Shown here piece after piece: positions 1-56,769 of a stretch of 56,769 bases of DNA (position 1 is its first letter; every line of letters starts with the position of its first letter). Source of the stretch: Hansschlegelia zhihuaiae (GTDB lineage: Bacteria; Pseudomonadota; Alphaproteobacteria; Rhizobiales; Methylopilaceae); the NCBI RefSeq assembly GCF_004103825.1, contig NZ_RYFI01000001.1:327315-384083 (forward strand). Direction: 5' to 3'. The notes below the pieces were generated by a model. The model saw nothing but the letters and a program-made list of their open reading frames with translations, ran no database searches and was not told the DNA's origin. Position numbers and translations under genes: made by a program.

Positions 1-715
1 GGGCGAGCCCTTCCAGTGCCTCCGCAAGACGCTCGAAGCCGAGCCGATGGAGGTGTTCCATTATCACAAGGCGATCGTGAACACGAACTATAAGCTGTGG
101 CACGACACCAACTGCGAATTCTACCACGACTTCATGCACTATCATAACCGCGTGACAGGCTTTAACGACGCCTACTTCGCGCGGAAGAACGAATCCTTCG
201 AGCACGGCCACATCGTGGTGGGGACCTTCGAGGTCAACTACGACAATTACGAAGGCTTCGAGAGCCGGGCGGGCCTGTCCTTCCCGCATCTGCCGCCGAA
301 CCAGTGGTACATGATCGACCTGTTCCCCGGCATGAACTTCAACCTGCGCGGCTCGGCGCTGCGTTGCGACGTCGTCACGCCGCTCGGTCCCGACAAGGTG
401 ATGATCGAGTTCCGCGGCCTCGGCCTCAAGCGCGACACGCCGGAGGAGCGCCAGACCCGCATCAACCACCACAATTCGATCTGGGGTCCGTTCGGCCGCA
501 ACCTTCACGAGGATCTGATCGGCGTCCAGGGCCAGGGCACCACGATGCGGCCGGGCTCCGAAGCCCGGCGCGTGCTGCATGGCCGCCAGGAGAACCAGAC
601 GATCCACGACGAGAACGGGATGCGGCACTACTACGCCGAATGGGGCAAGTGGATGAACCGCCTGCCGAGCAACCCCGAAATGCCTTACGCGGAGCCGGCG
701 CTCGCCGCCGAATGA
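1..715 (+). CDS. msmA: Methanesulfonate monooxygenase hydroxylase, large (alpha) subunit, C-terminal part
   Basis: The gene is cut by the left window edge. The reading frame is open from base 2 and ends with TGA at 713-715. The visible 237 residues are the catalytic domain of a Rieske non-heme iron oxygenase alpha subunit; the Rieske domain lies outside. The iron-site helix reads DTNCEFYHDFMHYH, and a later HEDLIGVQGQ carries the likely third (Asp) ligand. The call as MsmA, which hydroxylates methanesulfonate to formaldehyde plus sulfite, rests mainly on the following genes: a 181-residue small subunit, a Rieske ferredoxin and a 2Fe-2S/FAD reductase in msmABCD order. Oddity: the residue three before the first His is Glu where most family members have Asp. 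Another aromatic-type ring hydroxylase is the alternative. Confidence 0.82.
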   Translation, partial: GEPFQCLRKTLEAEPMEVFHYHKAIVNTNYKLWHDTNCEFYHDFMHYHNRVTGFNDAYFARKNESFEHGHIVVGTFEVNYDNYEGFESRAGLSFPHLPPNQWYMIDLFPGMNFNLRGSALRCDVVTPLGPDKVMIEFRGLGLKRDTPEERQTRINHHNSIWGPFGRNLHEDLIGVQGQGTTMRPGSEARRVLHGRQENQTIHDENGMRHYYAEWGKWMNRLPSNPEMPYAEPALAAE

Positions 716-846
716 CCGCCTGAGGGACGGCGCGGCGGCATCTCCCTCTTCGCCGCGCCGCTTTTTCATCAAGAAGGACCCGCCCCCGCGCCGGCGCGGG
801 ACGCGCAGAAGGTCCTGGCGCCCTGGGAAACGAAAGAGCCTAAGCC

Positions 847-1392
847 ATGAACATTCAGACCGAAGTCGCATCGCCTCCGATGAGCGGCGGCGTCGATCCG
901 ATGCAGGCGCGGGAAGCCGCCGACGCGGTCCGCGACGCGATCTGCCGCGCGACCATCTTCCTCGACGCCCAGCAGTGGATGGAGTGGCTCGGGCTCTGCG
1001 ACGAAAGCTTCGTCTACGACATCAAGTCGTGGAGCCCCGAGATCAACTACGACATGACCTATCTGCACGCGTCGCGGAAGGACATGGAAAGCCTGATCCG
1101 CCTGCTACCGAAGCACAACACCGACCATTCGCCGCTGACGCGCCACACGACCGTCTACACGGTCGACGTCGCCGACGACGGAGCGACCGCGAAAGCGGTG
1201 AGCGCCTTCATCGTGTTCCAGCACATGCTGGATGGCGCCAACAGCCATATCGACGCCGGCGAGAGCCGGCTGTTCCTTGTCGGCAAGTATCACGACACGT
1301 TCCGCATCGAGGACGGCCGGGCGCTGTTCACGAGCCGCGAGACGCGGCTCGAGAACCGACGTTTGGACAAGGGGTCGCATTGGCCGATCTGA
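847..1392 (+). CDS. msmB: Methanesulfonate monooxygenase hydroxylase, small (beta) subunit
   Basis: 181 residues with the NTF2-like fold of ring-hydroxylating dioxygenase beta subunits, judged from the acidic helical start, the FLDAQQWMEWLGLCDE helix and the C-terminal strands around TRETRLENR-like sequence. Its role is structural, in the alpha3beta3 hydroxylase. The length matches what I recall for MsmB of Methylosulfonomonas. It follows msmA by 131 bp and precedes the Rieske ferredoxin by 100 bp, so the genes are probably one transcript. The start ATG at 847 gives the expected family length. The assignment to Msm rather than another oxygenase depends on the cluster context. Confidence 0.82.
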   Translation: MNIQTEVASPPMSGGVDPMQAREAADAVRDAICRATIFLDAQQWMEWLGLCDESFVYDIKSWSPEINYDMTYLHASRKDMESLIRLLPKHNTDHSPLTRHTTVYTVDVADDGATAKAVSAFIVFQHMLDGANSHIDAGESRLFLVGKYHDTFRIEDGRALFTSRETRLENRRLDKGSHWPI

Positions 1393-1492
1393 GCCAGCGG
1401 AGCCGCCGTTCCCGGATGACGGCCCCGCGCGCCGGCGTCGGCCGTTCGCCCCGGCCGACGCCGAACAATCAATAAGACCATAAGGCTCCTCC

Positions 1493-1867
1493 ATGGGTTG
1501 GACCTATCTCTGCGACGCCTCCGACGTCGCTCCCGACACCCTCAAGCTCGTCGACGCCGACGGCGTGCGCATCGTGGTGGCCAATTACGGCCAGGGTTTT
1601 CGCGCGATGCCGCCGATCTGCCCGCATATGGAGGAGCCGCTCGAGGAGTCGGGCGTCATCGCCAACTGCGTGCTGACCTGCACCAAGCATCTCTGGGCCT
1701 GGAATCTCGGCACGATGGAAATGGACGGCGGCGAGACCGAAAAGCCGCTCAAGACCTATGACCTGAAGGAAGAGGACGGCCGACTCCTGGCGCTGGTCGA
1801 GGAGGAGCTGACCTACGACTTCGACGAAGAAGACGACATGGACGATGACTTCTTTAGCAAGAGCTGA
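1493..1867 (+). CDS. msmC: Rieske-type ferredoxin of methanesulfonate monooxygenase
   Basis: 124 residues. It carries the soluble Rieske 2Fe-2S signature C43-x-H45 and C63-x2-H66 with 17 residues between the pairs. It passes electrons from the reductase MsmD to the hydroxylase MsmAB. The C-terminal 20 residues are strongly acidic ([13 protein letters not shown]), an unusual tail that could serve docking. An AGGCTCC-like stretch precedes the ATG at 1493. The 3' end overlaps msmD by 23 bp, which implies translational coupling. Confidence 0.87.
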
Positions 1868-2945
1868 CGACCTCGCGGAGCTCATCGCGCCGGCCCCCGA
1901 CCGCTGCGCCGTCACGGTCGATGCGCGGTCCGGAACCTTCGCGTTCGACTGCGCGCCCGGCGAGACGCTGCTTTACGCCGGCCTCGCCCATGGGCTGACC
2001 CTGCCCCACGAATGCGCGACCGGCACCTGCGGCACGTGCCGCGCCCGCGTCATGTCCGGCGAGGTCGACGTCGCCTGGGAGGAGGCGCCGGGCGCAGCCA
2101 AGCTCAAGCGCGACAAGGGCGACGTCCTGCTGTGCCAGACCCGCGCGCTCGGCGACTGTGTGCTGCGGGTCCCCTCCGACGTCCTGGAGAAGCCCGTCCG
2201 CCACCAGATCCCGGCGGCGCGGCACGGCGTGATCGAGAACCTGCGCCGCCTGACCTCCGACGTGACGCATTTCGAGATAGCGCTCGCCGAGCCGATGGAT
2301 TTCGACGCCGGCCAGTTCGTGGTGGTCGAGGCGCCGGGCCTTCAGGGCGCGCGCGCCTATTCGATGGTGAACCACGGAAGCGGCCTCGACCGCATCGAGC
2401 TCGTGGTGAAGCGCAAGCCCGGAGGCGGCTTCGGCGACTGGATCGCCGGGCCCACGGCCGAGGGCGCCAAGGTGGAGGTCTTCGGGCCGCTCGGCCGGGC
2501 GACCTTCCATCCGGACGAGGATCGCGACCTGCTGATGATCGCCGGCGGTTCGGGGATCGCCGGGATGATGTCGATCCTCGCCCGCGCCGGCGAGGAGGAC
2601 TATTTCCGGACCCATAAGGGCTATGTGTTCTTCGGCGTGAGGACGCTCGCCGACGGCTTCTATCTCGAGCAGTTCGCCCGCAGCGTCGACCGCGGCCACG
2701 GCAATCTCGAGGTCACGCTCGCGCTTTCGCACGAGAATCTCGGCGACGTTCGCCATCCGGAACATGGTGGCGTCAAGCTCGCCTACGGCTTCGTCCACGA
2801 GGTCGCCGCGGCCGCAATGGCCGGGCGCTATGACGGCGTTATGGCCTATGTGGCCGGCCCGCCGCCGATGGTCGACGGCGCGATCCGCTCGCTCATAATC
2901 GGCGGGGTCGGCCGCGCGGCGATCCGCTACGACAAGTTCGGCTGA
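1845..2945 (+). CDS. msmD: NADH-dependent reductase of methanesulfonate monooxygenase (2Fe-2S/FAD)
   Basis: 366 residues. Domain order is plant-type 2Fe-2S ferredoxin (C57-x4-C62-x2-C65 and C97), FAD-binding domain with an RAYS motif near residue 178, then an NAD-binding domain with GGSGIAGMM and the C-terminal GPPPMVDGA motif. It takes electrons from NADH and reduces the Rieske ferredoxin. The start ATG lies inside msmC (23-bp overlap). Internal starts would remove part of the ferredoxin domain, so this one is preferred. Only 48 bp separate its stop from the convergent sulfite exporter. Confidence 0.87.
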
Positions 2946-2993
2946 CCAACGTCCCGACGTCCGAAGCGGGCGGTTCCTTTCGATCCCTGAGCC

Positions 2994-3758
2994 TCAGACG
3001 AACTGCCGGAAGCCGAGCCGCGCGAGCACCAGCCAGCCGACGGACAGCAGCACGCCTGCCGCGACCGTCTCGAGCGTCCGGCGCGGCAATGCATGCGCGA
3101 CCTTCGCGCCGAACCAGGTTCCGAGCGCAAGCCCGATCCCGAGCGCGACGCCCTGGCTGACGTCCGGGTCGCCATAGGCGAAGTTGCCGATCGTCGCGAG
3201 CGTCGCGATCGGGATCTGGGCGGCCTGGCTCAGCCCCACCGCGGTCAGCGTCGGAAGCTTCAGGCAGATCAGGATCGGCACCAGCACCAGCGGCCCGCCG
3301 GTCCCGGTGATCGCCGACAACACGCCGGTGACGAGCCCGACCAGGACGAGCTCCGCCGCCCGCAGAGACCTCGGCTCGGCGGCCGAGGGCTTGCGCCGGC
3401 CGAAAAGGCTGTTGAGCCCGGACGCGAGCGCCAGGGCGCCGACGCCGAACTCGAGGAGGCGCGGCTCGACGCCGCTGATCGCCCAGGCGCCGAAAAGCGC
3501 CCCGGGCGCCGCGCCGAGCGAGATCCAGCCGGCGAGCTCCCATCGGATGCTGCGGGCGCGCGCATAGACCGTCGTGCCGATCACGCCCGTCAGGATGTAG
3601 CCCATCATGGCGCAGGCGATGGCGTCCTGGACGTCCATGCCGAGGCCGTAGACGAGCGCCGGCACGACGATGACGCCCCCGACCCCGACGCAGCCGATCA
3701 TGCCGCCGGCCACGACGCCAATCGCGCCGACCACGAAAGCGAGGACGATCAGGCTCAC
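2994..3758 (-). CDS. TauE/SafE (TSUP) family membrane protein, probable sulfite exporter
   Basis: 254 residues, very hydrophobic, with about eight membrane segments in two repeats. The glycine-rich repeat starts (VGAIGVVAGGMIGCVGVGG and VTGVLSAITGTGG) are typical of TSUP proteins. Methanesulfonate oxidation releases one sulfite per turnover, and sulfite is toxic, so a sulfite exporter next to msmABCD makes sense; the substrate itself is inferred. It is convergent with msmD and divergent from the LysR gene, with a regulator-type palindrome in the shared 224-bp gap. A second, distinct TSUP gene lies at 16355-17140. Confidence 0.83.
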   Translation of the reverse strand: MSLIVLAFVVGAIGVVAGGMIGCVGVGGVIVVPALVYGLGMDVQDAIACAMMGYILTGVIGTTVYARARSIRWELAGWISLGAAPGALFGAWAISGVEPRLLEFGVGALALASGLNSLFGRRKPSAAEPRSLRAAELVLVGLVTGVLSAITGTGGPLVLVPILICLKLPTLTAVGLSQAAQIPIATLATIGNFAYGDPDVSQGVALGIGLALGTWFGAKVAHALPRRTLETVAAGVLLSVGWLVLARLGFRQFV

Positions 3759-3853
3759 GACGCGGCCCGCCGGACTGCGCGGGCGCCGCCGAATACTTGT
3801 AAACCTATCGCGTTATTTTCACACTGAGCTTTTGATTGAAAAAGTCGAACAAA

Positions 3854-3874
3854 ATCATCGACCACGTCGATGAT
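3854..3874. promoter_or_regulatory. LysR-type operator palindrome (9-3-9)
   Basis: A perfect inverted repeat, ATCATCGAC-CAC-GTCGATGAT, contains the T-N11-A core that LysR-type regulators bind. It lies between the divergent exporter (start 3758) and lysR gene (start 3983) in an AT-richer stretch. It probably serves autoregulation and control of the exporter; control of msm would be indirect or need another site. Confidence 0.6.
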
Positions 3875-3982
3875 AGTCACGGTCAATCGACTTGCGGTTT
3901 TCCAAGGTCCGATTAAAATAATTTCAAGAAGCCGATTACGGCCGGCCGACCATCGCGATGGCGACAGGCGGCGAACGTCGGG

Positions 3983-5011
3983 ATGGACAACGTCATGTTT
4001 CTTCGTCAGTTCAAGTACTTGGTCGCCGTGGTCGAGGAACGTCACTTCGGCCGCGCGGCGCAGAAGTGCAACGTCACGCAGCCGAGCCTCTCCTGCGGAA
4101 TCAAGCAGCTCGAGCTCGAGATCGGCGTGCCGATCTTCCTGCGCGGGCGCGGCCAGCGGTTCTGCGGCCTGACGCCCGAGGGCGACCGGGTCGCCAAATG
4201 GGCGCGCAACGTCATCGCGAATTGCGAGGCGATGCGCGACGAGGTCTCCGCCATGCAGAAGAACCTGCACGGCCGTCTCCGGATGGGCGCGATGCCCTCG
4301 ATGTCGCCGGTCCTGCCGCTGCTGCTTCAGATGGTCCGCGAGCAACACCCGAACGTGGCGATGGACGTGCAGTTCATCGGCAACGACGCGATGAAGACCG
4401 GCCTCAACAATTTCTCGCTGGACGTGGCGCTGACCTATTTCGACCGCGCCGAGCTCGGCCGTCGCAACACGCTCAAGATCTACACCGAGGAGCTCAGCCT
4501 CCTGGTGCCCGACACGCCGGAGTTCGCCGGCCGCACCGACATTTCCTGGAAGGAGGCGGCGGATCTGCCGCTCGCCATGCTGCGCTCGGGCATCCACGAG
4601 CGGCGCTTCGTCGACCAGGTCTTCGAGAGCGTCGATCGGGCCCCGATGCCCAAGGTCGAATCGGAGTCGATCCTGCACCTCATGTTCCAGGTGCAGTTCG
4701 CGGGGCTCTGCACCATCATCCCCTCGCACTTCACGGTCATGCCGGGGCTGCACAAGGGCACCCGCGCGCTGCGGCTGGTCGACCCGATCGTGAGCCAGGA
4801 CGTCTGCCTGTTCTGGGCCGAGGGCGAGATCATGACGCCGATGGCCGCGACGCTGGTCGCGGCGGTCAAGAAGCTGAACAAGCTCGGGGGGCTCGACGCC
4901 CGGCTGAACGAACTCGCCCAGGGGGATGGCCGCCCGTCGCTGCAGCCGGTCGCCGGACCGACGCCCTTGACGGCCATCTATCGGCCCCAGCCGGTCGCGG
5001 CCTCCGCATGA
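3983..5011 (+). CDS. LysR-family transcriptional regulator
   Basis: 342 residues. The N-terminal winged helix-turn-helix covers about residues 5-65 (FGRAAQKCNVTQPSLSCGIKQLE) and is followed by a linker helix and a periplasmic-binding-protein-like effector domain. It is slightly longer than the usual 300-330 because of a C-terminal tail. The start ATG at 3983 places the HTH at the usual distance; a second Met five codons in is also possible. It is divergent from the sulfite exporter and next to the msm genes, so sulfonate or C1 metabolism is a reasonable inferred target. The effector is unknown. Confidence 0.9.
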   Translation: MDNVMFLRQFKYLVAVVEERHFGRAAQKCNVTQPSLSCGIKQLELEIGVPIFLRGRGQRFCGLTPEGDRVAKWARNVIANCEAMRDEVSAMQKNLHGRLRMGAMPSMSPVLPLLLQMVREQHPNVAMDVQFIGNDAMKTGLNNFSLDVALTYFDRAELGRRNTLKIYTEELSLLVPDTPEFAGRTDISWKEAADLPLAMLRSGIHERRFVDQVFESVDRAPMPKVESESILHLMFQVQFAGLCTIIPSHFTVMPGLHKGTRALRLVDPIVSQDVCLFWAEGEIMTPMAATLVAAVKKLNKLGGLDARLNELAQGDGRPSLQPVAGPTPLTAIYRPQPVAASA

Positions 5012-5063
5012 AGAGGCGCGCGCCGTCCGACGGGAAGGCGCCTGCGCAGGAGACATCGCAAGC

Positions 5064-5822
5064 TCAGTGCCGGGTCGGCGCGGCGTTGGAGGCATAGAAG
5101 GCGTCGATCGCGCCGACGCAGTCCCCGGGCGGGAGCTGCGAGGCGAGCAGGATCGCGGTCGGGCTCTCGCCCGGCTCCCGCGCGGCGCCCTCGCCCCTCG
5201 CATAGAAGAACGGCTCGGCGATCGCCGCGTCGCCGAGCGAGAAGCCGATCGTGCGGCCGCCCGCCACCGCCTCGACGCCGAGGTCGCGCGGCGAAATCCG
5301 CAAAGCGGGCTCGCCGCCCGCGTCCGACGCCGCGCGCCCGATCGCCGAGACCGCGGCCTGGAACAGCTCCGCGAGCGCGCGCAGCTCCGCCTCGTATTCG
5401 CAGGGCGAGAATTCGACCCCGTCGCCGCTGAGCAGCGCCGAGGTGTCGTAAGGCAGATCCTTTGAGAAGCGGTCCCGGTCCAGCCCGCGATGCAGCAGCT
5501 CGATCAGGATCCAGGCCTCGACATGGGCGGGCGAGCGCTCCTCGACGTCGATCTCGTGGTCGGACGGCCGCCCGGCCTCGGTGAACTGCATCACCAGGCC
5601 GTCGATCCTGAGCTCGAGGCCGACGTCGTCGCCGAGGTCGTGGGTCGCGATCACGTTGCGGTCGCCGCGCCAGCGCAGGCTCAGCTCCCTGCCGGGCGCG
5701 CGCGCCGCGAAGCTGCGCTCGACGCGCGCGAGCCATTGCGCGACGCTGACGAGCTGCTGCCTGGCCTCGGCCATGCGCGCAGAATCCCGAACGCCGGTCG
5801 GGCTTGGTTCGACTCCCGCCAT
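5064..5822 (-). CDS. Conserved-type hypothetical protein, cytoplasmic
   Basis: 252 residues with no family I recognise. There is no signal peptide or membrane segment, and the protein is rich in Asp, Glu and Ala. A long central region (HVEAWILIELLHRGLDRDRF, then two further helices) looks alpha-helical and is flanked by beta-rich ends. The start at 5822 is supported by GGGAGG five bases upstream on the minus strand; the Met at codon 17 is an alternative. It converges on lysR with a 52-bp gap and is divergent from the amidohydrolase-like gene. Confidence 0.6.
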   Translation of the reverse strand: MAGVEPSPTGVRDSARMAEARQQLVSVAQWLARVERSFAARAPGRELSLRWRGDRNVIATHDLGDDVGLELRIDGLVMQFTEAGRPSDHEIDVEERSPAHVEAWILIELLHRGLDRDRFSKDLPYDTSALLSGDGVEFSPCEYEAELRALAELFQAAVSAIGRAASDAGGEPALRISPRDLGVEAVAGGRTIGFSLGDAAIAEPFFYARGEGAAREPGESPTAILLASQLPPGDCVGAIDAFYASNAAPTRH

Positions 5823-6160
5823 CTCGTCCTCCCATGCGCCGGTTCTTGAACCGCCGGCGATGATCGAACGTGGCCCCGGGTCCCGGGCGTGTAAATTAGT
5901 TTCGCCCTATCCTGAGATTGCGGGCGCATTGCAAAAGCAAGCTGCGGGCGCGGGCTCAGTTTCGCTGCGCGGAATAAGCCTGCTCTATCAAACAATGCAG
6001 AAAATCGAATGGCCCTATGCCGGCGAAGACGCGGATAGTCGCGTGAGGTCGGCCTGGCGGCGGACCGGACGGGGGGCCGGAAGCCGGACGCGCGGCGCAA
6101 GAACGGTCCGCTTCGACCCGCGCCGCAAAAGAAGCCGACATTCTCTTAGGAGCGAAATCG
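5823..6160. other. Intergenic region between divergent genes (338 bp)
   Basis: It separates the hypothetical gene (-) from the amidohydrolase-like gene (+) and presumably carries both promoters. The only clear element is a TTAGGAGCGA ribosome-binding stretch just before 6161. I see no RNA gene or repeat. Confidence 0.5.
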
Positions 6161-7057
6161 ATGTCCGAGACCTATCCGGCGACGCCGATCGTCGACATGC
6201 GCAGCCGTCCGTCCTTCCTGCACGCCTTCTTCGGCGCCGAACCCGGCACGCCGAGCTATGACGTCGTCAAATGGCTGAACAAGCGCGTCGGCTCGCGTGA
6301 CCTCGAGCATTTCACGCGCGCCAAGGATCCCGAAGGCGTCGTCGCCGAGATGGACGAGGCCGGCATCAGCGTCGCCGTGATGGTCGCGAGGAGCGTGCCC
6401 GGCGTGCGGGTCTCGAACGACGACCTCGCCGCCGTCGCGGCGCGCGGCTCCGGCCGGCTCGTGCCGATCGCCTCGGTCGACCCGATCGAGCTCGGCCGCG
6501 ACGCCGCGGTCGAGGAGGCGACGCGCGCGATCAAGACGCTCGGCATGAAGGCGCTCAATCTCGACGCCGGCTTCTATGCGGAAGGCATGAAGGCGAATGA
6601 CGACCGGCTGATGCCGCTCTACGAGGTCTGCTCGCAGCTCGGCGTCCCGGCCTTCGTGATGTCCGGCCCGACGACCCCGGACCTGACGCTCAACGACGCC
6701 TACGCGGTCGAGACCGTCGCCAAGACCTTTCCCAAGATGCCGATCGTGTGCTGCCACGGCTTCTACCCGAACGTCCGGGAGATCGTGACGGTCGCGTTCC
6801 GCAACGAGAACGTCTACGTCTCGCCCGACATGTACACGTTCTGTCCGGGCGGCGGCGGCTATGTGGAGGCTGCGAACCACTTCATGGCCGACCAGTTCCT
6901 GTTCGGCTCCTCCTACCCGTTCCGGCCGATGAAACAGGGCGTCGAGGACTTCAAGCGGCTCGGTCTCAGCCAGGAGGCCTATGAGAAGGCGAGCTGGCGA
7001 AACGCCGATCGCATCCTCGGCCTCGGCCTCGCGGATCAGGCCCGCAAGGCCGCGTGA
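6161..7057 (+). CDS. Amidohydrolase-2-like TIM-barrel protein lacking metal-ligand residues
   Basis: 298 residues with the overall pattern of the amidohydrolase-2 (TIM-barrel) family: an N-terminal IVDM strand, repeated alpha/beta units, CCHG on a late strand (around residue 201) and FGSSYPFRP near the C-terminus. In active metal-dependent members the first strand ends in H-x-H and the last motif is G(T/S)DYP. Here the first reads DMRSRP and the Asp is Ser. The protein is therefore either metal-independent or not a hydrolase. AGGAG lies eight bases before the ATG. It is monocistronic and followed by a strong hairpin. Its closeness to msm suggests, but does not show, a link to sulfonate or C1 metabolism. 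Confidence 0.75.
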   Translation: MSETYPATPIVDMRSRPSFLHAFFGAEPGTPSYDVVKWLNKRVGSRDLEHFTRAKDPEGVVAEMDEAGISVAVMVARSVPGVRVSNDDLAAVAARGSGRLVPIASVDPIELGRDAAVEEATRAIKTLGMKALNLDAGFYAEGMKANDDRLMPLYEVCSQLGVPAFVMSGPTTPDLTLNDAYAVETVAKTFPKMPIVCCHGFYPNVREIVTVAFRNENVYVSPDMYTFCPGGGGYVEAANHFMADQFLFGSSYPFRPMKQGVEDFKRLGLSQEAYEKASWRNADRILGLGLADQARKAA

Positions 7058-7094
7058 AGACCCGCGCTCGCTGACGCCGGGTCAACGCCATTGC

Positions 7095-7127
7095 AAGAAG
7101 GGTGGGCGTGAAGCGCCCGCCCTTCTT
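7095..7127. terminator. Hairpin terminator after the amidohydrolase-like gene
   Basis: Fourteen-base arms (AAGAAGGGTGGGCG / CGCCCGCCCTTCTT, one G-T pair) around a four-base loop, 37 bp after the stop codon and ending in a short pyrimidine run. Confidence 0.65.
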
Positions 7128-7343
7128 CGCGTCCGAGGCAGATCCCATCAGCGATAAGCCGAGCGGACCCGGGAGTTCTCTTCGTCGCCTGGATGTCTGA
7201 TGAGATGACGTTCACCCTCCTGAACGCACGATAAATCATATTTTCCAATATCGTTCATCTACGACGCGATACCGTCCCGACGACTGAGAGGGGTTGCTTG
7301 CTTCACGACGTGAGCGACCCGAACAGAACGAGGGACGATAATC

Positions 7344-7550
7344 ATGACTGATGCTGGCAAGCAGACCGCTCTTTTCTTCGGGTTCCTGACTGCCGCCATG
7401 ACCTATGCGTCCGCTCAGGCTGCGCCTGCTCAGCTGCAGCCGGCCGACGCCCGCGCGGCGCAGGAGTCCTTCCTCCAGAAGGCCGACAAGGATCGGAGGC
7501 TCGCCGTCCGGATCAAGGGCGAACCGGACGCGAGCGGCTCGAAGCGCTGA
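7344..7550 (+). CDS. Small secreted protein of unknown function
   Basis: 68 residues. The N-terminus resembles a signal peptide with a hydrophobic core (ALFFGFLTAAMTYASAQA) and a likely cut after AQA. The short mature part is charged. AGAGGGA precedes the ATG. I recognise no family. The upstream 200 bp are relatively AT-rich and could hold a promoter. It could be a spurious ORF, but the signal peptide and ribosome-binding site argue for a real gene. Confidence 0.45.
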   Translation: MTDAGKQTALFFGFLTAAMTYASAQAAPAQLQPADARAAQESFLQKADKDRRLAVRIKGEPDASGSKR

Positions 7551-7727
7551 GGTGGACCGGGCCACAACCTTGGGCCGCCCCGATCAAGTCTCTCCATCGG
7601 ACGGCCCGGCCCACGGCGTCTTGCGCGAGATCGTCTTCTGTCTGCTCCGACGGGTACGCACGACTACGGATTTGTCCCCGCTCTGCTAATCGGTATGTAG
7701 ACCTCGTCTTCGGCGGGGAGGTCGGTC

Positions 7728-10700
7728 TTGGCTGTCTATGACAATGGTGCTGGGCCGGACGTCATACAGGGGCCAGACGAAAGCAACCGCTTCTACAGCA
7801 GTCTCGACGATTACGGGGGCCGCGGGGTCGCGGACTCCGACAGCCTGACCGGCGGCTCACTGTTCGACTATTTCGAGATCACGCCCGGGGCGGACACGAT
7901 CGATGGCGGGGCCGGCCAGGACGAATTCTCGGCGGTCGCCGCCCGGATCAGCTTCCTCGGGCTCGATCCGGACGAGCCCGACGAGACCACGCCGGGCGAC
8001 GCGCTCAACCTCCGCGTCGATCTCGCCGCGGGGACCTATGAGGTCGACTGGTTCACGGTGGATCTCAGGGGAACCGGGGCGACCGACCTCATCGTCAAGT
8101 CGTCGGGCGTGCTGCGCAACATCGAAATCGTGCTCGGCACCGACGGCGACGACACGCTGCTCGGAAGCGGCGCGGAGTTCGAGGTGTTTTCGGGAAGCAT
8201 CGGCAGCGACGTGCTCGACGGCCGCGGCGGCATCGATCAGCTCGACCTGTTCGCGCCCTATACGGCGGACGGCTCGAAGGATCCTGTCGGCGTCGTCGTG
8301 GACGGCAAGACCCACACCTTCAAGGACCATTACGGCTTCACCGACAAATACAGCAATATCGAGCAGTTCCAGCTGTCCTATCTCGACGACGTCTTCAAGG
8401 GCGGGAAGGACGACGAACTCGTCTACCAGTCCGGGGGCTCCGACACGCTCGACGGCGGCGACGGACGGGACACCCTGACGCTCGCCTATTCGGAGACGGG
8501 CGTCCTGGTCAATTTCGCGACCGGCCGGATCGTGAAGGGCGAGCAAGGGACCGACACCTTCCGAAACTTCGAGAACATCCAGGCCACGGGCGGCGCCGAC
8601 ACCGTGATCGGCGACGGCGAGGACAATTCCTTCCAGGGCTATGACGGCGCGGACTCGCTCGCAGGGGGCGACGGGAAGGACACGCTGACCGGCGGCACCG
8701 GCGACGACACGCTCGACGGCGGCTCCGGCGACGACAGCCTGAACGGCAACGCCGGCAAGGACGTGATGTATGGCGGCGCCGGCGTCGATACGGTGACGTT
8801 CGCCACGACGACGGGCTCGGTCGAGGTCTCGCTCGAGGACAAGCTGGCGGTGACGGTCGACGGCGCCGAGACGGTCGCCGAGTTCGAGATCGTGATTGGT
8901 AGCAACTACAACGACGTCCTCGAAGGCGCGAAAGGGGCCGACACGCTGCGCGGCGGAGACGGCGACGACACGCTCGCGGGCGGCGGCGGCAAGAACCTGC
9001 TTGACGGCGGCGACGGGATCGACAGCGTCGACTATGAAGGGCTCGAGGAGAAAGGAGCGAAGATCGGCCTGATCCTGGATCTGGAGACAGGCGATGCGAA
9101 GCTCGGCTCGATTCAGGACCGGTTGATCGGCGTCGAGAAGGTCGGCGGCACGAAGCTCGCTGACCGCATGGCCGGCGACGGGTCGGACAACGAGCTCACC
9201 GGCCGCGCCGGCGCGGACACGATGTCGGGCGGCGCGGGCGACGACACGCTCGACGGCGGAGACGGCCGCGACCTCGTGACCTTCGAGAAATCCACGACAG
9301 GCGTCGTCGCCTCGCTGAAGACAGGATCGTCCGCCGGCGAGGGCCAAGACCGCCTGGTCGGCTTCGAGGATCTGACCGGCTCCGATCTCGGCGACGAACT
9401 GACCGGGACCGACAAGGCGAACCTTCTCGACGGACGCGGCGGCCATGACAGCATCGTGGGCCTGGGCGGCGACGACACCGTAAAGGCCGGCGGAGGAAAC
9501 GACACGCTCGACGGCGGCGACGGCAAGGACACCCTCGAAGGCGGCGAAGGCGACGACGTCCTGACGGACAAGGCCGGCGAGAACCGCCTGGAGGGCGAGG
9601 ACGGCGACGACAGGCTGACGGGCGGAGCCGAAGACGACACGCTGGACGGCGGCGACGACAATGACAGCCTCGTGGCCGGCGCCGGGGATGACGACCTCTA
9701 TGGCGGCGACGGCAAGGACACGCTCGAGGGCGGCGCCGGCGACGACGAGATCCTGGGCGGCGACGGCGACGACGTCATGGACGCCGGCGACGGCCGCGAC
9801 GAGCTCGACGGCGAGGAGGGCGACGACAAGCTCTCGGGCGGCAAGGGCGACAAGGACTTCCAGGGCGACGAAGGCGACGACACGCTGAAGGGCGGCGCCG
9901 GACGGGACGAGCTCGACGGTGGCGACGACGACGACCTCATCACCACGGGCGGAGGCGTCGCCAACGGCGTGCTGGGCAATGCGGGCGACGATACGATGAC
10001 GGGCGGGTCGGGTTCGGACTTCTTCGAATTCTACGGGCTCCAGAGCCTGAGCGGAGAACCGACGGGCTCCATCACGGGCGACTGTTCGGGAAACGACGTC
10101 ATCGACGGCGGCGGCGGCGACGATCAGGTCGCCTATCTCACCGCGACGGCGGCGGTCTTGGTCGACCTGTCGAAGGGCGTCGCGACCGGCGGCGGCGGCG
10201 AGGACAGTTTGAAGTCGATCGAAGCCGTGCTCGCCTCGGACTTCAACGACACGTTGGTCGGCTCCGGCCGGAGCGAAGCTTTCGCTGGCCTCAAGGGGAA
10301 CGACAGCATCTCGGCCGGCGGCGGCAATGACACGATCAATGGCACCGCGGGCCGCGACACGATCGACGGCGGAGCCGGCGTCGACACGCTGATCTTCGAC
10401 TCGGCGCTGCGCGTAAAGATCAAGGCGGGCGACGAAGACAACGCGTACAAATTCATCGACGCCGACAACGCCACGCAGGCTGACACGGTCATCTCGATCG
10501 AGAAGTTCGAAGGCTCGGCGGACGACGACAGCATCACTGGCGACAAGAAGGACAAGGACGGGCTGAAACTGGACGGCGGCGCCGGCGACGACCTGATCAA
10601 GGGGTCGGGCGGCGCCGACACGGTCGGCGGCGGAGACGGCCGTGACACGATCGACGGCGGCGCCGGACGCGACCGGCTGACCGGCGGGGCCGGTTCGGAC

Positions 10701-11027
10701 CAACTGACGGGCGGGGTCGGCGGCGACGTGTTCGTGTTCGACGACGCCAGAGGCGCCGACGTCGTCACGGATTTCGACCAGGGCGACATGATCGAGGTGA
10801 AGGCCGCGGCCTTCGATCTCGACCTGCCGGGAGGAGATCTGGACGACAGTGCCTTCGTCGCGGCCAAGAACCCGGCGGCCGCGGGCACGAAGCCCCAGTT
10901 CCTCTACGACCTGGACGACGGCTTGCTGCTTCTCGATCTCGATGGGAAAGCAGGCGATGACCCGATCTTAGTCGCAACCATCAACGGCGCGCCCGATCTG
11001 TCCGCCGATGACATCAGAATCGTCTGA
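7728..11027 (+). CDS. RTX-type calcium-binding beta-roll protein, probable type I secretion substrate
   Basis: 1099 residues, almost entirely Gly/Asp-rich nonapeptide repeats (GGxGxDxLxG) that form calcium-binding parallel beta-rolls. About eight non-repeat spacer modules alternate with them, each of the form D-x-V/L-x-F ... V-x-L-x-x-G ... IE ... GS-x-x-x-D-x-L-x-G. No catalytic domain is recognisable. The last 60 residues (DLDDGLLLLDLDG ... DDIRIV) resemble the C-terminal type I secretion signal region. The start is TTG at 7728, preceded by GGGGAGG at suitable spacing; no ATG nearby keeps the whole frame. No ABC exporter genes lie in the window, so the secretion system must be elsewhere. 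Adhesion or biofilm matrix is a guess. Confidence 0.85.
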   Translation: MAVYDNGAGPDVIQGPDESNRFYSSLDDYGGRGVADSDSLTGGSLFDYFEITPGADTIDGGAGQDEFSAVAARISFLGLDPDEPDETTPGDALNLRVDLAAGTYEVDWFTVDLRGTGATDLIVKSSGVLRNIEIVLGTDGDDTLLGSGAEFEVFSGSIGSDVLDGRGGIDQLDLFAPYTADGSKDPVGVVVDGKTHTFKDHYGFTDKYSNIEQFQLSYLDDVFKGGKDDELVYQSGGSDTLDGGDGRDTLTLAYSETGVLVNFATGRIVKGEQGTDTFRNFENIQATGGADTVIGDGEDNSFQGYDGADSLAGGDGKDTLTGGTGDDTLDGGSGDDSLNGNAGKDVMYGGAGVDTVTFATTTGSVEVSLEDKLAVTVDGAETVAEFEIVIGSNYNDVLEGAKGADTLRGGDGDDTLAGGGGKNLLDGGDGIDSVDYEGLEEKGAKIGLILDLETGDAKLGSIQDRLIGVEKVGGTKLADRMAGDGSDNELTGRAGADTMSGGAGDDTLDGGDGRDLVTFEKSTTGVVASLKTGSSAGEGQDRLVGFEDLTGSDLGDELTGTDKANLLDGRGGHDSIVGLGGDDTVKAGGGNDTLDGGDGKDTLEGGEGDDVLTDKAGENRLEGEDGDDRLTGGAEDDTLDGGDDNDSLVAGAGDDDLYGGDGKDTLEGGAGDDEILGGDGDDVMDAGDGRDELDGEEGDDKLSGGKGDKDFQGDEGDDTLKGGAGRDELDGGDDDDLITTGGGVANGVLGNAGDDTMTGGSGSDFFEFYGLQSLSGEPTGSITGDCSGNDVIDGGGGDDQVAYLTATAAVLVDLSKGVATGGGGEDSLKSIEAVLASDFNDTLVGSGRSEAFAGLKGNDSISAGGGNDTINGTAGRDTIDGGAGVDTLIFDSALRVKIKAGDEDNAYKFIDADNATQADTVISIEKFEGSADDDSITGDKKDKDGLKLDGGAGDDLIKGSGGADTVGGGDGRDTIDGGAGRDRLTGGAGSDQLTGGVGGDVFVFDDARGADVVTDFDQGDMIEVKAAAFDLDLPGGDLDDSAFVAAKNPAAAGTKPQFLYDLDDGLLLLDLDGKAGDDPILVATINGAPDLSADDIRIV

Positions 11028-11385
11028 CACGGGCGCTGAAGCCGAGCTGGGATCAGAAGTTGGATCCCCCGCGCCGCTTCCCAAGCGTGCTCAAAAAGAC
11101 GAAAGCCGTGGAGGGCCGCGGCCTGTCGGCCGCCGCGGCCACACCTGAAGCAGACGTTCAAGAGGGCGGCTAACGGTCAGCTATCTTCGAAAGCGCTGCG
11201 GGCGCTTGGTTAGCGTCAGGCTCCATTGAAGCGACGCAACGGCGGGGAGAACTGTCGCCGAACGGCCACGGCTCGCAAATCCGGCCCGTCGCAGATTGCC
11301 GAAAGATAACTTTGCGGCAAAGACGGCCAGCGCATGGTGCCTGGACGGGCCTGGGACGGCCCCCGGGCGCGAAAGGCCGAAGCAC
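11028..11385. other. Intergenic region upstream of the diguanylate cyclase (358 bp)
   Basis: A GC-rich inverted repeat (GGCCGCGGC at 11114-11122 with GCCGCGGCC at 11132-11140) lies about 90 bp after the RTX stop. It has no T-run, so it is only a possible terminator. The open frame continues upstream of the chosen start of the next gene but has no membrane or domain signal. Nothing else is recognised. Confidence 0.4.
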
Positions 11386-13617
11386 ATGACGGTTTCCCTT
11401 CCGGAGGAAGACGCAAGACTCGCGATGGCCGCTTTCCTGATCGACCAGCTCGACTTCATCTTTTTCTTCTATGGCTTAGCGTTCCTGCTGCTGGGCGCGA
11501 CGTGCTGGGCGATCGCTCGGCGCCGGCGCAATGAGCGCTCCTGGGCGATGCTCGCCGCCTTTGGGCTGATCCATGGCGCGGGCGAGTGGCTCGACCTCAG
11601 CGCGCTGATCCTTGGCGACTCCCCTGTCTTTTCGTCCATTCGTCTCAGCGTGATGACCGCGTCGTTCGTGTTCCTGGCGGAGTTCGGCCGGATTCAGATG
11701 AGCGACCGCCGCTGGACGCCGGGCCGGTGGATCTATCCCCTGATCCTCGGGCTGGTCGTCCTGATCGCCTATGCGGCGGGTCTGACGGAGGCGGGGATCG
11801 CCGCCCGTTACGCGCTCGGCTTGGTCGGCGCGCTGGCCTCCAGCCTTGCTCTCCTCGGCCGCGCCCGGAGCCTTTCGGGACCTGGGCGATCCTACGCCCG
11901 CTCCGCCGCGATCGCCTTCGCTCTCTATGGGATCGCGGCCGGCTTCATCGTTCCGGCGGCTCCGTTCTGGCCCGCGAGCATCGTGAACGACGCAGCCTTC
12001 GCGGGCCTGACAGGCGTTCCTATCCAACTCATCCGCGGCCTGCTCGCGTGCTGGATCGCGCTCGCGGTCTGGGCGATCTGGGGGGAGCAACTCGCCTCCG
12101 AAGTCTCGTCCGGAAGCTTCTCGGCCTATCTGCGCGAGCAGTTCCTGTGGACCGCCGGACTCATGTCGCTGATCCTGATGCTGGGCTGGGCGCTGACCGA
12201 GCGGCTGGGCGAAATCTACCGCCACAACGTCGAGACCGAGGCGAGCGGAGACATCGATCTGGTCGCCAGCCGCGTCAGCAAGGAACTCGACACCGCCGAC
12301 GCGCTGACCGAGACGCTGGCCGGCAGTCCGTCGACCAAGGACGCGCTGGCGCAGGGCGGCGACGCCGCTCTGGCGCGCGCGAAGGCCGTGCTCGACCTCC
12401 ATGTCGGCGCGGGCCGCGCGGAAGGCGGATACCTCCTCGACGCGGAGGGCGGCGCCGTCGCGGCCTCAGGCGCTCTCGCCCAGCGGCGCGCGGCCGATCT
12501 GCTGGGAAGCGTCCGCGAGCGGAGCGGCTCCCCAGAGCGCCGCGCCGGCTTCGTCTTCGACGCCGCCACGCGGGCGACCGTCTACCATACGAGCCGGGAC
12601 GTGACCGACGCCGAGAACCGGGTCGTCGGCGCCGCGGCGCTCATCGTGTCCGTCGAGGCCTTCGCCAAGGACCTCGAAGGCCTCAACCGCCCCTATTATT
12701 TCGTCGATCCGCACGGCGTCGTGGTCTTGTCCAACCTGCCGGACGCCGACCATCGGACGCTGTGGCCGCTCGACACTGCGGCGGTCAGCGAGCTGGCGGG
12801 GCGGTTCGACGGCGTCGACGTCCGGCCGATCGCTCGCGCCGAGATCAGGGACGCGGCGTGGATGCAGATCGACGGCGCGCGAGAATATGTCCGCCGACGC
12901 TTCATAGCCGGCACGGACTGGTCGCTCATCATCCTCAAGCCGACGCGCCAAATCTTCGCGACGCGCTTTGTCGGCATCGTCATCACGCTGCTCGTGACGA
13001 TCGTCGCGCTGATGTACCTGCTCGGCAAGGAACGCTGGATGCACGAAGACGCTCAGCGGAAGGCTCAGTCAAAGCTTCAGGATCTCGCGCGAGACCTGAA
13101 CATCAAGGCCACCACAGACCCTCTCACCGGGCTCTACAACCGGCTGAGGCTCAACGACATCCTGCCTCATGAGATGGCGCGGTCGGATCGCGTTGGAAGC
13201 CCGCTTTCGGTCGTGATGTACGACATCGATCAGTTCAAGGGCGTGAACGACAGGTTCGGCCATGCGGTCGGCGATAAGGTGCTGGCCACGCTGTCCGGCA
13301 CGGTTTCGGCATCTCTGCGGGCGACGGACAATCTTGTTCGGTGGGGCGGTGAGGAGTTCCTCCTCATCCTGCCGGACACCGATCCGGAGAGTGCGCGGCA
13401 CGTCGCCGAGAAGCTTCGGGCGGCGGTGGCGGCCCAGCCCTTCGATGAGGTCGGGCAGGTCACGAGCAGCTTCGGGGTGGCGGGCTATGCGGCCGGAGAG
13501 CCCATGGCGGACCTGATCGCGCGCGCCGACAAGGCGCTCTATCGCGCCAAGGCGAACGGCCGCAACCAGGTCGCGGTCGCGCCGCCGCCCCTCAGCCGCC
13601 GCACCGCGCAGGCTTAG
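11386..13617 (+). CDS. Membrane-bound diguanylate cyclase (multi-TM sensor, extracytoplasmic domain, GGDEF)
   Basis: 743 residues from the ATG at 11386; an in-frame ATG at 11296 would only add a non-membrane leader. About seven or eight membrane helices fill residues 10-260. An extracytoplasmic sensor domain (probably Cache-like, about 265-530) and a final membrane helix follow, then a GGDEF domain (about 575-735). The active-site motif is GGEEF, and an RATD sequence five residues before it fits the inhibitory I-site. It should therefore make cyclic-di-GMP with product feedback. The sensed signal is unknown. An out-of-frame EAL fragment lies just downstream, so the ancestor may have been a GGDEF-EAL protein. 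Confidence 0.9.
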   Translation: MTVSLPEEDARLAMAAFLIDQLDFIFFFYGLAFLLLGATCWAIARRRRNERSWAMLAAFGLIHGAGEWLDLSALILGDSPVFSSIRLSVMTASFVFLAEFGRIQMSDRRWTPGRWIYPLILGLVVLIAYAAGLTEAGIAARYALGLVGALASSLALLGRARSLSGPGRSYARSAAIAFALYGIAAGFIVPAAPFWPASIVNDAAFAGLTGVPIQLIRGLLACWIALAVWAIWGEQLASEVSSGSFSAYLREQFLWTAGLMSLILMLGWALTERLGEIYRHNVETEASGDIDLVASRVSKELDTADALTETLAGSPSTKDALAQGGDAALARAKAVLDLHVGAGRAEGGYLLDAEGGAVAASGALAQRRAADLLGSVRERSGSPERRAGFVFDAATRATVYHTSRDVTDAENRVVGAAALIVSVEAFAKDLEGLNRPYYFVDPHGVVVLSNLPDADHRTLWPLDTAAVSELAGRFDGVDVRPIARAEIRDAAWMQIDGAREYVRRRFIAGTDWSLIILKPTRQIFATRFVGIVITLLVTIVALMYLLGKERWMHEDAQRKAQSKLQDLARDLNIKATTDPLTGLYNRLRLNDILPHEMARSDRVGSPLSVVMYDIDQFKGVNDRFGHAVGDKVLATLSGTVSASLRATDNLVRWGGEEFLLILPDTDPESARHVAEKLRAAVAAQPFDEVGQVTSSFGVAGYAAGEPMADLIARADKALYRAKANGRNQVAVAPPPLSRRTAQA

Positions 13618-13693
13618 AGCCGCGTCGCCGACCTCTCTGGTTCTGGTCCGGCGTGCGGCGTGCCGGAGCGGAGGAACGGGTGCGCCGGCTCCT

Positions 13694-13906
13694 GCCGCCG
13701 GCGTCGCAACCGGCATCAGCATCTGGATCACGCATTTCGCCGACACGGCGGCGGAGGGCATCGAGACCGACGAGCAGGCGCCGCAGTTCGCCGACCAGGG
13801 CTGCGACGCCGGCCAGGGCCATCTCCTCGACCGCGCCGTCGAGACCTCCCGAACCGAGCCGCTTCTGCGCCGAACGGAGAGCAACCTGTCCTCAACGCTC
13901 CGGTGA
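13694..13906 (+). pseudogene. Remnant of an EAL (c-di-GMP phosphodiesterase) domain, C-terminal end only
   Basis: Frame 2 has no start codon but reads AAEGIETDEQ, then GCDAGQGHLLDR, and stops at 13904-13906. These are the two last conserved motifs of EAL domains (AEGVET-x-x-Q and GCD-x-x-QG). The rest of the domain, including the EAL motif, is absent. The fragment lies 77 bp after the stop of the diguanylate cyclase and in a different frame, which suggests that a GGDEF-EAL gene lost most of its EAL domain by deletion plus frameshift. Confidence 0.62.
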
Positions 13907-14077
13907 CGGCCGTGGAGCGCGTCCGTTGACCCGCTCAAGTCGATGTCGCGAAAGGCGGAGCGGGCCTCCATCTCCCTTCGTGGCGAATGGGCTGGCGTCT
14001 CGAGGAGCAATTCGAACAGGTTCGATACGAAAGGGCAGCGCTGCTGTCGAAAAGCAGATGCTGCCCGAAACGACGAA

Positions 14078-14098
14078 AGCCGCGGATGATCCGCGGCT
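14078..14098. terminator. Hairpin matching the tRNA-Gly terminator, left copy
   Basis: AGCCGCGGA-TGA-TCCGCGGCT followed by TTT. It stands 16 bp from the tRNA-Gly 3'-half fragment, in the same arrangement as the hairpin beside the intact tRNA at 37491-37511, but with a changed loop and spacer. Confidence 0.6.
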
Positions 14099-14113
14099 TT
14101 TCGGCATTCTCGC

Positions 14114-14161
14114 GACTGGAGCGGGCGAAGGGATTCGAACCCTCGACCCCAACCTTGGCAA
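14114..14161 (-). repeat. Truncated tRNA-Gly 3' half (distal attachment-site copy)
   Basis: 48 bases identical to 37527-37574. They cover CCA, acceptor 3' strand, T-arm, variable region and the anticodon stem 3' strand and loop. Beyond 14161 the sequence diverges, so no D-arm or acceptor 5' strand exists and this cannot be a working tRNA. Confidence 0.8.
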
Positions 14162-14745
14162 TCGAGGATTTGCAGTGTCTCTGCAGTTGTTCGGATTGAA
14201 CAAAATTAGGTTCAGTACAGCGCCTTATCGTCGATGGACACTATGTGTCGGGCAAGCGACGATCACCCGCACTCGACCGCCGGTGTTAGCGTAGCATGCG
14301 CCGCGACCTCCGCGATCAGCGCGTCGCTCTCCCCGAACGGTTACGGGTGTAAGGCTACCTTTGAGGGTCGCCTCCAGGAGGAGGCTGTGCGCCAGCCCGA
14401 CTTGTTCCGCTTACCTCAAAAGCCATGGAACGCGCCGAAGGCGCGGCGGATCGGAGGGACGATCGCTGCAGACCAAAGGGTTCGGCTGCGTAAAGGTTGG
14501 CTGAGCGTCTGTCCGTCAGCGCGGCCTCCGGCGACGAGCCTGAGGTTTGTCAGATTGGATCCACGGATCGCCTCGGCGAATGCTCGCGGTCCGCAATCTG
14601 ATCCTGGCCGCCGGGGTGTGTTGTGCTAGACTTCGAAGACGGTAGTTTCGTCCTCGATGCGGCGGACATATGCTCTACCAGAGTGGCTTGAGATACAGTT
14701 TGTCCCTAGCATCTGTCGAATATTGAGTTGGGCGGAAGCACGCCA
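14162..14745. other. Island-edge region without recognisable gene (584 bp)
   Basis: This is where an integrase would be expected next to the attachment site. The short open frames match nothing I recognise, and base composition is a little less GC-biased than in flanking genes. The end of the region presumably holds the tsdBA promoter. GGAAG at 14734-14738 is the ribosome-binding site of tsdB. Confidence 0.5.
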
Positions 14746-15414
14746 ATGATTGCTTCTAAAGTTTGGCTCTTTTTCGCCATGTCGGCGATTACGTCGGTGA
14801 CTGGCCGCCCAGCGGTGGCGGCCGAAGCCGGCTCGGTTATCGCCACTCAGGGAAACGGCCGCGGGGCGGTAGCCTGCAAGGCGTGTCATGGAGAGGCCGG
14901 CGCCGGAATCCCCGCTGTGGGTTTCCCGCGGCTCGCCGGCATGTCCAAGGAATATATTGTCCGCCAGCTCGACGCCTTCGCTGACGGAGGCCGAGCCCAT
15001 ACGATGATGTCGCCCGTCGCGAAGGCCCTTTCGCCAGACGAACGTGCCGCCGTGGCGGCTTATTTCGAGGCTGCCCGGGCGCCCGCGACGCCCGGCCTGG
15101 CGCCCGTCGACGAAGCGACGCTCGCGCGCGGCGCTGTTCTCGCAAGGGATGGCGCGTGGTCGAAAGGTCTGCCCGCCTGCGGCCAGTGCCACGGACCCGA
15201 CGGAGGCGGGATCGCGCCGGCGTTTCCTCCGCTCGCCGGCCAGTCCGAGAAATATCTCAAGGCGCAGCTCGACGCCTGGCGACAGGGCAAGCGAACCGGC
15301 GACCCGCTGCAATTGATGACGGTGGTGGCGAGTAAGCTGGACGACGCGGAGGTCGCCGCGGTGGCGGCCTATTACGCCCGGCTTCCGCCCGAGGCGAAGG
15401 GTGAAGAACGATGA
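14746..15414 (+). CDS. tsdB: Diheme cytochrome c4-type protein, electron acceptor of thiosulfate dehydrogenase
   Basis: 222 residues. A signal peptide (to about residue 27) is followed by two homologous cytochrome c domains with heme motifs C44-KA-C47-H48 and C145-GQ-C148-H149. The tandem arrangement and the repeated AGxPRLAG / PPLAGQSEKYL sequence are typical of cytochrome c4. It overlaps the next gene by four bases (ATGA). Because that gene is TsdA-like, this is best read as TsdB, which takes electrons from thiosulfate oxidation in the periplasm. The ATG at 14746 is preferred over the upstream TTG at 14728 because GGAAG sits eight bases before it. Confidence 0.82.
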   Translation: MIASKVWLFFAMSAITSVTGRPAVAAEAGSVIATQGNGRGAVACKACHGEAGAGIPAVGFPRLAGMSKEYIVRQLDAFADGGRAHTMMSPVAKALSPDERAAVAAYFEAARAPATPGLAPVDEATLARGAVLARDGAWSKGLPACGQCHGPDGGGIAPAFPPLAGQSEKYLKAQLDAWRQGKRTGDPLQLMTVVASKLDDAEVAAVAAYYARLPPEAKGEER

Positions 15415-16337
15415 CCGCGGCCAAACGGGCGCATTCCATCCTGTTCGCGGCCGTCGCTTCCCTCAGCGTCGCCGGCCTCGCCGTGGCCGGCGCGGCTTGG
15501 GCGGACCCGTCGGGCGAACAGTCCGCCTTCACGCCGCCGAGCGGAGCCGAAATTCCCAAGGGCGGCTTCGGCGAGATGGTGGCGCTCGGGCGAGACATCT
15601 TCACCGACACGTCCAAACATGCCGGCGCCTTCGTCGGCAACGACCTAAATTGCTCCAACTGTCATCTCGACAAGGGCCGTCTGGCCGGTGCGGCCCCGCT
15701 ATGGGCGGCCTACGTGGCCTATCCGGCCTTTCGGAAAAAGAACCAGCGCGTCAACACGTTCGAAGAGCGGCTGCAGGGTTGCTTCCGATACAGCATGAAC
15801 GGGAAGGCGCCGCCGCTCGGCGATACGACTTTGATCGCGCTTCAGGCCTACGCCTATTGGCTCGCCAAAGGGGCGCCGACCGGCGTCGACATGAACGGTA
15901 GGGGATATCCGGCTCCCAAGAAGCCGGAGCGCCTCGACCTCGCCCGGGGAGGCGAAATCTACGCGCAGAAATGCGCCCTCTGCCACGGCGCGGATGGCGC
16001 GGGCCTAAAGGCCGCCGACGGTTCTGTCGCTTTTCCTCCGCTTTGGGGGCCGCGCTCCTACAATTGGGGCGCCGGAATGAGCGTGATCACCAACGCGGCC
16101 GGCTTCATCAAGGCGAACATGCCGCTCGGCCTCGGCGGGACGCTGAGCGACGAGGATGCATGGAACGTGGCCGCCTTCGTCGACAGCCACGAGCGGCCGC
16201 AAGATCCAAGGTTCGAAGGTTCGGTGGCCGAGACGCGCAAGGCGCATCACGACAATCCTCTTGACCTTTATGGAACGGAAATCGGCGGCGTGACGCTCGG
16301 CGAGAACTCGCCGCCCTCCGGTCCGCAGCCGAAGTAG
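15411..16337 (+). CDS. tsdA: Thiosulfate dehydrogenase (tetrathionate-forming), diheme cytochrome c
   Basis: 308 residues with a signal peptide ending near ADP (residue 33). Heme 1 binds at C81-SN-C84-H85. The Cys that serves as unusual distal ligand in TsdA is present at C124 in the family motif ERLQGCFRYSMNG. Heme 2 binds at C188-AL-C191-H192, with a Lys/Met pair in KANMPLG for its distal side. TsdA joins two thiosulfates to tetrathionate in the periplasm and passes two electrons on, here probably to TsdB. Start and stop overlap with tsdB indicates translational coupling. No sox genes are present in the window. Confidence 0.87.
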   Translation: MTAAKRAHSILFAAVASLSVAGLAVAGAAWADPSGEQSAFTPPSGAEIPKGGFGEMVALGRDIFTDTSKHAGAFVGNDLNCSNCHLDKGRLAGAAPLWAAYVAYPAFRKKNQRVNTFEERLQGCFRYSMNGKAPPLGDTTLIALQAYAYWLAKGAPTGVDMNGRGYPAPKKPERLDLARGGEIYAQKCALCHGADGAGLKAADGSVAFPPLWGPRSYNWGAGMSVITNAAGFIKANMPLGLGGTLSDEDAWNVAAFVDSHERPQDPRFEGSVAETRKAHHDNPLDLYGTEIGGVTLGENSPPSGPQPK

Positions 16338-16354
16338 CGCGTCGTCTGCGCGCT

Positions 16355-17140
16355 CTACGCCAAGGCTGAGATGCTGCGCCAGATCATGTAGCCGGCGACG
16401 GCGAAGATCATGACGGCGAAAGCGACGTTCAGGGCGCCTTTTGCGGTCGCGAGCCGGCTGGCGACCTTCGCGCCGATCCACCCCCCGAGGACCCCTCCGG
16501 CGACGAAAATGAGCGCCAGAGGCCAATCGACGAAGCCGGAAGCAGCGTAGTTCAAAGAGGTCGCCAGGCCGAAGGCGGCGACCGCGACCAGCGAGGAGCC
16601 GATCGCCATCAGCGTCGGCATCCCGGTCGAGGCGATGAGGCCGGGCACAATGAGAAAGCCGCCCCCGATGCCGAAGAAGCCGGAGAACATTCCGGTGGCC
16701 GCGCCGTAACCCAGCACCTTGGGCGCCTTCTCGATCGTGCATTGCGAATTGGCGTCGCCGAGATGGCCGCGCCCCCTCAGCATCAGTACGCCGACCGCCA
16801 CCATCAGCAACGCAAAGAACAGCAGGAGCTTCTGACCATCGATCGACTTGCCGATCGTCGACCCGAGCAGCGCGCCAAAGATGCCGGCGACGCCGAACAT
16901 CGCTGCGCAACGCCATTTGACGTTTCCTCTGCGAGCATGGGCGACCAGGCTCGATCCGGCGTTCGCCGCCACTGCGAAGGCGCTGGTGCCGATGGCCATG
17001 TGCGGGCTGGGCACGCCCACGAGATAAACCATGAGCGGCACGGCGAGGATCGAGCCCCCGCCGCCGAACAGGCCGAGGGTCAGCCCTACTAAGCCGCCTG
17101 AGAGGCCGCCGAGCGCATATTGGAGTGGTTCAAGCGTCAT
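16355..17140 (-). CDS. TauE/SafE (TSUP) family membrane protein, probable sulfite exporter of the persulfide operon
   Basis: 261 residues, about eight membrane segments, with the glycine-rich repeat starts LGLFGGGGSILAVPL and FFGIGGGFLIVPG that define TSUP proteins. It is the last gene of a seven-gene minus-strand operon for persulfide handling. The dioxygenase in that operon makes sulfite, so sulfite efflux is the likely job. Ten bases separate it from the SQR gene. It resembles the operon-borne exporters of bigR loci more than the msm-linked exporter at 2994-3758. Confidence 0.83.
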   Translation of the reverse strand: MTLEPLQYALGGLSGGLVGLTLGLFGGGGSILAVPLMVYLVGVPSPHMAIGTSAFAVAANAGSSLVAHARRGNVKWRCAAMFGVAGIFGALLGSTIGKSIDGQKLLLFFALLMVAVGVLMLRGRGHLGDANSQCTIEKAPKVLGYGAATGMFSGFFGIGGGFLIVPGLIASTGMPTLMAIGSSLVAVAAFGLATSLNYAASGFVDWPLALIFVAGGVLGGWIGAKVASRLATAKGALNVAFAVMIFAVAGYMIWRSISALA

Positions 17141-17150
17141 CAGCCGCGCG

Positions 17151-18836
17151 CTATTCAGCCGCCTCGAGCACCTCGCGCCCTGGCTTCGCCATGGGCTCGC
17201 GGCCCTTCAGCATGGCTTTCCAGTAGATCGCCGGGAGCACGCGCTCCTTCAAAAGCCAAGCCGCTTTCGAAGGCTTGAGGTCGTCGATGAACCACTTGGG
17301 AAAGCTCGGGATACGCCTTCCGCCATAGCCGAATTCGGCGAGGATCACTTTGCCGCGCTCGACTGTGAGCGGGCACGATCCGTAGCCGTCGTAGACGGCG
17401 GCGCGCGGCTCGTCGAGCACGCCAAGGTCACGAAGCAGGTTCTCGGCGACGACCGGCGCCATCTTGCGGGCCGCGGCCGCGGTCTTGGCGTTCGTCGTGC
17501 CGCTTGCGTCTCCCAGACCGTAGATGTCCGGGAACTTGACGTGCCGCAGCGTCGCCGGGTCGAGGTCGAGCCATCCGGCCTCGTTGGCGAGCGGCGAGGC
17601 CTTCACCACGTCGGGCGGACTCTGCAGCGGCGTCACATGCATCATGTCGAACGCGCGCTCGACGATCGTGCTCTCGCCGTCCTTGCCCGAGACCTTGAAC
17701 CAGGCGCGTTTCGCCGGGCCGTCGACGCGGATGAGATTGTGGCCGAAGGACAGGTCGATGCCGTACCTCTTCACATATTCCATCAGCGGCGGCACATAGT
17801 CCGCGACACCGAAGAGGACCGGCCCGGCGTTCAGGAACTCGACCCTGACATCGTTCAGGACGCCCTGCCTCAGCCAGTGATCGCAGGAGAGGTACATCGC
17901 TTTCTGTGGCGCGCCCGCGCATTTGATCGGCATCGGCGGCTGGGTGAACAGCGCCGTCCCGCGCCGGAAGTTCTTCACGAGCTCCCAGGTGTAGGGCGCG
18001 AGGTCGTAGCGGTAGTTCGACGTGACGCCGTTCTTGCCGAGCGTCTCCTCGAGACCTTCGACGCCCGCCCAGTTCAGCTTGAGGCCAGGCGCGACGACCA
18101 GCTTCTCGTACGTGACGGGACGGCAGCCCTCGAGGATGACGGCCTTGTTCTGCGGGTCGAATCCCGCGACCGCGGCCTTGATCCACCGCACGCCGTGCGG
18201 GATGAGCGAACTCATCTGCTTGCGGGTGTCGCCCGCCTGGAAGACGCCGCCGCCGACGAGCGTCCAGCCGGGCTGGTAGTAGTGGACGTCGGCCGGCTCG
18301 ACGATCGCGATGTCGAGGCCGGACTTGCGGGCGAGCATGCTGGCCGCGACCGCGATTCCGCCGGCGCCGCCGCCCACGATTATGACGTCATGATGCTCGG
18401 CGGAGCGGTCCACCGGCACGCCGCCCGTCTCGATGCGCTTCGCGACGCCGGACAGGTCGTAGCCTGCGGCGCTCGCTCGCCGGACGATCTCATCCAGCGG
18501 GCGCTTTCCGGCCTGCGACAGCGCCCACAGCGTCGCGGTGCGCGTTCCGGACCGGCAGAAGCCGAGCGCCGGCTTGGGCAACGTCGCCAGCAGAGCGCCG
18601 AAGGCGGCGGCGTCCTCGTCGCTGACCTTTCCCGTCTCGACCGGCAGATAACGCGCCTCAAGTCCCGCCTGCCGCGCCGCGGCCTCGATCTCCGTGAACG
18701 TCGGCTGGTCGGCGCCTTCGCCATCCGGACGGTTCACGATGACCGAACGGAACCCGGCCGCTTTCGCCTCCGCCATTTCGGGCACAGTGAGTTGTGCGCT
18801 CACGGACAGTTCGTCCGTCAGTCTCTTCGCCTGCAT
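17151..18836 (-). CDS. DUF442 (phosphatase-like/rhodanese-like) - sulfide:quinone oxidoreductase fusion
   Basis: 561 residues. Residues 1 to about 125 form a DUF442 domain with the CRSGTR loop (C94). Residues 147 to the end form a type II sulfide:quinone oxidoreductase, with the FAD motif GGGAGG (155-160), the CAGAPQK motif and a late GSCPLTVE motif that carry the redox cysteines. The SQR half oxidises sulfide at the membrane, passes electrons to quinone and yields persulfide. The DUF442 half, known from Blh proteins of bigR operons, may act as sulfur acceptor or transferase (inference). It lies between the persulfide dioxygenase and the exporter. GGGAGA precedes the ATG. Confidence 0.85.
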   Translation of the reverse strand: MQAKRLTDELSVSAQLTVPEMAEAKAAGFRSVIVNRPDGEGADQPTFTEIEAAARQAGLEARYLPVETGKVSDEDAAAFGALLATLPKPALGFCRSGTRTATLWALSQAGKRPLDEIVRRASAAGYDLSGVAKRIETGGVPVDRSAEHHDVIIVGGGAGGIAVAASMLARKSGLDIAIVEPADVHYYQPGWTLVGGGVFQAGDTRKQMSSLIPHGVRWIKAAVAGFDPQNKAVILEGCRPVTYEKLVVAPGLKLNWAGVEGLEETLGKNGVTSNYRYDLAPYTWELVKNFRRGTALFTQPPMPIKCAGAPQKAMYLSCDHWLRQGVLNDVRVEFLNAGPVLFGVADYVPPLMEYVKRYGIDLSFGHNLIRVDGPAKRAWFKVSGKDGESTIVERAFDMMHVTPLQSPPDVVKASPLANEAGWLDLDPATLRHVKFPDIYGLGDASGTTNAKTAAAARKMAPVVAENLLRDLGVLDEPRAAVYDGYGSCPLTVERGKVILAEFGYGGRRIPSFPKWFIDDLKPSKAAWLLKERVLPAIYWKAMLKGREPMAKPGREVLEAAE

Positions 18837-18882
18837 CGGATGTCTCCCGTGAACCGCCGGCGTTCCGCCGGTCTCGGCGCAA

Positions 18883-19749
18883 TCAGAGCCCGTCGATCGG
18901 GACCTTGAGGTATCGCTTGCCGTTGCTCTCCGGCTCGGGCAGTTCGCCGGCCTTCATGTTCACCTGGAGCGACGGGATGATGAGGTTCGGCATGGCGAGG
19001 GTGGCGTCGCGCGCGGTGCGCATCGCGACGAACTCGTCCTCGGTCACGCCGTCGCGCACGTGGATGTTGTGGGCGCGCTCGTCGGCGACCGTGGTCTCGC
19101 TGCGGATCTCACGCCCGTTCGGCCCATAGTCGTGGCACATGAAGAGCCGCGTCTCGGGCGGCAGCGCGAGGACCTTTTTGATCGAGCGGAACAGCACTCG
19201 GGCGTCCCCGCCCGGAAAGTCCGCGCGCGCGGTGCCGCCGTCCGGCATGAACAGCGTGTCGCCGACGAACGCGGCGTCGCCGATCACATAGGTGAGGCAG
19301 GCGGGCGTGTGGCCGGGCGTGTGCATCACGCGCCCCTCGAGTCCGCCGATGCCGAACGTGTCGCCATCCTCGAACAGGCGATCGAACTGCGAGCCGTCCC
19401 GCTGGAATTCGCTGCCTTCGTTGAAGACCTTGCCGAAAGTCTCCTGAACGACGCGGATGTTCGCCCCGATGGCGAGCTTTCCGCCGACCGCCTGCTGGAT
19501 GTAGGGGGCGGCCGACAGATGATCGGCATGGACATGCGTCTCGAGCAGCCACTCGACCTTCAGACCGTGGCTGCGGACGTGCTCGATCACGGCGTCCGCG
19601 GATGCGTGGCTGACGCGCCCCGACGGGTAGTCGAAGTCGAGCACGCTGTCGACGATAGCGCAGGCGTTGCTCGAAGGATCCTTCACCACGTACGAGAACG
19701 TGTTGGTTGCCGGATCGAAGAACGTCGTGACGTCCGGGTGGCCGGTCAT
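18883..19749 (-). CDS. Persulfide dioxygenase (ETHE1/Blh-type metallo-beta-lactamase fold)
   Basis: 288 residues with the MBL motif H72-x-H74-x-D76-H77, then H147 in PGHTPA and D164 in VGDTLF, the iron ligands expected for ETHE1-like sulfur dioxygenases. It oxidises glutathione persulfide to sulfite. The length fits the bacterial type II/Blh branch without a rhodanese extension. GGAGGAG eight bases before the ATG is a strong ribosome-binding site. It lies between the YeeE/YedE pair and the DUF442-SQR gene, so sulfide, persulfide and sulfite steps are encoded in a row. Confidence 0.88.
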   Translation of the reverse strand: MTGHPDVTTFFDPATNTFSYVVKDPSSNACAIVDSVLDFDYPSGRVSHASADAVIEHVRSHGLKVEWLLETHVHADHLSAAPYIQQAVGGKLAIGANIRVVQETFGKVFNEGSEFQRDGSQFDRLFEDGDTFGIGGLEGRVMHTPGHTPACLTYVIGDAAFVGDTLFMPDGGTARADFPGGDARVLFRSIKKVLALPPETRLFMCHDYGPNGREIRSETTVADERAHNIHVRDGVTEDEFVAMRTARDATLAMPNLIIPSLQVNMKAGELPEPESNGKRYLKVPIDGL

Positions 19750-19760
19750 GATCTCCTCCT

Positions 19761-20210
19761 TCAGCCGCGGATTGGCTGATCACGATGGAAAAAGCGGATG
19801 GTGGCGCGGTCGTGGATCGCCATTCCGGCCAGCATCGCAGCCAGGAACAGCAACGTCGCCGGAACCCCGAGCGTGATCGAAGCGACGGCGGGCCCGGGGC
19901 AGAGCCCGGCCATTCCCCAGCCGACGCCGAAGATCGCGGCCCCGGCCACCAGCTTCCCGTCGATCGTACGGCTCTTTGGCAAGTGGAAGCTCTGGTCGAA
20001 GGCCGGGCGCGGCAACCGACGCGACAGCCAGACGCCGATCGAAGCGGCCGCGACCGCGCCGCCCAGCACGAAGGCGAGGCTCGGGTCCCAGGCGCCGAAA
20101 ACGTCGAGGAAGCCGCGCACGCGCGCCGGGTCCAGCATCCCTGAGAGCGCGAGCCCGAAGCCGAATATCAGGCCGCTCAGCCCAGCCACGACAATCTGCG
20201 CGCCGTTCAT
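19761..20210 (-). CDS. YeeE/YedE family half-size membrane transporter, second gene of pair
   Basis: 149 residues, four to five membrane segments. The C-terminal half carries GMAGLCPGPA, one of the two Cys motifs that mark YeeE/YedE (DUF395/DUF6691) sulfur-compound transporters. The start at 20210 overlaps the stop of the upstream partner by four bases. The longer open frame further upstream is the shadow of the partner gene. Such half-size pairs (PmpA/PmpB-like) accompany ArsR regulators and persulfide enzymes. Uptake or export of a reduced sulfur species is probable; the substrate is unknown. Confidence 0.8.
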   Translation of the reverse strand: MNGAQIVVAGLSGLIFGFGLALSGMLDPARVRGFLDVFGAWDPSLAFVLGGAVAAASIGVWLSRRLPRPAFDQSFHLPKSRTIDGKLVAGAAIFGVGWGMAGLCPGPAVASITLGVPATLLFLAAMLAGMAIHDRATIRFFHRDQPIRG

Positions 20211-20632
20211 GACGCCCCCGCAAAACGCATGATTGCGACGGTCCCGATCGCTGTGGCGAGGAAGACCGCAACGGCCACGATCGAGCGAGGCGACAGGCGG
20301 GCGAGGCCGACCACGCCATGTCCGCTGGTGCAGCCGGATCCCAGACGCGTGCCGTAGCCGACGAGCAGGCCGGCGATCACCAGCATTGGCGTCGAGGCCA
20401 CGACGCTGATCTCGGGCAGCCGGCCGTAGACGAGCGCATAGAGGCTCGGCCCGAGCACGAGGCCGATCACGAAAGCGACGTTCGCCGCCGGACCCGCCTC
20501 GGTGCGGCGCCAGAGCCCGCTGAGGATGCCGCTCACGCCGGCGACGCGGCCGTTCAGGACCATCATCAGGCTCGCGGCGAGACCGATGGCTATCCCGCCG
20601 AAAAGCGAGGGCAGATAAGGTGCGAGAGTCAT
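20207..20632 (-). CDS. YeeE/YedE family half-size membrane transporter, first gene of pair
   Basis: 141 residues, about four membrane segments, with the diagnostic GCTSGHGVVGLARLS motif. Together with the next gene it would rebuild the two-Cys-motif pore of full-length YeeE/TsuA thiosulfate transporters. Both its start (with arsR) and its stop (with the partner) overlap neighbours by four bases, which implies coupled translation. The transported sulfur species is inferred, not seen. Confidence 0.8.
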   Translation of the reverse strand: MTLAPYLPSLFGGIAIGLAASLMMVLNGRVAGVSGILSGLWRRTEAGPAANVAFVIGLVLGPSLYALVYGRLPEISVVASTPMLVIAGLLVGYGTRLGSGCTSGHGVVGLARLSPRSIVAVAVFLATAIGTVAIMRFAGAS

Positions 20633-21039
20633 GCACGACCTCCAGCGTCCGGGAACGGCAGGATGCGGGCGAAACGCGACGCGCCATGACCCGGCTCAGG
20701 CGCTGCTGTCCCTGCGGGGCGCCTGTTGCGTGGTTGCGGGTCGGCGGCCAACCCATAGACGTGCGAGAGCACGCCGACGATCCGCGCGGCCTTCTCGTCG
20801 GCGAGCCGGTAGAAGACCTGCTTGGCGTCGCGCCGGGTCGCCACCAGCCCTGCCTCGCGCAGACCGGCGAGCTGCTGGGAGAGCGTCGGCTGGCGGATGC
20901 CGAGTTCGGACTCAAGGTCCCCGACCGACGCCTCGCCGCGGCTCAGCCTGGCCGCGATCATCAGCCGGTTGGGGTTGGAGAGCCCCTTGAGGAACTCCGC
21001 CGCCGCTTCGGTCTCGGCGCGTGTGGCGTTTACGGGCAT
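20629..21039 (-). CDS. ArsR-family repressor of the BigR/SqrR type, without cysteines
   Basis: 136 residues. The winged HTH core (GEASVGDLESELGIRQPTLS, REAGLVATRRDAKQVFYRL) aligns closely with BigR/SqrR persulfide sensors. Those repressors sense persulfide through two cysteines, one in the LMxxC helix and one after the last helix (FC). Here the positions read LMIAARL and HVYGLA, and the whole protein has no Cys. A proline/arginine-rich tail of about 35 residues follows the core. It is the second gene of the persulfide operon and probably binds the operator upstream of the peroxiredoxin gene. How it would sense sulfide is open. Confidence 0.88.
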   Translation of the reverse strand: MPVNATRAETEAAAEFLKGLSNPNRLMIAARLSRGEASVGDLESELGIRQPTLSQQLAGLREAGLVATRRDAKQVFYRLADEKAARIVGVLSHVYGLAADPQPRNRRPAGTAAPEPGHGASRFARILPFPDAGGRA

Positions 21040-21046
21040 CGCAATC

Positions 21047-21709
21047 TCACTGACGCTTCAGGCGGTAGTACCAGTCGGGTGCGTCCGCGGTCGGCGCATG
21101 GCTCGCGACGTCGTCGGCCGAGATCGGCGATGCATCGATCACCGGGTCGCCCGTGCGCCATCCCTCCGGGGTCGAGACGTCGCCCGCATGCGCGGTCTGG
21201 AGCGCCTCGACGAGCCTGAGGATTTCAGCGACCGAGCGGCCGACGCTCATCGGGTACCAGGTGATTGCGCGCACGATCCCCTCGGGATCGATCACGAAGG
21301 TCCCGCGCACGGTCGAGCTGTCCGCCGCGCCCGGCTGCAGCATGCCGTAGGCGCGGGCGATCGCCATGGAGGGATCTTCGGCAATCGGGAAAGGCACCCG
21401 GACGCCGAACCTGTCCTCGATCGATCGCGCCCAGGCGATATGCGAATGCAGGCTATCGACCGACATGCCGAGCAGGTCGCACCCGATCGCCGCGAACGCC
21501 TCGAAGTCACGCGAGAAGGCGATGAACTCGCTGGTGCAGACCGGCGTGAAGTCAGCCGGATGCGAAAAGAACACGAGCCAGCGCCCTTGATAGTCCGAGA
21601 GCTCGCGCTCACCCATCGTCGTGCGCGCGACGAACAGCGGCGCCCGATCGCCTATGACGAGGGGCGCCAGGGCGTTCGGCTCATTCTGGATGGCAAGGGC
21701 TTCGGACAT
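21047..21709 (-). CDS. 1-Cys (Prx6-type) peroxiredoxin, first gene of the persulfide operon
   Basis: 220 residues, AhpC/TSA fold with the peroxidatic motif PADFTPVC (C58). The only other Cys (C77) is not at a usual resolving position, so it belongs with 1-Cys peroxiredoxins, in line with the long C-terminal domain (WRTGDPVI). It reduces peroxides, and some family members act on persulfides. Seven bases separate it from arsR. It leads the operon and faces a 119-bp AT-rich promoter region. Confidence 0.87.
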   Translation of the reverse strand: MSEALAIQNEPNALAPLVIGDRAPLFVARTTMGERELSDYQGRWLVFFSHPADFTPVCTSEFIAFSRDFEAFAAIGCDLLGMSVDSLHSHIAWARSIEDRFGVRVPFPIAEDPSMAIARAYGMLQPGAADSSTVRGTFVIDPEGIVRAITWYPMSVGRSVAEILRLVEALQTAHAGDVSTPEGWRTGDPVIDASPISADDVASHAPTADAPDWYYRLKRQ

Positions 21710-21733
21710 TCACGATCTCGCATTCTTGATCGA

Positions 21734-21749
21734 TATATGATTGCATATA
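21734..21749. promoter_or_regulatory. Candidate operator palindrome upstream of the persulfide operon
   Basis: TATATG-ATTG-CATATA, a perfect inverted repeat with six-base arms, followed by a further CATAT half-site at 21753-21757. It lies 25 bp upstream of the peroxiredoxin ATG, within the most AT-rich stretch of the neighbourhood. Its position fits repression of both the operon and the divergent methyltransferase gene by the ArsR protein. Confidence 0.5.
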
Positions 21750-21828
21750 AAACATATTCATTTTTTTGCAACTAAAAATGCGGGCGCTACGGACGTCGTG
21801 CGCTATCGGGCTGAGGGAGACAGGCAGC

Positions 21829-22302
21829 ATGCATGAGCACCGCGACGTCGCTGGCGTCATCGCCCCGCCGCCTGTTCTGTTTCTTGGCTTCTTGACCGTC
21901 GGCATCGCTATCGACCGACTGATGTGGCGTCTGCCGATCGGCCTGTCCGCCACGTTGGCATGGCCCGCCGCCGCGGCGCTGTTCGTCGCGGGCCTGGCGC
22001 TCATCGTCGGCGCCGGGATCCGCTTCCGCAGAGACGGCACGCCGCCCGCGCCGTGGAAGCCGACCAGCGCGATCGTCGCGGCCGGACCTTACCGGTTCAC
22101 CCGCAATCCGATGTATCTCGGCATGGCGGCGATCTACCTGGCGATCGCTCTGGCGCTCGACAGCCTGCCGGCGCTGCTGCTGTTCGTCCCGCTCATGGTC
22201 GTGGTCGACCTCTTCGTCGTCCGCCGCGAAGAGCGCTACCTCGAGGCGAGGTTCGGCGATGGCTACCGCACGTACAAATCCGAGGCGCGGCGCTGGCTGT
22301 GA
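21829..22302 (+). CDS. Isoprenylcysteine carboxyl methyltransferase-like (ICMT/PEMT) membrane protein
   Basis: 158 residues, four to five membrane segments. The C-terminal motif (GPYRFTRNPMYLG, then EERYLEARFGDGYRTYKS) is typical of the ICMT/phospholipid methyltransferase superfamily, which uses S-adenosylmethionine at the membrane. In bacteria the substrates are mostly unknown. The start at 21829 has GGGAG about ten bases upstream; an upstream in-frame TTG at 21766 lies in the promoter region and is rejected. It is divergent from the persulfide operon and convergent with the L,D-transpeptidase gene. Confidence 0.8.
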   Translation: MHEHRDVAGVIAPPPVLFLGFLTVGIAIDRLMWRLPIGLSATLAWPAAAALFVAGLALIVGAGIRFRRDGTPPAPWKPTSAIVAAGPYRFTRNPMYLGMAAIYLAIALALDSLPALLLFVPLMVVVDLFVVRREERYLEARFGDGYRTYKSEARRWL

Positions 22303-22308
22303 GCCGCG

Positions 22309-22968
22309 TCACAGCACCACGACCTTCGAGCCACGCGGGACGCGGCCATAAAGGTCGATGACGTCCTGGTTCAGCATGCGGATGCAGCCCGACGAGACCG
22401 CCTTGCCGATGCTCTGCGGCTCGTTGGTGCCATGGATGCGGTAGAGCGTGTCCTTCCCGTCTTTGAACAGATAGAGCGCCCGCGCGCCGAGCGGGTTTTC
22501 CGCGCCCCCGTCCATTCCGGCCTTCCAGTGGGCGTAGCGGTCCGGCTCGCGGCCGATCATGTCGGGGGTGGGCGTCCAGCGCGGCCATTCCCGCTTCATC
22601 TGGATCGAGGCCGAGCCCTGGAATTCGAGACCGGCCTTGCCGACCCCGACACCGTAGCGGAGCGCCTTGCCGTTCTCTTGGACGAGATAGAGAAAGCGGG
22701 AATGCGGATCGACCACGATGGTCCCGGGGGGCTGGTCCGTCGGGAAGTCGACCTCCTGCTTGAGGTTCTTCGGGTTCATCTTCCTAAGATCGACCGGTTG
22801 AACTTCAAAAGGCTCGCCGGGCTTCGCGCCGTAACGGGCGGCTTCAAACGGATCGACGGGCGGCGGCGGCGCGGCGATCTGGGGTGGCGGAGGCATGCTG
22901 GCGCAGGCGCCGAGCAGCATCGGCAGGGCGACGATCACCGCCCTGCGGGAACACGCGGAAACAGACAT
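22309..22968 (-). CDS. L,D-transpeptidase (YkuD family) lipoprotein
   Basis: 219 residues. A lipoprotein signal ends in LLGAC (C22), followed by a proline-rich linker. The YkuD domain carries H179 in HGTNEP and the catalytic C195 in SSGCIRM. It cross-links peptidoglycan or attaches proteins to it in the periplasm. It follows the DsbA-like gene by 18 bp, so both are probably co-transcribed. Because the catalytic Cys must stay reduced in the periplasm, pairing with Dsb proteins is functionally plausible. Confidence 0.9.
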   Translation of the reverse strand: MSVSACSRRAVIVALPMLLGACASMPPPPQIAAPPPPVDPFEAARYGAKPGEPFEVQPVDLRKMNPKNLKQEVDFPTDQPPGTIVVDPHSRFLYLVQENGKALRYGVGVGKAGLEFQGSASIQMKREWPRWTPTPDMIGREPDRYAHWKAGMDGGAENPLGARALYLFKDGKDTLYRIHGTNEPQSIGKAVSSGCIRMLNQDVIDLYGRVPRGSKVVVL

Positions 22969-22986
22969 GGCTTTGGGATTCCGCGG

Positions 22987-23625
22987 TCAGGACGGCTTGG
23001 CGGCGCGCTTGCGCGCCTCGGCCACGGCTTCCTTGAATTGCGCGTAGTCGGGAGCGGCGGCGACCAGCAGCGGCCCGATCAGGTAGACGGGCGTCCCCTG
23101 CAGGCCGAGGCCCTTGGCCTGGGCGTCGTTGCGCTTGAGCAGCGCCGTGATCTCCGCTGCATGCGCCTTGGCGTCGGCGTCGAGCCGAGCCATGTCGACT
23201 CCCGACGCTTTGATCGCCGCAAGCATCTGGGACTCCGGGATCTTGCGGCCGGAAATCGACATCAGCGCCTTATGGACCTCGTCGTACTTGCCCTGGTACT
23301 TCGCGGCGAGCGCGAGTTTTGCGCCATAGACCGAAGCTTCGGTCAGGATCGGCCAGTCCTTGTAGACCACCCGGACGCTGCCGTCCGACTTGACCAGCTT
23401 CTCGAGCTCCGGCGCCGACGTCTTGCAGTAGGGGCAGTTGTAGTCGAGATAGGCCACGATCGTGACGTCGCCCTTCGGATTGCCGGCCTTCGGAGCCGCC
23501 GGATCGTTGACGATCATCTCACGGGTGACGTCGGCGTCGCCGGCTGAGGCGATCGACGGCAGAACGGCCGGCAGGGCGAGGACGAGCGCGAAGGCGAGAC
23601 GTCTGACGACGGGCGTGTAGGACAT
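22987..23625 (-). CDS. DsbA-family periplasmic thiol:disulfide oxidoreductase
   Basis: 212 residues with a signal peptide (cut near ASAG, residue 29), a thioredoxin fold with C64-PY-C67 and a cis-proline GTPVYLIG motif. The CPYC active site and helical insert place it in the DsbA/ScsC-like group. It may be an oxidase or an isomerase paired with DsbD (25794-27611). GGAGATC precedes the start. It is divergent from a response-regulator gene; a CTTAAG-N5-CTTAAG box lies in the middle of the 120-bp gap. Confidence 0.88.
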   Translation of the reverse strand: MSYTPVVRRLAFALVLALPAVLPSIASAGDADVTREMIVNDPAAPKAGNPKGDVTIVAYLDYNCPYCKTSAPELEKLVKSDGSVRVVYKDWPILTEASVYGAKLALAAKYQGKYDEVHKALMSISGRKIPESQMLAAIKASGVDMARLDADAKAHAAEITALLKRNDAQAKGLGLQGTPVYLIGPLLVAAAPDYAQFKEAVAEARKRAAKPS

Positions 23626-23677
23626 GAAGTTCGATCTCCGGCGGTTGCTCTGGACGCGGGCCAGAATCCTGCGCCGC

Positions 23678-23694
23678 CTTAAGCCAGGCTTAAG
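23678..23694. promoter_or_regulatory. PmrA/QseB-type response-regulator box between dsbA-like gene and two-component system
   Basis: CTTAAG-CCAGG-CTTAAG, a perfect six-base direct repeat with 11-bp period, which is the form bound by PmrA/BasR/QseB-type OmpR-family regulators. It lies about 52 bp from each of the two divergent start codons. Confidence 0.68.
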
Positions 23695-23745
23695 CGTCGG
23701 AGCGCACCGGGCTCGGCGATAGGGGCTTCAACGGGAGCAATCACG

Positions 23746-24408
23746 ATGAGAGTGCTGGTCGTCGAGGACGATCCCCTGCTGCTCGACGGCCTCAGGGTCG
23801 GCCTCGGCTTGGCCGGTGCGACCTGCGACGTCGTCTCGTCCTGCGGCGACGCTGAGGCCGCGCTTGCGACGAGCACTTTTGACGCCGTGGTGCTCGACAG
23901 GATGCTGCCGGACGGCTCGGGCCTCGACGTGCTGAAGCGTCTGAGGGCCGGCGGCGACCTGACGCCGATCCTGCTGCTCACCGCGCTCGACGAGACGTCG
24001 GACCGGATCGACGGCCTCGACGCCGGCGCGGACGATTATCTCGGCAAGCCATTCGATCTCGAAGAACTTGCCGCCCGCATCCGGGCGATCGCCCGACGCG
24101 GCGCGGGCCGGGCGAGCGCGACGCTCGCCTGGCGCGACGTGACGCTCGATCCAGCGACTATGACGGCGGCGCGCGGCGGCGCGCCGCTCCCTCTCTCCCG
24201 GCGGGAGTTTGCGGTCCTGTCGGCGCTGATGGAGCGGCGCGGCGCAATCGCCTCGCGCGCCCAGATCGAGGACCGGCTCTACGGCTGGCAGGAGGAGATC
24301 GAAAGCAACGCTGTCGAGGTGCACGTCCACCACCTCAGGGCGAAGCTCGGCCGCGAGGCGATCGAGACGGTGCGGGGCCTGGGCTACAGGATGGGAGACG
24401 GGGCGTGA
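23746..24408 (+). CDS. OmpR-family response regulator (PmrA/QseB-like)
   Basis: 220 residues. The receiver domain has acidic residues at 8-9, phosphoacceptor D51 and the GKPF lysine near 101. A C-terminal winged helix (about 125-218) with EVHVHHLRAKLG and RGLGYRM motifs binds DNA. It overlaps the kinase gene by four bases (ATGA). The CTTAAG direct repeat 51 bp upstream suggests autoregulation; a related repeat lies upstream of dsbD. Confidence 0.92.
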   Translation: MRVLVVEDDPLLLDGLRVGLGLAGATCDVVSSCGDAEAALATSTFDAVVLDRMLPDGSGLDVLKRLRAGGDLTPILLLTALDETSDRIDGLDAGADDYLGKPFDLEELAARIRAIARRGAGRASATLAWRDVTLDPATMTAARGGAPLPLSRREFAVLSALMERRGAIASRAQIEDRLYGWQEEIESNAVEVHVHHLRAKLGREAIETVRGLGYRMGDGA

Positions 24409-25772
24409 GATCGCTGCGCGTCCGCCTGTTCGCCACCCTCATCGCGGCGACCGGCGCGCTCTGGCTGATCGCCGCCGCGTGGATCTATGTGGGCGCGCGC
24501 CAGGAGGTCGAGCATGTGCTCGACACCCGTCTGCAGGAGGCGGCCCGGATGGTCGCGTCGCTCGTCGCGAGCGGCGACATGCCGGCGAAGCCGAAGGCCG
24601 GCGCGCCCGCGACGCTTCCCGCTCTCGGCGGCTATGAGCGGCAGCTGTCCTGCCAGATCTGGTCGTTCGACGACCGTCTCGTGGCACGGTCGAGCGGCGC
24701 GCCGGACCAGAAGTTGACCGACGGCGGATCCGGCTTCTCCGAACGCGTCGTCAACGGCGAGCCCTGGCGCGTCTTCGCCGTCGAGGACGAGGCCAAGGGG
24801 ATTCGGGTGCTGGTCGGCGACAGGCTCGGCCTGCGCGAACAGCTCGTGGCCGACCTCATCAAGGGGCTGCTCTGGCCGGCGGCGCTCATTCTTCCGCTGC
24901 TCGGGCTGCTGATCTGGATCAGCGTCGGTCGTGGATTGAAGCCGCTCGACCGGATCGCGCGCGAGCTCGGCCGGCGCGACGCGGAAGACATGCGCCCGGT
25001 CGATCCGGGGACCGCGCCCTCGGAGATCCGGCCTCTGACGGTCGCTCTGAACGATCTGTTCCACAAGGTCGAACGGGCGCGTCGTCACGAGCGCGACGTC
25101 ACGGCCTTCGCCGCGCACGAGCTGCGTACGCCGCTCGCGGGCCTGAAGACGCAGGCGCAGATCGCGGCGGCCGCGAAGGAGCCCGCGATCCGCGACAGGG
25201 CGCTGAAGCAGATCCTGTCGGCCGTCGACCGGACGAGCCGGCTGGTGAGCCAGCTTCTCGCGCTCGCCCGGCTGGACGCCGAGGCGAGCCGCGCGGCGCC
25301 AGAGACGATAACTCTCCGCGCCGCGATTCAGGACGCGCTCGAGCTTTCGAGGCCAGCGGGGTCGGCGCGGGTCGAGCTCACGGCGGACGCGCGCGTGGCG
25401 ACGCTCCGCGCGCCCCGCGAGCCCCTCCTGCTGATGTTGCGCAACCTGCTCGAAAACGCCCTCGAACACACGCCGCCGCAGGGCGTCGTCACCTGCCGTA
25501 TCGGCTCCGGCGGCGCCGCGCTGGAGCTTGTGGACGAAGGGCCGGGCGCGCCGGAGGAAGAGCTTCATCGGCTTACGCAGCGCTTCTTTCGCGGATCCGC
25601 CAAGGTCGCGACCGGCGAAGGCGCGGGGCTCGGCCTCGCGATCGCGGCGGCGGCGGCGGAACGATGCGGCGCCCGGCTCGTCTTCGAGAACCGGACGGAT
25701 CGACCCGGCCTCCTCGCGCGCATCGTCTTCGACCCCGGACAGATCGTCATGGAGCCCGCGGCGGCGGCCTGA
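24405..25772 (+). CDS. Sensor histidine kinase (QseC/PmrB-like)
   Basis: 455 residues. One membrane helix at 10-30, a periplasmic domain of about 120 residues, a second helix at 158-175 and a HAMP-like linker precede the H-box HELRTPLAG with phospho-acceptor H238. An HATPase domain with RNLLENALEHTP and GAGLGLAIA follows. It partners the preceding response regulator. The signal is unknown. The adjacent Dsb genes and the shared upstream box suggest that it senses envelope redox or metal stress. It converges on dsbD with a 21-bp gap. Confidence 0.92.
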   Translation: MRSLRVRLFATLIAATGALWLIAAAWIYVGARQEVEHVLDTRLQEAARMVASLVASGDMPAKPKAGAPATLPALGGYERQLSCQIWSFDDRLVARSSGAPDQKLTDGGSGFSERVVNGEPWRVFAVEDEAKGIRVLVGDRLGLREQLVADLIKGLLWPAALILPLLGLLIWISVGRGLKPLDRIARELGRRDAEDMRPVDPGTAPSEIRPLTVALNDLFHKVERARRHERDVTAFAAHELRTPLAGLKTQAQIAAAAKEPAIRDRALKQILSAVDRTSRLVSQLLALARLDAEASRAAPETITLRAAIQDALELSRPAGSARVELTADARVATLRAPREPLLLMLRNLLENALEHTPPQGVVTCRIGSGGAALELVDEGPGAPEEELHRLTQRFFRGSAKVATGEGAGLGLAIAAAAAERCGARLVFENRTDRPGLLARIVFDPGQIVMEPAAAA

Positions 25773-25793
25773 CGCGGTCGCCTGAAGAGGGGC

Positions 25794-27611
25794 TCAGCCT
25801 CCAGATGTCCGCCGAAGGCTCTCATGGAAAATCTCGACGTCGATCGTGCCGATCGAGCGGAGATCGGACAGTTCCGTCCCCTTCCGGTCATAGAATAGAG
25901 CCGTCGGCGGGCCGAAAACCTTGTGGTCCGCCATGATGGCCTTGGCGTCCGAATCGTTGTCGGTGACGTCGACCTTGATCACAGCGAAGTCTTGCAGTGT
26001 CGCCTGAACCGCATCGCTTGCCTTCATTGCGGCTTCGTTCTCCGCGCATGTCACGCACCAGTCTGCGGTGAACAGGACGAGGCTGGGGCGCCCGGACGAG
26101 CGCGCATCGGTCAAGCGGGCCGCCAGTCCATCGGCGTTGTCGACGGTGACGCTGGTCGAGCGCGCCTCGGCTTGCGCCTGCGCCACAGCGAGACGCGACA
26201 GCGGGCGCAGCGCGTCGTCGGCGCCGGAGGCCGCTCCGACGACCAGCGTCGCGCCATAGACAACCGCGGCGACGCCGGCCGCCTTCGAAAGGCGCCGCCC
26301 GGCGGCGTCTCGTCGGACGGCGTCGAACGCGCCGAGGAACACGCCGAGCCCGATCGCAAGCAGGGCCCAGAGCGCCAGGGTCGCTGCCGGCGGCGCGACG
26401 CGTCCAATCAGCGCGATGGCGACGCCAAGGAACACGATGCCGAAGCCGTGTTTGACCCCAGTCAACCACCGGCCAGACTTCGGCAGGATCTTCGCGCCGA
26501 AGACTCCGACGGCCACGAGCGGAGCGCCCATCCCGAGCCCTAGGGCGAAAAGCGCGGAAGACCCCCGCACGACGTCCCCTGTCTGCGCGACATAGACGAG
26601 CGCCGCAGCGAGCGGCGGCGTCACGCAAGGGCCAACCATCAGCGCCGAAACGAAGCCGAGCGACGCGGCGCCGAGCACGGAGCCCCGCGCCCACGACGTG
26701 AGCGGCGCGATCCGCGACGCGATCGCCGCCGGCGCCTGCAGCTGGAATATGTCGAACATCGACAGCGCGAGCCCGACGAAGACGAGGCTCGCCACGGTCA
26801 GCGCCGCAGGCGTCTGCAGGGCGGTCTGCAAGTTTTGCCCCGTCAAGGCCGCAGCCACGCCCAGCGCGCCGTACGCCGCCGCCATCGCCGCCACGTAGGA
26901 GAGCGAGAGCGCCAGCCCCCTGCGCGGCGACAGCGCTTCGCCCGAACGTGCCAGAACGCCGACGAGAATCGGGATCATTGGATAGACGCAGGGCGTCAGC
27001 GCCAGCAGCAAGCCGAGACCGAAGAATGTCGCCAGCACGACCGTGAGATCGCCTGCGAGATTGGGCGCGATGCTCAACGTGGACGAGGGGGTCGCGGTCG
27101 GCGGCGAGGGTTTGGCCTCAGCGACCTCTCGGAGGTCGGCGGCGGCCTGCGCCGGGCGCGACGTCACGACAGTCCGCGCGCCAAGCTGCTCAATTCCGGC
27201 GAGATCGATCTGCTGCGTGACCGGCGGATAGCAGATCCCTTGCTCCGCGCAGCCCTGATAGGTCACCTCGAGCGGCAGGGACGCATCGACCGAACGGGCC
27301 TTGATCAACCCGCTGAAGCTCGCGTCGTAGATCTCCACGACGCCGAAGGTTGGATCGTCTTTTGATTTCCCCAACGGCGTGTCCACCGGGACCGGCCGGC
27401 CGCCCGACGCCGCCGCGATCTTGTCGCGGTAGAGATACACGCCGGGCGCAAGCGCCCAGGAAAGTTCGATCGTCCCGTCCGACGTCCGGCTCGCGGTCAG
27501 CGAGATCGCCTCCTCGGCGGGCGACGGCGCAGGTGGTGCGCCTTGAACCGACGTTGACGTAAAGATGCTCAGAGCCATGGCGGCCGCCACGACAAACCGA
27601 TCGAAAGACAT
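25794..27611 (-). CDS. dsbD: Thiol:disulfide interchange protein DsbD
   Basis: 605 residues. After a signal peptide comes the alpha domain with GCAEQGICYPP (residues about 120-130). A membrane domain of about eight helices carries the redox cysteines in LTPCVYPM and GPCVTPP. A C-terminal thioredoxin-like domain has the active site CVTC. All three Cys pairs of DsbD are present. It carries electrons from cytoplasmic thioredoxin to periplasmic partners such as DsbC/DsbG-like isomerases, cytochrome c maturation proteins or, here, the DsbA-like protein. GGGAG precedes the ATG. A CTTATG-N5-CTTAAA box lies 45 bp upstream. Confidence 0.92.
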   Translation of the reverse strand: MSFDRFVVAAAMALSIFTSTSVQGAPPAPSPAEEAISLTASRTSDGTIELSWALAPGVYLYRDKIAAASGGRPVPVDTPLGKSKDDPTFGVVEIYDASFSGLIKARSVDASLPLEVTYQGCAEQGICYPPVTQQIDLAGIEQLGARTVVTSRPAQAAADLREVAEAKPSPPTATPSSTLSIAPNLAGDLTVVLATFFGLGLLLALTPCVYPMIPILVGVLARSGEALSPRRGLALSLSYVAAMAAAYGALGVAAALTGQNLQTALQTPAALTVASLVFVGLALSMFDIFQLQAPAAIASRIAPLTSWARGSVLGAASLGFVSALMVGPCVTPPLAAALVYVAQTGDVVRGSSALFALGLGMGAPLVAVGVFGAKILPKSGRWLTGVKHGFGIVFLGVAIALIGRVAPPAATLALWALLAIGLGVFLGAFDAVRRDAAGRRLSKAAGVAAVVYGATLVVGAASGADDALRPLSRLAVAQAQAEARSTSVTVDNADGLAARLTDARSSGRPSLVLFTADWCVTCAENEAAMKASDAVQATLQDFAVIKVDVTDNDSDAKAIMADHKVFGPPTALFYDRKGTELSDLRSIGTIDVEIFHESLRRTSGG

Positions 27612-27655
27612 AGCGGAGCTCCCCGACCAAAGAGCGCCGCGTGTCGACGTCGAAG

Positions 27656-27672
27656 CTTATGGCGATCTTAAA
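27656..27672. promoter_or_regulatory. PmrA/QseB-like box upstream of dsbD
   Basis: CTTATG-GCGAT-CTTAAA, an imperfect direct repeat of 11-bp period that matches the CTTAAG-N5-CTTAAG box at 23678-23694. It is centred about 53 bp upstream of the dsbD start codon, the same distance as for the dsbA-like gene. Confidence 0.5.
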
Positions 27673-27852
27673 GCCGGCGACGAGGCTGGCGTGAGGGAGC
27701 CTTGCAGGCGGATACGCGAGTTGGGCGGTTTCGATGTGAGCCGCGACGCCGGCGCAGAGCTTCCTGCGCCTGCAAGCGGTTGGACGAGAAAGTGTGTCCA
27801 GCGCCTGAGAGGCGCTGCTGCGCTTCCGATCAGCCGGGGGCGTCCTGTGCTC

Positions 27853-29187
27853 TCAAGGACCGGATGTGGGAAGTCGCAAGACCGCTTCGAAGCCGGAGCC
27901 TCGTCCCGGGCGGGGAGACGTCAGAACAAGCTCGCCGCCGATGCGGTCGGCGATCGCGGCGACGATGGCGAGCCCCAGTCCGCTGCCGTCCGCGCCGCCT
28001 CCGGCGCGTTCGAACCTCTCGGCCAGCCGCGCCAGCTTTTCGGGGGGGACCACCGGTCCGTCGTTCGCCACCGTCAACGTGCCGCCACCGGTCAGCGACA
28101 CCTCCACCCGCCCGGTTTCGGAGCCGTGACGCAGCGCATTCTCGGCGAGGTTGCGGCAAACGATCCCGAACGCGTCAGGATCGAGATCCGACGGTACGGG
28201 CCGTTCCGGGAGCGTCAACGCGATGCGGCCGGGCGGCTGCGACCTCGCGATATCTTCTATGACAAGCCGCGCGGGGATTCGCAGGTCCGTAAGTCTCTCG
28301 AGCCGAAGCCGGCCGCCTTCGGCCCTGGCCAGCTGCATGAGGCGTTCCGACAGGCGGGTGAGCCGCTTGAGCGTCGCCTCGATGTCGGACGCTCGCGCCG
28401 CGGCTGCGGGATCGTTGGTCTCCGACCGAAGACGCTGCGCCTGCGCGATTGCGCCGGCGAGCGGCGTTCGAAGCTCATGCGCGGCGTTGGCGGCGAAGCT
28501 GCGCTCGGCCTCGAAAGCTCCCTTGAGCCGCTCCAGAAGCGCGTTGAGCGTTGCCGCCACAGGAGCGAGCTCCGTCGGCAGGTCGGCGGACGGCGTCGGT
28601 GTAAGGTCTCGCGCGTTGCGCGACTCGATCGTCTCGCGGAACCGCCGCAGCGGCGCGGCGACAGTCCTGACGGCGAGGACGATCGCCAGCAACGCGGCCG
28701 GGATCACGACGAGAATGGGCAGTCCGAGGCCCATCTGGATCTCGCGCGCGATGGCGTCGCGGTGGCTGAGCGGTTCGGCGACCGAGATCCGGATGGTCCC
28801 CTGGACGGCTTCGTCGTTGTAGATCCTGTGCGTCGCGGTCTGGCGAAAGCCCGGTCCGGCATACGCCGGAAACGCCGCCGGGTCCGCCGCGTGCGACTGC
28901 AGCAGGATGCGTCCCTGCGCGTCCCGGACAAGGTAGGTGAAAAACTCGTCGTGCTGGCGGAGCGTTCCGAGCCGCTGGGTGACGCCGTCGTTCTCGCGCC
29001 CGACGATATCCACCACGGCGAGCGGCAGGAGGCGCTGCGCGGTCTCCTCGAGCGCGGAGTCGAAGACTTCGTCCATCTCGTGCCGAAGGATCACGGCGGT
29101 CACGGACGCGGCGGCGATCCAAAGCAGCGTCAGCAGAAGGCCGAGCAAAATCGCGAGCCGTCCCTGGAGGCTGCGCGGGAGGGTCAT
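27853..29187 (-). CDS. Sensor histidine kinase of second two-component system
   Basis: 444 residues. Membrane helices at about 12-33 and 155-173 flank a periplasmic domain of about 120 residues. HAMP is followed by the H-box NAAHELRTPLAG (H237), then the ATPase domain with RNLAENALRHG and GSGLGLAIV. The start at 29187 overlaps the response-regulator stop (ATGA). The open frame continues far upstream as a shadow of the regulator gene. It probably controls the divergent PepSY/DUF2271/diflavin/ApbE genes. Confidence 0.92.
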   Translation of the reverse strand: MTLPRSLQGRLAILLGLLLTLLWIAAASVTAVILRHEMDEVFDSALEETAQRLLPLAVVDIVGRENDGVTQRLGTLRQHDEFFTYLVRDAQGRILLQSHAADPAAFPAYAGPGFRQTATHRIYNDEAVQGTIRISVAEPLSHRDAIAREIQMGLGLPILVVIPAALLAIVLAVRTVAAPLRRFRETIESRNARDLTPTPSADLPTELAPVAATLNALLERLKGAFEAERSFAANAAHELRTPLAGAIAQAQRLRSETNDPAAAARASDIEATLKRLTRLSERLMQLARAEGGRLRLERLTDLRIPARLVIEDIARSQPPGRIALTLPERPVPSDLDPDAFGIVCRNLAENALRHGSETGRVEVSLTGGGTLTVANDGPVVPPEKLARLAERFERAGGGADGSGLGLAIVAAIADRIGGELVLTSPRPGRGSGFEAVLRLPTSGP

Positions 29188-29843
29188 GGGGATCCGAGCC
29201 TGTAGCCGAGACCGCGCTCGGTGTGGATCACGCCGGGACCGAGCTTCTTGCGCAGCCTGCTGACATGGACCTCGATCGTGTTGCTCTCGATCTCGCGGTC
29301 GAAGGCGTAGAGCTTTTCTTCGAGCTGCGATTTGGACAGAAGCTGGCCGGGGCGCGTCAGAAGCGCTTCGAAGAGCGCCCATTCGCGGGCGGTCAGCTGG
29401 ACCGGCTCGCCGTCGCGGCAGACGCTGCGGGACGCCAGATCGACGTCCAGCGCCCCGTGAGTGATGATTGGGTTGGGATTGCCGGCGTAGCGTCGCGCCA
29501 CCGAGCCGATCCGCGCCGACAGCTCGGCGAGGTCGAACGGCTTCACGAGGTAGTCGTCGGCGCCCGAATTGAGGCCCTCGATCCGGTCCGACACCTGGTC
29601 GAGCGCGGTCAGGATCATGACCGGCGTCACGTCGCCCCGGGCGCGCATCGTCCTCAGGAAACCGACGCCGCGGCCATCCGGCAACATCAGGTCGAGCAGG
29701 ATCAGGTCGTAAGCGGCGGCCTTCATCGCAGCTGCGGCCGTATCGAGGCGTGGGACCCAATCCACGGAATGACCGTCCGCGGCGATCTGGTCCCGCACCG
29801 CCGCGCCCAGGACCGTGTCGTCCTCGATCAGCAGGATCCGCAT
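29184..29843 (-). CDS. OmpR-family response regulator of second two-component system
   Basis: 219 residues from the ATG at 29843, where GGAGA stands nine bases upstream; the frame is open to 29909 but that stretch is promoter. The receiver has D51 and the VKPF lysine. The C-terminal winged helix carries IEVHVSRLRKKLG and RGLGYRLG. It is divergent from the PepSY gene. GCTGACGC direct repeats with 11-bp period in the shared 144-bp gap are candidate binding sites. Confidence 0.92.
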   Translation of the reverse strand: MRILLIEDDTVLGAAVRDQIAADGHSVDWVPRLDTAAAAMKAAAYDLILLDLMLPDGRGVGFLRTMRARGDVTPVMILTALDQVSDRIEGLNSGADDYLVKPFDLAELSARIGSVARRYAGNPNPIITHGALDVDLASRSVCRDGEPVQLTAREWALFEALLTRPGQLLSKSQLEEKLYAFDREIESNTIEVHVSRLRKKLGPGVIHTERGLGYRLGSP

Positions 29844-29886
29844 GACTGTCCGATCTCCTTCGCGACCGCTCTCCATGACGGTTGAG

Positions 29887-29905
29887 GCTGACGCAAAGCT
29901 GACGC
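29887..29905. promoter_or_regulatory. Direct-repeat operator (CTGACG, 11-bp period), second two-component system
   Basis: GCTGACGC-AAA-GCTGACGC, two identical octamers one helical turn apart. An inverted CGTCAGC copy lies at 29931-29937. It is in the gap between the divergent response-regulator and PepSY genes, the usual place for an OmpR-family autoregulatory site. Confidence 0.55.
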
Positions 29906-29987
29906 TCACAAGCCGCGAGCTTCAGGATATCGTCAGCTTCGCCGCGCAAGTGGGATCAAGCCGGTGTCGCGGCAGGGAGGCTGGCTC

Positions 29988-30332
29988 ATGCAGAGGGCGC
30001 TGACAATTCTGGCCCTTCTTGTGGGCCTTTCCGCCGGAGCGGCGCTCGCCGACGATGATTGCTTCGTTCCCATGGCGGACTGGCGGCCGCGGGAGGCGGT
30101 GGCGCGCCTCGCGGCGGAGAACGGCTGGACAGTGCGTCGCATCAAGATCGACGACGGCTGCTACGAGATCGAGGGCGACGACGCCGACGGGCGCCGGATC
30201 GAGGCGACGGTTCATCCCGCGACGCTTCGGGTGATAGAGTTCCACTATAAGGACGGCGACGGCCCGCGCCGGCCGGATCGGGAGGAGAAAAGCGAGGATC
30301 GAGGCCGTCCGCGAGATCAGGACGAGAGGTGA
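29988..30332 (+). CDS. Secreted PepSY-domain protein
   Basis: 114 residues. A signal peptide (cut near ALADD, about residue 21) is followed by one PepSY domain with the pattern VARLAAENGWTVRRIKIDDGCYEIEG and a highly charged C-terminal tail. AGGGAGG seven bases before the ATG at 29988 supports this start over the ATG at 29964. PepSY proteins often sit beside QseBC-like two-component systems and may modulate them or bind metal. Its two Cys residues (near the mature start and in DDGCYEIE) could form a disulfide. Confidence 0.82.
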   Translation: MQRALTILALLVGLSAGAALADDDCFVPMADWRPREAVARLAAENGWTVRRIKIDDGCYEIEGDDADGRRIEATVHPATLRVIEFHYKDGDGPRRPDREEKSEDRGRPRDQDER

Positions 30333-30401
30333 CGCGCCGACAATATCCAGGTGTCGTCAAGCTCGCTGAGCCCCGTTCCGGCCGATCCTCTCTTCGCCCT
30401 C

Positions 30402-30432
30402 AAAGGCCCCGCCCTCCCGGCGGGGCCTTTTT
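30402..30432. terminator. Rho-independent terminator after the PepSY gene
   Basis: AAAGGCCCCGCC / GGCGGGGCCTTT with a five-base loop, then TT. It lies 70 bp after the PepSY stop, so the downstream genes need their own promoter. Confidence 0.85.
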
Positions 30433-30434
30433 CG

Positions 30435-30478
30435 TTCCTGACGGCAAGCTGAAGCGGAAAGCGATCCGCCGTCAGGAA
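30435..30478. promoter_or_regulatory. Inverted repeat with CTGACG direct repeat upstream of the flavin module
   Basis: The perfect 11-base arms TTCCTGACGGC (30435-30445) and GCCGTCAGGAA (30468-30478) flank 22 bases. Inside, CTGACG (30438-30443) and CTGAAG (30449-30454) are 11 bp apart, as in the repeat at 29887-29905. It is therefore a candidate site for the same response regulator, 54 bp upstream of the next start codon. Confidence 0.52.
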
Positions 30479-30531
30479 ACCCTCAGGCAGCGTCTCCAGG
30501 CTCAGTCCATCAGACGAAGGAGACCCCTGAC

Positions 30532-30894
30532 ATGACAAAGACCCTCGCCCTTCTTTTCGCCTCGACCGCGCTCGCGGCGGGCGTCGGGCTGCCCGCCTGG
30601 AGCGCCACGCGGACCCCGGGCGACGGCGCCTCGCAGTCCGCCGTCGAACTCTTTGACGTCGGGCGGGAACGGGCTCCGCTCGTCCTGGTCAGCGACGACG
30701 ACGACCACGAAGACGACGACGATGAGGACCGCGGCGACCGCCGCTCGTCCCAAACTGACGACGATGACGAGGAAGAGGACGACGCCGACGACGATCAGGG
30801 CGGCGCCCGCCATCCGGCGCCGATCGCGCCCACGGCCCCGCCGCAGAACGGGCTCTTCGTCAAGGGCGCGCCGCCGCAGGTCCAGGTGAACTGA
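30532..30894 (+). CDS. Secreted Asp/Glu-rich protein of unknown function
   Basis: 120 residues. A signal peptide (cut near AWSA, residue 25) is followed by a central stretch of about 35 residues that is nearly all Asp and Glu, then a proline-rich end. Such runs bind divalent cations. GGAG stands nine bases before the ATG. It sits between the terminator at 30402-30432 and the DUF2271 gene, in the same direction, so it may be the first gene of the flavin module. A metal-buffering role is a guess from composition. Confidence 0.65.
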   Translation: MTKTLALLFASTALAAGVGLPAWSATRTPGDGASQSAVELFDVGRERAPLVLVSDDDDHEDDDDEDRGDRRSSQTDDDDEEEDDADDDQGGARHPAPIAPTAPPQNGLFVKGAPPQVQVN

Positions 30895-30936
30895 ACCTGG
30901 CCGTCGCTCTCCCGATTCGAAGAAGGCTCAACTCCC

Positions 30937-31407
30937 ATGAAACCCGTTCTCGCAGCCCTGGCGCTGACCGCGTCGCTGGCCTTGCCTGGCGTCGCCACGG
31001 CTCGCCCGGTCACCCTGACCGCCGCGCTCAACAATTACGGCGGCGACGGCGCCTACCTGGCGATCTATGTCACCGACCCGAAGGGCGCCTATGCCGGCAC
31101 GCTCTGGGTCTCCGGCGGCAAGTCGAAATACTATCGGCATCTGACCGACTGGCATCGCGCGACCGGTGGCGCCCCCGCCGAGATCAACGGCATCACGGGC
31201 GCGAGCGTCGGCGCGGGTCGCACGCTCAAGATCACGCTCGACCTCGCCGACGCGCTCATCGACGCGGGCTACACGCTGCACGTCGACGCAGCCGTCGAAA
31301 ACATGCGCGACAGCCCGAACGAGATCGCGGCGCCCCTGACGATCGACGGCGCCGGCAAGCCCGTGCGGGGGCGCCGCTACGTCGCCAGCCTCACCTACGA
31401 CATGTGA
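30937..31407 (+). CDS. DUF2271 protein, candidate flavinylated periplasmic protein
   Basis: 156 residues. A signal peptide (cut near ATARP, residue 22) is followed by a DUF2271 domain (LTAALNNYGGDGAYLAIYVTD ... beginning, with YVASLTYDM at the end). Residues 86-90 read ITGAS within EINGITGASVGAG; this resembles the (S/T)GA(T/S) motif at which ApbE attaches FMN in NqrC, RnfG and NosR, with S90 as the candidate linkage. It overlaps the diflavin gene if that gene uses GTG at 31404, and an ApbE gene follows. It probably carries FMN in an extracytoplasmic electron path. Confidence 0.75.
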   Translation: MKPVLAALALTASLALPGVATARPVTLTAALNNYGGDGAYLAIYVTDPKGAYAGTLWVSGGKSKYYRHLTDWHRATGGAPAEINGITGASVGAGRTLKITLDLADALIDAGYTLHVDAAVENMRDSPNEIAAPLTIDGAGKPVRGRRYVASLTYDM

Positions 31408-31418
31408 GGCCCAAAGCC

Positions 31419-33626
31419 ATGATCCGCGCTCTCCACCGTTGGCCGGGCCTGCTGGCTCTGGCTCTGGTTGTGATTCTGGCGCTCAGCGGCGCTGCGCTGT
31501 CGATCTTTCCGCCCGTGGAGCGCCTCGCCTCTCCTCAGACGGAAGCCGATCTGAGCGTTGCCGAACTCGCCGCACGCATCCAGGCCGCATATCCGGGCCT
31601 CGAGCGGATCCGGCGCGCGCCGTCGGGCCGGATCATGGCCGCCTGGCTCGATGGCGGCGGGCCGGGCGCTGCGGTCGTCGACCCCGCCACGGGTCGACGC
31701 GTCGCTTCAGCTGATCCCGACCAGGCCCAACGCTGGCTGACCAACCTGCACCGGTCGCTCTTCTTGGGGGACGCCGGCCGGATTGCGGCGGCGGCCGGCG
31801 CGGCCGCGATGCTGGCATTGTCGCTTTCCGGCGCGGTGCTGGTGGCGCGGCGCTCCGGCGGATGGCGGCGCTGGTTCGCGCGGTTGCGCGGCCCGTTGTC
31901 CGGCCGCCTGCATGTCGAGATCGCCCGCGCCGCGGTCGCCGGCCTGGCCTTGTCGTCGGCCACCGCGCTGTGGATGACAGCCTCCACCTTCGATCTTCTG
32001 CCCGACGGGGCCGCGTCGCCTGCGATCACGGCCGTGCCGAGCGGCAAGACGGGCTTTCCGATCGCAGCGATCGACCTGCTCAGACGCACCCCCGTTACCG
32101 AGTTGCGCGAACTCAGCTTTCCCTATCCCGGCGACGTCTCGGACGTCTTCACGCTGAAGACGGACCGGGGCGCCGGATCCATCGACCAGGGGACCGGAGC
32201 GGTGCTGGGCTGGGCCGGCCTGACGGGATGGGAGCGCGTCTCCGAGACGATCTCCATGCTTCATACCGGTCGGGGCGCCGCGGCGTTCGGCTTGGCGCTC
32301 GGCCTGATGGCCATGGGCGTGCCGGCCATGGGTGGAACGGGCGTCCTCGTCTGGCTGGCGCGCAAACGGAGCAGCCCGCGGATTCGCGGCAACCAGCCCG
32401 CTGGCAGGGCGGAGACGATCCTCCTCGTCGGGAGCGAGGGCGGCAGCACCTGGGGCTTCGCGGCGACGCTGCACAGGGCGCTGACCGAGGCGGGTCAGAC
32501 CGTCCACGCGGCTCCGATGGCGGCCTTCGATCCGGACCGCTATGCCCGGGCCAGGCGCATCATCATTCTCGCCGCGACCTATGGGAACGGCGATGCGCCC
32601 GCCTCGGCCAAGGGTTTTCTCGACCGGCTGGCGCAGCTTGAAGCGGTCCCCGCCGCGCCGCTCGCGGTGATCGGGTTCGGCGACCGCAGCTTTCCCGCCT
32701 TCTGCGCCTTCGCGAAAGCTGTGTCTGCGGCGGCCGCGGCGAAAGGTTGGCGCGAACTCGTTCCCTTCGACGCTGTGGACCGCCAATCGCCGCAGGATTT
32801 CGCCCGTTGGGGTCGCGCTCTCGGGCAGGCCCTGGGAATCGACCTGGCCCTCGCGCACCAGCCGATTCCAGCGGCCTTTCAGCGGCTCACGCTGATCGGG
32901 CGGCGCGATTATGGAGCCGATGTGCAGGCGCCGACCGCGATCCTGCGCTTCTCCCTGCCGAAGGTTTCGCTGTGGCGGCGACTGACTGGAAAGGGCTTCG
33001 GGCGCTTCCGCGCGGGCGACCTTCTCGGCGTCCTGCCTGACGGGTCCGGCCTTCCGCGGTTTTATTCGCTCGCGTCCGGGCGTCGCGACGGCTTCGTGGA
33101 GATCGTCGTGAAGAAACATCCGGGCGGGCTCTGTTCCGGCCAGCTCATGGCGCTCGAGCCGGGTGACCCGGTGTCGGCTTTCCTCCGCCGCAATCCCCGC
33201 TTCCATCCCGCGCCGGATCGCGCGCCGCTGATCCTGATCGGCGCGGGGACGGGGATCGGCCCGCTCGCGGGCTTCGTCCGGGACAACGCGCGCCGGCGTC
33301 CCATCCACCTGTTCTTCGGGATGCGCCATCCCGACAGCGACTTCCTTTACGGCGAGGAGCTCGCGGGCTGGCAGGCCGAGGGCCGCGTCGCGCAGCTCGT
33401 CACGGCGGTCTCGCGGGGCGCGAAGCCCCATTACGTCCAGGACGCGCTGCGCTCCGAAGGCGCCCAGGTCGCGCGGCTGATCCGGAGCGGCGCGCGCGTG
33501 ATGGTCTGCGGCGGACGCGACATGGCCGTAGGCGTCGCCGAGGCGCTTGCGGACATTCTCGCGCCTTGGGGAGTGAGCGCCGCCGCGCTGAAGGCGGAGG
33601 GACGGTATGTCGAAGACGTCTACTGA
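31419..33626 (+). CDS. PepSY-associated membrane protein fused to flavodoxin/FAD/NADPH reductase
   Basis: 735 residues from the ATG at 31419; a GTG at 31404 overlapping the previous stop is the alternative. The N-terminal third is a PepSY-type membrane protein: a first helix, a PepSY-like region at 35-110, and further helices near 125-150, 175-195 and 285-310. A flavodoxin-like domain (TYGNGDAPAS) follows at about 325-465. A cytochrome P450 reductase-like FAD/NAD(P) module carries RFYSLAS, GAGTGIGPLAG and a C-terminal VMVCGGRDMA motif. It should move electrons from NADPH across the membrane to an outside acceptor, probably the flavinylated DUF2271 protein. Confidence 0.85.
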   Translation: MIRALHRWPGLLALALVVILALSGAALSIFPPVERLASPQTEADLSVAELAARIQAAYPGLERIRRAPSGRIMAAWLDGGGPGAAVVDPATGRRVASADPDQAQRWLTNLHRSLFLGDAGRIAAAAGAAAMLALSLSGAVLVARRSGGWRRWFARLRGPLSGRLHVEIARAAVAGLALSSATALWMTASTFDLLPDGAASPAITAVPSGKTGFPIAAIDLLRRTPVTELRELSFPYPGDVSDVFTLKTDRGAGSIDQGTGAVLGWAGLTGWERVSETISMLHTGRGAAAFGLALGLMAMGVPAMGGTGVLVWLARKRSSPRIRGNQPAGRAETILLVGSEGGSTWGFAATLHRALTEAGQTVHAAPMAAFDPDRYARARRIIILAATYGNGDAPASAKGFLDRLAQLEAVPAAPLAVIGFGDRSFPAFCAFAKAVSAAAAAKGWRELVPFDAVDRQSPQDFARWGRALGQALGIDLALAHQPIPAAFQRLTLIGRRDYGADVQAPTAILRFSLPKVSLWRRLTGKGFGRFRAGDLLGVLPDGSGLPRFYSLASGRRDGFVEIVVKKHPGGLCSGQLMALEPGDPVSAFLRRNPRFHPAPDRAPLILIGAGTGIGPLAGFVRDNARRRPIHLFFGMRHPDSDFLYGEELAGWQAEGRVAQLVTAVSRGAKPHYVQDALRSEGAQVARLIRSGARVMVCGGRDMAVGVAEALADILAPWGVSAAALKAEGRYVEDVY

Positions 33627-34611
33627 CCTGGTGCGGCGCGCGCTGAACGGTCCCACGATGGGAACCCTCTGGTCCGCTCTGTTCCATGCGGCGCCGGAAC
33701 TCGACCCCGGGACCGTGCAGGCGGCGCTGCAGGCTGCGGTCGACGAGGTGGACGCGCAGATGTCCACCTGGAAACCTGACAGCGAGCTCATGCGTCTGAA
33801 CGCGGCCCCGGTCGGGGAATGGCTCGCGGCGCCGGCTCGCCTGCTGGAGGTCCTGCGCATCGGGCTGGAGATCGGGCGCGCCTCGGGCGCAGCCTTCGAC
33901 ATCGGCATGGGGGATGCGGTCGCCGCCTGGGGGTTCGGCTGCGAGGCTGCTTCGCCCGAGCGGATCCGCGCCGCGATGGCCGCCCCGCGAGGTCCCGCGC
34001 AGGAGGCGATCGAACTCGACGGGACGACGGGCCGCGTGCGGAAACGCCGGCCGATCGCCCTCGACCTCAACGGGATCGCCAAGGGCTATGGCGTCGACCG
34101 ACTCGCGGAAACGCTGGGCGGCTTCGGCGTCGGCTCCGCGCTTGTTGGAATCGACGGAGAAATGCGGGCGCTTGGCCTGAGGTCCGATCGCGAACCGTGG
34201 GCCATTGCGGTGGAGGCGCCCGACCCGATGCGCCGCGCGCCGAACTCCATCCTCACGCTTCAGGACGCCGCCGTCGCGACCTCCGGCGACTACCGTCACT
34301 GGATCGAAATGCAGGGACGCCGCCTGTCGCACACCATGGATCCGAAGCGCGGCGCGCCGCTCGTGACCTCGCCCGCCTCGGTCACCGTCGTCGCCCGCAC
34401 CTGCGCCGAGGCGGACGCATGGGCGACCGCTCTCATGGTGCTTGGCCTGGAGGCCGGCGCGGAGATGGCGCGTCACCGCGGTCTCGACGCCCTCTTTCTC
34501 ATGCGCGATGATGACGGAGCCATCCAGGGGGCAGGCGTCGGACATCTGTTTTCCGAGGGGCCAGCGGCGATCGCCTCGGGCCGAGGAATTGAGGCGCATG
34601 GAAGACGCTAG
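33607..34611 (+). CDS. apbE: FAD:protein FMN transferase ApbE, without signal peptide
   Basis: 334 residues. ApbE motifs are present: GTLWS at the start, AFDIGMG, LDLNGIAKGYGVD, VGIDGEMRALG, then ATSGDYRHW and HTMDPKRGAP. The enzyme moves FMN from FAD to Thr/Ser of target proteins. It overlaps the diflavin gene by 20 bp. Oddity: it has neither a signal peptide nor a lipobox, and an in-frame TGA at 33589 rules out a longer start. It therefore appears cytoplasmic, whereas most ApbE proteins act outside the membrane. The adjacent DUF2271 protein is the likely substrate. Confidence 0.88.
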   Translation: MSKTSTDLVRRALNGPTMGTLWSALFHAAPELDPGTVQAALQAAVDEVDAQMSTWKPDSELMRLNAAPVGEWLAAPARLLEVLRIGLEIGRASGAAFDIGMGDAVAAWGFGCEAASPERIRAAMAAPRGPAQEAIELDGTTGRVRKRRPIALDLNGIAKGYGVDRLAETLGGFGVGSALVGIDGEMRALGLRSDREPWAIAVEAPDPMRRAPNSILTLQDAAVATSGDYRHWIEMQGRRLSHTMDPKRGAPLVTSPASVTVVARTCAEADAWATALMVLGLEAGAEMARHRGLDALFLMRDDDGAIQGAGVGHLFSEGPAAIASGRGIEAHGRR

Positions 34612-36499
34612 GGTCGACCGGTGGAAGACGGCCCTCCTGGCGCTCGCGGTCGCGGGCCTTGCGGCCGGACTGGCCTTCGTTGTCTCCGGCAATGCCGAGG
34701 CGGCTGAGATCGCCTGGTTCGTCGGGGTCGCGCCGGTTCTGGCCGCGCTGTTGATCGAGATCCTGCGCAGCCTGCGCCGGGGAGACGTCGGGCTCGACAT
34801 CGTCGCGGCGTTGTCCATGTCCGCCGCTCTCGCGTTCGGCGAGGCGTTGGCTGCGGCGGTCGTCGCGGTCATGTATTCCGGCGGCGCCTTCCTTGAGAGC
34901 TTCGCCGAAGGCCGCGCGCGGCGCGAGATGAAGGATCTCCTGTCCCGCGCGCCGCGAACCGCCACCCGGCATCGGGATGGCGGCCTGGAGGAGATCCCCC
35001 TCGACGCGATCGAGGCCGGCGACCGGCTGCTGATCCGGCAGGGGGACGTGGCGCCGGTGGACGGCGTGATCGCCTCCGACGTAGCCTTTCTCGACACATC
35101 AGCCTTGACCGGGGAGTCGCTGCCAGCGCGTCTGCCGCGCGGAGCCGAGGCCATGAGCGGCTCCGCCAATGCGGGCGAGGCGTTCGACCTCGTGGCCACG
35201 CGCCGCGCGGCCGAGAGCACCTATGCGGGGATCGTGCGGCTGGTCGAGGAGGCGCAACGGTCCAAGGCGCCGATGGCGCGGCTGGCCGACCGCTGGTCGG
35301 TAGGCTTCCTCGTCGTCACCGTCGCGCTCGCGTTCGCCGCCTGGTGGTTCACGGGCGATCCGATCCGGGCCGTCGCCGTGCTGGTGGTGGCGACGCCATG
35401 TCCCTTGATCCTGGCGGTGCCGGTCGCGCTGGTGGCGGGCCTGTCGCGAGCGGCGCATTTCGGCGTGCTGGTGAAGGGGGCCGCGCCGCTCGAGACGATG
35501 GCGCGGACCCACACGCTGATCCTCGACAAAACCGGCACGCTGACCGACGGGCGCCCGCGGATCGTCGCGTTCGACAGCCATGGCGGCATGGCCGAACAGG
35601 ATGTGCTCCGCCTCGCCGCCGGACTGGAGCAGGCGTCTCAGCATCCGGTCGCGCGGGCCATCGTGGCGGCGGCCCGGACGCGCGGCATGGCGCTTCCCGT
35701 GCCCTCGGACGTCGCCGAGACGCCGGGCGAGGGCGTCGTGGGACTGGTCGACGGCCGCAAGGTCGTCGTGGGCGGTCACGGTTTCGTGGCGAAGCGCGTG
35801 CGTCGAATAGTCGACGATCATCCGGCCCTTGAGGCCGGCTCGGTCCTCGTCGCCGTCGCAGTGGACGGCGAAATGGCGGGGCATCTCCTGATGGCCGACC
35901 CTCTTCGCGAAGACGCGGGCGCCATGCTCGGCAGGCTCCGTAAGGAAGGCGCTGGACGTATTCTGCTGGCGACGGGCGACCGCGTCCAGGTCGCGGAACG
36001 GGTGACGAAAGGGCTTGGTTTTGACGGCGTTCGGGCCGGGCTGACCCCTGACCAGAAGGTTCTTCTCGTCCTGACGGAGCGTAAGAATGGGCCCGTCATG
36101 ATGGTGGGCGACGGCGTGAACGACGCGCCTGCGCTCGCAGCGGCGGACGTGGGCGTTGCGATGGGAGCCCGTGGCGCCGCCGCTTCGGCCGAGGCAGCCG
36201 ACGTCGTGCTTCTGGTCGACAGGATCGACCGTCTGGGGATGGGAATCGAGATCGCCCGGCGCTCGCGGCGCATCGCCGTCGAAAGCGTCGTGGCGGGCGT
36301 CGGCATGTCCGTTCTAGGCATGGTCGCCGCCGCCTTCGGCTACCTGACCCCGGTGCAGGGCGCGCTCCTTCAGGAAGCGATCGACGTGGCGGTCATCCTG
36401 AACGCTCTGCGCGCGTTGCGCATCGAGCCGCACGAGCCCGGGTCGCACCGCGCCCCGGAGGCGCTGGCCGCCGCTCGTATTGAAGGAACCGCGTCATAA
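34598..36499 (+). CDS. P1B-type heavy-metal-transporting ATPase without N-terminal metal-binding domain
   Basis: 633 residues. Motifs in order: ALTGES (actuator), ATPCPL in the transport helix, DKTGTLTDG (phosphorylation Asp), SQHPVARA (nucleotide-binding His-Pro) and GDGVNDAPAL. Six to eight membrane helices. The protein starts directly with the first helix, so the usual HMA or His-rich N-terminal domain is missing. The transport motif is TPC instead of CPC, which leaves the metal uncertain. The start at 34598 overlaps apbE by 14 bp, so it belongs to the same transcript. Confidence 0.87.
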   Translation: MEDARVDRWKTALLALAVAGLAAGLAFVVSGNAEAAEIAWFVGVAPVLAALLIEILRSLRRGDVGLDIVAALSMSAALAFGEALAAAVVAVMYSGGAFLESFAEGRARREMKDLLSRAPRTATRHRDGGLEEIPLDAIEAGDRLLIRQGDVAPVDGVIASDVAFLDTSALTGESLPARLPRGAEAMSGSANAGEAFDLVATRRAAESTYAGIVRLVEEAQRSKAPMARLADRWSVGFLVVTVALAFAAWWFTGDPIRAVAVLVVATPCPLILAVPVALVAGLSRAAHFGVLVKGAAPLETMARTHTLILDKTGTLTDGRPRIVAFDSHGGMAEQDVLRLAAGLEQASQHPVARAIVAAARTRGMALPVPSDVAETPGEGVVGLVDGRKVVVGGHGFVAKRVRRIVDDHPALEAGSVLVAVAVDGEMAGHLLMADPLREDAGAMLGRLRKEGAGRILLATGDRVQVAERVTKGLGFDGVRAGLTPDQKVLLVLTERKNGPVMMVGDGVNDAPALAAADVGVAMGARGAAASAEAADVVLLVDRIDRLGMGIEIARRSRRIAVESVVAGVGMSVLGMVAAAFGYLTPVQGALLQEAIDVAVILNALRALRIEPHEPGSHRAPEALAAARIEGTAS

Positions 36500-36525
36500 G
36501 CCGCCTCGCTCACTCCGAAGTCCAC

Positions 36526-37197
36526 ATGGTTCAGCGCATCGGCTGGTTGCGCGCCGCGGTTCTGGGGGCGAACGACGGGCTCGTCTCGACCGCGAGTCTC
36601 GTCGTCGGCGTCGCCGCCGCCGGATCCGGACGCACGGAGGTCCTGATCGCCGGCCTCGCCGGACTGGTCGCCGGAGCGATGTCGATGGCCGCGGGCGAAT
36701 ACGTCTCGGTCAGTTCGCAGGCTGACGCCGAACAGGCCGACATCGCGCGCGAGACCCGGGAGTTGAGGGAGACGCCTGAGGAGGAGCTCGACGAGCTGAC
36801 GCGCATCTATGTCGAGCGCGGCCTCGACGAGCCTCTGGCCCGGCAGGTCGCCGTTCAGCTCACGGAGAAAGACGCCCTCGGCGCCCACTCACGCGACGAG
36901 CTTGGCATCTCCGAAACCGTGACCGCTCATCCGCTTCAGGCCGCGCTCGTCTCGGCTGTCACCTTCGCCTCCGGGGCCGTCGTCCCATTGGTCGTGGCCC
37001 TGGTGGCGCCTGCGCCCGGGATCACGCTCTTGGTCGCGGTCACGACGTTGTTCGGGCTCGCGGCGCTCGGCGGCCTCGGCGCTTCGGCCGGCGGCGCAGG
37101 GATCGTCAAGGGAGCGGTTCGCGTCACCTTCTGGGGCGCGCTCGCCATGGCCGCGACCGCCGCGGTCGGGGTGATCTTCGGCGTGACCGCAGGTTGA
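36526..37197 (+). CDS. VIT1/CCC1 family Fe2+/Mn2+ transporter
   Basis: 223 residues with five membrane helices. Characteristic motifs are GANDGLVSTASLVVGV at the N-terminus and AGLVAGAMSMAAGEYVSVSSQ in the second helix pair. A central hydrophilic metal-binding domain (rich in Glu/Arg, about 66-125) follows, then three C-terminal helices. Homologues move Fe(II) or Mn(II) out of the cytoplasm. It follows the P-type ATPase by 26 bp and is the last gene of the island before the tRNA. Confidence 0.87.
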   Translation: MVQRIGWLRAAVLGANDGLVSTASLVVGVAAAGSGRTEVLIAGLAGLVAGAMSMAAGEYVSVSSQADAEQADIARETRELRETPEEELDELTRIYVERGLDEPLARQVAVQLTEKDALGAHSRDELGISETVTAHPLQAALVSAVTFASGAVVPLVVALVAPAPGITLLVAVTTLFGLAALGGLGASAGGAGIVKGAVRVTFWGALAMAATAAVGVIFGVTAG

Positions 37198-37526
37198 GGA
37201 TGGCGTTGAGCCAATCCTCCGCCCGCGGCAGCCAATTTTCCTTGCCCGACCGGACAGGCCGGCGGACCGCACAGAAAGTGGACCGCGAGCTTCATACCTG
37301 AATCGTCCGCTTTTGGGCGAGGCGTCAACTTCCACTCTTGACCCCACGAACGGTCTTCCGCCGCACCCTCGCACACTGAAGCGACGGCGCGACTTCATAT
37401 CGGCTGTGTCGCCGGCCCATGTAACCCGCATGTAACCGCGGCCACTCGGCCTCCCGCGCCGTCTCGGGACCATACCCCGAAAACGACGAAAGCCGCGGAA
37501 TGTCCGCGGCTTTTCGGCAGTCTTGA
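37198..37526. other. Intergenic region at the right island edge
   Basis: 329 bp between the VIT gene and the attachment-site repeat. It contains the tRNA-side hairpin at 37491-37511. I see no integrase, coding frame or RNA gene. Confidence 0.5.
37491..37511. terminator. Hairpin terminator downstream of tRNA-Gly
   Basis: AGCCGCGGA-ATG-TCCGCGGCT, 18 bp past the tRNA 3' end on the minus strand. The same hairpin with a changed loop stands beside the tRNA fragment at 14078-14098. Confidence 0.68.
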
Positions 37527-37574
37527 GACTGGAGCGGGCGAAGGGATTCGAACCCTCGACCCCAACCTTGGCAA
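37527..37574 (-). repeat. Proximal copy of the 48-bp attachment-site repeat
   Basis: It overlaps the 3' half of the intact tRNA-Gly and is identical to 14114-14161, in the same orientation. The identity ends exactly at the 5' edge of the anticodon loop (minus strand). Confidence 0.8.
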
Positions 37575-37604
37575 GGTTGTGCTCTACCCCTGAGCTACAC
37601 CCGC
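37530..37604 (-). tRNA. tRNA-Gly(GCC)
   Basis: 75 bases including an encoded CCA. The acceptor stem GCGGGTG/CGCCCGC pairs fully with one G-U. The D-arm starts GCTCAGGGGTAGAGC. The anticodon stem CAACC/GGTTG encloses TTGCCAA with anticodon GCC (37570-37572 on the complementary strand). The T-arm GAGGG-TTCGAAT-CCCTT is intact. It is transcribed leftward, toward the island. Confidence 0.96.
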
Positions 37605-37792
37605 ATAGAACCAGTCGGTCAAACGGGGTGGGTGACCCCGCGAGACGCGCTCTATGCCGCAACGGCCGGGCGATTGCAAGGCGGTTCGCGCGATCCTGCG
37701 GCGCGGAATCGACCGCCCGGCTGTCATGGTGCTAAAGGCGCGCGGTCGAGCGGCGTCGAGCCGCTCGGTCCTCTGGCTGAGCCGGGCGAGAC

Positions 37793-38911
37793 ATGAAGAT
37801 CCTGCTGATCAACGACACCGGCGTGAAATCCCATATCGGCTGCCAGGCCGTGTCCAACGCCCACGCCCGCATGATCGGGCGGCTCGGCCACGCGGTCTCG
37901 GCGCGAATCTTCGTGAACGAGCTGCCGCGTGAGGAGTTCGACCGCTTCGACGACGCGCTCGCCGCCGTCGGGCGCGACGAAAAGTTCCTCGAGGCGCTCG
38001 AGGGCGCTGAGGCGGTCGCGGTCAACGGCGAAGGCACCATCCATCACGGCGGCGGCCTCGTGCTGGTGGCGGCGCTCGAGCTCGCGCGCCGGGACAAGCG
38101 CCCGACGCTGCTGATCAACAGCCTGCTGCAGGACGTCGCCGTCGACGCCGAAATCTTCAACGGCTTCGACTACGTCTCGGTGCGCGACCCGCGTTCGCGC
38201 GCCTATTGCGAATGGCGCGGAATCCGCTGCGTCGAGACCTTCGATTCGGTGGTGGCGGCGGATTTCTCGGCTGAAGGAGACGATCTCGGCGGCAGGATCG
38301 CGGTCACGGACTGGGGCAAGGCCAACGACGCGACCGCCGGCGCCGCGGCGAGCCGCCTGATGCAGTCGGACGATTTCGGGCCCGAGACCGTCCGCTACCC
38401 GATGCACGCCGAGGGCGCGGTCGGCCTGTGGCGCGGCGCGGTCGCGACGCTTTCGACCAGCCGGATGGTCGTCACCAGCCGGCATCACGGCGTCTATCTC
38501 GCGGCGCTCTCGGGCCGACCCTTCGTGGCGCTGCGCGGCTCGACCTGGAAGGTGCAGGGGTTCCTGGACGCGCTCGGCGGAAATCTGCCGATCGTCGAGA
38601 GCATCTTCGACCTCCGCGCCGCGATCGAGCGCATCGACCAGTGGCGGCCGACCTTCGAGGCGGCGCAGGCGCGGCTGCGCGAGGCTTCCGAGCTCCAGCA
38701 TTTCGCACCGCTCGGGCGCGGCGAAGACTCGGACGAGGCCCGCGAGATCATGAAGCTCGGCCGCGACATCGCCTCGCGAGAGGAGCTTCTCAGGATCGAT
38801 TCGAAGCGCATGGGCCGCCACCGCGAGCGCGAGGCGCGCTGGGCCGAGCAGCTGTCGGGAAAGAAGCCGAAAAAGCGCTCGGCGCTGTCCCGGTGGTTCG
38901 GGCGCCGCTGA
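37793..38911 (+). CDS. Polysaccharide pyruvyl transferase family protein
   Basis: 372 residues. It has the Rossmann-like start KILLINDTG, a mid motif VNGEGTIHHG and the C-terminal SRHHGVYLAALSGRP, which are hallmarks of the polysaccharide pyruvyl transferase/CsaB family. Members transfer pyruvate from PEP to sugars of exopolysaccharide or cell wall polymers; the acceptor here is unknown. The last 60 residues are charged and basic. Its stop overlaps the start of the next gene by one base (TGATG). It is the first gene to the right of the island. Confidence 0.83.
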   Translation: MKILLINDTGVKSHIGCQAVSNAHARMIGRLGHAVSARIFVNELPREEFDRFDDALAAVGRDEKFLEALEGAEAVAVNGEGTIHHGGGLVLVAALELARRDKRPTLLINSLLQDVAVDAEIFNGFDYVSVRDPRSRAYCEWRGIRCVETFDSVVAADFSAEGDDLGGRIAVTDWGKANDATAGAAASRLMQSDDFGPETVRYPMHAEGAVGLWRGAVATLSTSRMVVTSRHHGVYLAALSGRPFVALRGSTWKVQGFLDALGGNLPIVESIFDLRAAIERIDQWRPTFEAAQARLREASELQHFAPLGRGEDSDEAREIMKLGRDIASREELLRIDSKRMGRHREREARWAEQLSGKKPKKRSALSRWFGRR

Positions 38912-39432
38912 TGGCCGCGAGCCGCGCGGAGCTGATGGCCTATCTCGACGGGCTCGGGATCCGGACGGAGACGATCGAGCACCCGGCGGTGTTCACGGTC
39001 GCGGAGTCGGCGCATCTGAGAAGCCGGATCGTCGGCGGCAAGTCCAAAAACCTGTTCCTGAAGGACCGCAAGGGGCGGCTCTTCCTGCTGACCGCGGAGG
39101 ACGAGGCGGAAGTGGACCTCAAGCGCCTCCACGAAAAGCTCGGCGCGCAGGGGCGGTTCTCCTTCGCCTCCGCCGAGCTGCTGCGCGAGGTCTGGGGCGT
39201 CGAGCCGGGCTCGGTGACGCCCTTCGGCGCGATCAACGACCGCGAGGGCCGCGTGACGGTGGCGCTCGACGCAGGGCTGCTGGCGCATGGAAGGGTCAAT
39301 TTCCACCCGCTCGAGAACACGGCCACCACCGCGGTCTCGGCCGAAGATCTGATCCGCTTCCTGCGCGCGACCGGCCATGAGCCGCTGATCGTCGATCTGA
39401 CGGGCGTAGGCGAAGCCGCCGAGGCGTCATGA
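38911..39432 (+). CDS. Prolyl-tRNA editing deacylase (YbaK/ProX family)
   Basis: 173 residues forming a single YbaK/ProX editing domain. Conserved pieces are HPAVFTVAES, the K-NLFLKD strand with GRLFLLTA, and FHPLENTATTAVS with the family's ENTATT motif. It hydrolyses mischarged Ala-tRNA(Pro) as a free-standing factor in the cytoplasm. The start ATG at 38911 overlaps the previous stop, and the length fits the family. It overlaps the next gene by four bases. Confidence 0.88.
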   Translation: MAASRAELMAYLDGLGIRTETIEHPAVFTVAESAHLRSRIVGGKSKNLFLKDRKGRLFLLTAEDEAEVDLKRLHEKLGAQGRFSFASAELLREVWGVEPGSVTPFGAINDREGRVTVALDAGLLAHGRVNFHPLENTATTAVSAEDLIRFLRATGHEPLIVDLTGVGEAAEAS

Positions 39433-40346
39433 CGGCTCGCCCGCTCGCAAGCCCCCTCGAGTCCGCCTCGGCGCTTCTGCCGGTCGCAGCCGTCGTCGGC
39501 AGCGTGATCGCGCTTTGCGTCGGCACCTCCTTCGCCAAGCATCTCTTCGGCGCCGTCGGAGCGGAGGGCGTCACGGCGCTCAGGGTCACGATCGCCGCGA
39601 TCATGCTGTCCGCGATCTGGCGCCCCTGGCAGGGCCGGCTGTCGCTGAAAGACGCGAGCCGGGTCGCGCTGTTCGGCGTCACGCTCGGCGTCATGAACCT
39701 CTGTTTCTACATGGCGATCCGCTCCATCCCGCTCGGCCTCGCCATCGCGATCGAGTTCACCGGTCCGCTCGCGGTGGCGCTGGCCTCCTCGCGGCGCGGG
39801 CTCGACCTCCTCTGGATCGCGCTCGCGGCGCCCGGCCTTGGCCTGCTGCTGCCGCTCGGCCACGGCGTCTCGGCGCTCGACCCCGCGGGCGTCGGCTTCG
39901 CGCTCGCGGCCGCCGTCTGCTGGGCGCTCTACATCGTCCAGGGGAGCCGGCTCGGCCATCTGCATGGCGGCCGCGCCATCGCGCTCGCCATGACGGCGGC
40001 GGCCGCGGTCACGCTGCCGATCGGCGTCGCGGCGGCGGGCGCGGCCCTCGTCGACCCGAACGTCCTGCTGATCGCGCTCGGCGTCGCGGCGCTCTCCAGC
40101 GCCCTGCCCTATTCGCTCGAGATCTATGCGCTGCCGCGGCTGCCGCGGCAGACCTTCGGGGTGCTGCTCAGCCTCGAGCCGGCGGTCGGCTCGCTCGCCG
40201 GCCTTGCGATCCTCGGCGAGCGCCTCGCGGCGACCGAATGGGCCGCGATCGGCGCGATCGTCCTGGCTTCGGCGGGCGCCGCGGCCACTGCGCGACGTTC
40301 GCGCACGACCCATCCGGAAAGCGAGCCGGAAGCCGCCTCGTCCTGA
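39429..40346 (+). CDS. EamA/DMT-family transporter (RhtA-like)
   Basis: 305 residues with ten membrane helices in two EamA repeats. The sequence AIRSIPLGLAIAIEFTGPLAVAL and the late SLEPAVGSLAGLAILGE are typical of RhtA-like threonine/homoserine exporters. The substrate is not shown by sequence. ATGA overlap with the tRNA-editing gene indicates coupling. Confidence 0.85.
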   Translation: MTARPLASPLESASALLPVAAVVGSVIALCVGTSFAKHLFGAVGAEGVTALRVTIAAIMLSAIWRPWQGRLSLKDASRVALFGVTLGVMNLCFYMAIRSIPLGLAIAIEFTGPLAVALASSRRGLDLLWIALAAPGLGLLLPLGHGVSALDPAGVGFALAAAVCWALYIVQGSRLGHLHGGRAIALAMTAAAAVTLPIGVAAAGAALVDPNVLLIALGVAALSSALPYSLEIYALPRLPRQTFGVLLSLEPAVGSLAGLAILGERLAATEWAAIGAIVLASAGAAATARRSRTTHPESEPEAASS

Positions 40347-40368
40347 GCCCCGAAGCGCACGGCCCGGA

Positions 40369-40396
40369 TTGACCCCGCCACCCCTTATCCTGTAGA
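40369..40396 (+). promoter_or_regulatory. Possible promoter for rplU-rpmA
   Basis: TTGACC and TGTAGA are separated by 16 bp, about 130 bp before the rplU start. A small hairpin (TTTGGGC-TGGC-GCCCAAA, 40440-40457) lies in the leader. This is a pattern match only. Confidence 0.3.
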
Positions 40397-40524
40397 AGCC
40401 CCCTTCGGCGCGGCGGGTCCCACCTCCCGCGCCTTTCCGTTTGGGCTGGCGCCCAAACCAACAAGAAGACGCGCCACGAGCATCGGGCTCCGGAGCGCGA
40501 TCGCACAAACGGGAACTGAAACTC

Positions 40525-40845
40525 ATGTTCGCAGTCATCAAGACCGGCGGAAAGCAGCATCGCGTCGCGGCCGACGACGTGCTGACCGTCGGCAAGCTCG
40601 AGGGCGAGGCCGGCTCCACGGTCACCTTCGGCGAAATCCTCGCGATCGGCGAGGGCGACCAGATTTCGATCGGCGCTCCGTTCGTGTCCGGGGCCTCGGT
40701 CGCGGCCGAGATCGTCGAGCACGCGCGCGGCCCCAAGGTCATCGCGTTCAAGAAGCGCCGGCGCCAGAACTCCAAGCGCAAGCGCGGCCATCGTCAGGAC
40801 TACACGATCGTCAAGATCGTGGGCCTGTCGGGCGCCAAGAACTGA
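40525..40845 (+). CDS. rplU: 50S ribosomal protein L21
   Basis: 106 residues. The start [11 protein letters not shown] and the basic segment [17 protein letters not shown] are diagnostic of bL21, which binds 23S rRNA in the large subunit. The ATG at 40525 is the family start; the frame is open upstream, but that part is leader. It is followed by rpmA after 23 bp, the universal order. Confidence 0.97.
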
Positions 40846-40868
40846 ACGGCTGAGGCAGGAGAGAGAAC

Positions 40869-41144
40869 ATGGCTCACAAGAAAGCGGGCGGCTCCTCGCG
40901 CAACGGCCGCGATTCGGCAGGCCGCCGTCTCGGCGTGAAGAAGTTCGGCGGCGAAAGCGTCGTGTCGGGCAATATCCTCGTGCGTCAGCGCGGCACCAAG
41001 TGGCATCCCGGCGTGAATGTCGGCATGGGCAAGGACCACACGCTGTTTGCGACCGCCGAAGGCAAGGTCGTCTTCGTATCCAAAGCCGGCGGCCGCACCT
41101 ATGTGAACGTGGCTGTGGCCGCCCCGGCCGAAGCCGCGGAATGA
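40869..41144 (+). CDS. rpmA: 50S ribosomal protein L27
   Basis: 91 residues starting [20 protein letters not shown], the unmistakable N-terminus of bL27 that reaches toward the peptidyl-transferase centre. AGGAGAG precedes the start. A strong hairpin with a T-run follows at 41166-41196. Confidence 0.98.
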
Positions 41145-41165
41145 CGGCGGGCTGATCCAAGCAAC

Positions 41166-41196
41166 CCGCCGGGCGCCTGACGACCCCGGCGGTTTT
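41166..41196. terminator. Rho-independent terminator after rpmA
   Basis: CCGCCGGG and CCCGGCGG arms with an 11-base loop, followed by TTTT, 21 bp after the rpmA stop. Confidence 0.8.
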
Positions 41197-41275
41197 CGAC
41201 CGCAAGTTCCGGAACGACGGGGGAGACGGGCCAAGCCGTACTCCCCTTTTTCGTGCTCGGCAGCGAGACGGTCCG

Positions 41276-42406
41276 ATGCCCGCGAGTTTCGACTTCGACG
41301 ACAGGCTTCTCGAACGGCATTGCGAGACGGCCGACCCCCAGGTCAGGTTGCGCCGCCTCTCGATGGCCGACGCCGCCGCGATGGCCGAATGGCTGAGCGA
41401 CCTCGCCGTCTCGCGCAATCTGGTGGCGGTCCCGCATCCCTACGGGATCGAGGACGCGCGCGAGTTCATCGCCGGGCCGGGAGCCTCTCCGCACATGCTC
41501 TGCGCCGCGATCGAGGTGGCGGGCGCCTTTGCGGGCTGCGTCGCGGTCGACGCCCAGACCGGCGCGCCGGAACTCGGCTACTGGCTGGCGCGGCCCTATT
41601 GGGGGCGCGGGATCGGAACCCGCGCGACGCGGGCGCTGACCGACCTCGCCTTCGCGGCGACCGGGCTGCCGGCGCTGGTCTCCGGGCATTTCATCGACAA
41701 CGAGGCGTCGGCGGCGGTGCTCGCGAAGCTCGGCTTCCGGCGCACCGGGCTGGTCGAAACGCGCTCTCGCGCCCGCGAAGATACGGTGCGGCTCGTGACC
41801 ATGGCGCTCGACCGGGCGGACTGGGCGGCCGCCCAGCCCGCGATCGAGACGCAGCGCCTCGTCATGCGGCCGCCGACGCTCGGGGACGCGGACGAGATCG
41901 CGCTGCTCGCCGCCGACCGGTCGCTCGGCCTGATGACGGCGGCGGCGCCAAAGCCCTTCACGCTGGAGGACGCGCGCGCCTTCGTGCTGTCGTCGATGCG
42001 CAAGGCGCGGCCCTATTCGATGACGTTCTCGATCCGCTCGGCCGAGACCGGCCAGTTGCTTGGAGGCGTCGGATGGGCCGACGGCGAACCCGGGGCGGTC
42101 GAGCTCGGCTACTGGCTGGGCGCGGAGCATCGCGGACGCGGACTCGCCACCGAGGCGGCCCGCGCGGCGCTCGAAGCCGCCTTCGACATGACGGGCGCGA
42201 TGGCGGCGACGGCGCGGTGCCGGGTCACCAACCCGGCCTCGCGCGGCGTGCTGGAGCGCTGCGGCTTCCAATGGGAGGGCACGGGGCTGGTGCGCTCGCC
42301 GGGCGCGCCGGGCTCGGTCGCGGTCGACGTGTTCCGGCTCGACCGGGACGTGTTCGTCTCGCTGAAGGAATGGGGCCAGGCCGCGATGCGGGCGGGCGTG
42401 GCGTAG
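41276..42406 (+). CDS. Tandem GNAT-family N-acetyltransferase
   Basis: 376 residues made of two RimJ/RimL-like GNAT domains (about 20-170 and 195-365). Each has the acetyl-CoA loop pattern: YWLARPYWGRGIGTRA in the first and YWLGAEHRGRGLATEA in the second. The second domain ends in VTNPASRGVLERCGF. Single-domain GNAT genes between rpmA and obgE are common in Hyphomicrobiales. The substrate is unknown. Confidence 0.87.
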   Translation: MPASFDFDDRLLERHCETADPQVRLRRLSMADAAAMAEWLSDLAVSRNLVAVPHPYGIEDAREFIAGPGASPHMLCAAIEVAGAFAGCVAVDAQTGAPELGYWLARPYWGRGIGTRATRALTDLAFAATGLPALVSGHFIDNEASAAVLAKLGFRRTGLVETRSRAREDTVRLVTMALDRADWAAAQPAIETQRLVMRPPTLGDADEIALLAADRSLGLMTAAAPKPFTLEDARAFVLSSMRKARPYSMTFSIRSAETGQLLGGVGWADGEPGAVELGYWLGAEHRGRGLATEAARAALEAAFDMTGAMAATARCRVTNPASRGVLERCGFQWEGTGLVRSPGAPGSVAVDVFRLDRDVFVSLKEWGQAAMRAGVA

Positions 42407-42415
42407 GCGCTGCGC

Positions 42416-43652
<1,237 letters not shown>

Positions 43653-43671
43653 GCCGCTCGGCGCATTAGCG

Positions 43672-45450
43672 CTACTTCTTCCGCACGGCGAAGCTCGTCG
43701 CGCCGATCGCCTGGTCGCCGGTCAGATCGCCGCCCTGCGGCTGCTCGAAGACCAGGACCATCCGCCGCCTGTCGGCGTCGAAGCCGGGATCGACGTCCGG
43801 CGCCGTCACGAACAGCTTGAAATAGACCGGCTCCTGCGGGACCGCCTGGAACTCGACGCTCGGCGTCGGGCCCTTCTTGCAGACGCCCTTGGCGTCGGTC
43901 TGGCAGATCGTCGCCGTGAAGCGGGAATTGGCGGGATCGTCGAACGGCGCCGCGAAGTTCGCGCGCGCGGTGACCTTGGCCTTGGCGCCGAGATTGCGCG
44001 CGACGAAGCGGACGGTTTCGGCCCGCCCCTCCGGGACCACGACCGTGCCGCTGCGCGGCGAGAGCCGCCCGGCGACGATGTCGGCCGGCTCGAACTGGCC
44101 GCGCGCCGTCACGTCGATCTTGGCGCTGACGTCGTCGGTCGCGACGTCGGCGTTGGCGCAGCCGATCCTGACCTCGTTGATCGAGAACGGCTCGGCGAAA
44201 TAGGAGCCGTGCGAGCGGACGGCGACCAGCACCTTGCGCGACTTGCCGGGCGGGATGGAGAACGGCTCGTCGGGCTTGCCGAGCTTTGCCTCGTCCTGCG
44301 GATCGACCGCCCGCCAGAAGGCCGACAGGCTCTGGGACGTCTCGGCGCTCACATGGCACCCGAAGGCCTGCGTCTTGGCCGTGTTCTTGACGGTCGCAAG
44401 GAACATGCTGGCCTCGCCGTCGCGGGCGCCGCGGGCGTGGGCGTCGACCGTGACCGAGAGCGTGTTCCCGCCCGAGAAATCCTTGACCACGACGAGCGCC
44501 GGATGTTTCGCGACGGTCGCGACCTTGCCGGCGATCCGGCCGGTGAACGTGAAGGCTCCGGAGATCGCCCGCGGCGTCTGGGCGTCGAAACCGTCGGTCA
44601 CGGTGAAGCGCGCGATCTTGGCCTCGCCGGGCGCCAGCGTGATGTCGGCCGGCGCCCGGAAGCCGCGGCCGAGATCGCTCGACGCCTCGACGCGCAGTGG
44701 CTCGTCCATGCTGTTGTGCAGCAGGAAGACCGGCGCGAAGAAGCGCGGGAAGTTGGTGACGTATTTGCGGCCCTGCATCTGCGAGCCGCCGGCCTCGGCC
44801 AGATAGGCCGTGAGGCCGCCGCGCGGCGGGAACGCCGTCACGGCGAGCGCGATGTCATCCTCGGCCCCGCTGGGGCTGCCGATCTGCACGAAATATGTCT
44901 GGTCCGCCCTGGCGTCGAACTGGATGAGGCCGTTCTTCGACCCGAGCCCCGCCACAGGCGTGTCGTCATTGAACGCGACGCGCCGGAAGTCCGAATATTT
45001 CTTGCCGCTATAGGCCGCGAGCGCGGTGTCGATCGTGGAGCCGAAGCTGTGCACGACGACCCGGCCGGCCTTGGGGAGGCTGATCGTCGTCCAGAGCGAC
45101 TTCTTCATCGCGCCGCCCGGCGAGGGCTCGCCGGGATCCGTCGTCGCGCCGAGATTGAACAGGGGCAGGCTGTTGAACAACCCGACCGACGGTTCGTCGT
45201 TCGAGGGCGCAAAATCCCTGTGGCACTGCACGGGCGCCTCGCCATAGGCCGCCTGGGTCGCCGTGCAGCCGAGGCCGGGGACGATGTCGGGCTTCGGAAA
45301 GAACAGCGGCCAGGGAAACGACGGGATGCCGATGGAAAAGCCCCGCATGTTGGGGAACTCGATGAGCTTGCCCGCCCAAGCGGCCGAGCCGAAGGTCGCG
45401 GCGATCGTCGTCGCCGCCGCGAAGACAAATATCCTGCGCCTGCGAGACAT
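43672..45450 (-). CDS. Large exported protein of unknown function
   Basis: 592 residues. A basic N-terminus and hydrophobic stretch (IFVFAAATTIAATFGSAAWA) form a signal peptide. The mature part is beta-rich, with several repeats that look like Ig/CARDB-type beta-sandwiches (APGEAKIARFTV, PPGKSRKVLVAV, PEGRAETVRFVA at regular distances). Several spaced Cys pairs are visible. No catalytic motif is recognised. The start at 45450 has GGAGG seven bases upstream. It is inserted on the opposite strand between obgE and proB, which are neighbours in most relatives. Confidence 0.75.
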   Translation of the reverse strand: MSRRRRIFVFAAATTIAATFGSAAWAGKLIEFPNMRGFSIGIPSFPWPLFFPKPDIVPGLGCTATQAAYGEAPVQCHRDFAPSNDEPSVGLFNSLPLFNLGATTDPGEPSPGGAMKKSLWTTISLPKAGRVVVHSFGSTIDTALAAYSGKKYSDFRRVAFNDDTPVAGLGSKNGLIQFDARADQTYFVQIGSPSGAEDDIALAVTAFPPRGGLTAYLAEAGGSQMQGRKYVTNFPRFFAPVFLLHNSMDEPLRVEASSDLGRGFRAPADITLAPGEAKIARFTVTDGFDAQTPRAISGAFTFTGRIAGKVATVAKHPALVVVKDFSGGNTLSVTVDAHARGARDGEASMFLATVKNTAKTQAFGCHVSAETSQSLSAFWRAVDPQDEAKLGKPDEPFSIPPGKSRKVLVAVRSHGSYFAEPFSINEVRIGCANADVATDDVSAKIDVTARGQFEPADIVAGRLSPRSGTVVVPEGRAETVRFVARNLGAKAKVTARANFAAPFDDPANSRFTATICQTDAKGVCKKGPTPSVEFQAVPQEPVYFKLFVTAPDVDPGFDADRRRMVLVFEQPQGGDLTGDQAIGATSFAVRKK

Positions 45451-45688
45451 GTATTCACCTCCGCCAAGCACGCGTCGGCTAGATTATAACGGCCAAAACG
45501 ACAAGGCTATTACGCTTTGCTTCCGACATTGAAGATTGTCGACTGATAATACGCGTCTCGCTCGGCGACCGGTTTGGAGGTCCATGCTGTCGCACGACGC
45601 CTCGGTCCGGCTGTCGGCTCTTGCGACGGCCTTCGGCTCCTGTTCAAAGGCGAGACGTCCGATCCACCGTCCGCCTTTGACCCGTCCC

Positions 45689-46810
45689 GTGACCCCCTCC
45701 CTCGCCTCCTTCCGCCGCATCGTCGTCAAGGTCGGCTCGGCGCTGCTCGTCGACCAGCACGCCGGCCGGCTGAAGGCCGAATGGCTCGCCGGCCTCGTGG
45801 CCGATCTCGCCCGGCACGCCGCGCGCGGCGCGGAGATCATGGTGGTGTCATCCGGCTCGATCGCGCTCGGCCGCACGGTGCTGAAGCTGCCGCGCGGACC
45901 CTTGCGGCTCGAGGACAGCCAGGCGGCCGCGGCGGTCGGGCAGATCGCCCTGGCGCGCGCCTGGAGCGAGGCGCTCGGCGCGCACGGCCTGAGCGCAGGC
46001 CAGATCCTGCTGACCCTCGGCGACACCGAGGAGCGGCGGCGCTATCTCAACGCCCGCGCGACCCTCGCGCGGCTGCTGGCGCTCAAGGCCGTGCCGATCG
46101 TCAACGAGAACGACACGGTCGCGACCCAGGAGATCCGCTACGGCGACAATGACCGGCTCGCCGCGCGCGTCGCCTCGATGGCGAGCGCGGACTGCCTGGT
46201 GCTGCTGTCGGACGTCGACGGTCTGTACACGGCCCCGCCGGCGAGCGACCCGTCCGCCACGCTGATCCCGGTGGTCGAGCGCGTGACGCCGGCCATCGAG
46301 GCGATCGCCGGCGGCGCGGCCTCGGAGTTCTCGCGCGGCGGCATGAAGACCAAGATCGAGGCGGCGCGCATCGCGACCGGCGCGGGAGTGACCATGCTGA
46401 TCGCCTCCGGCCATGTCGAGAACCCGCTCTCGGTGGTCGAGGCCGGCGGGCGCTGCACCTGGTTCCTGCCGCATGAGAGCCCGGCGCAGGCGCGCAAGCG
46501 CTGGATCGCCGGGGTGCTGGCGCCGCGCGGGGCGATCCATGTCGACGCCGGCGCCGCCTCCGCGCTCAACCGCGGCCGCTCGCTGCTGCCGGCCGGGATC
46601 GTGCGGATCGAGGGCCATTTCTCGCGCGGCGACGCCGTGATCGTGCGCGCGCCGGACGGCGAGGAGGTGGCGCGCGGCCTCGTCTCTTACGATTCCGGCG
46701 ACGCCGAACGTCTGCGCGGAAAACCTTCGGCCGCGATCGAGGGCATTCTGGGCTTCAAGGGCCGCCCGGCGATCATCCACCGTGACGACCTGGTGCTGAC
46801 CGGCGCCTGA
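45689..46810 (+). CDS. proB: Glutamate 5-kinase
   Basis: 373 residues from GTG at 45689; the frame is open to 45536, but family length favours the GTG. The kinase domain shows [27 protein letters not shown] and [13 protein letters not shown]-terminal PUA domain begins near 275. It phosphorylates glutamate in the first step of proline synthesis. No proA follows; the downstream DNA is a palindromic repeat and the convergent hrcA. Confidence 0.93.
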
Positions 46811-46831
46811 GGCCGTGAGGTCGCACGGAGG

Positions 46832-46956
46832 TGCTGCGTGCTTCGAGACGCCGTCCTGAAGGACGGCTCCTCAGCATGAGGGAGGTTTGCGCTTTGGCGT
46901 CCTCCAACGCTCCTCATGCTGAGGAGCGCCGAAGGCGCGTCTCGAAGCACGCAGCA
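46832..46956. repeat. Intergenic palindromic repeat between proB and hrcA
   Basis: Long inverted arms (TGCTGCGTGCTTCGAGAC ... GTCTCGAAGCACGCAGCA), with a second nested pair around CTCAGCATGAGG / CCTCATGCTGAGG. It can fold into one long hairpin between two convergent genes and may also act as terminator. Confidence 0.78.
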
Positions 46957-47005
46957 GGTCGCCCCAGGCGCACTCAAAACCACAGGGGGGCGCTTGAGAG
47001 CCCGC

Positions 47006-48097
47006 CTACCCCTGCCCGATCAGCCGGCCCACCACCCGCGCGGTGTAGTCCACCATCGGCACGATGCGGGCATAGTTCAGCCGCGTCGGGCCGATGACGC
47101 CCAGCACCCCGACGATCTTCTTCTCGCCGTCGCGGAAGGGGGCCGCGATCATCGAGGAGCCGGACAGCGAGAACAGCTTGTTCTCCGACCCGATGAAGAT
47201 GCGCACGCCGTCGGCGCTCTCGGCGCGGCCGAGCAGTTCGATCACGTCCTTCTTGCTCTCGAGGTCATCGAGCAGCAGGCGGACGCGCTCCAGGTCCTCG
47301 AGCGCCTTGAGGTCCTCGAGCAGGTTGGCCTGGCCGCGCACGATGAGCTGGCGCGGCTGCTCGCCTCCCCCTCCGGCCCAGCTTGCGAGCCCGGCTTCGA
47401 CGACGCGGGCCGACAGCACGTCGATCTCGCTTTCGGCTGCGGCGAGCGCCTCCTCGACCGCCGAGCGCGCCTCGGCGAGCGTGCGGCCGCGCATCCGCGC
47501 GTTGAGGAAGTTCGAGGCTTCGATGAGCGCCGAGGACGGCAGCCCCGCCGGCAGCGCCACGAGCCGGTTCTCGACCGAGCCGTCGCCGCCGACCAGCACC
47601 GCGAGCGCGCGGCCGGGCTCGAGCGGCACGAACTCGATGTGCTTGATCGACGGGTCCTGCTTGCTCGCCACGACGACGCCCGCGCCGCGCGACAGGCCCG
47701 AGAGCAGCCCGGAGGCATCTGTCAGGATCTCCTCCATCGAGCGCGGATGGTTCGCGCCCGAGATCTGCCGCTCGATCGCCGAGCGGTCGTCGGGCGACAG
47801 GTCCCCGATCTCCAGCATCGCGTCGACGAAGAAGCGCAGGCCGAGCTCGGTCGGCAGCCGGCCGGCGCTCACATGCGGCGCGTAGATCAGGCCGAGCGCC
47901 TCGAGGTCCGCCATCACGTTGCGCACCGAGGCGGGCGACAGCGAGACGGAGAGCAGGCGCGAGAGGTTGCGCGAGCCGAGCGGCTCGCCGGTCGCGAGAT
48001 AGCCGTCGACGATCCGCCGGAAGATGTCGCGCGAGCGCCGGTCGAGCGCCGCGAGGCCGACGGGCGGGACGTCCGGGATGGGTCGTTCGATCGTCAT
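47006..48097 (-). CDS. hrcA: Heat-inducible transcription repressor HrcA
   Basis: 363 residues from the ATG at 48097; an upstream in-frame Met at 48133 is less likely. An N-terminal winged helix ([19 protein letters not shown]) is followed by a GAF-like domain and a C-terminal end with [20 protein letters not shown], the HrcA signature. It represses groESL-type genes through CIRCE elements. No CIRCE is visible in the window and grpE is not adjacent. It is divergent from rph. Confidence 0.95.
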
Positions 48098-48212
48098 GGC
48101 CCTCAGGATCGCGGTATAGCGGGCGCGGATCAAGCGCTGCTGCTTGCGGCCGGCGCCGCGCGGGGGCAGAAGGGGCGCCGTTCCCCGACTGACCTTTCGT
48201 GCGAGCCATCAT

Positions 48213-48932
48213 ATGACCATTCGTCCGTCGAACCGCAGCCCGGAGGCCATGCGGCCCGTGTCGCTGGAGCGCGGCGTCGCGCGCTATGCGGAGGGCTCGT
48301 GCCTGGTGAAGTTCGGCGAGACCCATGTGCTGTGCGCCGCGAGCCTCGAGGACAAGGCGCCGGGATGGCTGCGCGGCCAGGGCCGCGGCTGGGTCACGGC
48401 CGAATACGCCATGCTGCCGCGCGCCACCCACGAGCGCACCCGCCGCGAGGTGACGAGCGGCAAGCCCTCCGGCCGCACGCAGGAGATCCAGCGGCTGATC
48501 GGCCGCTCCTTGCGCGCCGTCGTCGACCTCCGGATGCTGGGCGAGCGGCAGATCACCGTGGACTGCGACGTGCTGCAGGCCGACGGCGGCACCCGCACCG
48601 CCTCGATCACCGGCGCCTGGATCGCGCTGCATGACTGCCTCGCCTGGATGAAGGCGCGCGACATGCTGAAGGGCGAGGCCCTGAAGGACCATGTCGCGGC
48701 GGTCTCGTGCGGGGTGGTGAAGGGCGTGCCGGTGGTCGACCTCGACTACGCCGAGGATTCGACCGCCGAGACCGACGCCAATTTCGTCCTCACGGGATCG
48801 GGCGGCATCGTCGAGGTGCAGGGCACGGCCGAGGGCGCGCCGTTCTCCGAGGACGAGCTCATGGCGCTGCTGAGGCTCGCCAAAGCGGGCTGCGGCCAGC
48901 TGGTGGAGTTGCAGAAGATGGCGGTCGCGTGA
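48213..48932 (+). CDS. rph: Ribonuclease PH
   Basis: 239 residues: [21 protein letters not shown] at the start, [16 protein letters not shown] and [16 protein letters not shown] with the catalytic Arg/phosphate-binding residues, and [17 protein letters not shown]. It trims tRNA 3' ends by phosphorolysis. The ATG at 48213 is preferred over the upstream open frame by family length. It is divergent from hrcA, the usual order in Hyphomicrobiales. Confidence 0.96.
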
Positions 48933-48947
48933 GAGCGGGCTGCTCCT

Positions 48948-49056
48948 CATGTCCCGGCCTTGAGCCGGGATCCATTCGGCGCGAGGCAAGCCGAAATCGT
49001 CCGCTCTCTCTTGCGGCGGTCGAAGCCAATGGGTCCCGGCTCAAGGCCGGAACATC
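48948..49056. repeat. Intergenic palindromic repeat, copy B
   Basis: Arms ATGTCCCGGCCTTGAGCCGGG at the left and CCCGGCTCAAGGCCGGAACAT at the right, related to copy A at 42416-42537. It fills the rph-rdgB gap and ends 16 bp before the rdgB start. Confidence 0.78.
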
Positions 49057-49071
49057 GGGGGTGAGGTTCTC

Positions 49072-49731
49072 ATGACCCTGCCGCCCCTCGGTCCGCGCCT
49101 GGTCATCGCGACCCACAATTCCGGCAAACTCCGCGAATTCCGCGAACTGCTGGCGCCCTTCCCGCTCGAGCTGACCTCGGCGGGCGAACTCGGCCTGATG
49201 GAGCCGGAAGAGACCGGGACCACCTATTCGGAGAACGCCCGCATCAAGGCGGAGGCCGCCGCCGTCGCCTCCGGGCTGCCGGCGCTCGCGGACGATTCTG
49301 GGCTCTGCGTCCATGCGCTGTGGGGCGCGCCCGGCCTGTTCTCGGCGCGCTGGGCGGGGCCGGACAAGGACTTCTCGGCTGCGATGGCGCGCGTCGAGGA
49401 GGATCTGCAGGACCGCGGCGCGACAGCGCCGGGGGACCGTCGCGCCGCCTTCGTGGCCGCGCTGTCGCTCGCCTTTCCGTCGGGCGAGGCGCTCGACGTC
49501 GAGGGTTCGGTCCCCGGACTCGTGGTCTGGCCGCCGCGCGGCGAGCTCGGCTTCGGCTACGACCCGATCTTCCTGCCCGATGGCCACGACCGCACCTTCG
49601 GCGAGATGTCGGCCGAGGAGAAGCACGGCGTGGCGTGGGACGCGGCGGGCCGGGCCTCCGGCCTCTCGCACCGGGCGCGCGCCTTCGGCGAGCTGATGGC
49701 GGCGCTCTATCCGGAAGGCCCGCCGAGATGA
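49072..49731 (+). CDS. rdgB: dITP/XTP pyrophosphatase (non-canonical purine NTPase)
   Basis: 219 residues with the RdgB/HAM1 motifs [23 protein letters not shown] and [11 protein letters not shown], and [10 protein letters not shown] later. It removes dITP and XTP from the nucleotide pool. GTGAGG precedes the ATG, just beyond the palindromic repeat. Its stop overlaps hemW (ATGA). Confidence 0.96.
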
Positions 49732-50876
49732 GCGAGCCCGGCTTCGGCGTCTATGTCCACTGGCCGTTCTGCGCCGCGAAGTGCCCCTATTGCGACTTCA
49801 ACAGTCATGTCCGCCACATGGGCTGGGACGAGCCGCGCTTCCTCGCCGCCTTCCGGCGCGAGATCGCCCATATGGCGGGGCTTGCGCCGGGACGGACCGT
49901 TAGCTCGATCTTCATCGGCGGCGGCACGCCCTCGCTGATGCTGCCCGAGACGGTCGCCGGCATCCTCGACGCGATCGGCGGGTGCTGGAGCGTCGACCAG
50001 GGCGTCGAGGTCACGCTCGAGGCCAATCCGACCAGCGTCGAGGCCGACCGCTTCCGCGGCTACCGCGCCGCCGGCGTCAACCGCGTCTCGCTCGGCGTGC
50101 AGTCGCTCCAGCCGGACGATCTCGCGCGTCTCGGACGCCTGCACACCGTCGACGAGGCGCTCTCCGCGGTCGCGCTCGCGCAGTCGATCTTTCCCAGAAT
50201 CTCGTTCGACCTCATCTACGCCCGGCCCGGCCAGACGCCAGAGGCGTGGCGCGAGGAGCTCGGGCGGGCGATCGCCTACGGCACGGAGCACCTGTCGCTC
50301 TACCAGCTCACCATCGAGGAGGGCACGCCCTATTATGAGATGCACAGGGCCGGAAAGATCCGGACGCCCGACCAGGCGACGGCCCGCGCGCTGTGGGACG
50401 CGACCCAGGAGACCTGCGAGGCCGCAGGACTGCCGGCCTACGAGATCTCGAACCACGCAAGGGCTGGCGCGGAGAGCCGGCACAACCTCGTCTACTGGCG
50501 CTATGGCGAATATGCCGGCGTCGGCCCCGGCGCCCATGGCCGGCTGGTGGTCGACGGCGTCCGTCGGGAGCTCGCCACCGAGCGCAATCCCGAGCTCTGG
50601 GCGTCTGCTGTGGAAGCGGACGGCTCGGGCCTGGTGATGGACGCGGGCCTCAGCCAGGAGGCGCAGGGCGACGAGTTCCTGGTGATGGGCCTGAGGCTCA
50701 AGGAAGGCATCGACCTCGCGCGTTTCCACCGCCTCTCGGGCCGTCGCATCGACGAGCGCCGCATCGACGACTTGGTGATGGACGGCATGGTGGAGCGCCT
50801 CGGCCGCGACCGCCTGCGCGTCACCCCGGAAGGCTTCCCCGTGCTCGACGCCGTGGTCGCCGACCTGGCGAGCTGA
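49728..50876 (+). CDS. hemW: Radical SAM heme chaperone HemW
   Basis: 382 residues. The radical-SAM cluster motif is C15-AAK-C19-PY-C22, followed by FIGGGTPS and LEANPTSVE. The C-terminal HemW domain has [10 protein letters not shown] and the [20 protein letters not shown] stretch. Proteins of this type were long annotated as coproporphyrinogen oxidase HemN, but the short N-terminus and the C-x3-C-x2-C start fit HemW. It is coupled to rdgB. Confidence 0.94.
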
Positions 50877-50888
50877 ACGCAGGACGCC

Positions 50889-53297
50889 CTACTCCGCCGC
50901 AGCCTCGTGCTCGACCGGGTCGAGCGCGGCCTCGATCGCGTCATCCACCCGCTCCAGCCAGATGAACTCCAGCCGATCCCGCGCGTCCGGAGGGATCTCG
51001 TCCCAGTCGCGCCGGTTCCGCGCGGGCAGCATGACCCGCTTGAGCCCGGCGGCGGCGGCGGCCACCACCTTCTCCTTGATGCCGCCGACGGGAAGGACGA
51101 GACCGCGAAGCGATATCTCGCCGGTCATCGCGGTGTCGCTACGCACCGTTCGGTCGGTGAGCAGCGAGGCGAGCGCCGTGTACATCGCGACGCCCGCGCT
51201 CGGCCCGTCCTTGGGCGTCGCCCCCGCCGGCACGTGAACGTGGATGTCGCTCTTCTCGAACAGGCTCGCATCGACGCCGAGCGAGCCCGCGCGACTCTTC
51301 ACCAGGCTGAGCGCCGCCTGCGCGCTTTCGCGCATCACGTCCCCGAGCTGACCCGTGAGGATGAAGCTGCCTTTTCCGGGCGTGCGGGTCGCCTCGATGA
51401 ACAGGATGTCGCCGCCGACCGGCGTCCATGCGAGTCCGGTCGCGACGCCGGGCACGCTGGTGCGCATCGCGACCTCGTTCTCGAAGCGGGGCGGTCCCAG
51501 CACTTCGACGAGGCGGTCGACGCCGATCCGCACCCCGGTCGCGCTGCCGTCCGCGATCGTCACCGCCGCGTGGCGCAGCGCGCGACCGATCTCGCGCTCG
51601 AGGCCGCGCACGCCCGCCTCGCGGGTGTAGTCGCGGATGATCAGGCGCAGCGCCTCGGTATCGATCGCCGCCTGCTCCGCCGTCAGGCCGTTCGCCTCGA
51701 GCTGCCGGCGCACCAGATAGCGCGAGGCGATCTCGAGCTTCTCGCCTTCCGTGTAGCCCGCGAGGCTGATGATCTCCATGCGGTCGCGCAAGGGTCCCGG
51801 GATCGTGTCGAGCATGTTGGCGGTGGCGATGAAAGCCACGCGGGAGAGATCGAACGGGACCCCCAGATAGTTGTCCCGGAACGTCGCGTTCTGCTCGGGG
51901 TCCAGCACCTCCAGCATCGCGGCGGAGGGGTCGCCCTGCACGCCGCGGCCCATCTTGTCGATCTCGTCAAGCATCATCACGCAACCACGCGACCCGGCCT
52001 TGCGGATACCCTGGATGATGTTGCCGGGCAGCGCGCCGACATACGTCCGGCGGTGGCCGCGGATCTCCGCCTCGTCGTGGACGCCGCCGAGGCTGACGCG
52101 GACGAAGGGACGATCCATCGCGCGGGCGATCGACTGGCCGAGCGAGGTCTTGCCGACCCCGGGCGGTCCCGTGAAGCACAGGATCGGCGCCTTGCCGTTG
52201 GGCGCAAGCTTGCGGACCGCGAGATACTCGACGATCCGGGTCTTGATCTTCTCAAGCCCGAAATGATCCTCGTCGAGAATGCGCCGCGCTTCGGCGATGT
52301 CGATCGGCCTGTCGTCCGGGGCCTTCCACGGCAGCTCGATCAGCCAGTCGAGATAGGTGCGGATCATGCCGGACTCGCCGGCCGCCTCCGGCAGGCGCTC
52401 ATAACGGCGAAGCTCCTTGCGCGCCTGTTCCTCGACCTCCTTCGGCATCTCGGCCTTGGCGATCGCCTCGCTCAGCTCGGCGATCTCCCGTCCCTTGCCT
52501 TCGCCCTCGCCGAGCTCGCGCTGGATCGCCGCCATCTGCTCGCGCAGCACCGCCTCGCGCTGCCGCTCATCGAACGACGCCTTGGTCTGCCGCCCGATCT
52601 CCTGGGTGATGCGCAGCACCTCGATTCGCTCGGCAAGCAGCCGCGAGACCTTCTCCATCCGCGCCGCGAGATCGATCGTCTCGAGGATCTCCTGCCTACG
52701 CTCTGCTGAGACGTCCATGTAGCCGGCTGCGAGGTCGGCGAGCGCCGAAGGCGACGCCGCGGACTGGATCGCGGCCACCAGCTCCGGCGGCCTTTGGGGC
52801 AGCAGATTGACGGCCTCGAGCGCCTGTCCCTGAAGATGCAGGAACCGCGCCTCGATCTCGGACGAGCGGGTTTCGGACTCAGGGAGACGGAGAACGCGCG
52901 CCACGGGAAAGGGCGTGCCCGGGAAGTAGTCAAGCACGCGCATGCGCTCGACGCCCTGCGCCACGATGTGGTGCGAGCCGTCGGGTGCGGTGATGTAACG
53001 GACGATATTGGCGACCGTGCCCACCCCATAAAGGTCGTCGGGCCCCGGCTCCTCCGCCTCTGGATCGCGCTGCATCACGATGCCGATCTGCCGCTCCTCA
53101 CGGATAGCCTGCTGGATCGCCGCGACGCTCCTCGGGCGGCCGATGGCGAAGGGCGCGATCAGGTTCGGGAACAGCACGGCGCCCCGGACCGGGAGAATGA
53201 TCAGGCCGTCGGAGGGAAGCGGCGGCTGTCGTTCCTCGGACGCTTGCTGGGAGGCGGAATTTCCGACGCCGCGGCTGGTCTCGTCTTCTGTGCTCAT
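50889..53297 (-). CDS. lon: ATP-dependent Lon protease, partner of small heat-shock protein
   Basis: 802 residues from ATG at 53297. LonN domain (LIILPVRGAVLFPN), AAA+ module with GPPGVGKTSLGQ and MMLDEIDKMG, and a protease domain with the catalytic Ser in KDGPSAGVAM and the Lys about 43 residues later (GGIKEKVVAA). It degrades damaged proteins. It overlaps the Hsp20 gene by one base (TGATG). Alphaproteobacteria usually also carry lon between clpX and hupB, so this may be a second copy (inference). It converges on hemW with a 12-bp gap. Confidence 0.94.
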   Translation of the reverse strand: MSTEDETSRGVGNSASQQASEERQPPLPSDGLIILPVRGAVLFPNLIAPFAIGRPRSVAAIQQAIREERQIGIVMQRDPEAEEPGPDDLYGVGTVANIVRYITAPDGSHHIVAQGVERMRVLDYFPGTPFPVARVLRLPESETRSSEIEARFLHLQGQALEAVNLLPQRPPELVAAIQSAASPSALADLAAGYMDVSAERRQEILETIDLAARMEKVSRLLAERIEVLRITQEIGRQTKASFDERQREAVLREQMAAIQRELGEGEGKGREIAELSEAIAKAEMPKEVEEQARKELRRYERLPEAAGESGMIRTYLDWLIELPWKAPDDRPIDIAEARRILDEDHFGLEKIKTRIVEYLAVRKLAPNGKAPILCFTGPPGVGKTSLGQSIARAMDRPFVRVSLGGVHDEAEIRGHRRTYVGALPGNIIQGIRKAGSRGCVMMLDEIDKMGRGVQGDPSAAMLEVLDPEQNATFRDNYLGVPFDLSRVAFIATANMLDTIPGPLRDRMEIISLAGYTEGEKLEIASRYLVRRQLEANGLTAEQAAIDTEALRLIIRDYTREAGVRGLEREIGRALRHAAVTIADGSATGVRIGVDRLVEVLGPPRFENEVAMRTSVPGVATGLAWTPVGGDILFIEATRTPGKGSFILTGQLGDVMRESAQAALSLVKSRAGSLGVDASLFEKSDIHVHVPAGATPKDGPSAGVAMYTALASLLTDRTVRSDTAMTGEISLRGLVLPVGGIKEKVVAAAAAGLKRVMLPARNRRDWDEIPPDARDRLEFIWLERVDDAIEAALDPVEHEAAAE

Positions 53298-53716
53298 CAC
53301 GTTTCGCTTCGACCTGATTTCGCCAATCTGAAGACCAGGCACCCTTGCGCCGCCCCGCGGCGCACGCCTGAATAGCGTCCCCCGGGCAGCGGGATGCGGC
53401 GCTCGAACCGGCCCTGCGGCAGCTCGAGGCGATGAATGACCGCGTCGCGCAGCTCGGAAGGCAATGTTCGGCGTCCGGAGACCAGCATCGCGCCGTCCTC
53501 AATCGTCGCCTCGACCTGTTCGGGGTCGACCCCGGGCAGCGCGACCAGGACCAACACCTCGTGCTCGGTCTCGATCATGTCGATGGGCGGCTCCCATGCC
53601 GGCGCCTGACGCGTCGCCGAGCGGAGCGAGAACACTTGGCGGTGCATGCGCTCCGCGCGAGCCAGGCTCTCCACAGCCTCGGCCAGCATCCAGTTCAGCG
53701 AGTCTCTGTTCGCCAA
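53297..53716 (-). CDS. Small heat-shock protein (Hsp20/alpha-crystallin family)
   Basis: 139 residues. The alpha-crystallin core (about 45-130) shows EHEVLVLVALPGVDPEQVEATIEDGAMLVSG and LELPQGRFERRIPLPGG. It is an ATP-independent holdase. It is translationally coupled to lon, so holding and degrading activities are made together. Confidence 0.9.
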   Translation of the reverse strand: MANRDSLNWMLAEAVESLARAERMHRQVFSLRSATRQAPAWEPPIDMIETEHEVLVLVALPGVDPEQVEATIEDGAMLVSGRRTLPSELRDAVIHRLELPQGRFERRIPLPGGRYSGVRRGAAQGCLVFRLAKSGRSET

Positions 53717-53970
53717 GGCGGGGTCCTCGTTGACGAAAGGCGGGACCAGTCTCCGCCGCCGATGAAGGGTGACATTGGCGCGCGCCGCGCCTGCCGCAAG
53801 CCTTTTGTTTCCGACCCGGGTCGTTTGAGTCTACTGCCCGCGGCGGGGCCTTGGATCGGCGGGACGTACTCGCCTATGGTCCGGCTCTCCGCCCCGGCGC
53901 CGGCGGCCCTTCGCGCGCCTCGGGATTTCGGTCTTCACCGACCGCTGCTCAACATCGGGATCGTTCGCGC

Positions 53971-56697
53971 TTGGCGTCCTCCTATCGTTTCGAAGCTGAG
54001 AGGCCGAAGGAGATCGCGGCCCTCGCTTCATCGGCGCGGCCGACGCCGATGATGGAGCAGTATATCGAGATCAAGACCGCCAATCCGGACAGCCTGCTGT
54101 TCTACCGGATGGGCGACTTCTACGAGATGTTCTTCCAGGACGCCGAGGTGGCGAGCCGCACGCTCGGCATCGCGCTGACCAAGCGCGGCAAGCATCTCGG
54201 CGAGGACATCCCGATGTGCGGCGTGCCGGTCGAGCGCGCCGACGACTATCTGCAGCGGCTGATCGCGGCCGGCCATCGCGTCGCGGTCTGCGAGCAGACC
54301 GAGGACCCGAAGGAGGCCAGGAAGCGCGGCGCGAAGTCGGTCGTCAGGCGCGACGTCGTGCGGCTCGTCACCCCCGGCACGCTGACCGAGGATGCGCTGC
54401 TCGAGCCGCGCCGGGCCAATCTGCTGGCGGCGCTCGTCCGCGGCCGCGCGGAGGATGGCGGTTTCGCGTTCGGGCTCGCTTCGGTGGACGTGTCGACCGG
54501 CGCCTTTTCGGTCGGCGAGGTCGCGCCCGCGGGCCTCGGGGCCGCGCTCGCCCGGCTCGACGCGGCGGAGGTGCTGGTCCCCGAGCAGCTGGTCGAGGAG
54601 CTCGCCGGCGCGCTCGGCGAGACCCGGGCGGCCGTCACCCCTGTCGGTCGCGATCTGAGCGACCCGGCCAGAGCGGAGGCGCGGCTCGCCGGCCATTTCG
54701 GCGTCGCGACCACCGAGGCCTTCGGCTCGCTGTCGCGGCCGGAGCTCGCGGCGGCCGCCGCGATTGTCGGCTATCTCGAGCGCACCCAGCTCGCCTCGCG
54801 GCCGCCGCTCCAGGCGCCGGTCCGCGAAAGCCGCGGGAGCGTGATGGAGATCGACGCCGCGACGCGCGCCAATCTGGAGCTCGTCCGCACGCTCTCCGGC
54901 GAGCGCGAGGGGAGCCTGCTCGACGCGGTCGACCGCTGCGTCACCGCCGGCGGCTCGCGGCTGCTCGCGACCCGCATCGCCGGTCCCCTGCTCGAGCCGG
55001 CCGCGATCGCGCAGCGCCACGACGCCGTCGCGGCGCTGATCGAGGCGCCGGAGCTCAGGCGGGCGATCCGCAGGACCCTCGGCGAGACGCCGGACCTCGC
55101 GCGCGCGGCCCAGAGGATCGCGCTCGGCCGCGGAGGCCCGCGCGACCTCGCGGCCATCCGCGACGCGCTCGACGCCGCGCATGCGCTGGGCTTGAGGCTC
55201 GCGGCGCTCGACGAGGCGCCGGCGGAGCTTGAAGGGATCGCCCGCGCGCTCGCCGACGCCGACCACGCGCTTGCGCTCGACCTCCGGCGCACGCTCGCCG
55301 ACGAGCTTCCGCTGCTGAAGCGCGATGGCGGCTTCGTGCGCGCCGGCTGCGACGCCGAGCTCGACGCCACGCGCGCGCTCCGCGACGAGAGCCGCAAGGT
55401 GATCGCCCAGCTCCAGGCGGCCTATTCCGAGGCGACCGACGTCCGGACGCTGCGCATCAAGCACAACAATGTGCTGGGCTATTTCATCGAGGTCCCGCAG
55501 AGCCATGGCGAGCGGCTGCTCAAACCCCCGCACGCCGAGGCCTTCGTGCACCGCCAGACCATGGCGGGGGCGATGCGCTTCACCACGACCGAGCTCGGCG
55601 ACCTCGAACGCCGCATCGGCGAGGCGGCCGACACGGCGCTGGGCATGGAGCTCGCGCTTTTCGAGCGCCTCTCCGCGCGGGTCTCCGAGAGCTGGGAGAG
55701 CTCGCGCGCCTGCGCCGAGGCGCTCGCGGCGCTCGACGTCGCCGCGGGGCTCGCGGAGGTCGCGGTGGATTGCGCGCATGTCCGCCCGCATGTCGACGAC
55801 GGGCTCGACTTCCGGCTCGAAGGCGCCCGCCACCCGGTGGTCGAGGCCGCGCTGAAGCGGGACGGCAAGCCCTTCGTGCCGAACGACGTCGGGCTCTCGG
55901 CCCCGGACGGCGCCGCCGGCCTGATCCAGCTCGTCACCGGCCCGAACATGGGCGGCAAGTCGACCTATCTCCGGCAGGCGGCGCTGTGCGCGGTGCTCGC
56001 CCAGGCCGGCGCCTTTGTGCCCGCGACCTCGGCCAGAATCGGGGTCGTGGACCGGCTCTACAGTCGCGTCGGCGCCGCCGACGACCTCGCGCGCGGGCGC
56101 TCGACCTTCATGGTCGAGATGGTCGAGACCGCCGCCATCCTGAACACCGCCGGCCCGCGCTCGCTGGTCGTGCTCGACGAGATCGGCCGCGGCACGGCGA
56201 CCTTCGACGGGCTGTCGATCGCCTGGGCCGCGATCGAGCACCTGCACGAGGTGAACCGCTGCCGCGCCTTGTTCGCGACCCATTTCCACGAGCTGACGGC
56301 GCTCGCCAAGCGCCTGCCGAGGCTCAGGAACGCGACCGTGCGGGTCGCCGAGTGGAAGGGCGAGGTGGTGTTCCTGCACGAGGTCGCGCCCGGCGTCGCG
56401 GACCGCTCCTATGGCGTGCAGGTGGCGAAGCTCGCCGGCCTGCCGGCCTCGGTGGTGCGGCGCGCGCGCGCCGTGCTCGACGAGCTCGAGGCCGCCGACC
56501 GCGCCTCGCCGGTCGAGCGCATGATCGACGACCTGCCGCTGTTCGCCGCCACACGCGCGAAGCCGCAGGGCGTCGCGGAGCCCGACCCGGCGCTCGAGGC
56601 GCTCGAGGCGCTCGAGGCGCTCGATCCGGACGCGTTGACGCCGCGGGAGGCGCTCGAGGCGCTCTACCGGCTGAAGGCGCTCAAGTCGGGCGGCTGA
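53971..56697 (+). CDS. mutS: DNA mismatch repair protein MutS
   Basis: 908 residues if the TTG at 53971 is used; the ATG at 54049 is the conservative alternative, and the frame is open to 53851. The mismatch-binding motif MGDFYEMFF (Phe wedge), then core and clamp domains, ATPase Walker [23 protein letters not shown] and FATHFHEL are all present. It recognises mispairs and recruits MutL. Near the C-terminus, four in-frame copies of a 9-bp unit (GCGCTCGAG) encode ALE repeats. Confidence 0.95.
56590..56625 (+). repeat. 9-bp tandem repeat inside mutS
   Basis: Four copies of GCGCTCGAG (the last ends in T), in frame, encoding [13 protein letters not shown] further copy stands at 56650-56658. Confidence 0.85.
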
Positions 56698-56715
56698 TCA
56701 GGCGACTCTTTTCAA

Positions 56716-56730
56716 CCCGCCTCCGGCGGG
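56716..56730. terminator. Possible terminator after mutS
   Basis: CCCGCC-TCC-GGCGGG hairpin 19 bp after the mutS stop, without a T-run. It may be only a GC-rich palindrome. Confidence 0.35.
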
Positions 56731-56769
56731 CCCCCCACGTCAATTGGCGCTTTCGGCTTTGGGCGCCCC

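Follow-up and report, generated by a model that had tools for sequence, protein, structure and literature searches.

Islands inserted in tRNA genes (tDNA), as mapped by Islander (PMC4383910), lie between an intact tDNA and a 3′ fragment of it that was displaced but keeps its orientation, and those of class A, where the crossover falls in the anticodon loop, account for 2083 of the 3919 tabulated islands. The same layout, with an anticodon-loop crossover, surrounds tRNA-Gly(GCC) in the stretch of Hansschlegelia zhihuaiae DNA analysed here as a whole (56,769 nucleotides, hereafter the window). Unlike those islands, the one in the window has no recognised integrase gene inside, and Islander's integrase filter would for this reason reject it.

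The cargo recalls two described gene systems. With the bigR operon for sulfide oxidation (PMC5823870), it shares an ArsR-type BigR-like regulator, Blh domains for sulfur transfer (sulfur transferase) and dioxygenation (dioxygenase) and a sulfur transporter; it differs in joining the sulfur transferase domain to an SQR-like one within a single protein, in encoding the dioxygenase by a gene of its own and in having a regulator devoid of cysteine. Like the PepSY-like ApbE flavinylation systems (PMC8238504), it features a PepSY_TM protein with a NAD-binding domain, a DUF2271 [S/T]GA[S/T] motif, ApbE and VIT1, whereas the two-component pair, the P1B ATPase and the location within an island set it apart from them. 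Finally, elements of the G011/G005 type (genomes are designated by G numbers) occupy the same tRNA and measure about 20 kb, that of G011 also having the same fragment start and an element-borne terminator, but they carry a tyrosine integrase of 408-429 aa and other cargo.

Here, we report that the interval 14162-37574 (23.4 kb) is very probably a genomic island which a tyrosine integrase inserted by recombination within the tRNA-Gly(GCC) anticodon loop, which has since lost its integrase and which holds a two-block cargo.

Attachment sites

The first-pass annotation, made from the letters of the window, had described a perfect 48-bp direct repeat bounding an island, and this repeat is present exactly as claimed (Table 1). 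With the hairpin terminators included, it spans 94 bp, of which 94% are identical (14068-14161 versus 37481-37574), and for either terminator all 200 shuffled versions fold less well. ARAGORN calls a single tRNA in the window, tRNA-Gly(GCC), whose 3′ end points towards the island, in agreement with the earlier view of the right copy as the inward-facing 3′ half of an intact tRNA-Gly; it calls none at the left copy. The latter had been read as a fragment stopping at the anticodon loop, and its first base is indeed tRNA position 31, where the anticodon loop TTGCCAA starts, the fragment extending through the CCA end. As in tDNA islands, intact tDNA and downstream 3′ fragment share replicon and orientation, and the fragment spans the stretch from a known crossover place, the anticodon loop, to the tRNA 3′ end.

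The draft genome (4.62 Mb, 97.5% complete) was searched with the tRNA as query. A count of tRNA-Gly(GCC) genes had been suggested as a check, and one was found. In the five other matches (E 0.001), identity does not exceed 83% over 58 bases, or 93% over 29, so that the repeat is not due to chance; four of them sit on tRNAs Val-GAC, Gly-CCC, Gly-TCC and Arg-ACG, and the 29-base match on none.

Table 1. Features of the island and its borders, in window positions
Feature	Position	Strand	Evidence
Terminator behind the fragment (putatively chromosome-native)	14068..14116	-	Repeat, G006/G011, folding
Left att copy: displaced tRNA-Gly 3′ half from the anticodon loop	14114..14161	-	Repeat
Element-side att arm, resembling arms of G007 (two), G168, G300 and, more weakly, G011	14162..14181	-	
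TsdB-like dihaem cytochrome c, two CxxCH	14728..15414	+	
TsdA-like thiosulfate dehydrogenase, SoxA/TsdA domain, two CxxCH	15411..16337	+	
TauE/SafE sulfite exporter	16355..17140	-	
Blh-type sulfur transferase domain fused to sulfide:quinone reductase-like domain	17151..18836	-	
Persulfide dioxygenase (Blh C-terminal type), separate gene	18883..19749	-	
Half-size YeeE-type sulfur transporter	20207..20632	-	
ArsR repressor, BigR-like (below that model's cut-off), zero cysteines	20629..21039	-	
AhpC/TSA peroxiredoxin	21047..21709	-	
Phospholipid/isoprenylcysteine methyltransferase-like protein	21766..22302	+	
YkuD L,D-transpeptidase	22309..22968	-	
DsbA-like thioredoxin	22987..23625	-	
Response regulator and histidine kinase, two genes	23746..25772	+	
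DsbD	25794..27611	-	
Second two-component pair, QseBC-like, start of block 2	27853..29909	-	
PepSY_2 protein, small unknown protein and DUF2271 protein with TGAS motif, three genes	29964..31407	+	
PepSY_TM-flavodoxin-NAD-binding transmembrane reductase	31404..33626	+	
ApbE flavin transferase	33607..34611	+	
Heavy-metal P1B ATPase, true start probably later than ORF start	34442..36499	+	
VIT1-family iron/manganese transporter	36526..37197	+	
Terminator behind the intact tRNA (putatively element-borne)	37481..37529	-	Repeat, G006/G011, folding
Right att copy, 48 bp, identical to left	37527..37574	-	Repeat; G006/G011 comparison
Intact tRNA-Gly(GCC), probably regenerated by the element, only GCC tRNA-Gly found in the draft	37530..37604	-	ARAGORN, genome search
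Conserved right flank: L21, L27, acetyltransferase-like 376-aa protein, Obg, proB	40441..46810	+	Ancestral tRNA neighbour
599-aa ORF between right-flank genes	within 40441..46810	-	

Occupied and empty sites in the genus

In the congener G011, the same tRNA is followed by 20 kb with a tyrosine integrase and then by a fragment beginning at the same tRNA base, and the chromosome beyond this fragment is the sequence found directly after the tRNA in the congener G006, where the site is empty. Joined at tRNA base 30/31, the G011 flanks align end to end with G006 (2232 bases, 90.6% over 2281 columns). This whole-genome comparison of an occupied and an empty site supports the integrase-mediated insertion into the tRNA that had been proposed for the window. 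In G011, the fragment is followed by a G006-like native terminator and backbone and the intact tRNA by a different terminator, which matches the earlier suggestion that the element carried its own version; by analogy, the right 3′ tRNA half of the window and the terminator behind it would be element-borne.

Displaced fragments occur in at least five of the 13 genomes of the genus, namely G000, G001, G005 (worn down to 35 bp), G007 (two fragments) and G011. The 20 kb examined downstream contained no fragment in G002, G003, G004, G006, G008, G009, G010 and G012, and G009 has an additional 9 kb and an element-type terminator. No fragment without an insert was encountered among the closely read sites; several other fragment-like matches, among them those in G008 (C21), G021 (C10), G037 and G052, fall outside that set. 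The first-pass annotation had also raised the case of ancestral genes on both sides of the repeat: only the 5′ side of the tRNA is ancestral (L21-L27-Obg-proB), the 3′ side being hypervariable. As for the empty site that it proposed to look for, G006 provides one within the genus, but in no genome examined do the two flanks seen in the window meet with no island between them; occupied and empty versions exist in congeners, not for the window's own species, and these congeners are distant (Obg 84-90% identical).

The left neighbour, annotated as DGC/EAL, proved to be a dCache-GGDEF diguanylate cyclase with no EAL match. The left flank is rearranged relative to the congeners: its RTX and GGDEF genes (7.7-13.6 kb) show no synteny with the congener DNA read, which leaves the left end without a check against a syntenic neighbour, and positions 1-7058 form a conserved block placed elsewhere in G001, G008 and G010.

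The 20 element-side bases of the window match the arms of seven other fragments at a mean of 9.7/20, against 5.3 for random 20-mers of the island (one of 20,000 random draws reached 9.7/20), and the comparison of all eight arms gives a mean of 7.75 versus 5.28 (0 of 20,000 draws reached 7.75), or 10.67 versus 5.37 for the six that remain when the unlike arms of G001 (4/20) and G361 (3/20) are left out; none of these statistics is a strict probability, since the arms adjoin a common core and the genomes are related. G005 is absent from both tests, its worn fragment preventing placement of the arm.

Integrases

Tyrosine integrases are present inside the G011, G005 and G001 intervals. The G011 type was found in 10 genomes among 397 of the order, in six of which it lies at most 15 kb from tRNA-Gly(GCC) or its 3′ fragment; in the four others (G171, G186 and G247, where the integrase matches at 47-58%, and G111, where it is on an 11-kb contig) neither was found in the DNA fetched. 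The integrase of G361 is a relative of that of G011.

The 12 matches to PF00589 in the window's genome are all off its contig (C1), and the interval holds no PF00589 gene, the mark of an Islander-class (putatively active) island. The best E value of tblastn with the G001, G005 and G011 integrases was 0.26 in the 96.8 kb around the site, no G011-type integrase appeared elsewhere in the genome at E 1e-40, and PHROGs returned nothing for nine ORFs, mostly at or near the island ends. The PF00589, tblastn and PHROGs results agree with the original remark that no integrase is recognisable. Nor did the Pfam search show serine recombinases or transposases among the main cargo ORFs.

Cargo

Judged from sequence comparison, the cargo is a mosaic of two blocks with separate distributions. 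It had been called coherent, which holds only in part, the two blocks being distributed across genomes in ways that point to different histories. The two regulators listed earlier are replaced by one ArsR-type regulator and two two-component pairs. The base composition of the island resembles that of its flanks, and the DNA fetched beside tRNA-Gly(GCC) in relatives contained only weak matches to the cargo, none above 44% identity.

Block 1 (persulfide/thiosulfate/Dsb, 14.7-27.6 kb) is partly common to three congeners (G009, G007 and G003) at other loci; the 40 kb fetched around each copy contain no tRNA. Between the window and G009, its genes range from 55 to 89%, and L21, L27, Obg and proB from 78 to 89%; given this roughly equal divergence, block 1 bears no sign of recent foreign origin. 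The G003 and G007 copies have common neighbours on one side.

At E 1e-100, the reductase of block 2 (PepSY/ApbE flavinylation and metal transport, 27.9-37.2 kb) is absent from all 12 congeners and all five other genomes of the family searched; two genomes from other families, G222 and G358, have the block in colinear order. PepSY_TM (PF03929) clusters with ApbE and DUF2271, as in PepSY-like flavinylation, the TGAS motif standing at residue 87 of the DUF2271 protein.

Discussion

In the scenario that we favour, the attP of the element would have brought a tRNA 3′ half and its own terminator, and integration would have restored a complete tRNA on the right while displacing the chromosome's own 3′ half and terminator to the opposite, left end. 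A later loss would have removed the integrase, which most likely belonged to the family found in G011, G005, G300 and G168, leaving the island fixed, or mobile only via an integrase from elsewhere, and the cargo may have been assembled from block 1, common to some congeners, and block 2, from another family. That integration took place in this strain, which integrase was lost and which terminator is native are inferences, as are the sequence of events, the donor and the predicted cargo functions. The island at this tRNA is probably immobile and belongs to a kind already known.

The same borders could also be the scar of an older element whose content was lost, the present cargo having arrived later between the att copies by homologous recombination or another transfer. 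Although the interval has no recognised integrase or phage gene and its two blocks are distributed separately, both blocks lie inside the att pair with short margins, some 570 and 280 bp, and nothing left over from an earlier element was recognised; we hold this course of events to be possible, if on the unlikely side. Two fragments lie 14 kb apart behind one tRNA in G007, and the window's fragment might similarly be the junction of two tandem islands, the second one containing the RTX and GGDEF genes. These genes lack synteny in the congeners, whereas the block at the start of the window is conserved elsewhere, and the two terminators of the window are of one type; the rearrangement of the region explains the missing synteny too, however, and the 34 kb searched on the left contain no second fragment, making tandem islands improbable. 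Plain duplication without insertion, which would make the left copy what remains of another tRNA-Gly gene after decay, is almost certainly wrong: there is indeed a second, partial copy, and its terminator is similar, but this copy begins at the same base as the G011 and G007A fragments, it is preceded by the shared arm, and congeners with the same arrangement hold integrases inside.

A broader proposal would make tRNA-Gly(GCC) a docking site shared across the genus by several elements, with or without integrase, which have near-identical cores and at each integration swap 3′ half and terminator of the sole tRNA-Gly(GCC) gene, integrase-less islands being moved in trans by the integrases of other elements as swappable metabolic cassettes; we find this rather doubtful.

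The reading first made from the window alone was later borne out on relatives. It presents the tRNA gene as a recurrent docking site at which the terminator changes along with the 3′ part of the tRNA, as well as a metabolic island that would have remained there without its integrase, of a sort that integrase-requiring finders reject. Its two blocks may illustrate how sulfur and extracytosolic redox functions are assembled at one site.

The island ends and the tRNA-Gly(GCC) site

The exact 48-bp direct repeat of the first-pass annotation is present at both ends of the 23.4-kb island, as the core of a longer 94-bp repeat (94%) that includes the terminators. As annotated, its right copy lies within an intact tRNA-Gly and its left copy is a fragment stopping at the anticodon loop: from the first base of that loop (TTGCCAA) it extends through the CCA end and into the terminator. 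The suggested count of tRNA-Gly(GCC) genes returned a single gene, no further one being found among tRNA matches across the 4.62-Mb draft (97.5% complete). Of the five other matches, four fall on tRNA-Val(GAC), Gly(CCC), Gly(TCC) and Arg(ACG); the fifth, of 29 bases, falls on no tRNA.

Features of the island and its surroundings (window positions)
Feature	Position	Content
Conserved left block, part in window	1-7058	
RTX repeat protein	7728-11027	1099 aa, 14 HemolysinCabind stretches; adjoins island
Left terminator	14068-14116	
Left att copy	14114-14161	tRNA fragment
Arm	14162-14181	20 bases on element side of fragment
Island	14162-37574	
Block 1 (sulfur/Dsb)	14.7-27.6 kb	TsdB/TsdA-like cytochromes, TauE, Blh-SQR fusion, persulfide dioxygenase, half YeeE, BigR-like regulator, peroxiredoxin, methyltransferase-like protein, YkuD, DsbA, two-component pair, DsbD
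Blh-SQR fusion	17151-18836	Blh-type sulfur transferase domain joined to SQR-like domain
BigR-like ArsR repressor	20629-21039	no cysteine
Block 2 (flavinylation/metal transport)	27.9-37.2 kb	QseBC-like pair, PepSY_2, unknown acidic protein, DUF2271, PepSY_TM-flavodoxin reductase, ApbE, P1B ATPase, VIT1
Right terminator	37481-37529	
Right att copy	37527-37574	
tRNA-Gly(GCC)	37604-37530	minus strand, intact, contains right copy
Dispersed repeat	46900-46955	~55 bases

Empty and occupied sites in congeners

The annotation had called for comparison with relatives, and in 9 of the 12 congeners fetched (G001-G007, G009 and G011) the neighbourhood of the tRNA includes L21, L27, an acetyltransferase-like protein, Obg and proB, as in the window; Obg of G008, G010 and G012 is on a separate contig or 167 kb off. 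The right flank of the island is ancestral, and the 3' side of the tRNA is hypervariable among congeners. G006 has 151 bases from the tRNA start to the first called gene, and G011 has about 20 kb inserted after the same tRNA, with a 429-aa tyrosine integrase and a 48-bp tRNA fragment at the end, beyond which the G006 backbone resumes (88-99% protein identity where genes are called in both). Joined without the island at tRNA base 30/31, the G011 flanks match G006 end to end (2232 bases, 90.6% over 2281 columns). These two genomes form the decisive pair.

The terminator after the G011 fragment is the one after the tRNA in G006, and the intact G011 tRNA has a different one behind it; the element of that pair thus brought its own terminator, as had been proposed for the window. 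The window's two terminators resemble each other, and by analogy the right one would be element-borne and the left one native to the chromosome.

Displaced fragments downstream of the tRNA recur in at least 5 of the 13 genus genomes (the window's own, G001, G005, G007 with two, A and B, and G011). Those of the window, G011 and G007A share the same start base; G007B and G001 start, by match, one to three bases earlier, and the worn G005 copy ten bases later. At G007A (locus L071, near 15327), the tRNA-copy end and the terminator behind it form a long near-perfect palindrome.

Integrases and element-side arms

The island's lack of a recognisable integrase was borne out: none of the genome's 12 PF00589 matches lies on the window's contig, and the genome holds no G011-type integrase at E 1e-40. 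At that threshold, relatives of the G011 integrase occur in 10 of 397 order genomes (G011 itself counted), and the fetched DNA of six of these (G011, G005, G300, G168, G339 and G361) has tRNA-Gly(GCC) and/or its 3' fragment no more than 15 kb from the integrase. The G300 interval spans 17.4 kb with the integrase inside; its end repeat (L143 near 14935, L142 near 15507) continues with few differences through all 95 bases shown beyond the tRNA, and looks to extend into a gene start. The G001 interval holds another tyrosine integrase, with no match to that of G011 at E 1e-4. Elsewhere in the window's own genome, a 29-base match resembling tRNA-Gly comes no more than 200 bases after a tyrosine integrase match (L006, C11:79906-80636), possibly marking a second tRNA-site island.

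The window's arm matches those of G007A, G007B, G168, G300 and G011 at 15, 14, 12, 11 and 9 of 20 bases; with the G001 and G361 arms, 4 and 3 bases agree. Across all eight arms the mean match is 7.75 versus 5.28 for random 20-mers (reached by 0/20,000); for the window's arm against the other seven it is 9.7 versus 5.3 (1/20,000). These values point to the loss of a G011-type integrase; agreement is imperfect, since the G361 arm is unlike despite a G011-related integrase (a distant relative, 53%).

Cargo

A large part of block 1 is also found, at other loci, in G009, G007 and G003 (fusion protein identity 83%, 71% and 71%), the tsd genes among these in G003 only. At E 1e-80 the fusion protein is matched in 46 of 397 order genomes, including 4 of 13 of the genus, and 42 of the 47 matches span nearly all of it; the dioxygenase is a gene of its own. 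A narrow literature search found no such fusion named. The sensor of BigR consists of two cysteines; block-1 homologues of the cysteine-free repressor have, in the aligned stretch, one cysteine in G003 and G009 and none in G007, and a second BigR-like gene 16-18 kb off in G003 and G007 has one or two in its aligned part.

Of 397 genomes, 58 have a match to the block 2 reductase at E 1e-100, with none in the 12 other genus genomes or the five other family genomes searched, and the whole block recurs in the same order in G222 and G358, of other families (47-83% identity). Its core parts equal those of the PepSY-like flavinylation clusters in PMC8238504, which include DUF2271, a NAD-binding domain and, in some clusters, VIT1, and whose proposed role is iron reduction and uptake. 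The block 2 DUF2271 protein has a TGAS motif. By analogy, the island's block may function likewise.

Left flank

Outside the window, the conserved left block continues leftward for about 9.4 kb; G001, G008 and G010 have it at a different locus. The RTX and GGDEF genes, which separate this block from the tRNA fragment, show no synteny. Congeners have proA and nadD (NCBIfam names) close to proB; in the window's genome the two genes are found 17-20 kb to the left of the window. Across the region from L058 (about -19.6 kb) to window position 47000, the conserved block thus stands between proA-nadD and proB. This split and the block's other location in congeners suggest that the window's genome has undergone a rearrangement involving this region, probably an inversion one of whose ends adjoins proB. 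The short repeat at that presumed end is dispersed, with dozens of genus matches among those listed.

Origin of the island

A tyrosine integrase would recombine the element into the anticodon loop of tRNA-Gly(GCC), and the element would regenerate an intact tRNA on integration, which explains the island boundaries. These have the features of tRNA-site islands, but the island would fall to the integrase filter of Islander (PMC4383910). Having no recognisable integrase, it is a relic or a passenger; its two cargo blocks may have entered along with the integrase or accumulated afterwards between the two repeat copies. The element is an ordinary, well documented tRNA-site genomic island minus its integrase.
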